A stretch of DNA of 64,000 nt. Origin: Hemileia vastatrix. Taxonomy: Eukaryota > Basidiomycota > Pucciniomycetes > Pucciniales > Zaghouaniaceae. Below the pieces are notes generated by a model that had not been told where the DNA came from, made no database searches, and was given only the letters and a program-made list of their open reading frames with translations. Below are positions 1 through 64,000 of the stretch, one piece after another. Numbering within the stretch: position 1 is the first letter of the stretch; every line of letters begins with the position of its first letter. The position numbers and the translations under genes were made by a program. The DNA is taken from positions 32,749,501-32,813,500 of the forward strand of contig JASXTE010000005.1 in assembly GCA_030280995.1 (NCBI GenBank), given 5' to 3'.

Positions 1-622
1 ATAGAATAAACATATAAAAGCAGATACCATATTGAAACCAATTAAATAACTCATCCAATGAGTACATAATGAAACCCAAAGCATATAAAAGAACCAAATT
101 GACTTTCCAAGCCCCCAATAACATCCCCAAGCATCCATACCTACCCAGTAATGATATCCAAACCCATAAATCCATGAAAATCCATCAAAGGAAGAATATT
201 AAGTTGTCCCTGAAAAAGGTTTATATGCTTGTGTAGGCTTTGTGAGTCTACTGAATACATCCATTTGACCTAAATTAAGCAGAAAAAAAAGTTTATAGGC
301 TATTAATAGGTTAAAACCCACTTATACACCTAAATATACATAATATAACTACATATATCACTGAATATGAAGTTTATGTATACATATAAGCTTATGTATG
401 TCTATAATTACTTAATATCACTTAAGATAAGTATATTATGACTCCATTAGAAACTTAATAAGTATTATTAGGCTATGGATAAGCTAGTTAAGCTACTATA
501 AGTCATATAATAGTGTAATAATTATATATATAAGTATTATAACCAGATAAATAATTATTATAAAATTTCTTTTATGTTATAAGCTTAATGTGATTAAGGT
601 TATCTTATTATAGGTATAAGAA
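1..622. other. AT-rich intergenic DNA
   Basis: No coding region, RNA gene or clear repeat was recognised. The sequence is AT-rich with many short TA-type runs, like the other spacers in this window. Confidence 0.6.
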
Positions 623-1325
623 TTATGCAGTCCTGGAGATACCTGGTCTGGCAGATCCTCTGGCCAAATTAAAGTGCACTCTTCCAAAAGATCCACCAAT
701 ACATAGCTTGACATGCTCTGCTGTACCCATAAGTTCAGTAGCATGTCCACTAATGCCTCTTAAATTACTGCCAGTACCAGTTTTAATTAAAAAGCCTAAA
801 ATAGGTGCTTGATTAAAAGAAATTAAATTAATTAGTGACATATAATTCACTAGAGAATTCACCTTTATACCATTTAACAACACCATTAAATACCCTAAAG
901 CAGCAGAAAAATGAGTTTCTGCTTCCTCTCCAAAATTTTCAACATTTTCACATATATACTCTACTTCTACATCTTATACCCTTCTCCTTTTAAGATTCTT
1001 CTTTTGCTTCTCTGAAAGGAAAGAAATAACTTTAATTAATTCACCAAAAGATAATGGAATCTGGAGCTGATTCATGTTACCCAAAACTGTCTCCATAGCT
1101 TTTTCTTGACCAGATACTACTGGCCTTTTATTTTGAGCTTGAGTTTTAAAAAACTAGGCCCTGGGCACCTTTTGAGGAGCCACATTGCCATCTTTACCCT
1201 CCATTATAACATCTTCATCTACCATAACCCTAGCTCCATCACCAGCTTCTTTCACCAACCAAGGTCTATCACTGGTTCTCCTTACCCCTTCCATAGTAGC
1301 AGGACCAGCAAAACTTCTTAACACC
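623..1325 (-). pseudogene. Decayed Gag-protease fragment of an E2-like Ty3/gypsy element
   Basis: Read on the minus strand, this segment matches the middle and C-terminal part of the Gag-protease protein of the element at 24516-27125: the MEGVRRTS block near 1290, the QLQIPLSFGEL block near 1060, the VEYICENVE block near 950 and the NLRGI.GHATELMGTAEHV block near 740. There is a stop at about 978 and a shift near the end. The aspartic protease motif that reads VDSGSQINLIS in the intact relative is VNYMSLINLIS here, so the catalytic Asp-Ser-Gly is gone. No LTR, pol or primer site is attached, so this is an isolated remnant. Family assignment is secure by direct comparison with the other copies in the window. 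Confidence 0.85.
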
Positions 1326-1330
1326 ATATT

Positions 1331-2650
1331 TATTTCCCTTTTCATCACTCTACACCCCAAATTTCTTGATATCACTCCTTTTTCTCCAGTTCTAACCCCT
1401 TTTACTCTATAGGCAGGAAAGGGTGTGATTTGAAAACCAATAGAGGTTGGATGAAAATTGAAAGAGTGTATTGGGCTGGGGTGAAGAGTGAAAAAATGGG
1501 GGTTGAAAACAAAAGCATTTAAATTAATTATAAAAATAGTTGGGTGAAGTTGAGGCAAAAATAGATAGGGAAATGTTGAAAGGGGAGGGGTAGGGTAGGG
1601 AGAGGCAAGAAAGGAGTGGTGAGGGATAAGGATTGTAGTGAAAGGGGTGGAGTTGTGTTAAAAGTGAATATAGAGTTTAGGGGTAAGTGAGGAGGCCTAA
1701 ACTTGGATTTTGAAGCTTTGAGGGTGTAGTGAATGTATCAGGAGGGCAATGAAAGTTTGAAGGGTGTTAATATAATTGATAGAAATGACAAGGTAGAAAA
1801 AGTTGTGTGGAGAGATTGAGAGGTTTCCAATTGAGGTAGCTAAAAATGGAGAGTGTACTCTATTCTTCAAGTGAACATCAGAGTCCATCATCTCAATCTA
1901 CAGCTCTATTATGCAAATATGAAAAATCATTCATAATTATCTTTTATTAATATTTTTGAGCTTAAATATATAGTTTATACATCTTTATTTAATATTTTTT
2001 ATTTACAATGCACTTTAAAACTAAGAAAGTTATATAATAAAAAAATTGGTAATGGAATACTATTTTGCTTTTTTAAAAAAGAATTGAAAGTATGCTTCTG
2101 ATAATTATACATGATATAAATAAATAATATAAAAGGAAAATTGCACCAAAAAGTTGAAAACTAAAACAAAACATTTAAAGAAATTTTAAACAATTGAACT
2201 TATGTAGTTTATGAGTTTATTGTATTTATTTTTAAATGTTATAGTAAATTATTTTGGTTAAATTAAAAATGTCTTTGAATTAAATAAAAAAATTCAAGTA
2301 GAGTTTGAAGAAAAGATCTATCTACATATTTAACCATTTAGCTTCAGTTCTTGTTTTGTGATTACTATATATATTTGGATAATTGACTGTAATAACTGCA
2401 AATTTAAGAAACTTCAATAATTTTTCTGCCTCAATATATTTACAATAATCTATTCAGTAACAGAGAAAAATTAATAAGTCCTTTCTTTTACTATTTTTAT
2501 TCATTGCAAAGACTATATATGTTTTCTAAAAAAATATTTATCACATTTTTAGTAGAACATAGATTGAACTCTCAATGCAATATTTTTTCCAAGTGTGGTT
2601 CAAGCTATGTTAAGCCATAATAAAATTTATAATTTTTTAGAATTTTTATT
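1331..2650. repeat. Degenerate dispersed repeat, copy 1
   Basis: The plus strand is pyrimidine-rich at 1331-1411, then purine-rich to about 1850, then has a 28-bp imperfect palindrome (1857-1884), about 670 bp of AT-rich DNA, and a block at 2550-2620 containing TAGAACATAGATTGAACTCT and TGTGGTTCAAG..GTTAAGCCAT. The same order and approximate spacing is seen at 50616-51980. The copies are strongly diverged, so boundaries are approximate. No protein is recognised. The B-box-like GTGGTTCAAG suggested a tRNA-derived SINE, but no A box was found. Confidence 0.5.
1857..1884. repeat. 28-bp imperfect palindrome
   Basis: Two 13-base arms (10 of 13 positions complementary) around a 2-base centre, starting ACTCT and ending AGAGT. 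A better preserved copy of identical length is at 51107-51134. Confidence 0.55.
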
Positions 2651-2865
2651 AAGTATTTTTAAATATAAAAATAATTATATTTTTATATCAAAATATTTTT
2701 ATTAAATACTTTGAAAATGTGAAAATAAGTAAAAATCAAGAATCATTTTGATAAAATATCATATTAAAAATAGTTTTAAGTTGATCATATATTCTTATGA
2801 TATGAGTTCTTTCCATTTGAAAGATTAGGAAAATAGCTTAAAATTAATTTTATACAAATATATTG

Positions 2866-3666
2866 TGTCAGCCAGGCTACTAGACTTACCCAGTAAAATA
2901 ATTAATTATCTTACTGAGATGAAGACAAGCCTTTTAATCCTTATTAATAATTAATTATTTACTAAATACTTATGTATTACTTACAACTAACTAGCTAAGT
3001 ACAATAAGTAATGTAAATAATTAATAAAAATAAGTAACTGTCACATACATTTTTACTCCCTAACACCGTGCTCAAAAATACAGATGAGAGGGAATAAAAA
3101 TAGTATTAAAAACATAAAAATATAAAAAGAGAAAAACTTTTCAAATTCCTTTATTTAGATTTTGTTGAGTCAACATTTTAAATCAAATGTTTTTGTACTA
3201 AATGTGACGGACCAAGGGATTCAAATTTTTATTTCAAATAAAATGATACATTTTATTTACGCACTATTTAGTATATCTTTTATTAATTCATATACACTCT
3301 TTATTTAGTTTCTTTTTCTAACACCCTTGTATCAGGTGGTGTTAACTCCGTGTCTTTATTTCTCACATCTTTGCCTATAAAAGGCCCTCTCTTTTTGTGC
3401 TTTTGAATCATCATTCACTTACTTACATATAAAAACCTATACTACATTTAAATATTTATTACTATTTATTATTGTTTTAGAACTTACAATCTCATAGTTC
3501 TAAATCATTAATTATACTAATAATTAAAATCCTACCTCTTATCATTGAGTAATTAATCTTTAAACTATAAGAGAAATACGCACACTATTTTGAGTCCTCT
3601 AAAATCCACTGATGCCATCCTTGAAATACCTTGAAAAATCTTCTAGACTTGAAGGACCACCCGATA
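2866..3666 (+). repeat. E1 5' LTR
   Basis: Direct repeat of 10440-11241. Its last bases read GATA where the right LTR reads AACA. It contains a TATA box (TATAAAAGG at 3376-3384) that should place the transcription start roughly 25-40 bp downstream. Confidence 0.93.
3376..3384 (+). promoter_or_regulatory. TATA box in E1 5' LTR
   Basis: TATAAAAGG in the CCTATAAAAGGCCC context, conserved at 10949-10957 in the right LTR. Confidence 0.65.
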
Positions 3667-4486
3667 ATTGGAGGCCTTTCCAAATTATTGATGGTGCATT
3701 GTTATCTTGAGGACCGGAGACCATGGGACCATTACCATTGAGGTACCTATAAGGACGAGTGGAGGATGAAAACAAAGAAACGTCATACATCACGTGAGTT
3801 ATTTTTTTGCTGCAAACAGGAATCGAACTGCGCTCAAAAATTTAGGCTTATATACTATCTAATAGTTATATATTTTGTGGTAATTATTGATTACTATTTG
3901 TGGGTCACTTTTCACTCTTCATAATCTATGTTTTTACTTTTACTCAGCACTCTGCAAGTGGCTTTAATTTGCTCATTTAACAGGGGGAGGTGTTTAGTAA
4001 ATTTGAATTAACTTTTTTATTATTATTTATTTTATTTTTCCTAGTTGACAAAGATAGTTTTCTTAGTCCTAGAGGTAATAAATTTTATTTTAAAAAATTA
4101 TTATTCATTATAATTTTCAGTTGACTCTTGTCCTGATATATTTAAATTTTATTTGTTCCAGTTGACAAATTGTCCTGACAATAAATTTTTTTTAAAAATT
4201 CATATTTAATATTTCAGTAGACATTAAGTCCTGTTAATTATTGAATTCTCAGTTGATTAAAAATCCTGATAATATTTATCATAAAATTGTTAATAAGAAA
4301 TTTAAATTTAATTCTTCAGTTGATTATTATATCCTGGTTTTCAATTGTTTTGAATTAATAAATTGATTATTATTTTAGTTGATTTATCCTGAAAAATTTT
4401 ATTTTATTATTTTTCTTTTAAATAAAAGTAAAATACAAACTAATTCATCTTATTTTCTCCCTCTCTCATTGCAGTAAAATTTAGAA
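3667..4486 (+). other. E1 leader with repeated AGTTGA..TCCTG motif
   Basis: Untranslated leader between the left LTR and the first Met codon of gag. A primer-binding site was not identified with confidence; the sequence starts ATTGGAGGCC. From 4043 to about 4395 a short motif, AGTTGA followed 5-15 bases later by TCCTG, recurs seven times (starts near 4043, 4119, 4160, 4216, 4251, 4318, 4377), separated by AT-rich filler. A pyrimidine-rich stretch ending in GCAG at 4471 resembles a splice acceptor just before the gag start. Confidence 0.6.
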
Positions 4487-6565
4487 ATGACTGATCAAGG
4501 TGTCTCTGCTACACGTGAAGAGGAATTGGATTAAATTGATTATGATGAGGCTACTTCTTTGAGTTCTCATTTAACTAGTAAAATATTTCAAATTAATCAA
4601 TCATTTCACCAATCAGGATGTAGAAACGGAGGAGGTGGAAATTATGGTAGAAAAAACTCAGGAACAGAAACCTGTAATAAACCCCCCAGAAGAACTTCCA
4701 AAAGGCTTCAAAATAAAAAAGATGCCACTACCTCAATAAGCAAAGAACCTGTCAACACACATAAAGGAATTAAGGACAGAAAACTTGAGATTGAGGTCAA
4801 GAGTAGATGCTCCAGAGGAGAAGGTAAGAAAAATATATGCTTTTCTTCAAGAGAAGAGGAGACCTCCTCCCCCCAGGGATCTTCATCAATTGGCTCCACA
4901 GCAGCCAGAGAAAGTGGAAGTATCCAAGTGGCAGTGGGATTGGCTGAACACTCAGTGGTATTACCTGTCTTGAAATCTACATACTCAATTGCCCCAAGCA
5001 GGTCCATCAAGACCCAGCCAAGTCAACCCCACACCTCCTCACCCCTATCAAGGAGGAAGAAGAAGAAAAAACAATATGATCTTTCCCAGAAAAACTTGGT
5101 AAGCCCCTCTATTGATTCTCAAGTACCATCTCTTGTAACTAATTCAGTTCCCTCAGGTAATTTTGGAAGAGGAGATGAGACTGAGAGACCTGTAGAGGCT
5201 GAGAACAGTAGACAAGTTGCTCAAATTTCAAATGTATCTAATCCTTTAGTTCTAATTGCTACTTCAATGATAAATCCTGATATGGCTATTATTGATGAAA
5301 CACTTGAACCTGAGTTCTATGAGATTCTAGAAAGTTACTCTGTTTCCTTATTGAAAAACACTCCAGATGTAGACAACATTAATGATGGACATTTGAGGGA
5401 TATTACTTCTAAGTAAAATCATACAATAAACAACATGCAACTGACTCAGAAATATAATAGTTTGTTAACTGAACAGGGTTATAAAGCTTTAAGGAGTGAA
5501 TCACAAAGAGTTTCTGAGGAATAGTTTCAATACAAGGCAACCCATGAAAAGAAATTTTCTTTATGGCAAAATATCAAAAATGATTTTTCTAAACTGAAAG
5601 ATACTGTATCTGCATGTTGTTAGGAGGTGGAGATAGACAAGATGAATCTGAAAAGATTGAATGACCATTTTTCATCTTTTCAAAATAAAAATCAGTTATC
5701 TTTTGCAACAATCAATGAGAGTTTATCTAGTCTTCCAAGAGTGAAAACCAGACTAACAACCATTGAGGAGAAATTGAACTCATTGTTTAATGATCAAAAA
5801 TATTCTGAGATTTTTCTAAAGGAACATATAGTACAGGATGCTCAAAATTTACCTGTGGCTAGTTCATCTAAAGGAAAATTGGTTTCAGAAATACATGTTA
5901 ATACCCCTCAGATTCCATCAAAAATTGATGATGCACCAGGATCTTCAACAGAAGGATTAAAAAATGAGATTACCGCACAACTAGAGAAGTTTCAGCTTCT
6001 CCTTACTCAGAAACAATCTGGTACTAAGGAGACTCCTTCAAATTAAAAGAATTGGCCAAAACTTGACCAGTACCCAAAATTTGATGGTGCTTCTTCTTCT
6101 GATTGGCAGAAATTTATTTGCAGAATCGATAACTTAAAAAATTCTTACAAACTCACAGATCAGGAAATTGTGTCCAAGTTAATTTCTTTGTTTACCAATG
6201 TTGCCCTAATGTGGTATGAATCTGCTCTCCTGGACAGAAATGACTACTCATGGGAAGATTGCAAAAAATTGATTAAAGCACAATTTGGTGGCTCCAAGTT
6301 CAGAATGGCTCAACAAAGGCAGTATGAGTAAACTAGATATAGCTCTTCCACTGATAAACCTATTGAGTTCTTAATGAAACTTGTAAAAATCTTGAGGGCA
6401 ATGGACCCAAATATGGAGTTTGAGTTATGGAGGGACAGGATCCTTTATAAATTACCAATGTCTCTGAGAGACTTGATAGTGGCTAGGACTGAATTCTCCA
6501 GAGAACCTTCTTCTTTAATTAATACTTGCAATGAGATCCTTCTAAACAACAAGTATGATACCTGA
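4487..6565 (+). pseudogene. gag: E1 gag (broken)
   Basis: A single reading frame runs from the Met codon at 4487 but is interrupted by in-frame stops at 4532 (TAA), 5414 (TAA), 5522 (TAG), 5621 (TAG), 6044 (TAA), 6329 (TAA) and 6563 (TGA). The first part (to about 5620) is a long low-complexity Ser/Lys/Arg-rich region. From about 6050 to 6560 it resembles the Ty3/gypsy retrotransposon gag (capsid) domain: KFDGASSSDWQKF, then VALMWYESAL and W..CKKLIKAQF. The protein would form the virus-like particle that packages the element RNA. It is not expressible as one product in this copy. Confidence 0.8.
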
Positions 6566-6586
6566 AGATTCATTCCTAGGATCTCT

Positions 6587-7450
6587 TTGGAGAAATCCTC
6601 CACTTACCAACAGAAACCTCTGGAAAAGGTTGGTAGACCTTCTGCCCCTGTTGCACCAAAAAAGTATGCAACAAACACTTGCTTCAAGTTCAAAAAGCCT
6701 TGGAAGAAAGGCCATCTTTGTGATAAGAGGATAAATCTTTTTGAACAAACTGAAGAGAAGGCTGATGACACAATAGAACTGGATGATACTTCAAGTGATT
6801 GTGCCAGCAATATTTCATATGAATCTCAACAAGAAATCTTGATTCTGCAAGAAGATATTCATTATTTAAGTACTATTGATATTGATAATAATGATTTATC
6901 TACAGTTGAGGATGCTGAGATCATAAGGAACATTGAGGATAGCTCAATTGTAATTGCCCCTCTCAAAGCACCAGTCTTGATCAATGGAACCAGAATGAAA
7001 GTTGTTCTGGATTCTGGAGCTGGAGGAAATGTAGTATTTGAAAAAGCACTTGCTTCAGTGGATAAAGACTATAAATAAAAACCAATGACTATCACTTCTG
7101 AAAATTGGAGAGTTTATGGCTCTGTTTTGTCCCCCATTGGTAAATACAAGGCCATAGTATTTTTTAAATATAACCATGGTTTTGTAAGAGCTATTTGTGA
7201 TTTTGTTGTCATGAAAAATGATAGTTTAAGCAGCTGGTTTATAATAGGAAGTGAAATTTTAACCAAATATGGCATAAAATTAGATCCTTCAAACCAATGC
7301 TTCACAATGGGGATGAATGAGAAGAGAAAATTTAAGTTTTCCTCCCCCAAAAAATTATTAAAACCAGAATTGAACACATGTAATTCTGTGGTTCAATATA
7401 AAGGAAGATCTACAAAAGAAATCCATGCCTTATGTCTGAAATTGACAATG
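6587..7450 (+). pseudogene. E1 zinc-knuckle and aspartic protease region (broken)
   Basis: Continues the gag frame. A Cys/His region at about 6680-6725 reads CFKFKKPWKKGHLC, a form of the fungal CxxC...W..GHxC knuckle in which the second Cys has become Phe. An acidic stretch follows, then the aspartic protease with an intact Asp-Ser-Gly (VVLDSGAGGNVVF, near 7000-7040). A stop at 7076 (TAA) falls inside the protease, which continues to about 7380 (FIIGSEILTKYGIKLDP). A frameshift near 7430-7450 moves pol into another frame. The protease would have cut the Gag-Pol polyprotein. Confidence 0.82.
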
Positions 7451-8950
7451 ACTCTTTTGGAGATCTTTCTGGTGAGGATAAAGATTCCATCATTAACTTG
7501 ATAAAGTCTTTTCCTATGTCCTTTGCTCATGGGTCACATGAACTAGGATTAGTTGAAGAAGAAATGAAACTCTCATTGTCTTGTCCTTTTACTGATATAC
7601 CACCTAGTGTAAGGAAGAAATCTTATCCTGCTTCTCCCACAAAGAGAAAAGATATTGAAGACAATATCTCTACCCTTTTAAAAATGAATATTATTGAAAA
7701 GGTAGTTGAAACACCTAAATATTGTGTTATCTCACCTGTCCTAATTTCCTATGAGGAAGATAAAGCCAGGTTATGTGGTGATTATAGAGCACTAAATACT
7801 TATACTGTTGATGATATCTATCCTTTGCCTAGAATTAGCTCTATACATGCTACCTTACAGGGTGCTAAATATATCAGCTGTTTGGATGGTAATAAGGGAT
7901 ATCACCAGGTACCTGTTGAGAAAAATTCTCAGAATTATCTGATGATTGCTACTCATAAGGGTATTTATAAGAATGTTAGGATGCCATTTGGCCCTAAAAA
8001 TTCCCCTTCAGTTTTTCAAAAAGTCATGGATAACACATTCCATCAGGTGATAATTGAAGGATGGCTGATGTTTTATATTGATGATATCATTATATTCTCA
8101 AAAACATTTGAGGACCATCTCAACCACCTGTAAAAAGTGTTCCAAAAAATGGATAAAATAAATATGACACTTGCTTTAAAAAATGTAAATTTGGTTTTCA
8201 TTCCTTAAAAGTGCTGGAACATGTTGTTTCAGGGTTACAGATATGTGTGACCAAAATAATGTGGCAGCCATACAGCAGGTGAAGGCTCCTACCACGGTTA
8301 GAGAGCTCCAGAGTTTTTTGGGAATGTGTGGATACTATAGACAGTATATTTAAAATTACCAAGTCATAGCTTTACCCCTTACCCAACTGAATAGAAAGGA
8401 TGTTGCTTTTGTCTGGAATAGTGAAAGACAAAGGGCCTTTGACACTATGAAACACTGTTTGATGTCGGCACCTATTCTTGCTTTACCTGACTTTAATCAG
8501 CCATTTGTTTTATATACTGATGCCAGTTTTATTGGTTTGGGTGCTACCCTCCATCAAAAACAAGTGATGAATGATAAAGTATCAGAAGAAGTAATTTGTT
8601 ATATTTCAAGAACCTTGAGAAATAGTGAGTTGAAATATGGTGCTACTCAATTGGAATGTTTAGCTGTAGTGCGGGCTCTAGAAAAGCTACATTATTACCT
8701 AGATGACCAAAAATTTGAACCTGCCACTGACTGCAGTGCAGTTAAATCCCTTTTAAACTTGAAAACACCTAACAGACATATGTTCAGATGGCAGTTAGCT
8801 GTTCTAGAATACAGAGGGAGAATGACAATTATTCATAGGGCTGGTTTGGTCACTCAAATGTGGATATGTTATCAAGGTTACCTTTACCAAATAATGACTC
8901 TAAACACTGACTTGAAAAAGTTATGCACAATATTAAATGATCCAAAAAAT
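7432..8950 (+). pseudogene. pol: E1 reverse transcriptase and RNase H (broken)
   Basis: Reverse transcriptase motifs are clear: LDGNKGYHQVPV near 7880, MPFGPKNSPSVFQ near 7985 and the catalytic YIDD box (FYIDDIIIFSK) near 8070-8100. A TAA at 8131 and at least two frameshifts (in an A run near 8180, and near 8245) follow, with the thumb and tether readable across frames up to a TAA at 8351. RNase H begins near 8490 with YTDAS and continues through LECLAVVRALEKLHYYL, with the third acidic position in ATDCSAV. The enzyme copies genomic RNA into DNA inside the particle. Catalytic motifs survive but the frame does not. Confidence 0.88.
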
Positions 8951-10406
8951 GCTTCAATACAATCATTAATCAAAACCCTTCCAACAAAGTACCAGAAGGC
9001 TTTGGAGAAAGGTAAAAATTCAATTGATGAAGCATATCTATATTATAGAAGAAAGTTGAGTAATGTCATTGTTATTCCTCCTTCTATGAAAGAAATCATC
9101 TTGAAAATTTGTCATGATGACATATTAGCTGGACATTTTGATCTTTAAAAAACAATGATCAGAATTAAAAACACTTCTTGGTGGGTTAATATGTCTGAAG
9201 ACACCAAATTTTATGTTGAATCTTCCAATTCTTGCCAAAAATCAAAAAGGTTTACTGGTAAGAGAGCTGGATTAATGCAACATATTGAACCTCCTGATGC
9301 ACCATGGCAGATAATAAACATGGATTTTTTAACAGAATTACCTATTGCTGGAAAAGACAGTTATAACTCTTGTTGGGTTATTGTGGACAGATTCACCAAA
9401 ATGTGTAAATTTATACCTACTCACAAGGATGTTTCCACTAAGGAATTAGCTTTCTTATGGTGGTCTCATATGTTTAATACTGCTGGTTTTCCTAAAGCCA
9501 TAATCTCTGACAGCGACCCTATATTTACTTCTGAATTTTGGATGTCTCTGATGGATGTTTGTGGTTGTGATCTGAAACTATCTACTGCCCATCACCCTCA
9601 GACTGATGGATTAGCTGAAAGAATGATTAAGACTCTAGAGGATATGATAAGAAGGTACTGTGCTTTTGGCCTTGAGTATAAAGACAATGACAGATTCACT
9701 CATGATTGGGTTACCTTACTTCCTGGGTTGGAATTTCTTATTATAGCACTGTTCATTCTGTTACTCAAAGAAAGCCTTTTGAGCTCTGGATTGGATATGT
9801 TCCAAATACTCCTACCCGAATTCTCAATAATAAATACCTAAATTGGATTTACATCCTGGTGTAAACTCTTTTCTTCAATTGCAACAACTTTGCAGAAGTC
9901 ATGCTCAAAAATGTATTGAAAAATCATTTGAATATGAGAAGAAGAGATGGGACAAATCCCATAAAGAATACACTTTTAAGAAGGGTGATGAGGTGTTGAT
10001 TTCTACAGTCCACTTCAACTTACAAGTTAATAACAAATTAAAATACCCATTTTTTGGTCCATTTGTGGTAAGAAGAATGGTTGGTGATAATGCAGTTGAA
10101 GTTATTTTGTATTCTCCATATGACAGAAAACATCCTGTTTTTCCAATATCTCTTTTAAAACCTTATACATCCAATAGTAATTTGTTTCCCAAAAGAAGGG
10201 CAAGACCAAAAAAGACCCCTAATGAAATCACTGAGACAGCAGAAATTTATAAAATTCTAAATGACAGAATAGTTACTGCTTAAAAAGGTACAGAATACTT
10301 ATTGAGATTCAAGAATAAATCTTCTGAATATGATTCTTGGATACCTGGGAAGGAAATATCTAATCTTTCTACTCTGCTAAAGAAATATAAAAAGAAAAAA
10401 TCATAG
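8951..10406 (+). pseudogene. E1 integrase with C-terminal chromodomain (broken)
   Basis: The zinc-binding HHCC region spans a TAA at 9146; its two His are present (HDDILAGH), but one of the paired Cys reads Ser (SSNSCQKSK). The catalytic core keeps its D, D, E residues (NMDFL near 9320, SDSDPIF near 9510, GLAERM near 9610). Two frameshifts lie at about 9700-9850. Beyond a TAA at 10281 the frame stays open to a TAG at 10404 and shows a chromodomain-like end: YLLRFKNKSSEYDSWIP, then LL.KYKKK. A chromodomain on integrase is the mark of chromoviruses and directs insertion to particular chromatin in studied elements. Confidence 0.85.
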
Positions 10407-10427
10407 CATTTTTTTTATTGTTTTTTT

Positions 10428-10439
10428 AGAGTGAGGGAG
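10428..10439 (+). other. E1 polypurine tract
   Basis: AGAGTGAGGGAG lies directly before the right LTR, the expected place of the plus-strand primer. Confidence 0.75.
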
Positions 10440-11241
10440 TGTCAGCCAGGCTACTAGACTTACCCAGTAAAATAATTAATTATCTTACTGAGATGAAGAC
10501 ACGCCTTTTAATCCTTATTAATAATTAATTATTTACTAACTACTTATGTATTACTTACAACTAACCAGCTAAGTACAATAAGTAATGTAAATAATTAATA
10601 AAAATAAGTTACTGTCACATACATTTTTACTCCCTAACACCGTGCTCAAAAATACAGATGAGAGGGAATAAAAATAGTATTAAAAACATAAAAATATAAA
10701 AAGAAAAAAACTTTTCAAATTCCTTTATTTAGATTTTGTTGAATCAACATTTTAAATCAAATTTTTTTTTACTAAATGTGACGGACCAGAGATTCAAATT
10801 TTTATTTCAAATAAAATGATACATTTTATTTACGCACTATTTAGTATATCTTTTATTATTTCATATACACTCTTTATTTAGTTTCCTTTTCTCACACCCC
10901 TGTATCAGGTGGTGTTAACTCTGTGTCTTTATTTCTCACATCTTTGCCTATAAAAGGCCCTCTCTTTTTGTGCTTTTGAATCATCATTCACTTACTTACA
11001 TTATAAAAACCTATACTACATTTAAATATTTATTACTATTTATTATTGTCTTTAGTACTTACAATCTCATAGTTCTAAATCATTAATTATACTAATAATT
11101 AAAATCCTACCTCTTATCATTGAGTAATTAATCTTTAAACCATAAGAGAAATAGGCACACGATTTTGAGTCCTCTAAAATCCAACGTTGCCATCCTTAAA
11201 ATACATTGAAAAATCTTCTAGACTTGAAGGACCACCCAACA
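10440..11241 (+). repeat. E1 3' LTR
   Basis: Copy of 2866-3666 ending CACCCAACA, followed by the target duplication TATTG (11242-11246). The TATA box is at 10949. Confidence 0.93.
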
Positions 11242-11246
11242 TATTG

Positions 11247-13419
11247 TATAAAAAAGGTATCAGCCCTTTAATTAGATTTGAAGTACTTCAAAAAAAAGTT
11301 TTTTGCTTGATGTACACATCCTATAGAGTCTTCAGAGCATCATAATATTTTTTTAGAATGATATTTTTAAGCTGAAGAGGAGCCTCACAGGATAAAATTG
11401 GTGGTTTTATGAAAAAAATAAGTAGATTTCTTTTAAATCAATATATATTTTTATTAAAATTCAAATTTTAATATTTATTTTCTGTCTTAAATATGTAATG
11501 ATGATTTAAAATAATGATATTTAATCTAATTTTTATAACAATATACTTATTCCAGTATTGAATTGTGGTAAGGCTGATTTAAAAAAGATTTATAAATTCT
11601 TCTGTTTAAATAAAATATCAAAGGGATTGTTTTTCATACACTTAGAAATTGAATAGAAACATCATTTAAGATCTACCAATCAGCATGAATATCATTATTC
11701 CAATAAAATATTGATAGATCCTGAACCCATATATTTAATTATAGAACTGTGTGTAAGTGTTCAGTTGTGAATTATTGCTATCAAAAATTTTATTCTAAAG
11801 ACTAAAAAAGTGTACCTGAAAATTTTTATTTAATTTATTTGTCAGTACCATAGAATTAAAATATTTTTTCTATTCATTTTAAATATGGAATAATATTATT
11901 TTTAATTAAAATATAATTGCCTTTACAGCTGCTTTGCTACATGGGCATAATCTAAAGTACCCATTGTGTCTTTTTTACAAAAAAAAATCATATATTAGTT
12001 TTTCAATTTGAAACTGATAGAATTATGAAGAAGTACCATTTCTACCTATTTAATTCAGTTCTTGAACAATAATACAAAAAAAAATTTTATCTGAAGCACA
12101 TTTTTTAACATAATAACACTTTTATAAATATGTGGTGCTTATTCACAAGTTGACACTGAAATTATCCCGCAATACAGCATTGAAGAAAAATCAAGCACTA
12201 AAATTGAAGTTTTAATAAATTTATACTACTTAGTTTTTATTATCTTTAAACTTTTACATCTAGCTTGAATTTTAGTTTTTCATATGAAAAATTTACAGAG
12301 TAGTGATTTATTATTTCAGATCATGAGATTACCCTACCAAATAACCATATTTACATGCAATTTTGGTGAAATAAATCATGAAAAGTTCAAGAATATCATA
12401 TATGTATTACATTGAATAAATGTGTATTGCAAAAATTCTTAGTATTTGAATATTCAATAAAAAAAACATGACACAATATGGGGGGTGGACATTCTAGCAA
12501 GTCTCCAATCTTGAACCCTAATTCATATCAAATATGAGCCCACATTGAGGTAGTGATGAAACCATCATGATAAAAGATGGACATTTTGGTGAAATAAATC
12601 TGAATCTAACTTGAAAATTTAGTGAAGCATAGTTAATAATACTTTGAAAAAATCTTCAAATATGAAGAATGATATTTTGTATAGAAATGTGAATTAATTG
12701 CAGACCACACCTAAATTATGCTGAGAAAGACATATTTTTTAGAATAATTAAGTAGTTTATTTGCACAGTTTCAAAAACACTAAAGTATAGAGTTAATAAG
12801 AAAACATCTGAATTAATTATAAAAGTTTCTTTGGCCAACAATACATGGAGAAATAATAATATATAATATATGAACTTGTTTATAAAAAATATTTTTTGCA
12901 TTGATCTTATTTATTTTAATCTTATCAATAATTGAAAAAATTATATACTAATTGCGTGATTAGATAGTATTAAATCTTATAAATCATAAAATATTCAAAA
13001 AAGGCATAAAAATCATAAATATCATGCTAAAAAGACTTTACTTAGACATATAATTTTCAAAATTAATATACATACCATATTTTAATAGTAAATAAAAAAC
13101 ATTTTCATACTAATATTTATTAAAATTTATTTCCCTTCATCTTCTAAATTTCAAAATATTAAAATTTAGATTTTTTTGATTTCATTAAATGAAGAAAGAT
13201 AAATATATGACCTGTGGGTTTATAGGAATCAGGTAATTACCATTCCTTTCATTTTTAAAATATTTTTTATATTTGATGTTCTTTGGATATTTATTTTTTA
13301 TCACTATCTTCTTTCACCATCTTTTTTTGCTCCCTCTCAAGAATACCACAATCCTTCCCCTTCAATAGCTTTCTTTTTCCTCTCCTCTCATCTTTCTCCC
13401 CACCCTTTACACTACCCGC
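11247..13419. other. AT-rich spacer
   Basis: No gene or RNA was recognised. It contains one diverged CACTA-like MITE end (12467-12575). The last ~100 bp (13310-13419) are pyrimidine-rich and join the pyrimidine-rich DNA at 50616 if the E4 complex is removed, so this is the E4 target site. Confidence 0.6.
12467..12575 (+). repeat. CACTA-like MITE relic (left end only)
   Basis: Begins CATGACACAATATGGGGGG and follows the left part of the copies at 52373 and 62088 (GGACATTCTAGCAAGTC, then a CTTGAACCC block and CACATTGAG). No matching right end was found, so it is truncated or decayed. Confidence 0.6.
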
Positions 13420-14504
13420 TGTAGACAATCCTATAGTACTAGCTATAGGCCTTGACCAAGGGAGTTGGAGAAAAACCAGAGAGAAAATCCCCTGTCCCTT
13501 TAGAAAAATAAGTGAGATTTACCTGCTACAATAAATTTGTTCCTGTTTTACCAAAAGCCCCTTTTCCAATACAATTAACTGCTTGATGAGCCAAGAAAGT
13601 AGTAACCAGACAGACTACCAGACCAAAGAACTGAAATGTAGACCAATTTCCACAACAGAGACAGCAAAGATACTTGATGTAGGCTGCAAATCCACACCAG
13701 AGACAGCAATAATACTTGCTATAGCTTGCAAGACTATAACAGAGAAAACAGTTGCCAAAGTTAAGTTAAATGAAGAGTAACAAACACAGCTAATTGTGGC
13801 CAGAAAACAGTGAAAACTGAGTGAGGAACAATGATATCACCTCCGGATGGGTGTATGATGATGAAGGTTGCCCCCAAATTGCCTTATTCACTATTTACAC
13901 ACAGACCACCATCTAAGAGCCCATGCACACCCACCAATTTGGCGCCTGTACCCGCCAAATTGAATAAAAACCCTCCAGAAGCGCTCCTTAACCTTCTAAA
14001 ACAGAGGCAGGCATACTGCCCAATGTCCGAGGCGCCGCCTGAAGCGGCACGGCCTCCCTGAAGCCAGAGAACCAATTAAAACACCTAATCTACTTAGAAA
14101 AAATAACTACAACTACTAAAACCTTTAAAACATGGAATTTCACTATAACAACATTGGGACATGAAATATAGAGAAAAATTAGCTCTATCCAACGGTACTA
14201 AGCACTTAACCCTAGGACTTAAGGTTATCCCGTTAAACATGAAAAACAAAATTAAACAGCTATCTTTTATAAATGAAAAATGAGGAAATGACCCCTTAAA
14301 ACTTAGAATATGAAAAATGTCCTCATGGCATAAAATATAGAAAAAAACCGGGGCTATCCAATGATAGTACCCACATACCGGCAGACACAATATCCATGGA
14401 ATAAAACCAGAAAATACCTAATTTCTCAACAGATGTCTATTAAGACATGTCCAAAAAACGCCAAATTGCACAACAAAGGCCCCTGCCAATGTTGGAAGAC
14501 CACA
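13420..14504 (-). repeat. E4 3' LTR (left)
   Basis: Direct repeat of 49524-50615. It carries a small GC-rich block near 14020-14060 containing GGCGCCGCCTGAAGCGGC, conspicuous in otherwise AT-rich DNA. A purine tract borders it on the right. Confidence 0.92.
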
Positions 14505-14514
14505 TCCTCCCTCC
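14505..14514 (-). other. E4 polypurine tract
   Basis: TCCTCCCTCC on the plus strand (GGAGGGAGGA in element sense), immediately before the 3' LTR. The same tract borders E2 (16151) and E3 (31157). Confidence 0.8.
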
Positions 14515-15035
14515 AATTAAGAATTTCCACATTGTTTCTTCATCAAACCACCATGTTCAACCTTCTTCCCAATTCTGCCTCTGAAATGGGTCCTTGCCAA
14601 TACTGCATTGACAATAATCTAATCTGCACCATGACACCACCTGTCCATCCATACAGAACATCCTGCGATGTCTGCCAATCTAGAAAGAAGTCCTGTTACA
14701 GACCTGGTCCATTATCTTCTGCAACAGCTTCACCTCCACCTCAACCTGGTCCATCTTCTACCAGCACCAAAAGATCTAGGCCATCCATCCTGATACCCAG
14801 ATTAATCAAAAAGCTTCACCCTTCCCAGAAGAGTGCCACAACCCATAAACAACATGTTCCACCATCCCTGGTCCATCTGATGGTAAAAACTTCCATTTTT
14901 TCTTTCCACTTTATAAAACTTATGACTTCTCAATTCCTCCATCTTCTGATAGTGATGATGACAATGTAGGATTCATTGCACCACCAACAGCAAACCACTT
15001 GCCCACTATGAAGGCCAAGTTCCAACAACACACAT

Positions 15036-16150
15036 TATGGTAAGGTAAACTCCTAAAGTCGCCTTGCTGTAAGCAGAATCCGGAGGAGATATGTGGATTT
15101 AGCTGAAAACCCCGTCCTTCCAATAAAAATAACAAAATGGGAATTCTAAATCACTAAGCTAACCAGTCTACTTGGATCTGATTGATAAAAAATAATGAAA
15201 CTCTAAAATATTTAACACTTATTGATATTTAAGTACAAGTGGCTGTTGAGAAAGAAATACTGATAACAACAATTAAGGTGTACCAGTGAAAGATCTGTAA
15301 AGATTGACTTTTATGTTTTTATTATAATTTGAGTTTTTATGAGACAGCAATAATCAAGTCCCAGAAATGAAGACCTTTCTAAAGATACCCTGTATGAAGT
15401 GTGATTTAAATTGTTCAGTAGTATTTCTAAAATTTTATATATAAAATTAAAGTTATAAGGGTATTACAAATTTATTTAATTTGTTGAGTAATAAAAAATA
15501 AGACCGTGGTGGTTAAAGATTAAGCTGTATGATATATCCCCCCCCCTCAATTTCGAGTTTGAGAGGCGCTTAAGTATTCCTTGTCACGTGCCTAAGTTTT
15601 CCCCTCCAGAGCTCTCCCAGAGTCAATCCGGAGCCTGTACGGAGTCCGTACGGAGTCCGTACGGAGTCCGTCCCGACTTCTGAACTCAATTAGAACCTTA
15701 AAAACTATAATAAAAAATCTAAAAAAAATTACACATGATAAAGCTACTTCCCCTTTATATTACAAACTAGTTTTCGTAGTCTGCCCAGCTCTTATTACCC
15801 CGTGAAAATTCATCAAAGTTAAGTAATTTTCTGAAAATGTAAATATTTCTATAAAACTTTAAAATTCATTTAAAAATATAAGAAAAATAGTAAAAATTCT
15901 GGAAAAATTTCCCAAGGTTCTTGAGTGACTCGACTTGATACTAATAAATTTTTCAGACCGTAAAAATAAGTTTTCTCTGTAAAATAAATTGTTTTTGTGT
16001 AGGCATTCGCTCGTGACCAATTTCTTCATATTTAAAACTCAAATAAATTAAATAAAACCCTTTTATATAAAAAATAATAACACCAATATTGCACGCCGTA
16101 ATGACTCTATTTAGGTACTTAGGTGCCATACTAAACTTTAGGCTACCACA
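15036..16150 (-). repeat. E2 3' LTR (left)
   Basis: Direct repeat of 27303-28404. Near 15640-15672 it has a tandem run of the decamer GTACGGAGTC that is shorter and altered in the other LTR, a slippage difference since insertion. Confidence 0.92.
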
Positions 16151-16160
16151 TCCTCCCTCG
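16151..16160 (-). other. E2 polypurine tract
   Basis: TCCTCCCTCG on the plus strand, adjoining the inner edge of the 3' LTR. Confidence 0.75.
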
Positions 16161-16273
16161 AATTGAGAATGTCCCCATTCTTATAACTTTGCATAAGTGG
16201 TCGAACACAATATTCATCTTTAACCTTCAACCACCATCTTCTTTAATCAACTATAAAATTCATCTTCATCAAT

Positions 16274-16965
16274 ATGTCTTCCAAAGAACTTGTCGCTCCA
16301 TGTGAGCTCGGCGCTCGATACCAGGTACCTTGTTTAATGTCCAACCCTAATCTTCCTGGCAGGACAGCTTGCGACTTATGCCATGTGAAAAAAGTCAAAT
16401 GTAACCGGCCATTAGTTCCTTCTAAAACAAACGTATATTTAGGACCAGCAGCTCTCCCTGATCCCTCAACTTCTAAAAAGCGATCAAAAATTCCTGTCTT
16501 CTTAAAACGAATAAGATCAAAAGCAGCTTCAAAAGTTCAATCTTCATCAGCGGATCCCGGCCTTATTTTGCCTTCACAAGATCCTAATCCTATAACGCCA
16601 GTGCCCCCAACCAACTTTGCTGAGACTATGTTTCCTGGCTCTAAATGTAAGACCCTATTATCTTACTAAAAAAAACTTTTAATCATAATTGACTAAACCT
16701 ATGACTTAATAACATATTTGAACTTCTAGCTGTCAAAATAACCAACACTGATGATGTTGGTAGAGTGAAGACGGACTATATCAATCATTATCCAAATTTT
16801 CATCGCTATCTTTTTCTTGACTTTACTAATGAGTTGAAACGAAAAATGCTGGCCTATTTTCAAGAAACTCCAGCTAATAACCATGAAGACCTCATGAAAA
16901 GAAGAATTTTAATGCAAAGCTTTGATAATGATGTTGAAAAATTTCAAAGAAATTATCTTTTCTAA
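16274..16965 (+). CDS. Gene B: antisense cysteine-cluster protein in E2 (spliced)
   Basis: Two exons, 16274-16646 and 16730-16965, join in frame across an 83-bp intron (donor GTAAGA, branch-like TGACTAA, acceptor TTCTAG) to give 202 residues. The N-terminal cluster has the spacing of gene A, but the second cysteine is Gly (CELG), so one zinc ligand is missing. The last half reads CDLCHVKKVKC. A Ser/Pro linker with the basic patch KKRSKIPVFLKRIRSK follows, then a likely helical C-terminus (LAYFQETP, MKRRILMQSF). It lies antisense to E2 pol, beside the 3' LTR. The open spliced frame suggests recent selection; loss of one ligand suggests impaired zinc binding. A role in regulating the element is an inference. 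Confidence 0.75.
16647..16729 (+). other. Intron of gene B
   Basis: GTAAGA donor, TTGACTAA branch-like sequence and TTCTAG acceptor; 83 bp, in the usual fungal size range. Removal restores a single frame. Confidence 0.75.
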
Positions 16966-18112
16966 CAGTATAACTTGATAAAATTTTGTTTTTGCTTGGT
17001 CTTCTTTAACTTTCAACATAAATGTTGTTTTCTTTCTCTCTGGCTTGATATAACATAAAATAAAATAATATAAATCTTGTGATGATTCCACTACTGAGAG
17101 CAAGGTTAGAATCCCTTCAGACTCCCATATACCAGTCTTCCTTCTTGTCACAGTATTGAGAGAGTGGATCTTCCTATGAGCCGAATACTCCTGATTCCAA
17201 CCTCATAGGGCCTACCACTGAGCCAAATTCTATGATGCCAATCTCTCCATAAGGTCCTCCAAGCTTCACACCAAAAATGGCCTACCAATGAGGCACTAAA
17301 AAAATCATTCCCTAAAATCCAACTACCATCCTAACTTCTGATTCATTCATCACAATTTTCAAACTTTGCTATACAGCAAACCCATAAAATACTTTTGCCA
17401 GGCTTCCAATAATAATATTAACTTTAGACCATGTTAAAGCGCCACAAATTTCATCTAATTAACCATTATGCTTTTCTTAGCATCATCACCACCTAAAATT
17501 TTAACCTCCTAAAGCTTATCAGCACCCAATTCCAGAAATAATTGAATAACCAGTTTAGAGTCTTAGTGGACAGTGATAAATTAAAATATTGAATTGAGTT
17601 ATCCAAACAAGATTGACATTCCAGTTTAAAGTCTTGGTGGACCTAACATATAATCGATTGCCAGTTTATGGTCTTGGTGGACCAAAGATCGTTTAGGTGC
17701 ATAAATAACTTGATAAATTCCTAAGTAAGGCCTAGGCTTGACCAAAGATTGAATAAATTTGATAATCCAGTTTAATGTCATAGTGGACCAAACATTTGAT
17801 CGACAAGTAATCCAGTATAAGGCCATAGTGGTCCAATGAATGTTGAATTATCCTGCAGATATTAATTTTCCAGTTTAAAGCCATAGTGGACTAAACAATG
17901 AATGAGCTACCAGTTTAAAGTCATGGTGGACCAAACATTTGATCGATAAGAAATCCAGTTTAAGGTCATGGTGGACCCAACAGCTTGATAACAGCCCAGT
18001 TTAAGGTCTTGCTGGACCTTACAACTTCTCTATCCTTGAACCCAGATTTTGCCACCAGCTTTCTTCATCCTAGTTTCAAGTTTTCTTCTTCAAAAAAATA
18101 TCTCCTAACAAG
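16966..18112. repeat. E2 spacer with nine AGTTTA-GTC-N6-GAC motifs
   Basis: Non-coding stretch between genes B and C. Around 17159-17290 are degenerate repeats containing CCTACCACTGAGCC and AAGGTCCTCC, related to the tandem array of E3 at 31290-31690. From 17551 to 18017 nine copies of a ~21-base motif occur (starts near 17551, 17622, 17662, 17769, 17813, 17871, 17911, 17956, 17997): CAGTTTA, two bases, then GTC, six bases (often TTGGTG or ATAGTG), then GAC. Some copies extend the arm to GGTC/GACC. Confidence 0.75.
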
Positions 18113-19101
18113 ATGAAACCTTCTGACTTTATTGCTTCAGCTGATCAATCTTGCAAATATTGTGCTTTCAGCCATAGGGAATGTATCTTCACTTTCAACT
18201 GGCAAAAGCACACTTATAACAGGGCCTGTTTATCCTGCTATGAGAAGAAAAGAAAATGTTCTGGCTTGAATTGTGGTTCTTTCCCCATTACTGCTACTAG
18301 CTTCGCCGCCTTCTGCAAACCTCCTCCTTCTTCTTCACCTTCTACTCCACCCCCTATTCCATCAACCTCTAAAGATCCCATCCCTTTTTCTCCATCACCT
18401 AATCCTCTGGGTCCTTCTCTCCAATCTAGACTTGCTGCTACTCCCCCAAGAACTCTTGCTTCTCCCAGGGCCATGCTTCAACCTTCTAACAATTCTTCTC
18501 CTACTTCCAACATCTTGAAGCACAAAAGGTCTTATAATAGCCAGCAATCTTCATCTTCTCTTGTTTCATCCAAAAGGCCCAGAACATCTACTTCAAACAC
18601 CAAATCCAACACCAGTCCTCCTCATCTATCAAAAATAAAAAATCCTTTTTTAAACATAAAAAATCCCACTCCATTACCAATTAAGCCGTTTATCTATGAT
18701 CATGATAGTGTTGACACAGGTTAGTTGTCTCTTTTTATTTCTTAATCTTCAGGTTTTAATTTGCTGATATTTTAATTTGATAAGCGTCCACTGGTTCTCC
18801 AATTTCATATTCAGCTTATGAACTACCAGAACCTAATCCAAGCTTCCCTAGAGTTCCAATTCACCTAGTGTCTGAAAAGCTTTTTGCTAATTTTAATAAC
18901 CTTATCGCTTATTTCCAACAATACCCGCCTTCTGATAGATCAGAATCTTGGATGAGAGAGCAACTTTTAAGAGACCTTTTCAAAATAGCCAACTGGCTTC
19001 AACACTATTGTGACCGTGAAATAAGATTCGAATCCCAAGAAATCGATCAAGGTCCTTCTAAATTTTCTAATTTCGATTCTTCAAAAGATAACAACCCTTG
19101 A
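18113..19101 (+). CDS. Gene C: antisense Zn2Cys6-like protein in E2 (spliced)
   Basis: Exons 18113-18719 and 18785-19101 join in frame across a 65-bp intron (donor GTTAGT, branch-like GCTGAT, acceptor ATAAG) to give 307 residues. Near residues 12-47 six cysteines are spaced C-x2-C-x6-C-x14-C-x2-C-x6-C, with YEKKRK between the last two. This is followed by about 130 residues rich in Ser, Pro and Thr with basic islands (LKHKRS, SSKRPRTS), then a predicted helical C-terminus (LIAYFQQYPPSDRSESWMRE). All ligands are present and the frame is open, so this is the best preserved of the four antisense genes. Spacing matches fungal Zn2Cys6 DNA-binding clusters; nuclear localisation and DNA binding are inferred. 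It is antisense to E2 pol. Confidence 0.8.
18720..18784 (+). other. Intron of gene C
   Basis: GTTAGT donor, TTGCTGAT branch-like element and GATAAG acceptor; 65 bp. Splicing joins Thr-Ala-Ser in one frame. Confidence 0.7.
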
Positions 19102-20103
19102 TGGTGTTCTTCCTGGTATGTAGCTTTCTTGAATAATGTTTGAAAAATAAAAATATAAACATCTAAACTACCTAAAACTAAAATACCTTTTATTTTTTTA
19201 TTTTTTTATTTTTATTAATTTATTTTTATTTTTTTTTTATTTATTTTTTTTTTTATTTTATATTTTTAGTTATTTTATTATTTTTTATTATTATTATTTT
19301 TTTTTTTTTTACCATTTAAAATAAAAGATTTTTTTTTTAAAAAAAAATAGTTTTGAAATAAAAGTTAAAATTTAATTTTTAAAGAAAGATAAACGAATGT
19401 GAAAAGAAAGATAAAAAAAGAAATAAATAAAATTTTAAAAGATGCCCCCCGGCCATTTGATGAGCCGTACCCTCGACATCATACCCACATCCAAGTGCAA
19501 CTTGATGTGGTTACACAATTTTGAGAAATTGAAAAGAAAAGAAAATAAATGAAAGTTTTTAGAAGATAATTTTTATAATGATGATCACTGGGTGGGCTCC
19601 CTCCAATTTATAAAAATGATTAGAGACCACCAGTGAGCATCACCTTTACAATAATTCATAATATATATTAAAGAAAAGAAATCACAATCTAACATAAAAA
19701 AATCAAAAACAAAATAAAATAAAAAGAATCTTGAATCCGGCGTTGAGAGCGGTGTCTCTTGATTTGTTCCAGTTTATAGTCTTAGTGGACTTCCTATAAT
19801 TAAAAGACAAAGCCAGGATTCAACTAGAAACAGGGAAAATTTCGGAAACGAACATTATGGGGTAATCGTGTATAGAGCAGCCAGCCCATCAATTACCCCC
19901 ACACTTGCCAATATTAAATTAAGAAGGTTCCCCTGTGAACACTTCTTCCAATAAATTTTAAAAAATTTTCCAACACTATCTTCACCCATATTTTAAGAAT
20001 TTTAAGTTTTCAAAAATTTCAAAGAAGGTCTTCTTGCATTTCGTTAAGTTTCATCGCCCATATGCAGTGTAACGACAGTAAAGTATTTTGATAAAAAGAA
20101 GAT
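19102..20103. other. E2 structured spacer between gene C and pol
   Basis: A T-rich and A-rich homopolymer-like stretch (19190-19440) is followed by four hairpin modules that also occur in E3 and E4. At 19485-19510, CCACATC.AAG pairs with CTTGATGTGG. At 19580-19643 a longer stem starts ATGATCACTGG and ends CCAGTGAGCATC. At 19770-19790 is one AGTTTA motif with AGTC/GACT arms. At 19859-19899, GGGGTAAT pairs with ATTACCCC. No protein-coding signal is seen. Confidence 0.65.
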
Positions 20104-20262
20104 AGTTTATCCTCGTTGCGGAGGTATCCATAAAATTTTGTCGATATCATAGTTTATCCTCATTGCGGAGGAATCCATAAAATTCATCGATATCATAGTT
20201 TATCCTCATTGCGGAGGAATCCATAAAATTCATCGATATCATAGTTTATCCTCATTGCGGAG
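20104..20262. repeat. Four tandem ~47-bp repeats at the end of E2 pol
   Basis: Units contain AGTTTATCCTCATTGCGGAGG followed by AATCCATAAAATTCATCGATA. Each includes the hairpin motif in its CCTC-N6-GAGG form. The array covers the last codons of pol and runs downstream of its stop. Confidence 0.8.
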
Positions 20263-23200
20263 GAAGACTTCGGCACTCCTGGTGCTTCTAGGATAGAACC
20301 GTTTCACTTGATCCGCCGCTACCCTCTTCTTCAATACTACTCCATCCAACTCTTCTAACACATATGAACCGCCGGAAACTTGCTCCTTGATTTTATACGG
20401 TCCATTCCACCTATCTGCAAACATCTTTCCCCGCTGACTTTCCAAACTCCTATTATACACCAAGACCATATCTCCTGGGTTCTAAGGTTTCCTTAATCGA
20501 TGTGCCAACCGCTCATCCCAATATCTAACAGATTGATTTCGGATCTTCATCATCCGCGAATATGCCTTTTCTAAATATTCTTCTTTCTTTTCTAGCTGCA
20601 TCATTCTTGCACACAATAATTCTTCAGTAGTTTTGACTGTGTCCCAGTCAGCTTCTAAATCAACCGGTAAAACTGCTTTCTGTCCAAAAACAAGTTCATA
20701 AGGTGAAAATCCGGTCATCCTTTTGGCAGTGACTTGATCAGCAAATAAAACTAAAGGTAAATAGTGCCTCCACTTTTCGGCACTTGTCCCACACATTTTA
20801 ACTAAAGCATCCTTAATAACTTGATGCCCTTTTTCAACCATGCCTTCAGCTTCAGGATAATATGGGGTTGCTACCCTAACCTTTGATCCAACTTTCAATA
20901 TGGCCTCTTTAAACTCTGTCCCAAATTCAGGACCTCCATCTACCGTCACCAATTTCATCACTCCATATCGATATACCCAATTATTCAAAAAAAATTCTGC
21001 CACATTTTTGGCAGTTAAATTAATAAGAGGAGCTGCCTCTACCCAACCAGATAAATCATCTCTGGCCACTATTAAATATTTATACCGTCCCTCTTTTATA
21101 TGAACGGCATCTAAACTGACTCTCCCAAAGAGCGTATATTCACCGGTCGCGCGTCCAGGTTCTTTTGGCCTTAAATAACTTCGTCTTTGACATTCTTCGC
21201 ATGACTGAACCCACTGTTTAACAGCCATCTTTATGCCAGGCCACCAAAATCAATCAGAAATTCTTCTAAACGTTTCTCCGAGGCCTCTATGCCCAAGATC
21301 TTCATGCGGTGATTTCAAAACTAATTCTTGCCCCTTCTGTTGAGTTATAACTACTTGAGGATTCGGATACCTCCTCCTCATTAAACGTCGACCAGATAGG
21401 TAAAACGTAGATGACTTCCTCTTGATAGCCACCCATTCATCGTCTTCACAATCTTCTGGCCTCTCTAAAGTCAAATAATATTTGACTAACAAAAAATAAA
21501 ATCCAGTCTGACCCCAGACTTCATCTTGAAAATTGATTAATATAACATCAATAGGGACTTCTCTATCACCAATATCACCTGCACATGAATGAGCCAATAA
21601 TCTTTGACCCCTAAATAAATCTTTAATCGAGCTATGTCGACGTTTTTCTTCTGAACCTTTGGATCCTTCGTAAACCGTATTCGAAAATACCTCTTTCTCT
21701 TTATCCACCCTTTTATTTTAATTCTCTAATTCTCCAACATATACACCATTCCTTAATTTACTACTGTCCCACACTACCAATCCATCTTCCTCTACATACA
21801 CCACATCTTCTTCTACCTCCTTTCTACCGAATTTATCTACACCTTTTCCAACACCTTTATTAACATAAAAACTATTTTCCAGTTTATCCTCTTGGTGGAG
21901 GTCATCATCACCATAATCTAAACACAATAGTCCTGCCAGTTTAACCTCATGGGGGAGGTATGGAAAGTCTTCAGCTCCTTTAGTGCTGGCTTTGATAATA
22001 GGTATATCTTCATCGAACTCTTCTGAGTCTGAATCTTCTTCAGTGGGTGGTCTCCTTGATAAACCATCTGGCATAGTAAAAGTTTTGCCAGGCTTATGAA
22101 CTAAATCAAACAAAAAATGTTGAATAAAAGCTACCCATCTCGTCATGGGTGCATTTGGTAAACATGGGGAATTAATCATCTGGATTAAAGATTTTGCATC
22201 CACTTGCAACTCAAAATGTTGCCCCCACAAAATATGCTGAAGTTTCTTCAGTATTTTCGCCACACCACATAATTCCAATTTTGGTTGAGAATATCTTGAT
22301 TCGACCTCAGTAAATACTACAGATTCATACCTAACTGGCCTGATGTAACCAGCTTTATCCATCTGAGACAAAACCGCCCCAGCTGCAACCTGACTTGAAT
22401 CAACTGCTAAATAAATTCTGCCAGCATCTTTTCCATAATCCAACTTGTGCAGGACTAAATCCTTCCCCACAACCTCCTTCAACTTCACAAACGCTTTCTC
22501 ACACTCTTCATCCCACTCCCAGTCTGCATCCTTTCTTGTTAACCGTCGCAATGGAGCTGCCAATGAAGAAAAGTCCTTGATAAACATTCTAACATATACA
22601 CAAACGCCTAAAAACCCTCTAACTTCGGTCGTATTCTTGGGTCTTTTCCAGGACTGAATTTTATTTACTTTCTTCTTGGACATAATCCTACCCTCTCTAC
22701 ATACCACATAGCCTAATATTTCTAAGGCTGGAACACAACATGAAAATTTTGAACCTGAAATAGTTAAACCAGCCTCTTCAATTCGAAACAAGATTCTTTC
22801 TAATGTAATTGAAAACTCCCAAATGAATTTGCGTATCCCGGGATTCTCTTCCAACACCTGGTTATCATAGTCGGTTGTTGGTCCCTTAATTCCTCCATCA
22901 TCTATAAAGATTCCAGCATATTGTGGAATTTCATCTTGAAGGATCCAAGCCATCTGAGCTTGATAAACTGCAACCAAATTTGTTGCTCCTTGAGGTAATC
23001 TTGTTAACTGTAAACGTCCAAGTGGCGTATCGAATGTAGTGAGAGGCCTTGAGTCTGGATGTAACTCTCTCTCATCATATCCACCCATAATATCTCCCAA
23101 ACCATAACACACTCTCCCTGCAAACGCTTCAACAAACTCCTCAGCACTAGGCAGTATCCCAGCATCCTTTATTGTAACCCTTTTTAATTCCCTAAGATCA

Positions 23201-24537
23201 TGAACAACTCTAAGCTTGCCATTTGGTTTCTTGATATAAAATACCGGACTAGAATAACTTGATGTTGATTGCTCATACAGTCCAGTGCGTATCCATTCTC
23301 TGACAACTTCAATATAGGTTTCTTTTAATGCAGCCGGAATAGGAATCGGTTTCTGCTGCCACAGTTCATGACATACCACAGGAATCTTGTAAGGCTCCCC
23401 ATAGGAATGCTTCAACACACCCCTCTCCTCTTCTACAAAAGCAATGGCCTTCTCTTGCTTGACCATCACATCCAACAACAACTTCTTCTCTTCTCCAGAC
23501 AACCAACCATCAGGTCCAAAATTAACAACACCCAGTCTCTCAAAAGTGATTCTTGACGTCTCAGAAAATTCAGGCGGATTCTTTACCAAGGGACTTTCAT
23601 AAGGATCTCTTGATAACCTTGGTCTTCTCAAGGGTGGATTTAATTCAGCAGGTAGCCGTTCATTAATAGGTCGAACTTTATTTGCTACTTTCTTATATTT
23701 GGCTGACTCCACATCTAAATAAACTTGAGGTAAAACATTTACTTTTGTATTGCCATTACATATTTCATCAAATGAATCTTCTTCATCGCCAGAATCGGAA
23801 TAAGAAAAATTAGAAAAATATTTTATTTCATTATTAAATTTTACCCTTTTCTCCTTTCCCTCGTCTAATTTATAAACAGATTTTCCAACACCTTTGCTTC
23901 ACTTATCCAACAGTAAATCACCCGTAAAGAAAGTTGGCAGTTTCACCTCTTGCTGGAGAACTGGAAATGAATTTTCACAAAAAAATTTTTTTTGTGTTTT
24001 AATTATACTGAGATTTTTTATTTGATTTTGATGTGATATTTGCAGTTTACCCTCTTGCTGGAGGCCCATAATAGAAGGAGATACTTGCAGTTTAACCTCT
24101 TGCTGGAGGTCCGGAATAACATTTTCACATAAATTATTTTTTTTTGTTTTAATTATACCGAGATTTTTAATCGGGTTTTGATAAGATTTTCGCAGTTTAC
24201 CCTCTTGCTGGAGGTCCATAATAGAAGGAGATAATTGCAGTTTAACCTCTTGCTGGAGGTCATAAAACATACCCTTCCAATTTTTATCCAACCTAATTTG
24301 GCCCATTTTGCCTTTTTCACCATTTTTAAATTTAATAGAAAAACCGGGTAAATCCAATAAACATATAGAAAAGTCCAAAACGTATTTGCACTCCAAAGTA
24401 ATATTAACAGAAAATAATTGAGAATCCACTTGAATTATCTCCAAGTGAGCTGACCTATTGCAATCCGGGATCTCATCCTGAGGAGAGATTACAACATTAG
24501 AGTGATCAGCCCCTGCTACCCCATAAAATGAGGGCAT
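20239..24537 (-). pseudogene. pol: E2 pol: linker, reverse transcriptase, RNase H, integrase (four in-frame stops)
   Basis: One frame runs from 24537 to the terminal stop at 20239, overlapping gag by 22 bases in the -1 frame. In-frame stops lie at 23899 (TGA), 21718 (TAA), 21250 (TGA, where E4 has Arg) and 20482 (TAG). The linker (24537-23720) has five hairpin-motif copies. RT motifs: LGDIMGGYDERELHPDSRPL, LPQGATN and the FIDD catalytic box near 22900. RNase H starts at VDSSQVAAGAVL and has ELCGVAKIL. Integrase has HEDLGH and CEEC zinc ligands, a catalytic D (SLDAVHI), D (VDGGPEF) and E (GMVEKGH), and a C-terminal GPY module (RWNGPYKI). There is no chromodomain, unlike E1. The length and order are those of Ty3/gypsy pol. 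Confidence 0.88.
23920..24265 (-). repeat. Five in-frame hairpin-motif copies in the E2 Gag-Pol linker
   Basis: Plus-strand CAGTTT(A/C)(A/C)CCTC-TTGCTG-GAG(G) occurs near 23938, 24042, 24088, 24194 and 24237. Read in element sense, each encodes the peptide core LQQE(V/G)KL. The ~150-bp units also share the neighbouring ISHQNQIKNLSIIKT-like peptide, so part of the array arose by tandem duplication. Confidence 0.85.
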
Positions 24538-27125
24538 TCATCCCTTTCCAACAAACATAATTCACCAGAATCCGTCCGTTTTATATGCCGCTTCTTGGTG
24601 CAAACACAACACTGGCACAGAGTAGTAATCCCTGGCCGTGTTTCCCAACCTTCATCTCCAGGAGGCGCTAACCGCATATGTAACCTCCGCATATCTTCAC
24701 CAGTGATTTCCAAACTAATCCCCATGCCAGCTTGATACCCTATCCTGGCCTCAAAATTTATCAAAAAAGGACCACTAAGAACAGTTTTTACTGCTCCACT
24801 GGCCACATAAAAGTGAACCTTACCAACAGATCCACCAATGCCTAACCTGACATGCTCAGCTGTGCCCATTAGCTCTGTTGCATGCCCTCCAATGCCTCTG
24901 AGGTTTCCCCCAGTTCCACTTTTAATTGGCAAGCCTATACTCGTCGCTTGCTCCAATGAAATTAAATTAATTTGAGACCCTGAATCGACCAAGGCCTTTA
25001 CTTCTTTACCGTTTAGAGTTACCACCAGGTAACCCAGGGGAGCGGAAAAATGTGTATCTACATCTTCCCCAAACTTTTCAGCATTTTCACAAATATATTC
25101 CACCTCTCCAGTGGAAACCCAACGCTTCGTCACATGCTTCTTTTGCTTTTCAGCAAGCGCCGGACTAATCGTAAATAACTCCCCCAAAGATAAGGGAATC
25201 TGCAGTTGATTCACCCTATTCAAAACTGCGTCCATCGCATTAGCTTGGCCAGAAACTACTGGCCACTCATACTGGACCTTTGATTTAACAACCATGGCCC
25301 TGGGTACCTCTTGAGGTCCAACCGAGCCATCTTCACCTCCCATAATAACATCTTCACTTTCTATAACCCTAACTCTGTCACCAGCTTCTTGCACTAATCC
25401 TGATCCATTGCTAGTCCTTCTTACTCCCTCCATTGGGATGGGACTGCTAAAACTTGGTCTGGGTAGAGATGCCAATGGTACGTCCTCCTCAGAATCCAAA
25501 TCATCCTCTGGCATAGGCTCACCATTTAAATCAAACTTGCCATAACTAGGGGGCCCCATATCAGCAATCCCCTTCTGCATTTTATATAATTTGTCCTTAG
25601 AGTAAGGGTTCAATTTGTTGGCGGCAGTTTGAGCACTAGAATTCTTGTCCTTAGAGTAAGGGTTCACTTTTTTATTGGCCTTGCCAGGATTAGCCCTCAA
25701 TTGGCTCTGAATGCTACTCTTCATCTTAGTAGCAGCTGCTCTTCTAGAAGCATTAACATCGTATTCGCCAGCCATACAGCTACCCTCCACCTGGGCAACC
25801 ATCGCCAGCTCTAAACCACCAAAAGAAGTAGAAAATGTGGCTTTACTGACCTCTTTCTCCTTGCCCTTGTCAGCTTTACCACCATTACCATTACCATTTT
25901 TGCCACCCTTGGCATTAACATCTTCATCCTTCACCTCTTCAAATCTGGCTCTCCTTTCAGCCGTTAAACTTCTTCTGACCAAATGAGAAGGAGACTGTCC
26001 ATCACTGGGCTTGATGAACGAACCATCAGGAAATTTATAAACTTTACCATCAAATAAAACTCGCCCAGCATCCATATCCTTATCAAGAGCAAAACAAACT
26101 GTTGCTCTGTGCCCCCTCCTATTACAATAGGAGCACACCTTTGGCTCATCGTAGCCACCTCTATATCCATTACCACCATTCCCACCATTTCTCCCATTGC
26201 CTGGGAAGCGGTTACCATTATTATTGCCATTATAATTTTGACGTTCATAACCTCTGGACTGATAAGAAGTTGAAGTCGACGAAGAAGCAATTGGGGCCTT
26301 ATTGGCCTTCTGGGTTTCTTGAACAAATATTTTTAACTGTTTAGTTAAATCGGCCAAATGATCAACCATCTTATTATCTACATTGCCCTCAACTTTAGCA
26401 GCAGGTAATCCCATTTGTGTCTTCTTGGCCTCCTGGGATTTGACCATAATATTGTTGTTTTCGGCCAAAACTTCGCTGACCTTGCTAACATATTGAGTGC
26501 ATGACTCTTGATATTTGTCCAACGCTAACAACTTTAGATGGGCCTGAATGTTCTCTTTGATAGCCTCCAGAGCCGGCAGTTTCTGCTCACCATTAGGCAG
26601 TTCCTTCATCAAATCATTTCTTGAAAGATCCTTCAAGACGTCCATTCGAATATCCCTGCTGCATGCTGTCCAAAACAAATCTTTTGCTTGGTTCTCATGC
26701 ACTAACTTGTCCACCAGTATGAGATATTCCACCACTTCATCAAACTGAACACAGAGCTTTTTGAAGTCAGCCATAGAAGAAACTCCACCTTTTGCTTGCC
26801 AGTCTCCAACAATTTTATTGAGGTCCATCATAGTAAACCTAACACCCCATCTATCAACCATAGCTTTAGAAAGCTTAACCCAATCCTTGTCCTTGAATGC
26901 CTGCATAGCAATAACCTCTTTTTCCACCTCCCTATCAGCAATAAAAAATCTAACTTGCTTCACCATGTCCACATGAGAAGCACCATCAACAGCAGCAGCA
27001 GCTTCATACCTGCTAATGAACCATTTAACCTCCTCCCCATCAAACTTTGGGCCATCCCAAGAAACAATTATAACTGAGGGAGTAAGAGGGTTAGAAGATC
27101 CAGAAGCAACAGCAGAAGAAGACAA
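24516..27125 (-). CDS. gag: E2 Gag-protease polyprotein
   Basis: Uninterrupted 869-codon frame starting at the Met near the primer-site side. Order: a capsid-like N-terminal half (WDGPKFDGEEVKWFISRYEA near residues 24-43; an AMVDRWGVRF block near residue 95), a Gly/Asn-rich basic stretch, one zinc knuckle (CSYCNRRGHRATVC, near residue 330), a variable Ser/Pro-rich region with MEGVRRTSNG, and an aspartic protease with LVDSGSQINLIS near residue 720. It ends in a Cys-rich tail (CQCCVCTKK). It would form the particle, bind RNA and mature the polyprotein. Pol follows in the -1 frame. Its intactness contrasts with the broken pol. Confidence 0.9.
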   Translation of the reverse strand: MSSSAVASGSSNPLTPSVIIVSWDGPKFDGEEVKWFISRYEAAAAVDGASHVDMVKQVRFFIADREVEKEVIAMQAFKDKDWVKLSKAMVDRWGVRFTMMDLNKIVGDWQAKGGVSSMADFKKLCVQFDEVVEYLILVDKLVHENQAKDLFWTACSRDIRMDVLKDLSRNDLMKELPNGEQKLPALEAIKENIQAHLKLLALDKYQESCTQYVSKVSEVLAENNNIMVKSQEAKKTQMGLPAAKVEGNVDNKMVDHLADLTKQLKIFVQETQKANKAPIASSSTSTSYQSRGYERQNYNGNNNGNRFPGNGRNGGNGGNGYRGGYDEPKVCSYCNRRGHRATVCFALDKDMDAGRVLFDGKVYKFPDGSFIKPSDGQSPSHLVRRSLTAERRARFEEVKDEDVNAKGGKNGNGNGGKADKGKEKEVSKATFSTSFGGLELAMVAQVEGSCMAGEYDVNASRRAAATKMKSSIQSQLRANPGKANKKVNPYSKDKNSSAQTAANKLNPYSKDKLYKMQKGIADMGPPSYGKFDLNGEPMPEDDLDSEEDVPLASLPRPSFSSPIPMEGVRRTSNGSGLVQEAGDRVRVIESEDVIMGGEDGSVGPQEVPRAMVVKSKVQYEWPVVSGQANAMDAVLNRVNQLQIPLSLGELFTISPALAEKQKKHVTKRWVSTGEVEYICENAEKFGEDVDTHFSAPLGYLVVTLNGKEVKALVDSGSQINLISLEQATSIGLPIKSGTGGNLRGIGGHATELMGTAEHVRLGIGGSVGKVHFYVASGAVKTVLSGPFLINFEARIGYQAGMGISLEITGEDMRRLHMRLAPPGDEGWETRPGITTLCQCCVCTKKRHIKRTDSGELCLLERDECPHFMG

Positions 27126-27282
27126 CCCAATAAGTAATTAAAAGCGTTAACAATCGAAAAAATAACAAGCCTCTTGCAGGCCAATAACAAAAATCCAATT
27201 AGAGTTCCAGAAAATAAGCCTCTTGCAAGCTAAGAACGTTCTTGATCCAAGTAAGTCTTTTGAAGAAAGCTAGAGAAATCGA

Positions 27283-27300
27283 ACCCCATGTTGGGCGCCA
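27283..27300 (-). other. E2 primer-binding site (tRNA-Lys)
   Basis: In element sense TGGCGCCCAACATGGGGT, two bases from the 5' LTR. It is complementary to the 3' end of eukaryotic tRNA-Lys(CUU) (...CCCACGTTGGGCGCCA) with one mismatch. Confidence 0.8.
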
Positions 27301-27302
27301 AC

Positions 27303-28404
27303 TATGGTAAGGTAAACTCTTACAGTCGCCTTGCTGTAAGCAGAATCCGGAGGAGATATGTGGATTTAGCTGAAAACCCCGTCCTTCCAATAAAAATAAC
27401 AAAATGGGAATTCTAAATCAATAAGCTAACCAGTCTACTTGGATCTGATTGATAAAAAATAATGAAACTCTAAAATATTTAACACTTATTGAGATTTAAG
27501 TAAAAGTGGCTGTTGAGAAAGAAATACTGATAACAACAATTAAGGTGTACCAGTGAAAGATCTGTAAAGATTGACTTTTATGTTTTTATTATAATTTGAG
27601 TTTTTATGAGACAGAAATAATCAAGTCCCAGCAATGAAGACCTTTCTAAAGATACCCTGTATGAAGTGTGATTTAAATTGTTCAGTAGTATTTCTAAAAT
27701 GTTATATATAAAATTAAAGTTATAAGGGTATTACAAATTTATTTAATTTGTTGAGTAATAAAAAATAAGACCGTGGTGGTTAAAGATTAAGCTGTATGAT
27801 ATATCCCCCCCCTTAATTTCGAGTTTGAGAGGCGCTTAAGTATTCCTAGTCACGTGCCTAAGTTTTCCCCTCCAGAGCTCTCCCAGAGTCAATCCGGAGC
27901 CCGTACGGAGTCAAAGCGGAGTCCGTCCGGACTTCCGAACTCAATTAGAACCTTAAAAACTATAATAAAAAATCTAAAAAAATTACACATGATAGAGCTA
28001 CTTCTTTTTTATATTCCAAACTAATTATCGTAGTCTGCGCAGCTCTAATTACCCCGTGAAAATTCATCAAAGTTAAGTAATTTTCTGAAAACGTAAATAT
28101 TTCTATAAAACTTTAAAATTCATTTAAAAATATAAGAAAAATAGTAAAAATTCTGGAAAAATTTCCCAAGGTTCTTGAGTGACTCGAGTTGATACTAATA
28201 ATCTTTTCAGACCGTAAAAATAAGTTTTCTCCGTAAAATAAATTGTTTTTGTGTAGGCATTTGCTCGTGACCAATTTCTTCATATTTAAAACTCAAATAA
28301 ATTAAATAAAACCCTTTTATATATAAAATAATAACATTAATCTTGCACGCCGTAATAACTCCATTTAGGTACTTAGGTGCCATACTAAACTTTAGGCTAC
28401 CACA
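27303..28404 (-). repeat. E2 5' LTR (right)
   Basis: Direct repeat of 15036-16150. In element sense it starts TGTGGTAGCC and ends CCTTACCATA. It should carry the promoter for E2 genomic RNA. Confidence 0.92.
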
Positions 28405-28566
28405 ACATCTCAACCGAAACAACTTCTGCTTCTCTACTTCCAATTCACTTCTGCTAGAGATCCGCAGGACATTGAGAACAGAAGACACCTCATTCACCAG
28501 TTCAAGGCTAATTCTGAACACTTCATTTCATCTCTTGATACCCACTGTAATTCCACTAGTACTTGA

Positions 28567-29186
28567 GTTTGATTCAGAAAAGAAAAATTGACCACACCTT
28601 CTATAGGATGTAACCACAAAACAACCCTCAATTTTAAGTCTTGGGGGACCATCCTCATTTTATAGTCTTGGGGACTCAAAAACCCTCAGTTTAAAGTCTT
28701 AGGGGACTCAAAAACCTAAATCATAAACCCAGAACCAGATATCAACCACATTAAGACACAGAGAAAAAACTAACAATCTCGGGTAATTGTTAATAGAGCT
28801 GCCAGCCCATCAATTACCCCCAAACTTGCCTTTGCTAAATTTGGAGGCTCCCCCTGTGGATACCCTCCACTAATCTTTCAAAACCAACTCCAACAACAAA
28901 ACCCATTCCTCAGTTTATAGTCTTGGGGGACTAACACATTGTTCAGTTTAAAGTCTTGATGGACTATTAGAAATTCCAGTTTAGAGTCATAGAGTATTGT
29001 CTTGAAATCAGCCAGTTTAAAGTCTTGGAGGACTGACAGAATTTTGCATAAAATAGACGCAGCTAATTTCATACAGAGCACATCTACAGGCAAACTGCTG
29101 AACTTCCACCTTCACTTCATCATCAGCCCATCACTGACAAAAATCTTCTTCTTATCTCTTTTCATCATCTTTTCTCATCACAGATT
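28567..29186. repeat. E4 spacer between genes A and D with hairpin motifs
   Basis: Equivalent to the B-C spacer of E2. Seven AGTTTA-type motifs occur near 28630, 28657, 28687, 28911, 28943, 28977 (decayed) and 29013, mostly with AGTC/GACT arms. One GGGTAATTG/CAATTACCC module is at 28781-28819. No coding sequence was recognised apart from these. Confidence 0.7.
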
Positions 29187-29881
29187 ATGGCTGGATCCCC
29201 TGATGTTAACCCTTCTACTCTTCCTTGCTTCAATGCTCTTAAGGACTATGCCTGCAAACAGTGCATCCACATGTGCAGACCTTGCACATTCACTCTTCAA
29301 ACTCCTGAAGCCAAATTCTACAACAGAGCTGGTGATTCTTGCTACTCCAACAAGAAAAAATGCAACAGAGATTCCAACTACCCTATTCCTCCTCCTTCAC
29401 CTTCTCATAAATACATCTCCAGATCCCCTACCAGATCCCCAGAGCTTGGTCCTTCCTCTTCCTCTTTATTTTCAGCACCTTCCAGAAGATCCAGAAGCTC
29501 AGCTTCCAGAACTCTCCCCAAAAGACCAGCCATAGCTTCGCAAGAAACTGCTTTTATCTCTGCTAACTTAGCTCCAAAAGATTCCCTAGGCTTCTAGACT
29601 GCGTCCAGGCGGCCCGGCTGACGTCGGGCGGCCCACCCGCCTCACTAGACAGTGAAAATCAGGCTCAAAACCTCCAAAAACAACCAGAAAACAGCCAAAT
29701 TCAACCAAACAACGAAAACAACTCCACGCAATTACCTCCCACTGCTCCCAGAGCAATGCAGCCAACCCTTCCAAGGTCCAAAAACTCTAAATTTTCCCAA
29801 ACTTCTAGGAGACCTGCAAGAGGACCCCAGGAAGAAACCAGAGCACCCAACACTGCATCAAAGCAACAACTTTTCCCCCGG

Positions 29882-31156
29882 TGTAGAGTAGACTCCTACA
29901 GTTGCCTTGCTGCAGGCAGAATCCGAGGGAGTTGGAAAAACAAAAAGAAATCCCGTTCCCTCTAAGTAAACGTAAGATTCAATTAACTAAGCTTGAAGAT
30001 CTGCTTGAAGAGTTGGATAAGTTGAAAATCTGAGAGAACGACTTTGTAAGTGTTGGAAAACTAATACCAGATTACACTGATACCAGTCACAGAAAATACT
30101 TTGAACAAGCCGCAACACTTTCCCAAGAGACTGAAAAGTACAGTAAAGTACCCCAGAAACTACCCTTGGGATGGTCTGTTCAAAGTTGCCTTATTAAAGG
30201 TCTGCCCCAGATTTACCCAGTTTCCCACCAATATTAAAGAGTGTTCTTTATTATATTTTTATTTTATAAATTTTATAAGAAAAAAAGTAAATTTGAGTCA
30301 CCAAGGATGAGAGCTATCCAATGGTACCCTATATGTTGATATTTTTTATTATAATTGTTGTTATATGTTAAATATTGTTAATTATCATAAAGACCCTTGT
30401 TATCAAAACTAAAAGACAAAAAACATGTAGAAGACTAAGATTCTCCTTCTTATATCTGATTCTCCTCCTCCAGACATTTCCAACAATACCCTACATGCAT
30501 AGGATCTACAATAAACTATTGATCTAACAAGCATGATAAATTCTAACCAAATTTTTCCACAATAGCCAAACTTTTCTGAAGTGACCAAACTTTGCACTGG
30601 TGATAATAACTTTTCTACAGTGACCAAACTTTACCACAGTTCCCAGACTTTTCTGCAGTAACCAAACTTTGCACTGGTGATCAGACATTCCCATTGTGAG
30701 CAAATTTTGCCACAAGGAGCTCTTTTTGTCATAATGAGCTAATTTGGCCAGAGTAAGTTACTCTTTTCACCATAACCAAACTTTTCCACAATGACAGAAT
30801 TTTTCCAGTACACTTCGCTTTTGCACCGGAAAATCACCGGAGCGAACCGGAGCCCACCGGAAAAAAATGGCTACTCCATGAGCACACTGCATCCACCAAA
30901 AATACCAAGAGAGCCCTAGAAAATCCAGTAAAACCAATACCCAATCCATGAAACCATCAAATAACAATAGGAATACCAACATATTTCCATTCCAAAACAC
31001 CATAAATCCTCCAATAAATCACCATAAATCCACCTAAAAAAAACTCCAGTTAACTCCCTTCAACCAAATTAACACCCGCTAACACCATGATTTTCTTCCA
31101 ACCAAGGTCCAATCAAATTTTCACCTAAGTAGCCTACCCAGATTTCGAATGCTACA
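29882..31156 (-). repeat. E3 3' LTR (left)
   Basis: Direct repeat of 39718-40971 and close relative of the solo LTR at 58957-60228. The stretch 30540-30800 consists of degenerate ~20-bp repeats around GTGACCAAACTTTGC. The purine tract follows at 31157 (TCCTCCCTCC on the plus strand). Confidence 0.93.
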
Positions 31157-32736
31157 TCCTCCCTCCAATATGGAATGTCACCATTCCATTCTGAATCACA
31201 TAAAAAACTTTTCCACCATCTTTTCAATAAAAATTTTGCTTCTAAAGTTGACTCCACTTGATTTTTGATGCTTCAATCTGCTGAGTATGAAAGAGTAGGC
31301 TTTAAACCCTACTGAGCTAGAACTGCAATGATCTAGAGACCGCCATGAGGTCCTCCAAACTCCTCTACCATTCACCTCCAACAAAAAAAAATAAAAAATA
31401 AAAAAGTGGGCTGTCATCTCCACTGAGCCAGAACTGCAATGATCTGGATATCATCATGAGGTCCTCTAATTTCCAAAATGACCAACTACAGAAAAGAAAA
31501 TTTAGAGAGTGGGCTTTCATCTCCACTGAGCCAGAACTGAAATGATCTGGACATTGCGATGAGGTCCTCCAATTTTCAAAATCACCAACTACAGAAAAGA
31601 AAATTTAGAGAGTGGGCTTTCATCTCCACTGAGCCAGAACTGCAATGATCTGGACATCGCCATGAGGTCATCCCATTTTTAAAAACGACCTCCACTTGAA
31701 TTTTCTTGAGTCATCAAGCGCAAAAATCACCAGTTTATAGTCTTAGAGGACTTCCACCTGCATCACAAAACCAATGCTAGAGATCAATCTATAAACAATA
31801 AAGCATGTAAACGATCTTTGTTGGGTAATTGTGTATAGAGTTTCCAACTCATCAATTACCCCCAAACTTGCCAATATAAAATCTAGAACGTTCCCCAATG
31901 AGCACTTATAACTAAACAAAATCCTCCTAAAATCTTGACCATTATAATTCCTAGTTTTATTAACATCTTTAGTTTTCCACGGTCTTGAAGTTTAGGACCA
32001 ATCATAAATGATCTTGAAAAGAATTTCAGTTCTAAGTCTTGATGGTTTAGAAGAATAAATAAAATAAATATATAATAAAAGAAAAAGATAAATAAAAAAA
32101 TAAAAGATGTCCCCCAGCCATTTGGATGAGCCAAACCCCTGACATTATACCCACATCCAAGTGCACCTTGATTGTGGATACACAGGAAAGAAAAATTAAA
32201 AATATAACATAAAATGAAATTTTTGAAAACAAATTATTTTTGAAAAAAATAATTTTTTTTTTTTGAAAATATTTTTTTTAGTTTTTTTATTTTTATTTTT
32301 TTAAAAAATTTTGAAAATTTGAAGATTTGAAAAATGATAATTTAATGAAAATCAAGAAAACAAACTAATGATCACTTGGTGGGCTCCCTCCAATTTGTAA
32401 AATTGATTGGAGACCACAAGTGATCATCCACCCCAATACAACAAAAAAAATAAAACAAAACAAAATTCTTGAATCCAGACTTTCAAAAGATTGTGCTGTG
32501 TTTACATAAGTTTCAAGTTTATAGTCATAGAGGACTACCTATATAACAAAAAACAAAGCCAGGATTCAACTAGAAACAGAGAAGGGTTGGAAACAAACAT
32601 TATGTGGTAATTGTGAATAGAGCTGCCAACTCATCAATTACCCCCAAACATGCCAATATTAAATCTAGAATGTTCCCCTGTGAGCACTCCTAACAAAATT
32701 CGTTTCCCCCTCATATTTTCACCACATAATAAAATT
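31157..32736. repeat. E3 3' spacer: tandem repeats and hairpin modules
   Basis: Four ~110-bp tandem repeats at 31290-31690 share CACTGAGCCAGAACTG, CAATGATCTGGA and CATGAGGTCCTC. Then come an AGTTTA motif (31732), a GGGTAATTG/CAATTACCC module (31823-31862), a CCACATCCAAG hairpin (32151-32177), the ATGATCACTTG/CAAGTGATCAT stem (32368-32427), another AGTTTA motif (32515) and another GGTAATTG module (32606-32642). No antisense gene remains. The long T/A runs near 32240-32310 look like slippage products. Confidence 0.75.
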
Positions 32737-35700
32737 TTAAAATTGAAGTAATGATTGATTTTTTGAAAGATTGTGAGATTTCCTAAAAGATTGATGTTGT
32801 AGTTTATCCTCATTTTGGAGACAAACTTCAGCACTCTTTGTTCCCCTAGGGTAAAACTTTTTCACTTTATCAGCAGCTACCCTCTTCTTTAAGACAACAC
32901 CATCCAGTTCTTCCAAAACATATGAACCACCAGAAACCTGTTCTCTAATCCTATATGGTACATTCCATCTATCAGCAAACCTTTTCCCCCACTGACTTTC
33001 CAAGCTCCTATTATACACCAACACCATATCACCAGGCCTCAAAGGCTTCCTGAGTCTATGAGCCAACCTTTGATCCCAATACCTGACAGACTGATCCCTG
33101 ATCTTGATCATCCTATCGTATGCCTTATCCAAATATTCCTCCTTCTTTTCTAACTGTTGCATTCTAGCACAGAGCAAATCTTCAGTAGTTTTGACTACAT
33201 CCCAATCAACACCAAGATAATATTCAGCTTCAAGATCAACCGGTAAAACACCTTTCTGACCAAAAACTAATTTATAAGGAGAATAACCAGTTGTCCTCTT
33301 GGTGGTAATCCTGTCAGCAAATAAAACAAGGGGTAAATAATGCCTCCACTTTTCAGCACTTTTTCCACACATTTTAACCAAAGCATCCTTAATAACTTGA
33401 TTCCCCCTTTCAACCATTCCTTCTGCTTCAGGATAATATGGGGTCGCCACCCTAACCTTTGAGCCAATTTTTGAAACAGCTTCCTTGAAGTCTGCACCAA
33501 ACTCGGAGCCGCCATCAACAGTTACCAACTTCATATCACCATACCTATACACCCATTCCTTCATCAAAAATTCTGCTACATTTTTAGCAGATAAACTAAT
33601 AAGAGGGACAGCCTCAACCCAACCAGACAAATCATCCCTTGCCACAATCAAGTACTTATATTTACCTTCCTTGATGTGAACAGCATCCAAACTAACCCAT
33701 CCAATGATAGTATTTTCACCAGTAGCATTTCTAGGTTCTTTTGGCCTTAAATAACTTCTTCTCTAAAATATTTCACATGACTGAACCCAAGATCTAACAG
33801 CCATCTTCATTCCAGGCCACCAAAATATATCAGCAATCCGCTTATAAGTTTCTCAAAAGCCCCTATGCCCTAAATCTTCATGAAGAGATTTCATCACCAT
33901 TTCTTGACCTTTTCTTTGAGATACAACAACTTGAGGATTCAGATGTCTTCTTTTCATCAACCCTCTACCAGAAAAATAAAAACCAGGTGACTTCTTTTTG
34001 ATAGCCACCCATTCAGCTTCATCACATTCTTCTGGTTTTCCCAGAGACAACAAATATTTCACCATTAAAAAATAAAACCCAGTCTGGCCCCAAATTCCAT
34101 CAGAAAAATCCAATAATATAACATCCAAAGGAACCTCCCTGTCTCCAATATCTCCCACTTGTGAATGAGCAATCATTCTCTGAGCATTCGGCTGTTTGCT
34201 GAAATACACATAATCCACCTCATTCAAACATTTTCCATGCTACCACTATCCTCCTTCAGATCCCAAACATAAACACCAATAAACAACTTCCAATTATCCC
34301 AAACAAACACACTATTCTCATCTACAAAAACCTCATGATCAACTAGATCATAAACTTCATCAAATTCAACAAAAATAGAACCAGCCAGTTTAACCTCATG
34401 GGGGAGGTATGGAAAGTCCTCAGCACCCTTGGTACTGGCCTTTATTATAGGTATATCTTCATCAAACTCTTCTGAATCGGAATCATCTACTGTAGGTGGT
34501 CTTCTTTACAATACATCAGGCATAGTGAAAGATTTTCCAGGCCTGTGCACTAAATCAAATGAAAAATGTTGAATAAAAGCTACCCACCTAGTCATTGGAG
34601 CATTAGGTAAACTAGGTGAATTAATCATCTGAATTAAAGATTTAGCATCCACTTGAAGTTCAAAATGTTGACCCCATAAGATATTTTGAAGTTTCTTTAA
34701 AATTTTTCCCACACCACAGAGTTCCAACTTTGGTTGTGAATATCTTGATTCCACCTCAGTAAAAACTAAAGATTCATACCTAACTTGTCTAATATAACCA
34801 TCCTTATCTATCTGAGAAAGCACTGCACCAGCCGCCAGCTGACTAGAATCAATAGCTACATAAATCATACCAGCTCCTTCACCATAATCTAACTTATGAA
34901 AAAAAATATCTTCATCAACCACCTTCTTCAACTTAACAAAAGCTTCTTCACAAGCTTCATCCCAATCCCAATCAGCATCCTTCCTAGTTAACCATCTCAA
35001 TGGAGCAGCCAATAATGAGAAATCCCTAATAAACATCCTAACATAAACACATACTCCCAAATTTCCTCTAACTTCAGTAGTGTTTCTCAGTAGTGTTTCT
35101 AGGTCTCAGAAAAGATTGAATTTTGTTGACTTTCTTCTTTGACATAATTTGGCCTTCCCTACACACCGCATGACCAAGAATCTCTAAAGCTGGAACACAA
35201 CAAGAAAATTTAGAAACGGAAATAGTTAAACCAGCTTCTTTAATCCTAAACAAAATCCTTTCCAAAGTTACTGCATACTCCCGAATAAACATCCTAATAC
35301 CTTGATTCTCCTCCAACACTTCATTATCATAATCAGTTGAAGGACCTTTAATTCCTCCATCATCAATAAATATACCAGCATACTGTGGAATTTCATCTTG
35401 AAGAATCCAAGCCATTTGTGCTTGATAAACAGCAACAGAATTAGTAGCACCTTGAGGTAATCTAGTCAGCTGTAACCGTCCAAGCGGAGTATCAAAAGTT
35501 GTCAGAGTTCTTTAATCCGGATGTAATTCTCTTTCATCATAGCCCCTCATAATATCACCCAAACCATAACATACTCTTCCAGAAAAAGCATCAACAGATT
35601 CCTCGGCACTTGGAGGAATACCAGCATCTTTTATAGTCACCCTATTCAATTCACTAAGATCATGAACCACTCTAAGCTTTCCATTAGGCTTCTTGATACA

Positions 35701-36180
35701 AAAAACTGGACTTGAATAACTTGATGAAGATTTTTCATAAAGTCCAGTCCTAATCCTTTCCCTAACAACTTCAATATAATCATCTTTAAGAGCAGCAGGA
35801 ATCGGAATTGGCTTGAGTTGCCAAGGTTCATGACAAACAACTGGAATCTTGTAAGGTTCACCATAAGAATGCTTTAAAACACCCCTCTCTTCTTCCACAA
35901 ATGCAATAGCCTTCTCCCTCAACACCATCACATCCAACAACAAGTTCATCTTCTCACCAGATAACCAACCCTCTGGCCCAAAATTTACAACACCAATCCT
36001 ATCAAAAGTAATTCTTGATGTTTCAGAAAATTCAGGCGGATTCTTTCTTAAAGGAGTTTCATATGGATCTATTGACAAAAGTGGTCTCTTCAACGGCGGA
36101 TTTAATCCAGTTGGCAGCGCTTCATTGATTGGTTTAACTTTCACAGCAAACTTCTTATATTTTGCCGTTTCCACTTCCAC
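32737..36180 (-). pseudogene. pol: E3 pol (broken)
   Basis: Reverse transcriptase with intact FIDD box (near 35350), RNase H (VAIDSSQLAAGAVL near 34840) and integrase with catalytic D, D, E (LDAVHI, VDGGSEF, GMVERGN) and a WNVPYRI module in place of GPY. Damage: TAA at 35512 (HPDSR became HPD-stop), a 13-14 bp tandem duplication of CAGTAGTGTTTCT near 35078-35102 that shifts the frame, a return shift before 34227, a stop after 33853, and a TAG near 33762 in the zinc-binding CEEC region, where one Cys is also lost. The product would be the replication polyprotein of the element. Confidence 0.87.
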
Positions 36181-36948
36181 ATGTACTTGAGGAATTGAGC
36201 TGCTTTCATCAACAGAATTAAGAGTAACAAAATTTTTACAAAAAGAATTATTAGAATCAGATAAAGAAATTTTATCAGTTTTATTTTTATTTTTATTTTT
36301 TGAAAAAGAATTATTAAAGTTTTTAGAAACAGAATTATTGGAATTTTCAAAAATATTGTTATCTAGTTTTTCATTATGCAGACAATTTTTAATTTGATTT
36401 TAATTTTTAGAAATAAGAAAAGAATAATCAAAAGTATGAAAAGTTGGCAGTCTGTCCTCATGCAGAAGGTTACCAGCTTTCCAAGTAGGCTAAGCCCTAT
36501 TGACAATATCTTTACATAAATATTTTTTTTGTTGATTTTCATTTATCTTGAGATTTTTTTCTTGATTTTTGTCAAATTGTTTCTTGCTATTACTAGAAAA
36601 TTAACCAGGGGTGTCCCCAATTCTCACATGTGTGGCCATGGTAATGTTTTTGAAAGGTGTAGAAGAAACCCTAGTGGTGCACAATTGGGAGGACTTAATT
36701 TTAGACCCATTGCCACCACTCCAAAACTTTTCCCTCCAACAAAATTTTCCCTAAAACATCTTCAGAACTTGAAATAAATTTGAGAGAAAAACTTGAAGAA
36801 AAACTGAAACCAGACAAATAATTTGACAAAAATTGACATAATAAAGTAATATTATCTACAAAAAGTTGAGATTCCACTTGAGCTGACCTACTGCAATCCA
36901 AGATTTCTTCTTGAGGAGAGATTACAGCACAAGACTGATCAGCCCTAT
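36181..36948 (-). pseudogene. E3 Gag-Pol linker (decayed)
   Basis: Equivalent to the E2 linker, but with many stops and one decayed hairpin motif near 36445. It contains a ~105-bp block (36602-36710) nearly identical to 46500-46610 in E4, although the surrounding linkers are diverged. Confidence 0.6.
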
Positions 36949-39421
36949 CTACCCTAAAAAATAAGGGTCACCCAAAAAATGATCACCACTATCCTCAAAT
37001 ACACCAGAAGAGGACTTCAAATCTTTTCTCTTCCTAATGCAAGTGCAACACTGACAAGATGCAGAAACACCAGGCCTAGTTTCCCAACCTTCATCACCTG
37101 GGGGTGCCAACCTCATATGTAACCGCCTCATATCCTCCTCAGTAATCTCCAAAATAATCCCAACACCAGACTGATAACCAATCTTGGCCTCAAAATCCAT
37201 CAAAAATGGCACTCCTAAAACTGTCTTCACAGCTCCTCTAGCCACATAAAAATGAACTTTTCCAACAGCTCCACCTACACCTAACTTTACATGCTCCGCT
37301 GTACCAATCAACTCAGTAGCATGCCCACCTATCCCTCTGAGATTTCCTCCAACACCAGCTTTGATTGTCAAATCCAGACTAGTTGCTTGATCCAATGAAA
37401 TTAAATTTATTTGTGAGCCTGAATCAACCAATGCCTTCACATCTTTGCCATTTAAAGAAACCACCAAATATCCCAAAGGAGCAGAAAAATGAGTCTCCAC
37501 CTCATTACCAAACTTCTCCACATTTTCACACATATACTCCACCTCACCAGTAGCCACTCTTCTCCTAGTCAAATGCTTCTTCTGCTTTTCAGAAAGGGCT
37601 GGACTAATAGTGAACAATTCACCCAAAGATAATGGAATCTGAAGCTGATTCAGCCTTCCCAAAACAACATCCATAGCATTCTCTTGACCAGAAACCACTG
37701 GCCTCTCATAATGAGCCTTACTCCTAGAAACCTTTTCCCTAGAAGACTCCTGAGGTCCCACATTACCAACAACATCACGCATCTCCACATCAGAATTATT
37801 CCCATTAACCTTTCCATCCACAGAGACCAAACCAGAACCATCAACAGTAGTTCTAACTCCCTCCATTGGCCCACTAGAACTTGGCCTAGGCAAAGAAGCC
37901 AAAGGCACATCCTCCTCTGTATCTGAACCATCATCCAAAGGCATAGGATCACCATTAAGATCAAAAGCACCAAAACTAGGGGGACCCATATCAGCTCTCC
38001 CCTTCTGCATCTGACGAATCTCTTCAGGCATATAAATTTTCTTGGGATCTTCAGCCTTCTTAGAATCAGCCTTTCCACCTCTTGACCTTAACGGATTAGA
38101 AATGCTGCTTCTAGCTTTAGGAGAAGCTTCCCTCCTAGCAGCCTCCACATCATATACACTAGCCATACACTCACCATTTGCCTTAACAACCTTTACTAAC
38201 TCGAAATTACCATATGAAGTAGATAAAGTAGCCTTACTAACCTCTTTTTCCTTCCCCTTATCTCCAGAATTATTTCCAGTACCAGAAGAAGCCTCAGTAG
38301 GCAATTCCTCAAACCTAGCTCTCTTTTTACCCATACTATTCCTCCTCACCAAATCTGAAGGAGCCTGACCTTCACTGGGCTTGATAAAAGATCCATCAGG
38401 AAACCTAAATACCTTTCCATAAAATTTTACTCTACCAGCAGCCTGATCCCTATTCAAAGTCCAAAAATCATTAGACTTATGTCCCTTCCGGTTACAGTAG
38501 GAACAAGTCCAAACATCAACATTACCACCATTCCTCCTATCATAACCTCTACTTTAATAAGATGATGAAGAAAAAAGCTGAAACCCTGCTGGCCTTCTGA
38601 GTTTCTTGAACAAAAATTTTCAATTGCTTCGTTAAGTCAGCCAATTGATCCACCATCTCCTTATCCACATTCTTATCCACCTTAGGAACCGGTTTCCCCA
38701 ACTGAGATTTTCTTGCCTCCTGAGCCTTCTTCATAATATCGTTATTATCAGCCAAAACTTCATTAATTTTGCTGACATACTGTGTACAGGTTTCTTGATA
38801 ACTGTCCACAGCCAAAAGCTTGAGGTGAGACTCCACCAATTCTTTAACCACCTTAAGAGCAGGAAACTTCTGCTCCCAAAAAGGTAAGGTTTTCATCAAA
38901 CCCTTCCTAGACAACTCCTTTAACACATCCATCCTAACATCCCTCCCAAAAGCGGACCAAAAAAAATCTTTGACTGCATTTTCATGAGCCAATTCCTCTA
39001 CCTCCACCAGATATTCCACCACAGTTTCAAAACTACCAACAAATTTCCTATAACTCACCAAAGAAGTTATTCCACCCTGCAATTGCCATTCTCCAACATC
39101 CTTATTTAAATCCACCATTGAATATCTGACTCCCCATCTATCCACCATTTCCCTACTAAGCCTTTTCCAATCCCTAGTCTTATAACCCTCCATACCAGTA
39201 ATCTCCTTCTCAAATTCCCTATCACCGATAAAAAAGATTACCTGCTTTACCATATCTAAATGAGAAGCCCCAAAAATTCCAGAAGCAGCCTCATATCTGC
39301 CTAAAAACCACTTTACATTATCACCAACAAACTTGGGCCCATCCCAAGTTTGAATCCTTACTGAAGGCCTGACACCATCAGCAGCAGCAGCAATAACTTT
39401 AGCACCAGATGGAGAAGACAT
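36949..39421 (-). pseudogene. gag: E3 gag-protease (broken)
   Basis: Starts at the Met codon at 39421 (SSPSGAKVIAAAADG), homologous to E2 gag (TWDGPKFVGDNVKWFLGRYEA). A stop at 38549-38560 and a one-base shift separate the capsid part (38549-39421) from the rest (36949-38457). The zinc knuckle spans the break as CSYCNRKGHKSNDF, with the last Cys changed to Phe. The protease motif LVDSGSQINLIS is intact near 37420. The frame ends with TAT TTT TTA GGG TAG, a slippery heptamer six bases before the stop. Confidence 0.87.
36955..36961 (-). promoter_or_regulatory. -1 frameshift site, E3 gag end
   Basis: T TTT TTA in the gag frame, one codon before the TAG. The linker frame continues open for a while in -1. 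This heptamer is the classic X XXY YYZ type. Confidence 0.7.
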
Positions 39422-39439
39422 CCCAAATAACACCAGAAA

Positions 39440-39610
39440 CCAATAAAATCTGCAAGGGTTCAGCCCTTTACCAGACAACCGACAATATCCTACAAGGGTT
39501 CAGCCCTTTACTAGGATAAAACAACAGATCTAGAAAGGGTTCAGCCCTATACCTAGATCCCTACTACCACAGATCCTGTACTGGTTCATCCAGTTACCAG
39601 AATCACCAAA
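39440..39610. repeat. Short tandem repeats in E3 leader
   Basis: AAGGGTTCAGCCCTTTACC and variants recur about four times at ~50-bp spacing between the primer site and gag. Each contains the palindrome AAGGG(TTCAG)CCCTT, so it can form a short hairpin. Confidence 0.7.
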
Positions 39611-39695
39611 TAACCAACCAATCAAAATCCAACAACCAGAAAACCAAAATCCAGAAGTCCAACAAGTAAGTTTCTTCAGAAGCTAGAGAATTCGA

Positions 39696-39713
39696 ACCCC
39701 ACGTTGGGCGCTA
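39696..39713 (-). other. E3 primer-binding site (tRNA-Lys)
   Basis: TAGCGCCCAACGTGGGGT in element sense, one mismatch to the tRNA-Lys(CUU) complement; four bases from the LTR. Confidence 0.78.
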
Positions 39714-39717
39714 AAAA

Positions 39718-40971
39718 TGTAGAATAGACTCTTACAGTCACCTTACTGCAGGCAGAATCCGAGGGAGTTGGAAAAACAAAAAGAAATCCCTTTCCCTCTA
39801 AGTAAACGTAATATTCAATTAACTAACCTTGAAGATCTGCTTGAAGAGTTGGATAAGTTGAAAATCTGTGAGAAGGACTTTAAAAGTGTTGGAAACCTAA
39901 TACCAGATTACACTGATACCAGTCACTGCAAGTTCTTAGAACAAGCTGAAACACTTGCCCCAGAGACTGAAAAATACAGTAAAGTACACCAGAAACTACC
40001 CTTGGGATGATCTGTTCAAAGTTGCCTTATTAAAGGTCTGCCCCAGATTTACCCAGTTTCCCACCAATATTAAAGAGTGTTCTTTATTATATTTTTATTT
40101 TATAAATTTTATAAGAAAAGAAGTAAATTTGAGTCACCAAGGATGAGAGCTATCCAATGCTACCCTATATGTTGATATTTTTTATTATAATTGTTGTTAT
40201 ATGTTAAATATTGTTAATTATCAAAAAGACCCTTGTTATCGAAACTAAAGGACAAAAAAGATGTAGAAGACTAAGATTCTCCTCCTCCATACCTTTCCAA
40301 CAATACCCTACATGCATAGGATCTACAATAAACTATTGATATAACAAGCATGATAAATTCTAACCAAATTTTTCCACAATAGCCAAACTTTTCTGCAGTG
40401 ACCAAACTTTGCACTGGTGATCAGACTTTTCTACAGTGACCAAACTTTACCACAGTGCCCAGACTTTTGTGCAGTGACCAAACTTTGCACTGGTGATCAG
40501 AATTTCCCATTGTGAGCAAATTTTGCCACAATGAGCTCTTTTTGCCATAATGAGCTAATTTGGCCAGAGTGAGTTAATCTTTTCACCATAACCAAACTTT
40601 TCCACAATGACAGAATTTTTCCAGTACACTTCGCTTTTGCACCGGAAAATCACCGGAGCGAACCGGAGCCCACTGGAAAAAAATGGCTACTCCAGAAGCA
40701 CACTGCATCCACCAAAAATACCAAGAGAGCCCTAGAAAATCTAGTAAAACCAATACCCAATCCATGAAACCATCAAATAACAATAGGAATACCAACATAT
40801 TTCCATTCCAAAACACCATAAATCCTCCAAAAAATCACTATAAATCCACCTAAAAAAACTCCAGTTAACTCCCTTCAACCAAATTAACACCCGCTAACAC
40901 CATGATTTTCTTCCAACCATGGTCCAATCAAATTTTCATCTAAGTAGCCTACCCAGATTTCGAATGCCACA
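39718..40971 (-). repeat. E3 5' LTR (right)
   Basis: Direct repeat of 29882-31156. In element sense it begins TGTGGCATTCG and ends TCTATTCTACA. The repeated GTGACCAAACTTTGC motif array is at about 40375-40620. Confidence 0.93.
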
Positions 40972-41357
40972 CCGGTTAAGACAACAAAACTACACCTCTC
41001 CTCTGTCAGCCAACTATTCTTCTGACAGTTCCATTTCCTCAAAAGCTCCATCCAGAAGAGATCAATCTGCTTCCAAATTACCCTCTCCTGCTCCATCTTT
41101 TAACAACCCTGGTACTCCATCACCAGAACATCCTTCAGTTGAATCCAACAGAAATATCCACCACAACAACAACAACAGTCCTGCTGCTCCAACTAGGCCC
41201 CAGGAACATCAGCAACCTATTTCACCTTCTCAAAATCTTTCAGAGGAAGACCAAGAGAATCTATATCTTTACCTGATTGATCCACCTACTATGACCATTC
41301 CAAAATCTTCAGAAGTCCAAATTCCAGCTGCTTACAAATTTGATGAGCTTCCAATAT

Positions 41358-41426
41358 GTAAGTACCAAATTATTTCATCCCATTTCTTCAACAAAAATAA
41401 TTACTGATCCAATTCTTCTTGTCTAG
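41358..41426 (+). other. Intron of gene D
   Basis: GTAAGT donor, TTACTGATCC branch-like element and GTCTAG acceptor; 69 bp. It occupies the same place relative to the C-terminal domain as in genes B and C. Confidence 0.7.
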
Positions 41427-41869
41427 TTGGAACACCTTTTCCTGAATCTACTATTTGAGTTGGCCAACCTCTAGAAACTTTTTTGACCCTGAATTATGGA
41501 GACATGAAACAACACCTAAGCACCATGTGTTCCAACATGCTGAAAGCCTTCGCCCTCCATGGACCTTTGAATGACTTTGAAAAATCCCTGAGAAAGCACC
41601 TGTTGGACGACCACTGGAAGATGTCTAGGATCATTAAGCACACCTTCCAGCACTCCATTCCTGCCTCTTCTTCTTCCTCCTCTAAACTTCCATCCAAACC
41701 CATTCCTGACCATTATAACCCATATAATATCTCCATCAGGATGCACTTCAAAGAACACAGTGCTTCCCACAACCCCAAAAAAAAACAAAAAAAACATCAT
41801 AATCCGGACCAGCCTCCAGAAGCTTCATCATCCAGACAAAGAGCTCCTGCAAAAAGATTAGAAACATAA

Positions 41870-43104
41870 TAATAATATAAAACAACTAATAAAAATAATT
41901 TCAGAATTTTTTTTTTTTTTTTTTTTTTTGTAATTTTTTTTAACAGTACCTTATCCCACTAAATTACTAATCATAAGAAAATTTGAAAATAAAATGTAAA
42001 TGAACTAAATAAAATAATATGAAATAAATAATTATAAAAAGTATTTGGTATCCCCCAGCCAATTGATGAGCTGATCCCCTGATACCTTACCCACATCCAA
42101 GTGCACCTTGATGTGGATACACAATTAAATATTTCAAATGATTAACAATAAAAATTTAGAAATTAAAGAAGATAATAAAAATAATGAAACACAGAAATAA
42201 ATGAAATAAAATAAAAAAACAAAATAGCATTGCCCCGCCAATTGATGAGCCTTTCCCCACCAATGCTTGCCCACATCCAGGTGACCCTGATGTGGTAACA
42301 CCCTATATTTTTGATTTTATAATTTTAAACAACCCCCATAAAAAAATTAAAAGAAAAAAAGAGAAAAAAGAAAATAATCTAAAAGTACTATCTATCAAAA
42401 ACATAACTACAAAATCAAATACTGTCCAGCTCCATAGATGGTCCAGTAAGAGAAAGTCCGGTCCATAGAAATGATCACTGGGTGAGCTCCCTCCAATAAG
42501 TAAAAATGATGGGAGACCACCAGTGATCCACCACCAATCTGAAAGGACCAAAGATAAAGAAGCCAGTCCCAAACCAGTTTAAAGTCATAGCAGACTTGAA
42601 ACCTGAATAATAAACAACAGAACTAGAATTCAACTGGAACAAAAAAAAGACTTGAGACAGACATTCTGGGGTAACTGTTCTACAGAGCAGCCAGCTCATC
42701 AGTTACCCCCACACTTGCCAACATGAAATCTAGAAGCCCCCCCGGGTACCTTCTAACCAACAAAACACAACATCCAACCCAATAAACCAAAACCAATAAG
42801 AGTGAAGAGTCTGGCACTTGAAAACCAAAAAAATTTCCAGTTTAAAGTCATAGAGGACTAAAACCTGTGAAAAGAAACCAATACTAGGGTTCAACCAAAT
42901 TAAGAGAAAGAGTTGGAAACAGACAATCTGGGGTAACTGTTGATAGAGAAGCCAGCCCATCAGTCACCCCCACTCTTGCCAAGGCAAAATCTAGTGGCCC
43001 CCCATGGGTATTCTCTAACAAAAGTTTCCAAAAAACAGATGCATAGCATCACCACAATAAAACCAAAATTAAAGAATGGTCCTTAGTTTATCCTCATTGC
43101 AGAG
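41870..43104. other. E4 structured spacer between gene D and pol
   Basis: Same modules as E2 19102-20103, some doubled: CCACATCCAAG/CTTGATGTGG at 42091-42116, a variant CCACATCCAG/CTGATGTGG at 42271-42295, the GATCACTGG/CCAGTGATC stem at 42472-42528, AGTTTA motifs near 42578 and 42840, and GGGGTAACTG/CAGTTACCCC modules at 42668-42709 and 42930-42970. A ~23-base T run lies at 41908-41930. No coding sequence was recognised. Confidence 0.7.
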
Positions 43105-46100
43105 TCAATCTTCTTCATGCCTAGTGCCTATGGGATAGAACCTCTTCACCTGGTCTGCAGCCACTCTCTTTTTCAAGACTGCACCATCCAACTCTTCCAA
43201 AACATAAGAACCTCCAGACGCCTGAGATCTGACTCTGTAAGGTCCATTCCATCTGTCAGCAAACATTTTCCCCACTGACTCTCCAAACTTCTATTATACA
43301 CCAAAACCAAACAACCAGGTTTCAAGGGATTCCTGAGTCTATGAGCCAACTTCTTGTCCCATTACCTGACTGATTGATTCCTAATCTTCATCATTCTAGA
43401 GTATGCCTTCTTCTGACATTCCTCTCTACATTCCAACTGTTGCATCCTGGCGCAGAGCAAATCTTCTGTTGAGTGGACTTCATCCCAATCAATTCCAAGA
43501 TAAGAGACAGCTTCTAAGTCCACTTGTAGAACCGCTTTTTGACCAAACATTAATTCATAAGGAGAATATCCAGTTGTTCTCTTCACAGTGACCCTATCAG
43601 CAAATAACACCAAGGGTAAATAATGCTTCCAATTTTCAGAACTATCTCCGCACATCTTCACCAAAGCATTCTTGATAACTTGATGGCCTCTTTCAACCAT
43701 GCCTTCAGCTTCAGGATAATAAGGTGAAGCCACTCTAACTTTAGAACCAACACTAGCCACAGATTCTTTAAATTCGGCACCAAACTCCGGCCCGCCATAA
43801 ACAGTCACCAACTTCATCAACCCATACCTATGAATCCACTCCTTCATCAAAAACTCTGCCACATTTTTGGCAGTCAAATTAACTAGAGGCACTGCCTCAA
43901 CCCAACCAGACAAATCATCCCTAGCAACAATCAAGTATTTATACCTGCCCTCTTTAATATGGACAGCATCCAGACTGACTCTTCCAAAAACAGTTGTTTC
44001 ACCAGTAGCACGGCCAACCTCTTTAGGTTTCAAGTGACTTCTTCTTTGACATTCTTCACAAGATTGAAACCAACCCTGCACAGCCAACTTTATACCTGGC
44101 CACCAAAATCTGTCTGCTACTCTTCTATAAGTCTCTCCAAAGCCTCTATGACCAAGGTCTTCATGCAAAGACTTCAAAACAACTTCTTGACTCTTCTTCT
44201 GAGTCACCACAACTTTATGATTAGGATGTCTCATCCTCATTAGCCTTCTTCCTGACACATAGAATCGAGGACTCTTCTTCTTGATTTCCAACCAAGTAAC
44301 ATCATCACAACTATCTGGCCTTTCCAAGCTCAACAGATATTCCACCAAAATAAAATAAAACCCAGACTGACCCCAGATATCATCTTCAAAATCCAACAAA
44401 ACAACATCCAAAGGTACAACTCTGTCATCAAAATCACCAGTGTGAACATGAGCCAATTGACCAGCCCAAACTGGACACCAATCCTTAAATTTTGGTACGT
44501 CCTTCTCTTTCCACTGAACCTTGTGAGAATCCAGTTCACTAACAAAAACACCCTTTTTCAATTTTGAGCTGTCCCAAGCAGCAACTCCATCTTCATAAAC
44601 AAAAACATCCTGATAACCAGAATCAAGATCAGATCCAGCCAGTTTAGCCTCTTGGGGGAGGTCAGAACCATCATCAAGTTTAGCCTCATGGGGGAGGAGA
44701 GAAAAATCCTCAGAACCCTTTTTGGTGGCCCTAACCACTGGAATATCTTCATCAAACTCTTCAGAATCAGAAACATCATCTGTAGGTGGCCTCCTTGATA
44801 ATCCATCAGGAATGGTAAAAGTTTTTCCCGGTTTGTGTACCAGGTCAAAAGAAAAATGTTGAATAAATGCCACCCACCTAGTCATTGGAGAATTTGGAAG
44901 ACTAGGTGTATTGATCATCTGGACTAAAGATTTAGCATCCACCTGAAGCTCAAAATGCTGCCACCACAAAAACATCTGTAGCTTCTTTAAAATTTTTGCT
45001 ACGCCACACAATTCCAATTTAGGTTGAGACTACCTAGATTCCACCTCATTAAACACCACAGACTCATACCTTACTGTTCTGACCCTCCCAGTCTTATCCT
45101 CCTGAGACAAAACAGCACTAGCAGCAATATAGCTTGAGTCCACTGCCAGATAAATTTTTCCAGCATCAACACCATAATCCAACTTGTGAAGAACAATATC
45201 TTCACCAACCACCTTCTTCAACTTCTGAAAATCCTCTTCACACTCTTCAGTCCATTCCCAGTCTGCATCTTTCCTGGTCAGCCTCCTTAAAGGTGAAGCC
45301 AACAAAGAAAAATTCTAAATAAAAATCCTGACGTATACACACACACCCAAAAAAACCCTGACTTCAGTGGTATTCTTAGGCCTTGGCCATGACTGAATTT
45401 TATTAACTTTTTTCTTTGCCATAATCCTTCCCTCTTTACATACCACATAACCCAAATTTTCCAAAGCAGGAACACAACAACAGTATTTTGACCCTGAAAT
45501 GGTCATACCAGCCTCTTCAATCCTAAACAACACTCTCTATAGAGTTATTGCATATTCCCAGACAAACCTCTTTATGCCAGGGTTCTCCGCTAGAAACTCA
45601 TCACCATAATCAGTGGATGGTCCTTTAATTCCACCATCATCACTAAAAATACCAGCATGAGTAGCGACCTCATCCTGAAAAATCCAAGCCATCTGTGCTT
45701 GATATACCGCCACTGAATTAGTTGCTCCTTGAGGCAACCTAGTGAGCTGAAATCTTCCCAAAGGAGTCTCAAAAGTTGTGAGAGGCCTTGAATCCGTATG
45801 GAGTTCCCTCTCATCATAACCACCCATAATATCACCCAAACCATAACACACCCTTCCAGAAAAAGCTTCAACAAAATCCTCTGCACTTGGTGGAATACCA
45901 GCATCCTTGATAGTGACTCTATTCAAGGCTCTAAGATCATGAACCACCCGCAACTTTCCATTCTGCTTCTTTACACAGAAAACCAGACTTGAGTAACTGG
46001 ATGTCGATTGCTCATATAACCCAGTCCTGACTCTTTCCCTAACAATCTCCAAAAATCCTCTCTGATAGCAACTGGAATTGGAATAGGTTTGATTTTCCAA

Positions 46101-46440
46101 GGTTCATGACAAACCACAGGAATCAAGTAAGGTTCCCCCTAAGAGTGTTTCAATACACCCCTTTCCTCCTCAACAAATGCCACCTCCTTTTCCCTTAGCA
46201 CAATAACGTGCAACAACAGAATCTTTTCTTATTCAGACAACCACCCATCAGGACCAAAATTAACAACCTTCAACCTTTCTGCAGTCACCCTAGCCATCTC
46301 TACAAATTCTGGAGGATTCTTCACCAATGGAGTACAGTACAGATCTCTTGACAAAGGAGGTCTCTTCAAGGGCGGATTCAAATCCACAGGCATAGGCTCA
46401 TTAACAGGCCTAATCTTCTGCGCTACCTTCTTATACTTTT
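43105..46440 (-). pseudogene. pol: E4 pol (broken)
   Basis: A mostly open frame from about 46100 to 43362, with stops near 45535, 45306, 45018 (TAG where relatives have Tyr) and 43360, and further damage upstream of 46100 and downstream of 43362. The reverse transcriptase box reads FSDD instead of FIDD. RNase H is readable (YLAVDSSYIAASAVL). Integrase has HEDLGH and CEEC ligands and the first catalytic Asp (SLDAVHI), but the second is Tyr (TVYGGPEF), while the Glu (GMVERGH) is kept. The enzyme would be inactive. Two hairpin motifs sit in frame near 44640 and 44676, encoding LPQEAKL and LPHEAKL. Confidence 0.86.
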
Positions 46441-47052
46441 CCGCTCCACCTTAAACTTGAGTGATCTTCAGGAAATCTTCACCACCAGACCTGGAACAAA
46501 AACCAATGGTTTCCCAATTGCTCACATGTGTGGCCAAGGTAATGTTTTTGAAAGGTGTAGAAGAAACACTAGCGGTGCACAATTGGGAGGACTAACTTTT
46601 AGAACCCAATCTCACCACTCAAAAACTTTTCGGCATTACCAAATCTTCATCTTCACTTCCGTCTTCCAAATCTTCAAATCTTGATTCATCTTCAGAATCA
46701 AATCTTTTAAAATTGTGCAGTTTATCCTCATGCTGGAGGCCCAAAAATTGATCTAGATTATCTTCCTTCTTTTAGACCCCAATCTCACTGCCCCAAAACT
46801 TTTCCGCATATCTTTCAATAAAAATATATAACCAATCTTCTTCCTTGAACTTGAATTAAAAATAATTAAGAATCTTGAGAAATAAAAGAGACTTGATAAA
46901 AAATTTGATGAATACTTGCAGAGAAGAGAATCATTAAAAAGAGAAAGTTGAAAATCCACTTGGTATAACTCCAAGGGAGCTGACGTACCACAACCTGGGA
47001 TTTCCTCATCTTGGGGAGAGGTTGTAGCACTAGGGTGATCAGCCCTTATCAC
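46441..47052 (-). pseudogene. E4 Gag-Pol linker
   Basis: Enters in the -1 frame at the gag stop and stays open to 46753 before a stop. One hairpin motif lies near 46718 (AGTTTATCCTCATGCTGGAGG). The ~105-bp block shared with E3 is at 46500-46610, and a ~35-bp segment (CCAATCTCAC...AAAACTTTTC) is duplicated on both sides of it (near 46605 and 46778). Confidence 0.6.
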
Positions 47053-49432
47053 TCTAAAAAAGACAGACTCTCAATAGAGCCTGAGCCACACTCCAGAAAA
47101 CCAGAGGCAGCACCAACTTCTTCCCTTCTCCTGCAACAATCCATGCACTGGCACATTGAAGATAGACCTGGCCTGGTCTCCCAACCATCCTCTCCAGGGG
47201 ATGATAACCTCATGTGAAGTCTACTTTCATCTTCACCAGTCAACTCCAAAATGATTCCCAAATCATATTGATAGCCAATTCTTGCCTGGAAATCCATCAA
47301 GAATGGCCCACCCAGAACAGCTTTAACTGTTCCATTAGAAATATAGAAATAAACCTTCCCTGAGGCTCCACCAACATCTAACTTCACAAACTCAGATGTT
47401 CCGACCAATTCAGTGACATTGCCACCAATCCCTCTCAAATTTCCCACAATACCAGTTTTCATGGGGAGGCCCAAATTAGTTGCCTCAAACAATGAAATCA
47501 GGTTTATCTGAGAACTTGAATCCACCAATGCCCTTGCCTCCCTGCCATTCAGAGTGACATTGACATAACCCAGAGGAGCAGAAAAATGAGTTTCCAAACC
47601 CTCACCAAAATTTTCAGCAGAATCACAAATGTATTCCACCTCCCCAGAAGAAACCCTTCTCCTGGTCAACAACTTTTTTTGCCTATCAGCCAACCCTAGA
47701 CTGATAGCATACAACTCCCCATAAGATAGGGAGACCTGACCCTGATTCATCCTTTCCAGGACAGAGTCCATAACATTGGATTGACCAGAAACTACTAGAC
47801 TCTCAAAGTGAGCCCTTGGCTTCACCACCTTGGTCCTAGAAGATTCTTGAGGACCAGCACCACCAACAGATTTACCATCAATAGGAATTAAACCAGATCC
47901 CTCACCAGACGCTCTAACTCCAGCAGGCTTTGGCAACGAAGCCAAAGGGACATCCTCCTCAGAGTCGGAATCCACCTCCATTGTCATTGGCTCACCATTC
48001 ATGTCCAATGCGCCAAAAATAGGGGGGCCCATGTCAGCCATGCCCTTCTGCATCTTGTACAGCTCCTCTTTGCTGTACTTCTTCCTAGCTGCACTCAGCT
48101 TAGGATCCACCTTTGAAGCCTTAGGCTTTGGTTGTGCCTGAGAACTGCTCTTAGGCCTTCCCACCTTTCCTGCTTCCACATCATAAACACCAGCCAAGCA
48201 TTCACCACTTGACTGTCCACCACAAGAATACAACTCCAAACCACCAAAGGAGGTAGAAAAAGAGACCTTATTGACCTCTTTCCCCTTTCCCTTGACATCC
48301 TCAATCTCCTTAGCAGAAGACTTCCCTTGATCAGGAATCTCCTCAAACCTTGGCCTCCTTTGATTGAGACCACCCCTCCTCCTGACCAAATCCACAGGAG
48401 CCTGCCCCTCACTGGGCTTCACAAAAGAACCGTCAGGGAACTTGAAAACCCTGCCATCAAACTCCACTTTTCCTTCAGACACATCCCTGTTCAATGCCCA
48501 ACAATCATTGGACCTGTGACCCCTCCTACTGCAATAAGAGCAGACCCAAGGATCACTCATATCAGCCCTCCTTTAAAAATCTCTAGGCTGAGAAGGTGCC
48601 TTATTGACCTTCTTAGCCTCCTGCACAAAAATGTGGAGCTGTTTTGTCAGGACAGCTAGCTGTTCCACCATTGGGTCCCTCTACTGTTTTGGAACCTTCA
48701 CCAAATTCTTCCCCTCTTTCTTCTCTCTAACATCCTCTTCCCCCACCAAAGCCTCACTGAATTTTCTGACATACTTGGCACACCCCTCCTGATAGGTGTC
48801 CACAGCCAATAACTTCAAATGGGCCTCAACAGCCTCCTTCACCTTATCTAAGGCAGGAAACTTCTGGTCCCCATTAGAAAGAGGGCTCATCAATTCCTTT
48901 CTTGGCAACTCCTTCAACACATCCATCCTGACATCTCTAGCCAGGGAAGACCAAAAAACATCCTTGGCAGCATTTTCATGTGCCAGCTCCTCCACTTCCA
49001 CCAAATATTCCACCACAGGATCAAACTGTAGCAGAAACTTCCTGTAACTATGTAAGTTACCAACACCACCATAAGATTTCCATTCACTGAAAGCCTTGTT
49101 CAGATCCACCATAGTGAACCTGAAACCCCATCTATCCACCATTTCCCTACACAACAATTTCCAATCCCTCTTCTTTTAGCCAGACATGGCCACAATCTCC
49201 TTCTCCACTGCCCTATCACCAATGAAGAAAATAATATGCCTCACCATGTCCAGGTAAGAAGCACCATCCACACCAGCAGCAGTTTCATATTTCTCCAGAA
49301 ATCCTTCACATCTTCCCCATTAAAGTTGGTACCATCCCAAGTTTTAATCCCAACACATTCCCTAACCAGCACAGCAGGAGGACCATCCCCCCCACTGACA
49401 GTCACCACAGGAATAGCAGAACCAGAAGCCAT
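47049..49432 (-). pseudogene. gag: E4 gag-protease (broken)
   Basis: Starts at Met 49432 (ASGSAIPVVTVSGGD). A shift near 49290 and stops at about 49178, 48681 and 48571 interrupt the capsid part; the rest (47049-48560) is open. The zinc knuckle CSYCSRRGHRSNDC is complete. The protease motif reads LVDSSSQINLIS: the Asp is kept but Gly is replaced by Ser. The frame ends TCT TTT TTA GAG TGA, a slippery heptamer just before the stop, as in E3. Confidence 0.85.
47055..47061 (-). promoter_or_regulatory. -1 frameshift site, E4 gag end
   Basis: T TTT TTA in the gag frame, one codon before the TGA; the linker is open in the -1 frame from this point. Confidence 0.7.
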
Positions 49433-49501
49433 TCTTACAGTCCAAAACACCAAAAAGAGACAACCAAAGAAAACAGAGATTTCAAAGAACTAGCAGGTTC
49501 C

Positions 49502-49519
49502 ACCCCACGTTGGGTGCCA
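49502..49519 (-). other. E4 primer-binding site (tRNA-Lys)
   Basis: TGGCACCCAACGTGGGGT in element sense, one mismatch to the tRNA-Lys(CUU) complement, four bases from the 5' LTR. Confidence 0.8.
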
Positions 49520-49523
49520 GAAA

Positions 49524-50615
49524 TGTAGACAATCCTATTGTACTAGCTATAGGCCTTGACCAAGGGAGTTGGAGAAAAACCAGAGAGAAAATACCCTGTC
49601 CCTTTAGAAAAATAAGTGAGATTAACCTGCTACAGTAAATTGGTTCCTTATTTACCAAAAGCCCCTTTTCCAATACACTTGACTGCTTTATGAGCCAAGA
49701 AAGTAGTCACCAGACAGACTACCAGACCAAAGAACTGGAATGTAGACCAATGTCCACACCAGAGACAGCAAAGATACTTGATGTAGGCTTCAAATCAACA
49801 CCAGAGACAGCAATAATACTTGCTATAGCTTGCAAGACTATAACAGAGAAAACATTTTCCAAAGTTAAGTTAAATGAAGAACTCACTTGCAACAAACACA
49901 GCCAATTGTGGCCAGAAAACAGTGAAAACTGAGTGAGGAAAAATGATATCACCTCCGGATGGTTGTATGATGATTAAGGTTGCCCCCAAACTGTCTTATT
50001 CACTATGTACACACAGACCACCATCTAAGAGCCCATGCACACCCACCAATTTGGCGCCTATACCCGCCAAATTGATTAAAAACCCTTAAGAAGCGCTCCC
50101 CAACCTTCTAAAACAGAGGCGGGCAGGCCGCCTGATGTAGGAGGCGCCTCCTGAAGCGGCCCTGCCTCTCTGAAGCCAGAGAACCAATAAAAACACCTAA
50201 TCTACTTAGAAAAAATAACTACAACTACTAAAACCTTTAAAACACGGAATTTCACTATAACAATGTTGGGACATGAAATATAGAGAAAAGTAGCTCTATC
50301 TAACGGTACTAAGCACTTAACCCTAAGACTTAAGGTTAGCCCGTAAAACACAAAAAAATAAATTAAACAGCTATCTTTTTTAAATGAAAAATGAGGAAAT
50401 GACCATTAAAACTTAGAATATGAAAAATGTCTACAAGACAAAAAATATAGAGAAAAACCGGGGCTATCCAAGGAAAGTACCCACATACCCGCAGACCCAA
50501 TATCCACGGAATTAAATCAGAAAAATACCTAATTCCTCAACAGATGTCAATTAAGACATGTCCAAACAACGCCAAATTGCACAACAAAGTCCCCTGCCAA
50601 TGTTGGAAGACCACA
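49524..50615 (-). repeat. E4 5' LTR (right)
   Basis: Direct repeat of 13420-14504, with more differences than the E2 pair. The GC-rich block is near 50115-50170. Followed by CTGC, the altered target duplication. Confidence 0.92.
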
Positions 50616-51980
50616 CTGCTTCATTTGTTTTCATCTCTTTCCTCCTTCTTTTCTCTCTCTCCACCCCTCTCCACTTCTCTTTATTCAGTTTGCTTATCTT
50701 CCCACTCTTCCCTAGCACTTTATTTCTATAGATAGAAATAGTGACTGGATTAGAAGGGAACGAGATGGTGTTCAAAGGTTGGGGAACTGAGGTAAAGGGG
50801 AGAAAGTGGGTGTTAAACTAATAGGTCTAGAAGGTTTGGGAGGCTAGCAAGAGGTGTGAGGAAGGTAATATGAAGTAGCAAGAAGGTTAGGTAAGAGTTT
50901 TAAGGGAAGAGGAAGAGTTTCAAAAGATTTTTTAGTGAAAACAGTGTTTGGGAGGGGTTGGAAGGGGTGAATGGGGAGAAAAAGGGGGTGGCATAAAATA
51001 GGGTTGGGAGGGTAGCAAAAGGGTTGGGGAGGGTATAAAAGAATGTGTTTTTTTCATTGAAAAGGGTGGGAAATGGTAAAAACTATGTGTGAAAAAAGAA
51101 AGATGGACTCTGTTCTTTGTGCAAAGAACAGAGTGCACTGACAAAAAATGTTACTTAAAACATGAAATATCTAAGGTACCAAAATTATATCTGAGGTAGT
51201 TTTAAATATACATCAGAATTTTAAATAGAATGCAACAGCTCTTTATTTATGCAATCATGTAAAGAATTTTCTAATTAGGTTGTATGGATTTTTATTAATT
51301 CTCACTTATACAACATAAAAATGCATTGATTATTATTTATATATATATTAAAATATAAAGAATCACAAGCAATAGAATATAAGAAAAATCCATATAATAG
51401 TAGTATAACTTTTCTTAAAAAAAAATTATGTAATGTGGTTTATAATTATATATATATTGAAAAAAATATGTATTTTAGAAAATAATTTGAAAGAAAAAGT
51501 TGATTAATGTTTTGCCGCCCATTTTTGTAGGCCTCATCAGGCTAACTTACATACTTTTGAATTTACATGTGAGTGCTGCTGGTGAAGTGAATAAATCTTT
51601 TTCATGAATCATGAGCGTCAAATGTAAATTTAACTCAAGGTCTATCAATATAACTAAAATTTTATCTTAATATCTTAATTTATGATTACTTTATATACAT
51701 TAATAAATACATATAATAAATAAACACTCATATAAATAACACTTATAATCTTTATTATTATGTATATTATTTTTTAATCAATAAAAGAAACAACTCTATG
51801 AACTCTCTTACTTTCCAAAAATCTCTTATGGAAATAAATACATAAAATTTTATGAGATTAAATATCTTAGCTTTGATAGAACATAGATTGAACTCTCAAT
51901 GACACCCTAAGCCTGACTGTGGTTCAAGATCAGTTAAGCCATGAGAAGTCCTTTAGAATTCTTAAAATTTAAAAGTAGAT
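50616..51980. repeat. Degenerate dispersed repeat, copy 2
   Basis: Pyrimidine-rich 50616-50712, a centre TTTCTATAGATAGAAA near 50723-50738, purine-rich to about 51090, a near-perfect 28-bp palindrome (51107-51134), AT-rich DNA, then TAGAACATAGATTGAACTCT and TGTGGTTCAAG...GTTAAGCCAT at 51880-51945. Order and spacing match 1331-2650. E4 inserted at the start of this copy; its other half continues left of 13420. Confidence 0.5.
51107..51134. repeat. 28-bp near-perfect palindrome
   Basis: ACTCTGTTCTTTG and its exact reverse complement, separated by TG. Same length and flanks as 1857-1884. Confidence 0.8.
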
Positions 51981-52372
51981 ATTATAATTTAAGTTTAATT
52001 ATATTTTTTTATCAAAAATATTTTTATTATATGATATGGTGTCATGGTAATAAATAGAAAACTTTGAAATGTCTTTTTTCAAAAAAAAAAAAATAGATTT
52101 CATTTTATCTTCAATTATTATAGTATGATTTGGCATCCAAATGATAGACTGAGAAAAATCCTACAGTTATGTATATAGTCCTATAAAATATATTAACAGG
52201 TTCCAGAGTTCCTACTTACATTCAATATATTTTAATGAAAGAAAATATCTCTTTCAAATAAAAATAATTCTGGTACTTCTTGGTAACATATTCTTTTATA
52301 TATATTTGTATGTTTAAGTTCAAATAACGCCAATGCATAAAAATTTAAATATTTAAAATAGAAAGAAAAAGT
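51981..52372. other. AT-rich spacer
   Basis: No feature recognised. Confidence 0.5.
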
Positions 52373-52645
52373 CACCACACAATATGGTGGGGCAAAATTT
52401 CTAGAAAGTCCGCAACCTTGGACCCAAAATCACCACAGATTGAATGCACATTGAGCTTTTGATAAAGGAACCATACAATCAGGGATGAACACCACTCAGC
52501 AGAACAGTTTTAGGTGGGTGTTCAAGTAGAGTTCAGTATGGGTTCAGTATGAGTTCAGTATGAGTTCAGTATGAGTTCCATCTAAGTTCCATCTAAGTTC
52601 AGGTTTAAGACTTGCTAGCAAGTCCACCCCCTATATTTTGTAGTG
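52373..52645 (+). mobile_element. CACTA-like MITE, copy 2
   Basis: 273 bp. Starts CACCACACAATATGG and ends ATATTTTGTAGTG, so the right end in reverse complement begins CACTACAAAATATAGGGGG. The terminal segments contain a hairpin-forming CTAGA or GACTTGCTAGCAAGTC sequence. The interior has four to five copies of GAGTTCAGTAT. Flanks are AGT and AAT, compatible with a decayed 3-bp target duplication. No coding capacity. Confidence 0.82.
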
Positions 52646-53735
52646 AATATTTTTAAAAATTTCAATCTAAATTAAATTTAACTTATGAAGCTGTTTTTCT
52701 TGTTAATCATTCACTGTAAATTCATAATATTATCAGTTTAAATTAATTTTAATAAAAAAATTCTTTATTTATGTAATAAATTTTGATACTTGGAATATAT
52801 AAGAGGATAAATATATTATTTCTTCTTAATAAAAATAGGAAATATATTGACACATTTAATGTCCAAAATAATTGATTTTTTGCCATATTTTTTATTATTG
52901 TATTTCAAATAAATGATTGTAAACCCATTAACCTATATTCCTTAATTGAGAATCATTATCAAACTTAGAACTTTAAATTTATTTTGTGAATTTTTTATCT
53001 CACCAACCAAGAATATGAGCCTCTGAAATTTAATTTTATCAAACTTGAATACAAAAAACTAAAATATTTGACACATATTTTTAAGTATGTTAGTAACATT
53101 ATACTAAGAAAATATTGATTAATATAATGGTAAGATTCTAAAATTTCATCACTAAATTATCTATTGTATCCTTCTTAAAAAATTCTATATAGAAGTTATT
53201 CTATGAATAAAATGATATACACTATGGGAAATCTAGGGGTGAATTTCCAGCAATCCCCTCTCTTGAAATTTAGAGTGTCCCTTAATTATGCCAGGCTTAT
53301 GAATACTTTATAAACATAAGTAAATTAGAGTTAGATTTACATTTATTCTCAGATTGGTCCAAAAATTAACCTCAATTGATCTCAAGTTATGCATAAGTTG
53401 ATCAACTATAACCATTATTTTATCCTTCATTGAGCACACATTGAGCACACATTGATCCAACATAAGCTTTTGAATATACAATATTATTATCAATTTAGAG
53501 GAAGAAAATTATTCCTTAACATACCTAATCATTACTTTTCATTAAAAAGATAAACCATAAAATTATGAAAGTAAATTTAATTTACAATAATAATATCTTT
53601 TACTACATAATTGTAACAATAGATAAATTTAGCAAATTTTTTGATCACAAATATTAATAGCTATAGGGATTGAAATAACTAATGCCATTCCTATTTTCAA
53701 ATATTAAAAAGATTATAGTCACTTCTCACTTCTAA
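52646..53735. other. AT-rich spacer with a possible MITE relic
   Basis: Near 53220 a sequence starts CACTATGGGAAATCTAGGGG, resembling a CACTA-like MITE end, followed by CACATTGAGC repeats near 53430-53455. The other end is not clear, so this is only a possible relic. Nothing else was recognised. Confidence 0.4.
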
Positions 53736-53938
53736 TAGGGGGTATCAAAGTTAGAAATTTGTAATTGTTTAAAAGGTATTTCACAACACAAAAAAGAAAA
53801 CCACAAACTTGACATTAATTTTCAGTAAAAAGGTATTTTGGGGGCACAATATGGCAAATTTTAAAAAATAATTATGGTTGATTTGGTGGAAAAATGAGGT
53901 ATTTTGAAATGGAAGATTTTTAACTTTGATACCCCCTA
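53736..53938. mobile_element. MITE with perfect 18-bp inverted repeats
   Basis: Begins TAGGGGGTATCAAAGTTA and ends with its exact reverse complement; 203 bp, non-coding. The outermost TA on both sides may be the target duplication typical of Tc1/mariner-type elements. Ends resemble those of the 3.5-kb element at 54354. Confidence 0.8.
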
Positions 53939-55465
53939 CTCTATTAAGTCTTTGCAAAACTAAATTTAGTATAATTTTTTAAATTTTACCTAAAATATAA
54001 GACCTACAGGCTATTAAAATAAAATCTTCAGTTACTCAACTAAAAAAAATATTTATATTTAAATAAAAATAAAAATAGTCCTTAAAGTGTATAACTTGAA
54101 TGGTTGTTATGGAAATTAACATGCAAGTTTTCTGATTTAAATATTTAATGCTTATATAAATCACTTTCCCAAGTTTTGGTATGAGTACATGTGAAATAGT
54201 TACTGCATTTAAAAGTTGAAACCAATATAATGACAAAAATATTTACAAAATTTATTTCAATTTAATATTTATCTGTAAAAAATTTTTAAAGCAATATTTT
54301 ATTCATCTTCTTAAGGATCTCTTCCTCCTCCTCTACCCATCTAATCTTTAATAGGGGGTCTCAAACTTGAACAAATATGCCTGGTGGATTTCATTTGAAA
54401 ACCACCACATAAACACACCATGAAACATGGCTGATTTGGTACATGAGATCTTAAACATGGGGTTAAATATGTCCTACTTTAGTGAAAATTTTACAACCAC
54501 AGCACAGCCAACCAATCTACAGATCCTCCCAATTCACCACACATCACATCTTTCCCCTCCCACTTTTTTGATACAAATTTTTACACATGGTGCCCCAGTA
54601 AATTTTGAGCTTTTCATTAATTTCTTTAACAACAATTCCTGAACAAATTTATATCCTCAAAACTTAGTCATCATGCCAAGAACACTACAAAATTTTCAAC
54701 ACAACCCTTTTAAATCCTTTTTTCATGCTCTCAAAATGATCAAGTTGCATGTACTCTCCACTTGGGTTTGTTTTATTTTTGCATATTGAATATTATTTTG
54801 AATTTTTACTGAAAGCATAATTTTTCCCTTCCTGATTCATTTTGGTTAATCATCTCAACATGAAGTTGGATATTTCAGAAATTACATAATTTTTCATTCT
54901 TTCTGTTTTTCAATGATCCCTCATATCCTTTTATTCATCTTCTCTCACTTCCTTCACTCTTCTTCTATTCCTTTTATCCATCACTTCCTGAACTTCTATC
55001 TGGTCCTTTTACATCTTTGAAGACATCTCATCAGGTAAGTCATCCTCCCACCATCTTTTTTTTAATTTTAACAGATGTTCTTTTTCTGAATTTGTTTTTG
55101 TTATTGTTTCTATTTCTTTTTTTGTTTTCTCAAATCACATTTCCACTTTTAAGAAGGTTCTACAGAAGCCTAGCTCTCATATCCACCATGCAACATCTGA
55201 TTTGACTCACTGGTTTTTGAGATATTTATCATCCACTTGGCTCAAGCTTCCATCAACTTTATTTTAATCTTCTCAAGTAGGTCTTACTCTGGAACAAATA
55301 TAATACTTATAGAAAATATAGGTAGCTAAAATAGATCTTTTTAGACCATTGATAATACCTGGCTTTAAATTTTATAACCCTTTTTTTATTTTCTTGTAAG
55401 TCAGAAATAAAAGGTCAGAAATAAGGTTAGGGTTTTTTAAATGACATATCTTTTTGTTGGAAGAA

Positions 55466-55925
55466 TATCAAGAATCATGGATTTTATTTCCAGCAAATGG
55501 TGTTGAATTTGGTCCAGTGGTTGCTGAGTTAACTGCTTTCAAAGTTGAATCTTGTTTCATGGACTAATTTACATTTTTTAAGTTCAATGTTGCATAATAT
55601 GCATATAGGTCTTATGCAATCTATTTCAAATACTACTTCAGTCTTTTGGCTCTGATTTGATCAGCTAAATATTAGTTTTGGATGAGTCCTTTTAATTTTG
55701 TAATTTTATTTTATGAGGATGAATATTAACATTTGCTAGATTTTGGCTCATTCAAATCTCACATTTTTTTGATTACAGGTTCTCTATAGGCATGAATTTC
55801 ATTTCCAGAAAGCATAATAAATTTTGGCTCAGAAATTTCTGAGATATCTACTTTTAAAGTTGAGTCTTTTTATGTAAACTAATTTACATTTTTGAATTTT
55901 GATATTCCATAATATGCATGTTTTT
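55466..55925. repeat. Two-copy degenerate ~140-bp repeat
   Basis: Copy 1 (about 55466-55605) and copy 2 (about 55790-55925) share TTTCATTTCCAG or TTTATTTCCAG, GCTGAGTTAACTGCTTT or TCTGAGATATCTACTTT, AAAGTTGA, ACTAATTTACATTTTT and CATAATATGCAT. Function unknown. Confidence 0.6.
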
Positions 55926-56619
55926 TTCTGATACTTTCCTTGTACCACTCCCAAGGTATGTCTATTCCTCAACTGTTTTTTATCATTTGTTTCCTCAATT
56001 TTTCTTCTTAATAAATAATTTTTTCCCTGATTTGTTGATGTTTTGAGTTTTTTTTAAGAGATGCATCATCAAATCTATTTGGAACTCTTCTCAGCATAAT
56101 CATCAATCAAAAATCCAAGAGATAATCATCAAACTACCAAGGAAACTCCTTGTTTGATATCTTGTAAAAAGTGTTCTCATTTTTTTGGAATCTTGTGAAA
56201 CACTTACTCATTTTGGTTTTTCATTCCAAATCAACCAAAGTCTGATATACCAGGTAAGTAAAGCAAGGGGGAAGGGCCCTATTTATATTAAATCTTTAGG
56301 GAGGGGTTCCAAATATGGTAATTAGAAGATTTTAATTTTTTTTTTTATTTCATAAATTTTTAATTTATCAATTATTAAATATAATCAATCAAATAAAACT
56401 TTTGTTCAATTGAGATTTGCTGCTGTATAAATTTGTTCATTTAATTATTTATTTGTATTTAATGGATGAATTGTCAATACATTGCTTGTCATATGATTTA
56501 TTTGGCTTTGCTCACATCTGAAATCATTAGTAGGTTGAATTGTGAATCCCATTACTTTTACTTGGCTGATTATATTTTTTATTGATTTATTTAAGAATTT
56601 ATGAAATTAAAATGAATAT

Positions 56620-56850
56620 TTGGTAATCTTTACCCCCTCCCACAGTAAATTGAAGGGGGAGGTATTGTGATTTTTTTTTCTTACATAAAATTTTTTTTGA
56701 CATGAAAAAAATGGCAATCTCCACCCCCTCCCGCAGTAAAATTCAGGATGAGGTATTGCCATTTTTTTTTCAGACATAAAAAAAATTTTTGACATGAAAA
56801 AAATGGAAATCACCACCCCCTAATATAGTGAAACTCAGGGGAGGGTATTG
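56620..56850. repeat. Three ~92-bp units, each with a C-tract/G-tract hairpin
   Basis: Units start near 56627, 56719 and 56811. Each has ACCCCCTCCC or a variant, a short loop with CAGTAAA or AGTGAAA, then a GGGAGGTATTG-like arm. Between them is a T-rich stretch with GACATGAAAAAAATGG. The first two can fold with the C-tract pairing to the G-tract. Confidence 0.7.
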
Positions 56851-57742
56851 CTGAATTTCTAGATTTAGAAAAATAAAATTTGTTAAATTATGTATCTTGT
56901 GCACAAGGGTTGGTTAATGAAGCTGTTGAAAAACCATATTTAACCAAATTATTAATAGAAATCCAGAATGAATTTTAGTCATGTAGATATGGATAAAAAC
57001 ATTACTTATAATTTAAATACAAAACATTTAATCAACTGGAATCCTAAAAATTAGCAAGAGTAGACACATGAAATGTATATAAGAGATATTCAAAGCATTT
57101 TTTTACAATCAAAATATTTATTTCCATCTCTGATATGGAAGATGTTTTCAAGATGGGTAAATGTGCCACCATTTCAATTTGAGCTAAAATGACAAAGTGC
57201 AACACAGATTTGAATAGGAGGATCTCTTTATGGACAACAAGAATCATTTCTGAAAATTGAGTTATCTTTTATCAGTTCAAGTAACTGAGAAATCCAGGCA
57301 AGGTTGTGCCAAATATCTGTTTAAAGCTAATTTCAGGAATGCTTTAAAGAAAATCAAGGGTAAATTGTGGTGGTTGTTGTATGGAAAGTGTTCTGGAATA
57401 TAAGTAGTGATTTTTCAGCATGTCACACATGTAAGCCAAGTTAATTTCACCATTGGAGTTGGTATCTGAGTTAACAAATAGATCCAGGGCTAGAGTAGTA
57501 GCAGTTATTTCTAGTTTACAATGGACTGAAAGAGGAATTTTGTGAATGGTGATGAAGACTAAGGGTGAGTGTATGATGAAGTGGATGCTTAAGTGGTGGG
57601 AAGTCACATTTTTCACATTTTGAATAATAAGCCCTTACAAATTATGTGAAAAAGAATCTAAGGAGATGGCTTGTCTGTACCTAGTGCTGACTAATCAAGA
57701 TGAAGGAGAGAAGTGTTTTGATGTCTTTTTCTTCCCAAAAGA

Positions 57743-57768
57743 AGGTGTGTTTGAGGTCAAACACACCA
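57743..57768. repeat. Short perfect hairpin
   Basis: GGTGTGTTTGA and its reverse complement around GG, inside the right part of the TIR element. Not part of a recognised gene. Confidence 0.6.
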
Positions 57769-58078
57769 TCAAAATACACTTGTCTAGGGCAGGTGTATTT
57801 CATTTTCTGATGGAGTGTTTGGTAATTTTTTATGGTGTGATTATGTGGAATATTTGATAAATTTTGAGACCCCATAATTTACTCCATCCCATCTCATTTT
57901 CATAGAAAATATCTATTGTTTTAGAACTCTCCTTATCAGCAATGGCCCATTTTATTTTATAGCTATTAATCCCTTCATCAATCCTTTACCTCTCATAATT
58001 CATAATGGATCAAAGAATATGCATTCTATAATTCCTCTAAACTTTTTTACAAGATTTCAAATTTCAGATAACACTAAG

Positions 58079-58539
58079 AGCCAGGGGGAGCCTGGCTGGT
58101 AATAATTTAAAAAAACGAAAAAAATAACCCGAGCCACTTCCTGTGGCTCGGGATTGAAAAATGAAAAAAATAAAAAAAATTGCTGCCAGCTTTAAGCTGG
58201 CAGCGTTTAATAAAAATGAAAAAAAGACCAAAGCCACTAAAAGTGGCTTTGGTCAAATTTATAATACATCTTGCAGGCAGTTTAAAACTGCCTGCAAGAT
58301 GTTGTGTTTAAAAGCAAGCGAAGTTGCATGCAGCAACTTTGCTCACTTTTTTTTTATATATTAATAACTTTTTTTAAAGCAACCAAAGTCGCTTGTAGCG
58401 ACTTTGGTTCCAATAATATTTTGTTCATCTCCCAGTCAGATAACACTTGCTGGGAGGTTTTAACGTGAGATTTGAGCAGCCGATGTTGCTTTAAGCAACA
58501 TTGGCTACTATAGGAAATAAACTACCAGCCAGGGGGAGA
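58079..58539. repeat. Array of eight GC-rich hairpins
   Basis: Eight stem-loops lie at 58128-58152 (10-bp stem), 58182-58204 (11), 58226-58254 (13), 58266-58302 (18), 58317-58343 (11, one wobble), 58381-58409 (13), 58430-58457 (7, long loop) and 58479-58507 (14, one wobble). Most loops are 1-5 bases. The stems differ in sequence, though the third and sixth are related (CCAAAGCCACT and CCAAAGTCGCT) with changes on both arms. A/T-rich filler separates them. The array is bounded by a 12-bp direct repeat AGCCAGGGGGAG (58079-58090, 58528-58539) overlapping an inverted repeat CCTGGCTGGTA/TACCAGCCAGG. No protein is encoded. It resembles mitochondrial double-hairpin elements in style, but homology is not shown. 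Confidence 0.9.
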
Positions 58540-58956
58540 CGGGTTTAAATTAATAAGAAATAAGATGAGATGAGATATTGAAATTCACGCTACTCTTTTA
58601 CATGCCATTTGGCATTAATTTTTTGACAGTGTGAAATGTATATGTACATAATATAAAATTAAAGCTAGAAAAAGTGGTATTGGATATTTTTAAATGCCAA
58701 AACATATATACCCAGTTTTAACAAGTTTAAAATATCAAAATACTGATTTTGTGTGCATATTGTTTTTCAGAAATATACGCTTGGTTGTTAACACTTTTGT
58801 AGCCAAATGTCAACTTAGTGGCAAAAAAAATAATAAGTGATAAAAAAGGTGTCCATAACAGCTGAATGTTAGTTTTCCAACCTTATGTTAACAAATGATA
58901 TGGATAAGTGGATTGAATTTGAAAAATAAGTGAAAATAAATATTAATTGCATCCGT
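58540..58956. other. AT-rich spacer
   Basis: No feature recognised. Confidence 0.5.
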
Positions 58957-60228
58957 TGTGGCATTCCAAATCTGGGTAGGCTACTTAGGTGAAAATTTGA
59001 TTGGACCTTGGTTGGAAGAAAATCATGGTGTTAGCAGGTGTTAATTTGGTTGAAGGGAGTTAACTGGATTTTTTTTGGGTGGATTTATGGTGATTTTTGG
59101 AGAATTTATGGTTATTTTTTGGAGGATGTATGGTGTTTTTGGAATGGATATATGTTGGTATTCCTATTGTTATTTGATGGTTTCATGGATTGGGTATTGG
59201 TTTTACTAGATTTTCTAGGGCTCTCTTGGTATTTTTTTGGTGGATGCAGTGTGCTCATGGAGTAGCCATTTTTTTCTGATGCCCTCCGGTGTGCTCTGGT
59301 TTGCTCTGGTGATTTTCCGGTGCAAAAGCGAAGTCACTGTGGCAAAGTTTGGTCACTGCAGAAAAGTCTAGGCACTGTGGCAAAGTTTGGTAACTGCAGG
59401 AAAGTCTGGGCACTGTGGCAAAGTTTGGTCACTGTAGAAAAGTCTGATCACCAGTGCAAAGTTTGGTCACTGTCCCAAAAGTTTGGCTATTGTGGCAAAA
59501 TTTGGTTAGAAAGTTATTATGCTTACTAGATCAATAGTTTATTGTAGATCATATGCATGTAGGGTATTGTTGGAAAGGTCTGGAGCAGGAGAATCATATG
59601 GGGGAGAGGGAATCTTAGTCTTCTACATGTTTTTTGTCTTTTAGTTTTGATAACAAGGGTCTTTTTTGATAATTAACAATATTTAACATATAACAACAAT
59701 TATAATAAAAAAATATCAACATATATGGTACCATTGGATAGCTCTCATCCTGGGTGACTCAAATTTATTTCTTTTCTTATAAAATTTATAAAATAAAAAT
59801 ATAATAAAGAACACTCTTTAATTTTGGTGGGAAACTGGGTAAATCTGGGGCAGACCTTTAATAAGGTGCCTTTGAACAAATCATCCCAAGGGTAGTTTCT
59901 GGGGTACTTTACTGTACTTTTCAGTCTCCGGGGCAAGTGTTTTGGCTTGCTCTAAGTATTTGCTGTGCCTTGTATCAGTGTAATCTGGTATAAAGTATTT
60001 GTTTTGGGGGTGTAATCATTTATTGCACTTATTTTTTTCTATATTATAGGTTTCCAACACTTTCAAAGTCTTTCTCTCAGATTTTCAACTTATCCAACTT
60101 TTCAAGAAGATCTTCAAGCTTAGTTAATTGAATCTTACGTTTACTTAGAGGGACAGGTATTTCATTTTGTTTTTCCAACTCCCTTGGATTCTTCCTGCAG
60201 CAAGGTGACTGTAGGAGTCTACTCTACA
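58957..60228 (+). mobile_element. Solo LTR of the E3 family
   Basis: 1272 bp, in the opposite orientation to E3. Starts TGTGGCATTCCAAATCTGGG and ends GTCTACTCTACA, matching the E3 LTR throughout, including the repeated GCAAAGTTTGGTCAC array (59330-59510). Flanks are CCGT (58953-58956) and CCAT (60229-60232), a 4-bp duplication with one change. The internal part was lost, most simply by recombination between two LTRs. Confidence 0.9.
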
Positions 60229-60232
60229 CCAT

Positions 60233-61650
60233 GTAAAACAAGCCTAAGCTTTGGTTCCTCGAATTATACTTTGTGAAACCCTATAAAAATAAGCTGTAAA
60301 AACAATATGTAAGTTTTAATTAAAAGCATGTGATAATGATTTTTCTTCATTTGTACAATATATTGTTGTGTAAAAACCTGTTGCATATACGCCTTATGCA
60401 ATTCACTGCATGCCTTGCAACTGGCTTCAGTAATTTGCTTGTTTCTATATGCATAACTGTAAGAGAATTTTCATCCAAGTGGCAAATTTTCTACTTCTCT
60501 CCTTCCACTTACAAGAGAAAGGTTATTAAAATAATTAGCTTTCCATCTGATTAACTTAAGAGTTTTTTATTTTGGTTTGACTCTTATACTTGTTTCTTAA
60601 GTAAAAATATTAATTTCACTTTAAATATATGTTCAACTTTTAGGGAATCCATTTTTCTCAATCATTAGGTTTGCCACCAAAGTAACTTATTTACAAATTA
60701 CTAACTTGGATTGTTGGTCTTTTAGTCTCCTTTTAAATCTCTTTAAAAAATAAAAAAAATAGAACTGATGATTGTTTTTAACTCTTGGCAGCTTGATCTC
60801 TAACTTGTAAAAGTATAATCAAAAAGCTAATTTTTGGTTAGCATCCAAATTTAATATTGGTTTGTCTTTCTCTTCTCATTTTTTTCATTCAATAAAAATA
60901 ATACTTATTTTTCTACAATAATCTACTCCTAAAAATTTAAATCAACAGATTAGTTGTCCATTTATTGATCAATCAACTTCTACGCAAGGATTTTTGTTAA
61001 AAATTTCAAGTAAGAATATCTTTTTTCACTATTTCATTTTTAAAGTTTTTATTATTCTCATTCATTATATATTAAATAATAAAATAAAATAAAATATCAT
61101 AGTATCCACATGTGTATGGGATCAATTTTTTTCTACATATCAATAATCTATTGTATTGGCCTCCTGTAATTCTATTAATGGTAGAGGTATAGTTGATTCT
61201 TGTTTAAGTAAACTATACCTTTCAACATTATAAATTATGTATATCTGGCGGTTTGATATATTATTGATATATGAAGAAAAATTAAATAAAGAATCAACAC
61301 ATACTTATGTATTATTGCTGTATTTATTGTAATAATTGGGCGTTAGATTTAAGCTTCACATTTAATTGTTTATGTTTAGGGTATAGTTGAATCTCATGTG
61401 CCCAACGCATACGGCAGAATACTATACTTGTAAGCAATTAAATGAAGCTTTAATACCAAATACTTGATTAATATTTTAAATGCAGCTAATACTCATGTTT
61501 TCTACATGTACGTTGGATATGATTTTTTATTTATTGTTAAGAATATATAATGATTATTTTTGGAGGTGTTAATTTTAACAATTGCATTCTTTTTCACTTT
61601 TATTTATTTATTTTTGAATTAAATTAATTTCTTATCCACTACACTACAAG
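60233..61650. other. AT-rich spacer with a possible small TIR element
   Basis: GAGGTATAGTTGATTCT near 61185 and the reverse complement of GCAGAATACTATACTTG near 61415-61431 are similar, outlining a possible ~245-bp element; AGGTATAGTT also pairs with AACTATACCT at 61212-61221. Nothing else was recognised. Confidence 0.35.
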
Positions 61651-62076
61651 ATGCAGGCTTCACAAAGTTTTTTTATAAAGAAAAATCACCGCCGAGGAAA
61701 AAAATCAAACAACAAGCGTGAAAAAAACATCAAGAATGCATTACTTATTGTTGAAAATTACGGTATCGAGACACATGGAAAGAGGGCAAAAGATTTTTCT
61801 AAGAGTTTTGTAAAAAATTTAGTTAATCCAGAACGGTATTTCACTTCAAATTCTAGCTGTTATATTTTCCATCCAATCCGCTCCTCCATTCCAAGTGATA
61901 TAGTGAAAACATTTTCTATTGAAGATCTCATTTTATTAAACTTGCTTGAAGCAAAAATTCAGTGCATCAAAGACTTTTCTATTGTGAACAAAATAAAGCT
62001 CATAAAAATGGTGGTGGATTTGGTAATATTTTTGTTGGTGGTAGGTGTTTAGATAGGAAAAAGTCTCTATTAATTC

Positions 62077-62082
62077 GTAAGT
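62077..62082 (+). other. Splice-donor-like GTAAGT before the MITE
   Basis: GTAAGT six bases upstream of the MITE may be a genuine intron donor, in which case the MITE sits in an intron; no clear acceptor was found before 62402. Confidence 0.35.
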
Positions 62083-62087
62083 ATTAT

Positions 62088-62348
62088 CACCACACAATAT
62101 GGGGGGCGGACTTGCTAGCGAGTCCGCAACCTTGGACCCAAACTCACCACAGATTGTACACACATTGAGCTATTGATAAAGGAACCATACAATCAGGGAT
62201 GAACACCACTCAGCAGAACAGTTATAGGTGGGTGTTCAAGTAGAGTTCAGAATGGGTTCAGTATGAGTTCAGTATGAGTTCAGTCTTAGTTCCATCTGAG
62301 TTCAGGTTGATGACTTGCTAGCAAGTCCACCCCCTATATTGCATAGTG
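62088..62348 (+). mobile_element. CACTA-like MITE, copy 1
   Basis: 261 bp. Left end CACCACACAATATGGGGGGC; the right end in reverse complement is CACTATGCAATATAGGGGGT. A palindrome (GGACTTGCTAGCGAGTCC, left; GACTTGCTAGCAAGTC, right) sits just inside each end. It is flanked by TAT on both sides (62085-62087, 62349-62351), the 3-bp duplication expected for CACTA elements. It is about 85-90% identical to 52373-52645 and non-coding. Confidence 0.88.
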
Positions 62349-63094
62349 TATATAGTTTTATTTATGAATAGTTTTAATCTTTTAATATTCTAATTACTTT
62401 TATGGGTAAATATGCTTCTAAGCCCTTAGATTTGGCAGAGTATGATTGTTGCATGAAGCAAATAGAGTTATTCTTTAAATTTTTTTATCAAAATATATCT
62501 AATGTTAAGTATCAAGAAGCAGTAAAGCTCTGTCAAAAGCTTGGGATTCTTGGGTTTGGAGAAAATGTTGATGATCAAGAAATTGAACCATTTGCTGGCA
62601 ATGTTACTTGGACAAAAGGCTCAAATGGAAACACGTTTTTGAATAGTCCTCAATGTGACTCAGACCATAGCGAGTATACATTTGGACTTTTCATGCCTAA
62701 AGACACTGAGAAAAATTCTCTTCATTAATCTTATGACTCAAATCAATGACATCAAAAAGGTGGAGAGCTTCATTTTCATGAAATAGCTTGCAAAGTAGAC
62801 ATGGAGATCACTAATGGCATCACAGCAATTCTATGGCCAGCAAACCTTCTTAATCATTTCACTTCACGATTTTATGAAATTGGTGGATTCACTCGCCTTG
62901 GCTCTTCTATTCAAGTTAGTACAAGACTTTTCAATACATTTAAAAAACTCCAAGAATTTGAAATAGATATTTTTGAGTACTTAAATATAAATGAAGAGTT
63001 AGAAAGATGTAAATTTCTTATCATGAAACTTTCTAAGTACAATGAAAAGACTGATTTAACAAAAAAAAAAGTTAGTGAATTACTATATATTTAA

Positions 63095-64000
63095 TGTTAC
63101 TAAAGATATTAAAAAATTAAATACAGAAAAAGATTCTGATGAACATGTTAATAAAAAAAGGAAAAGACCATTAATTAGTGATAGGTAAAAATGTGATTTT
63201 ATTGTACAGGTATAGTTTTAGTTTAGTGGTAGAATGATATATTTAAACACACATCTATAAAACCTTTTTATGAAACTGATGATTATGTATAATCTAGTGA
63301 AAAACCTAAAACAATAAAAGTATGAAAAAAAATGGATATAAAAATTGAAAAATCATATTACAATAAAAAATTATCATTGCTATATGTAAAATAAAATATA
63401 ATATATTAAAATATAAGAAACAAAATATAGCTTTGTAACTTGCTTAATTATTGCAAACGGAAACTAAAAATATACAATATTTTTTGTTTCCGTCCTAAAA
63501 GATCATATGCATCAATATAAATAGATCTGTACTATTAATATTGTTTTTAAAAATATTAAAAATTTGTTAATTTTTGAAATAATTTTTTTCTTATTAATAA
63601 CTAAAGTAAAACCATGTATTATTCTATTCTTATTTAAGTAAAAATAAAAAAATTAATGAACAATTAAATATTAATTTTTTTCTTTGAGTCATTCATTATT
63701 CACTTTCATATCTAACTTGAATTAATTTAGTGGCATTATTCAATCTTAAATTTAATGAAATTTGTACACTACTGTGACTTATGATTTTTTTTTTTGATAA
63801 ATTGAATATTTTTCATCACATAATTATATTTTAGTAAAGCATATAAATTCAAAAGTAGAAGTGAAATTATCAATAAAAGGAAATGAGATATCTTGATAAT
63901 GAAGAATCTATCAATCAATTTAGATCTCCAATAAAAATTAATTCTAATTTTAAAATTTACCTTGTAGAAGAGGAATATTTAATTAATATGAATTTCAATT
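63095..64000. other. AT-rich spacer
   Basis: No gene, RNA or repeat recognised, apart from a lone AGGTATAGTTTT near 63209 similar to the ends of the possible element at 61185. Confidence 0.5.

What the first reader, a model, noticed from the sequence alone, without database searches (positions are those of the whole stretch)
14553..41869. Two tandem cysteine-cluster genes encoded antisense inside a Ty3/gypsy family
In E2, genes B and C lie between pol and the 3' LTR on the strand opposite to gag-pol. In E4 the same positions hold A (next to the 3' LTR) and D (next to the pol side), split by E2 and E3. A resembles B and C resembles D in cluster, linker, intron position and C-terminal helix, so the pair was present before E2 and E4 diverged. 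Antisense ORFs are known in some plant Tat-type elements and in HTLV (HBZ), but I know of no described fungal Ty3/gypsy family with a conserved antisense gene pair encoding Zn-cluster-like proteins.
Basis: partly seen in the sequence, partly recalled or inferred. Interest (0 to 1): 0.95.

Follow-up and report, generated by a model that had tools for sequence, protein, structure and literature searches.

The report
Antisense zinc-cluster gene pair in retrotransposons
Jumping genes of what appears to be a rust fungus carry, on the strand opposite to their own replication genes, two old, probably intron-containing genes for small proteins that look like rearranged fungal gene switches, and these may control the jumping gene itself.

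Summary
Elements E2 and E4 (Ty3/gypsy; nearest named pol relatives are rusts) each carry two related genes between pol and the 3' LTR, antisense to gag-pol. E2's copies (B, C) are open; E4's (A, D) are each split by a younger element and further degraded. The proteins have a cysteine cluster, a Ser/Pro-rich linker and a C-terminal helical hairpin. B, C and D have a predicted phase-1 intron before the hairpin. A-B and C-D protein similarity survives a divergence that neutral decay would not allow, implying past purifying selection. A third element, E3, groups with E2 in two small trees, keeps the repeats and hairpins around the gene positions, and lacks both genes: the pair looks ancestral but dispensable in cis.

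New here: (i) the cluster resembles a fungal Zn2Cys6 domain with its halves in swapped order; (ii) E2 and E3 LTRs carry CGG arrays at 10-11-bp spacing, a triplet many Zn2Cys6 proteins bind; (iii) the distal gene has its own upstream repeat array. Best reading: antisense-encoded DNA-binding regulators of the element's own LTR, analogous to plant Retand antisense ORFs. Function is inferred. The genome-wide copy survey never ran (29 of 29 requests unanswered).

The parts
13420..14504 (-). E4 3' LTR (sense of the element is the - strand)
   Evidence: boundaries; 93% to 49524-50615, K2P 0.074
14553..15035 (+). gene A, first piece: all six Cys (14595-14696), linker, putative intron donor at 14883, second frame open to the E2 insertion
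15036..16150 (-). E2 3' LTR, with CGG at 15629, 15640, 15651, 15662 (spacing 11, 11, 11)
16274..16646 (+). gene B exon 1: cluster with 5 of 6 Cys, linker
16730..16965 (+). gene B exon 2: C-terminal helical domain
17550..18017 (+). eight copies of a 22-bp oriented module directly upstream of gene C
18113..18719 (+). gene C exon 1: all six Cys (18152-18259), long Ser/Pro linker
18815..19101 (+). gene C exon 2 (alternative acceptor at 18785): C-terminal helical domain
19440..19945 (-). hairpin modules M2 (19440-19525), M3 (19578-19645) and M1 (19855-19945) between gene C and pol in E2
20260..27137 (-). E2 gag-PR-RT-RH-IN region; RT-IN frame broken at least by stops at 21718-21720 and 21250-21252
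27303..28404 (-). E2 5' LTR, with CGG at 27895, 27906, 27917, 27928
28405..28566 (+). gene A, second piece beyond the E2 insertion: C-terminal helical domain and stop
28686..29033 (+). four copies of the same 22-bp module upstream of gene D
29187..29881 (+). gene D, first piece: cluster with 5 of 6 Cys; frame broken at 29595-29597
29882..31156 (-). E3 3' LTR, with CGG at 30827, 30838, 30848, 30858
31157..32790 (.). E3 pol-3'LTR region: the flanking modules are kept, both genes absent
39718..40971 (-). E3 5' LTR, three phased CGG
40972..41357 (+). gene D, linker beyond the E3 insertion
41427..41869 (+). gene D exon 2: in-frame stop at 41456-41458, then C-terminal helical domain
49524..50615 (-). 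E4 5' LTR, no phased CGG array

Best explanation
E2 and E4 belong to a rust-type Ty3/gypsy lineage that carries two duplicated accessory genes, antisense, between pol and the 3' LTR. Shown: position, strand, homology, predicted phase-1 introns, past constraint, and loss of both genes from the relative E3. Inferred: the proteins are nuclear DNA-binding regulators with a Zn2Cys6-type cluster whose two halves stand in swapped order, and a helical hairpin that may dimerise; the proximal gene (A/B) is transcribed leftward-to-rightward from an antisense promoter in the 3' LTR, the distal gene (C/D) from its own upstream repeat array; the proteins bind CGG arrays in the LTRs and so set sense transcription of the element, in trans as well, which would let gene-less relatives such as E3 live on proteins of others. 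Antisense coding also explains how introns persist: the splice signals are not present on the sense genomic RNA that is reverse transcribed.
For: Gene models and splits. Cluster pattern only in the four genes. Similarity beyond shuffles and survival beyond neutral decay. Introns of B, C, D all phase 1. Swapped halves: Pfam Zn_clus matches B's second half at profile 1-15 with 22.3 bits (cut-off 21), C's second half at 1-15 (16.3 bits), A's first half at 16-35 (15.7 bits), 3 of 8 half-pieces matched; in the PDB, 9 of 13 profile matches at E<=10 are Zn2Cys6 regulators (LAC9, LEU3, GAL4, AlcR, PPR1), the best, LAC9 (E=0.0072), aligning the two halves in swapped order. C-terminal helices with pLDDT about 89-96 over residues 21-60. 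Runs of four CGG spaced 10-11 bp in both E2 LTRs and the E3 3' LTR; 0 of 100 order-2 Markov simulations reach four. 22-bp module: 15 copies, all +, expected 0.00; 8 upstream of C and 4 upstream of D.
Against: No experiment or RNA data. Whole proteins A-D stay below the Pfam cut-off and D gives no match; the cluster model is poor (mean pLDDT 57.7). B and D have lost one Cys each. E4, which carries genes, has no phased CGG array and its LTR clustering is within chance (P 0.17 and 0.14), while E3, which has the array, has no genes. The CGG idea was formed after looking at the sequence. A GC-rich stretch inside D also holds six triplets in 70 bp. Part of the E2 array may be simple tandem duplication. 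No homologue was found in the protein database.
Confidence: 0.45

Rival explanations
1. The proteins act on the element's RNA or particle (export, packaging, or a Gag-like chaperone role) rather than on DNA; the cysteine clusters bind nucleic acid generally.
For: Conserved hairpin modules lie beside the genes in all three elements. Basic residues concentrate in one half of the cluster.
Against: The hairpins are kept in E3, which lacks the genes. The cluster resembles Zn2Cys6 halves in Pfam and PDB comparisons. No CCHC-like match for A-D in Pfam at E<=10 (which held whole C but only exon 1 of A, B and D).
Confidence: 0.15
2. Cargo: host Zn-cluster genes captured once, later riding along without a role for the element.
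For: E3 moved without them. Introns and a tandem arrangement look like a piece of host DNA. B and D have lost a Cys each.
Against: The pair occupies the same positions in E2 and E4, whose pol DNA is only 70% identical, with protein similarity that neutral decay would have erased. No host homologue was found in the protein search, whose words come from the query and which does hold Puccinia and Austropuccinia proteins.
Confidence: 0.15
3. The antisense transcripts, not the proteins, matter: the region is a convergent transcription unit that makes silencing or anti-silencing RNA, and the proteins are secondary.
For: LTR-proximal and internal upstream arrays point towards pol.
Against: Protein-level constraint and splicing phase are kept while third codon positions lie near random expectation in A1/B1, C1/D1 and C2/D2.
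Confidence: 0.1
4. A counter-defence or other host-facing factor: the fast protein change reflects an arms race with host silencing.
For: dN of 0.58-0.95 in the antisense genes, apart from 0.53 for B2/C2, against 0.09-0.19 in pol pieces.
Against: Fast change is also expected of disordered Ser/Pro linkers; no positive selection was tested or could be, with dS saturated.
Confidence: 0.1

Closest known systems
Plant Retand/Tat-lineage Ty3/gypsy elements with antisense TRP28 ORFs (PMC11963269: abstract and 12 passages seen)
   Same: Antisense ORFs between pol and the 3' LTR, tandem repeats in the same region, suspected DNA binding and a proposed regulatory role; region about 4.1 kb here in E2 against 2.9-6.6 kb there.
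   Different: The protein is unrelated by Pfam (no TRP28 match); here there are two duplicated genes with predicted introns, a Cys cluster, a fungal host, and phased CGG arrays in LTRs.
Antisense genes of deltaretroviruses such as HTLV-1 HBZ (recalled, and mentioned in the passages of PMC11963269)
   Same: Antisense gene next to the 3' LTR; nuclear regulator reading is analogous.
   Different: HBZ has a bZIP domain (recalled), none matched here; single gene.
Fungal Zn2Cys6 regulators (PF00172; GAL4, LAC9, LEU3)
   Same: Six-Cys pattern, basic residues in one half, partial Pfam and PDB matches.
   Different: The half that looks like the canonical first half comes second; whole proteins are below the cut-off; encoded by a mobile element.
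Bdelloid rotifer LTR elements with additional ORFs (PMC5408684: passages seen)
   Same: Accessory ORFs in LTR retrotransposons.
   Different: The accessory types named in the passages seen (env, DEDDy, GDSL, CC, TM) are other protein types.

Membership tests
Ty3/gypsy LTR retrotransposon (E2, E3, E4) | paired LTRs with short target duplication | tested here: met
   ACAT, CCGG; E4 3 of 4 bases
Ty3/gypsy LTR retrotransposon (E2, E3, E4) | PR, RT, RNase H, then integrase | tested here: met
   E2: all four; PR and IN pieces of E3 and E4, RH of E4; RT-IN similarity of all three to P0001
Ty3/gypsy LTR retrotransposon (E2, E3, E4) | primer binding site and polypurine tract next to the LTRs | tested here: met
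   tRNA-like PBS and GAGGGAGGA beside the 3' LTR in all three; the tRNA was not identified
Fungal Zn2Cys6 domain (PF00172) | six cysteines with Zn2Cys6 spacing | tested here: inconclusive
   A and C 6 of 6; B and D 5 of 6
Fungal Zn2Cys6 domain (PF00172) | whole protein passes the Pfam cut-off | tested here: not met
   B 19.2, A 18.4, C 9.4 bits against 21; D none; B's second half alone 22.3
Fungal Zn2Cys6 domain (PF00172) | basic DNA-contact half comes first | tested here: not met
   it comes second
Fungal Zn2Cys6 domain (PF00172) | binds zinc and CGG DNA | not testable with these tools
   only phased CGG arrays in E2 and E3 LTRs
Plant Retand antisense ORF (TRP28) | antisense, between pol and 3' LTR | tested here: met
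Plant Retand antisense ORF (TRP28) | TRP28 domain PF04195 | tested here: not met
   no match at E<=10 (whole C; exon 1 only of A, B, D)
HBZ-type antisense bZIP gene | bZIP domain | tested here: not met
   same limits

The most novel reading that the evidence does not exclude
A retrotransposon lineage that encodes its own promoter-specific transcription factors: two antisense, intron-bearing genes for permuted Zn2Cys6 proteins that read helically phased CGG arrays in the LTR, one gene driven by the LTR and one by an internal array, with gene-less relatives using them in trans.
Probability: 0.3. Interest if true: 0.88.

Novelty: new variant of a known kind. Interest (0 to 1): 0.72.

Why it matters
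Antisense accessory genes between pol and the 3' LTR are known from plants and deltaretroviruses. A fungal case with an unrelated protein would be an independent, convergent origin and would suggest that this slot is generally used for regulators. Antisense coding lets a retrotransposon keep intron-bearing genes. A permuted Zn2Cys6 cluster would be a new arrangement of the commonest fungal DNA-binding domain, and element-encoded regulators with sites in the LTR would give a testable account of how some rust retrotransposons are controlled, in genomes swollen by Gypsy elements (PMC12210899, passages seen).

Tried and rejected
Protein homologues of the antisense genes: C alone (1704 candidates, none at E<=1) and the exon-1 profile of A-D (3834 candidates, none at E<=1). 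The search needs shared 5-residue words, so this is weak evidence of absence.

Genome-wide copies: the genome search 'own' was asked 29 times in the same form and never answered.

Structure: the cluster model is too poor to use. The C-terminal hairpin gave 261 PDB matches at E<=10, none at E<=0.001; the ING4 dimerisation domain ranks second, at E=1.2, and is not evidence. NCBIfam gave one weak match among six pieces, rejected. Rfam: no match at gathering score. E3 as 'never had the genes': less favoured, because E2+E3 group together in both trees (support 0.866 over 221 integrase columns, 19 sequences; 0.816 over 104 RT columns, 22 sequences), but supports are modest. In the integrase tree three of 22 sequences (P0013, P0045, P0050) were dropped for coverage. 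A first tree used an E4 piece in the wrong frame (46 columns) and was discarded.
Full report
What is there. Three related Ty3/gypsy elements lie nested with gag-pol on the - strand. E4 (13420-50615) is the outer one; E2 (15036-28404) and E3 (29882-40971) lie inside it. LTR identity and K2P are 0.930/0.074 (E4), 0.955/0.046 (E3) and 0.966/0.034 (E2). Four-base duplications fit: ACAT for E2, CCGG for E3, CCGC/CTGC for E4. PBS and PPT stand in the expected places. The best named matches of E2 pol are proteins of Puccinia striiformis (up to 70% identity) and Austropuccinia psidii (56-63% in the rows read); the top rows are unnamed (120 of 234 listed). I infer a rust fungus; the species is unknown.

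The four genes. All read on +, towards pol. In E2: B (16274-16646, 16730-16965) next to the 3' LTR, then C (18113-18719, 18815-19101; 18785 is another possible acceptor). In E4: A next to the 3' LTR, split by E2 (14553-15035, 28405-28566), then D, split by E3 (29187-29881, 40972-41357, 41427-41869). B and C are open once a predicted intron is removed. A changes frame before its intron donor and lacks an in-frame acceptor; D changes frame near 29595 and has a stop at 41456-41458. Predicted introns of B, C and D are all phase 1 and stand just before the C-terminal domain; A's donor is phase 1 in its second frame.

Selection. Pol pieces give dN 0.09-0.19; the antisense pairs give dN 0.53-0.95 with dS from 0.99 to saturated. 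Third-position identity against random pairing: A1/B1 0.35/0.28, C1/D1 0.29/0.30, C2/D2 0.30/0.24, but 0.42/0.25 for A2/B2, 0.40/0.30 for A1/D1 and 0.48/0.30 for B2/C2. In neutral simulations of B exon 1 at matching divergence, 0 of 300 pairs keep the protein score seen for A1/B1, and the ORF survives in 0 of 300 (d=0.7) or 1 of 300 (d=1.0). The genes were therefore under protein-level constraint for a long time, though they change much faster than pol.

E3. Pol DNA identity is 0.738 (E2-E3), 0.703 (E2-E4) and 0.708 (E3-E4). Integrase and RT trees put E2 with E3 (0.866, 0.816) and the three together (0.996, 0.961). E3 has no trace of either gene in 31157-32790, yet keeps the PPT-side start, repeats weakly like E2's B-C spacer (best E=1.5e-4), one copy of the 22-bp module and the hairpin modules. 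Loss from E3 is the simplest reading.

What the proteins look like. Pfam Zn_clus matches B residues 31-45 to profile 1-15 (19.2 bits, cut-off 21) and A residues 13-30 to profile 17-35 (18.4 bits); C is weak (9.4 bits) and D has none. Cut into halves, 3 of 8 pieces match: B second half 22.3 bits, C second half 16.3 bits, both at profile 1-15, and A first half 15.7 bits at 16-35. Against PDB sequences 9 of 13 matches at E<=10 are Zn2Cys6 regulators; LAC9 (E=0.0072) and LEU3 align with their halves exchanged. Basic residues are 3, 3, 4, 3 in the second half against 0, 1, 2, 2 in the first (A, B, C, D). A permuted Zn2Cys6 cluster is thus a lead with consistent but weak statistics. The C-terminal domain is predicted as a helical hairpin (helices 16-36 and 42-74) with no significant structural match; the cluster model is poor.

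Control sequences. CGG/CCG triplets are clustered in E2 LTRs (9 in 70 bp in both) and E3 LTRs (8 and 6); 0 of 300 simulations reach this in each; E4 LTRs are not unusual (4; P 0.17, 0.14); the D region of E4 also has a cluster of 6. CGG runs: 15629, 15640, 15651, 15662 and 27895, 27906, 27917, 27928 in E2; 30827, 30838, 30848, 30858 and three in E3; 0 of 100 order-2 Markov windows reach four at spacing 10-12, one reaches three. That Zn2Cys6 proteins bind CGG triplets is established knowledge, recalled. The idea came after seeing the sequence, so it needs an independent test. The 22-bp module CCAGTTTAAAGTCTTGGTGGAC occurs 15 times (up to 3 mismatches), all on +, expected 0.00: eight copies upstream of C, four upstream of D, and one each at 19769, 31730 and 42837. 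TATA-like strings stand near the right end of the E2 LTR (16064-16066 on +), about 210 bp before B's ATG; such strings are common in A+T-rich DNA.

How it may work. An antisense promoter in the 3' LTR would make A/B, and the 22-bp array would drive C/D. The proteins would enter the nucleus, pair through the hairpin and bind phased CGG in LTRs, raising or damping sense transcription. Only position, homology, constraint and site arrays are shown; expression, zinc binding, DNA binding and regulation are inferred.

Comparison. Plant Retand elements have antisense ORFs in the same slot in all clusters described, TRP28 in 97%, tandem repeats in about half, and a suspected DNA-binding role (PMC11963269, abstract and passages). 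The arrangement is the same, the protein is not. Ten full-text searches of the held open-access library showed no fungal case in the listings read; two rust genome papers searched by term have no 'antisense' or 'zinc' in their main text (PMC12210899, PMC10067951). Subscription papers and preprints were not covered.

Noticed in passing
window 19855-19945, 28775-28868, 31818-31910, 32600-32690, 42665-42757, 42926-43018: Hairpin module M1, six copies across E2, E3 and E4; 3 of 18 predicted pairs show changes on both sides in at least one copy. No covariation control was run.
   Followed up: partly
window 19440-19525, 32106-32192, 42046-42131, 42225-42308 and 19578-19645, 32368-32435, 42470-42535: Two more shared hairpin modules, M2 (4 copies, 2 of 20 pairs changed on both sides) and M3 (3 copies, 1 of 22); kept in E3 although it lacks the genes.
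   Followed up: partly
window 58957-60228: An E3-like LTR in opposite orientation, 80-85% identical, with decayed CGG spacing.
   Followed up: no
window 7402-9841: E1, another gypsy-type element on + (RT, RNase H, integrase pieces), without a CGG cluster.
   Followed up: no
window 29595-29650: A G+C-rich stretch in gene D of E4 with six CGG/CCG triplets in 70 bp, unlike the rest of the gene.
   Followed up: no
window 15036 and 29882: Both younger elements inserted into the antisense genes of E4, in the same orientation as E4; too few events to test for preference.
   Followed up: no
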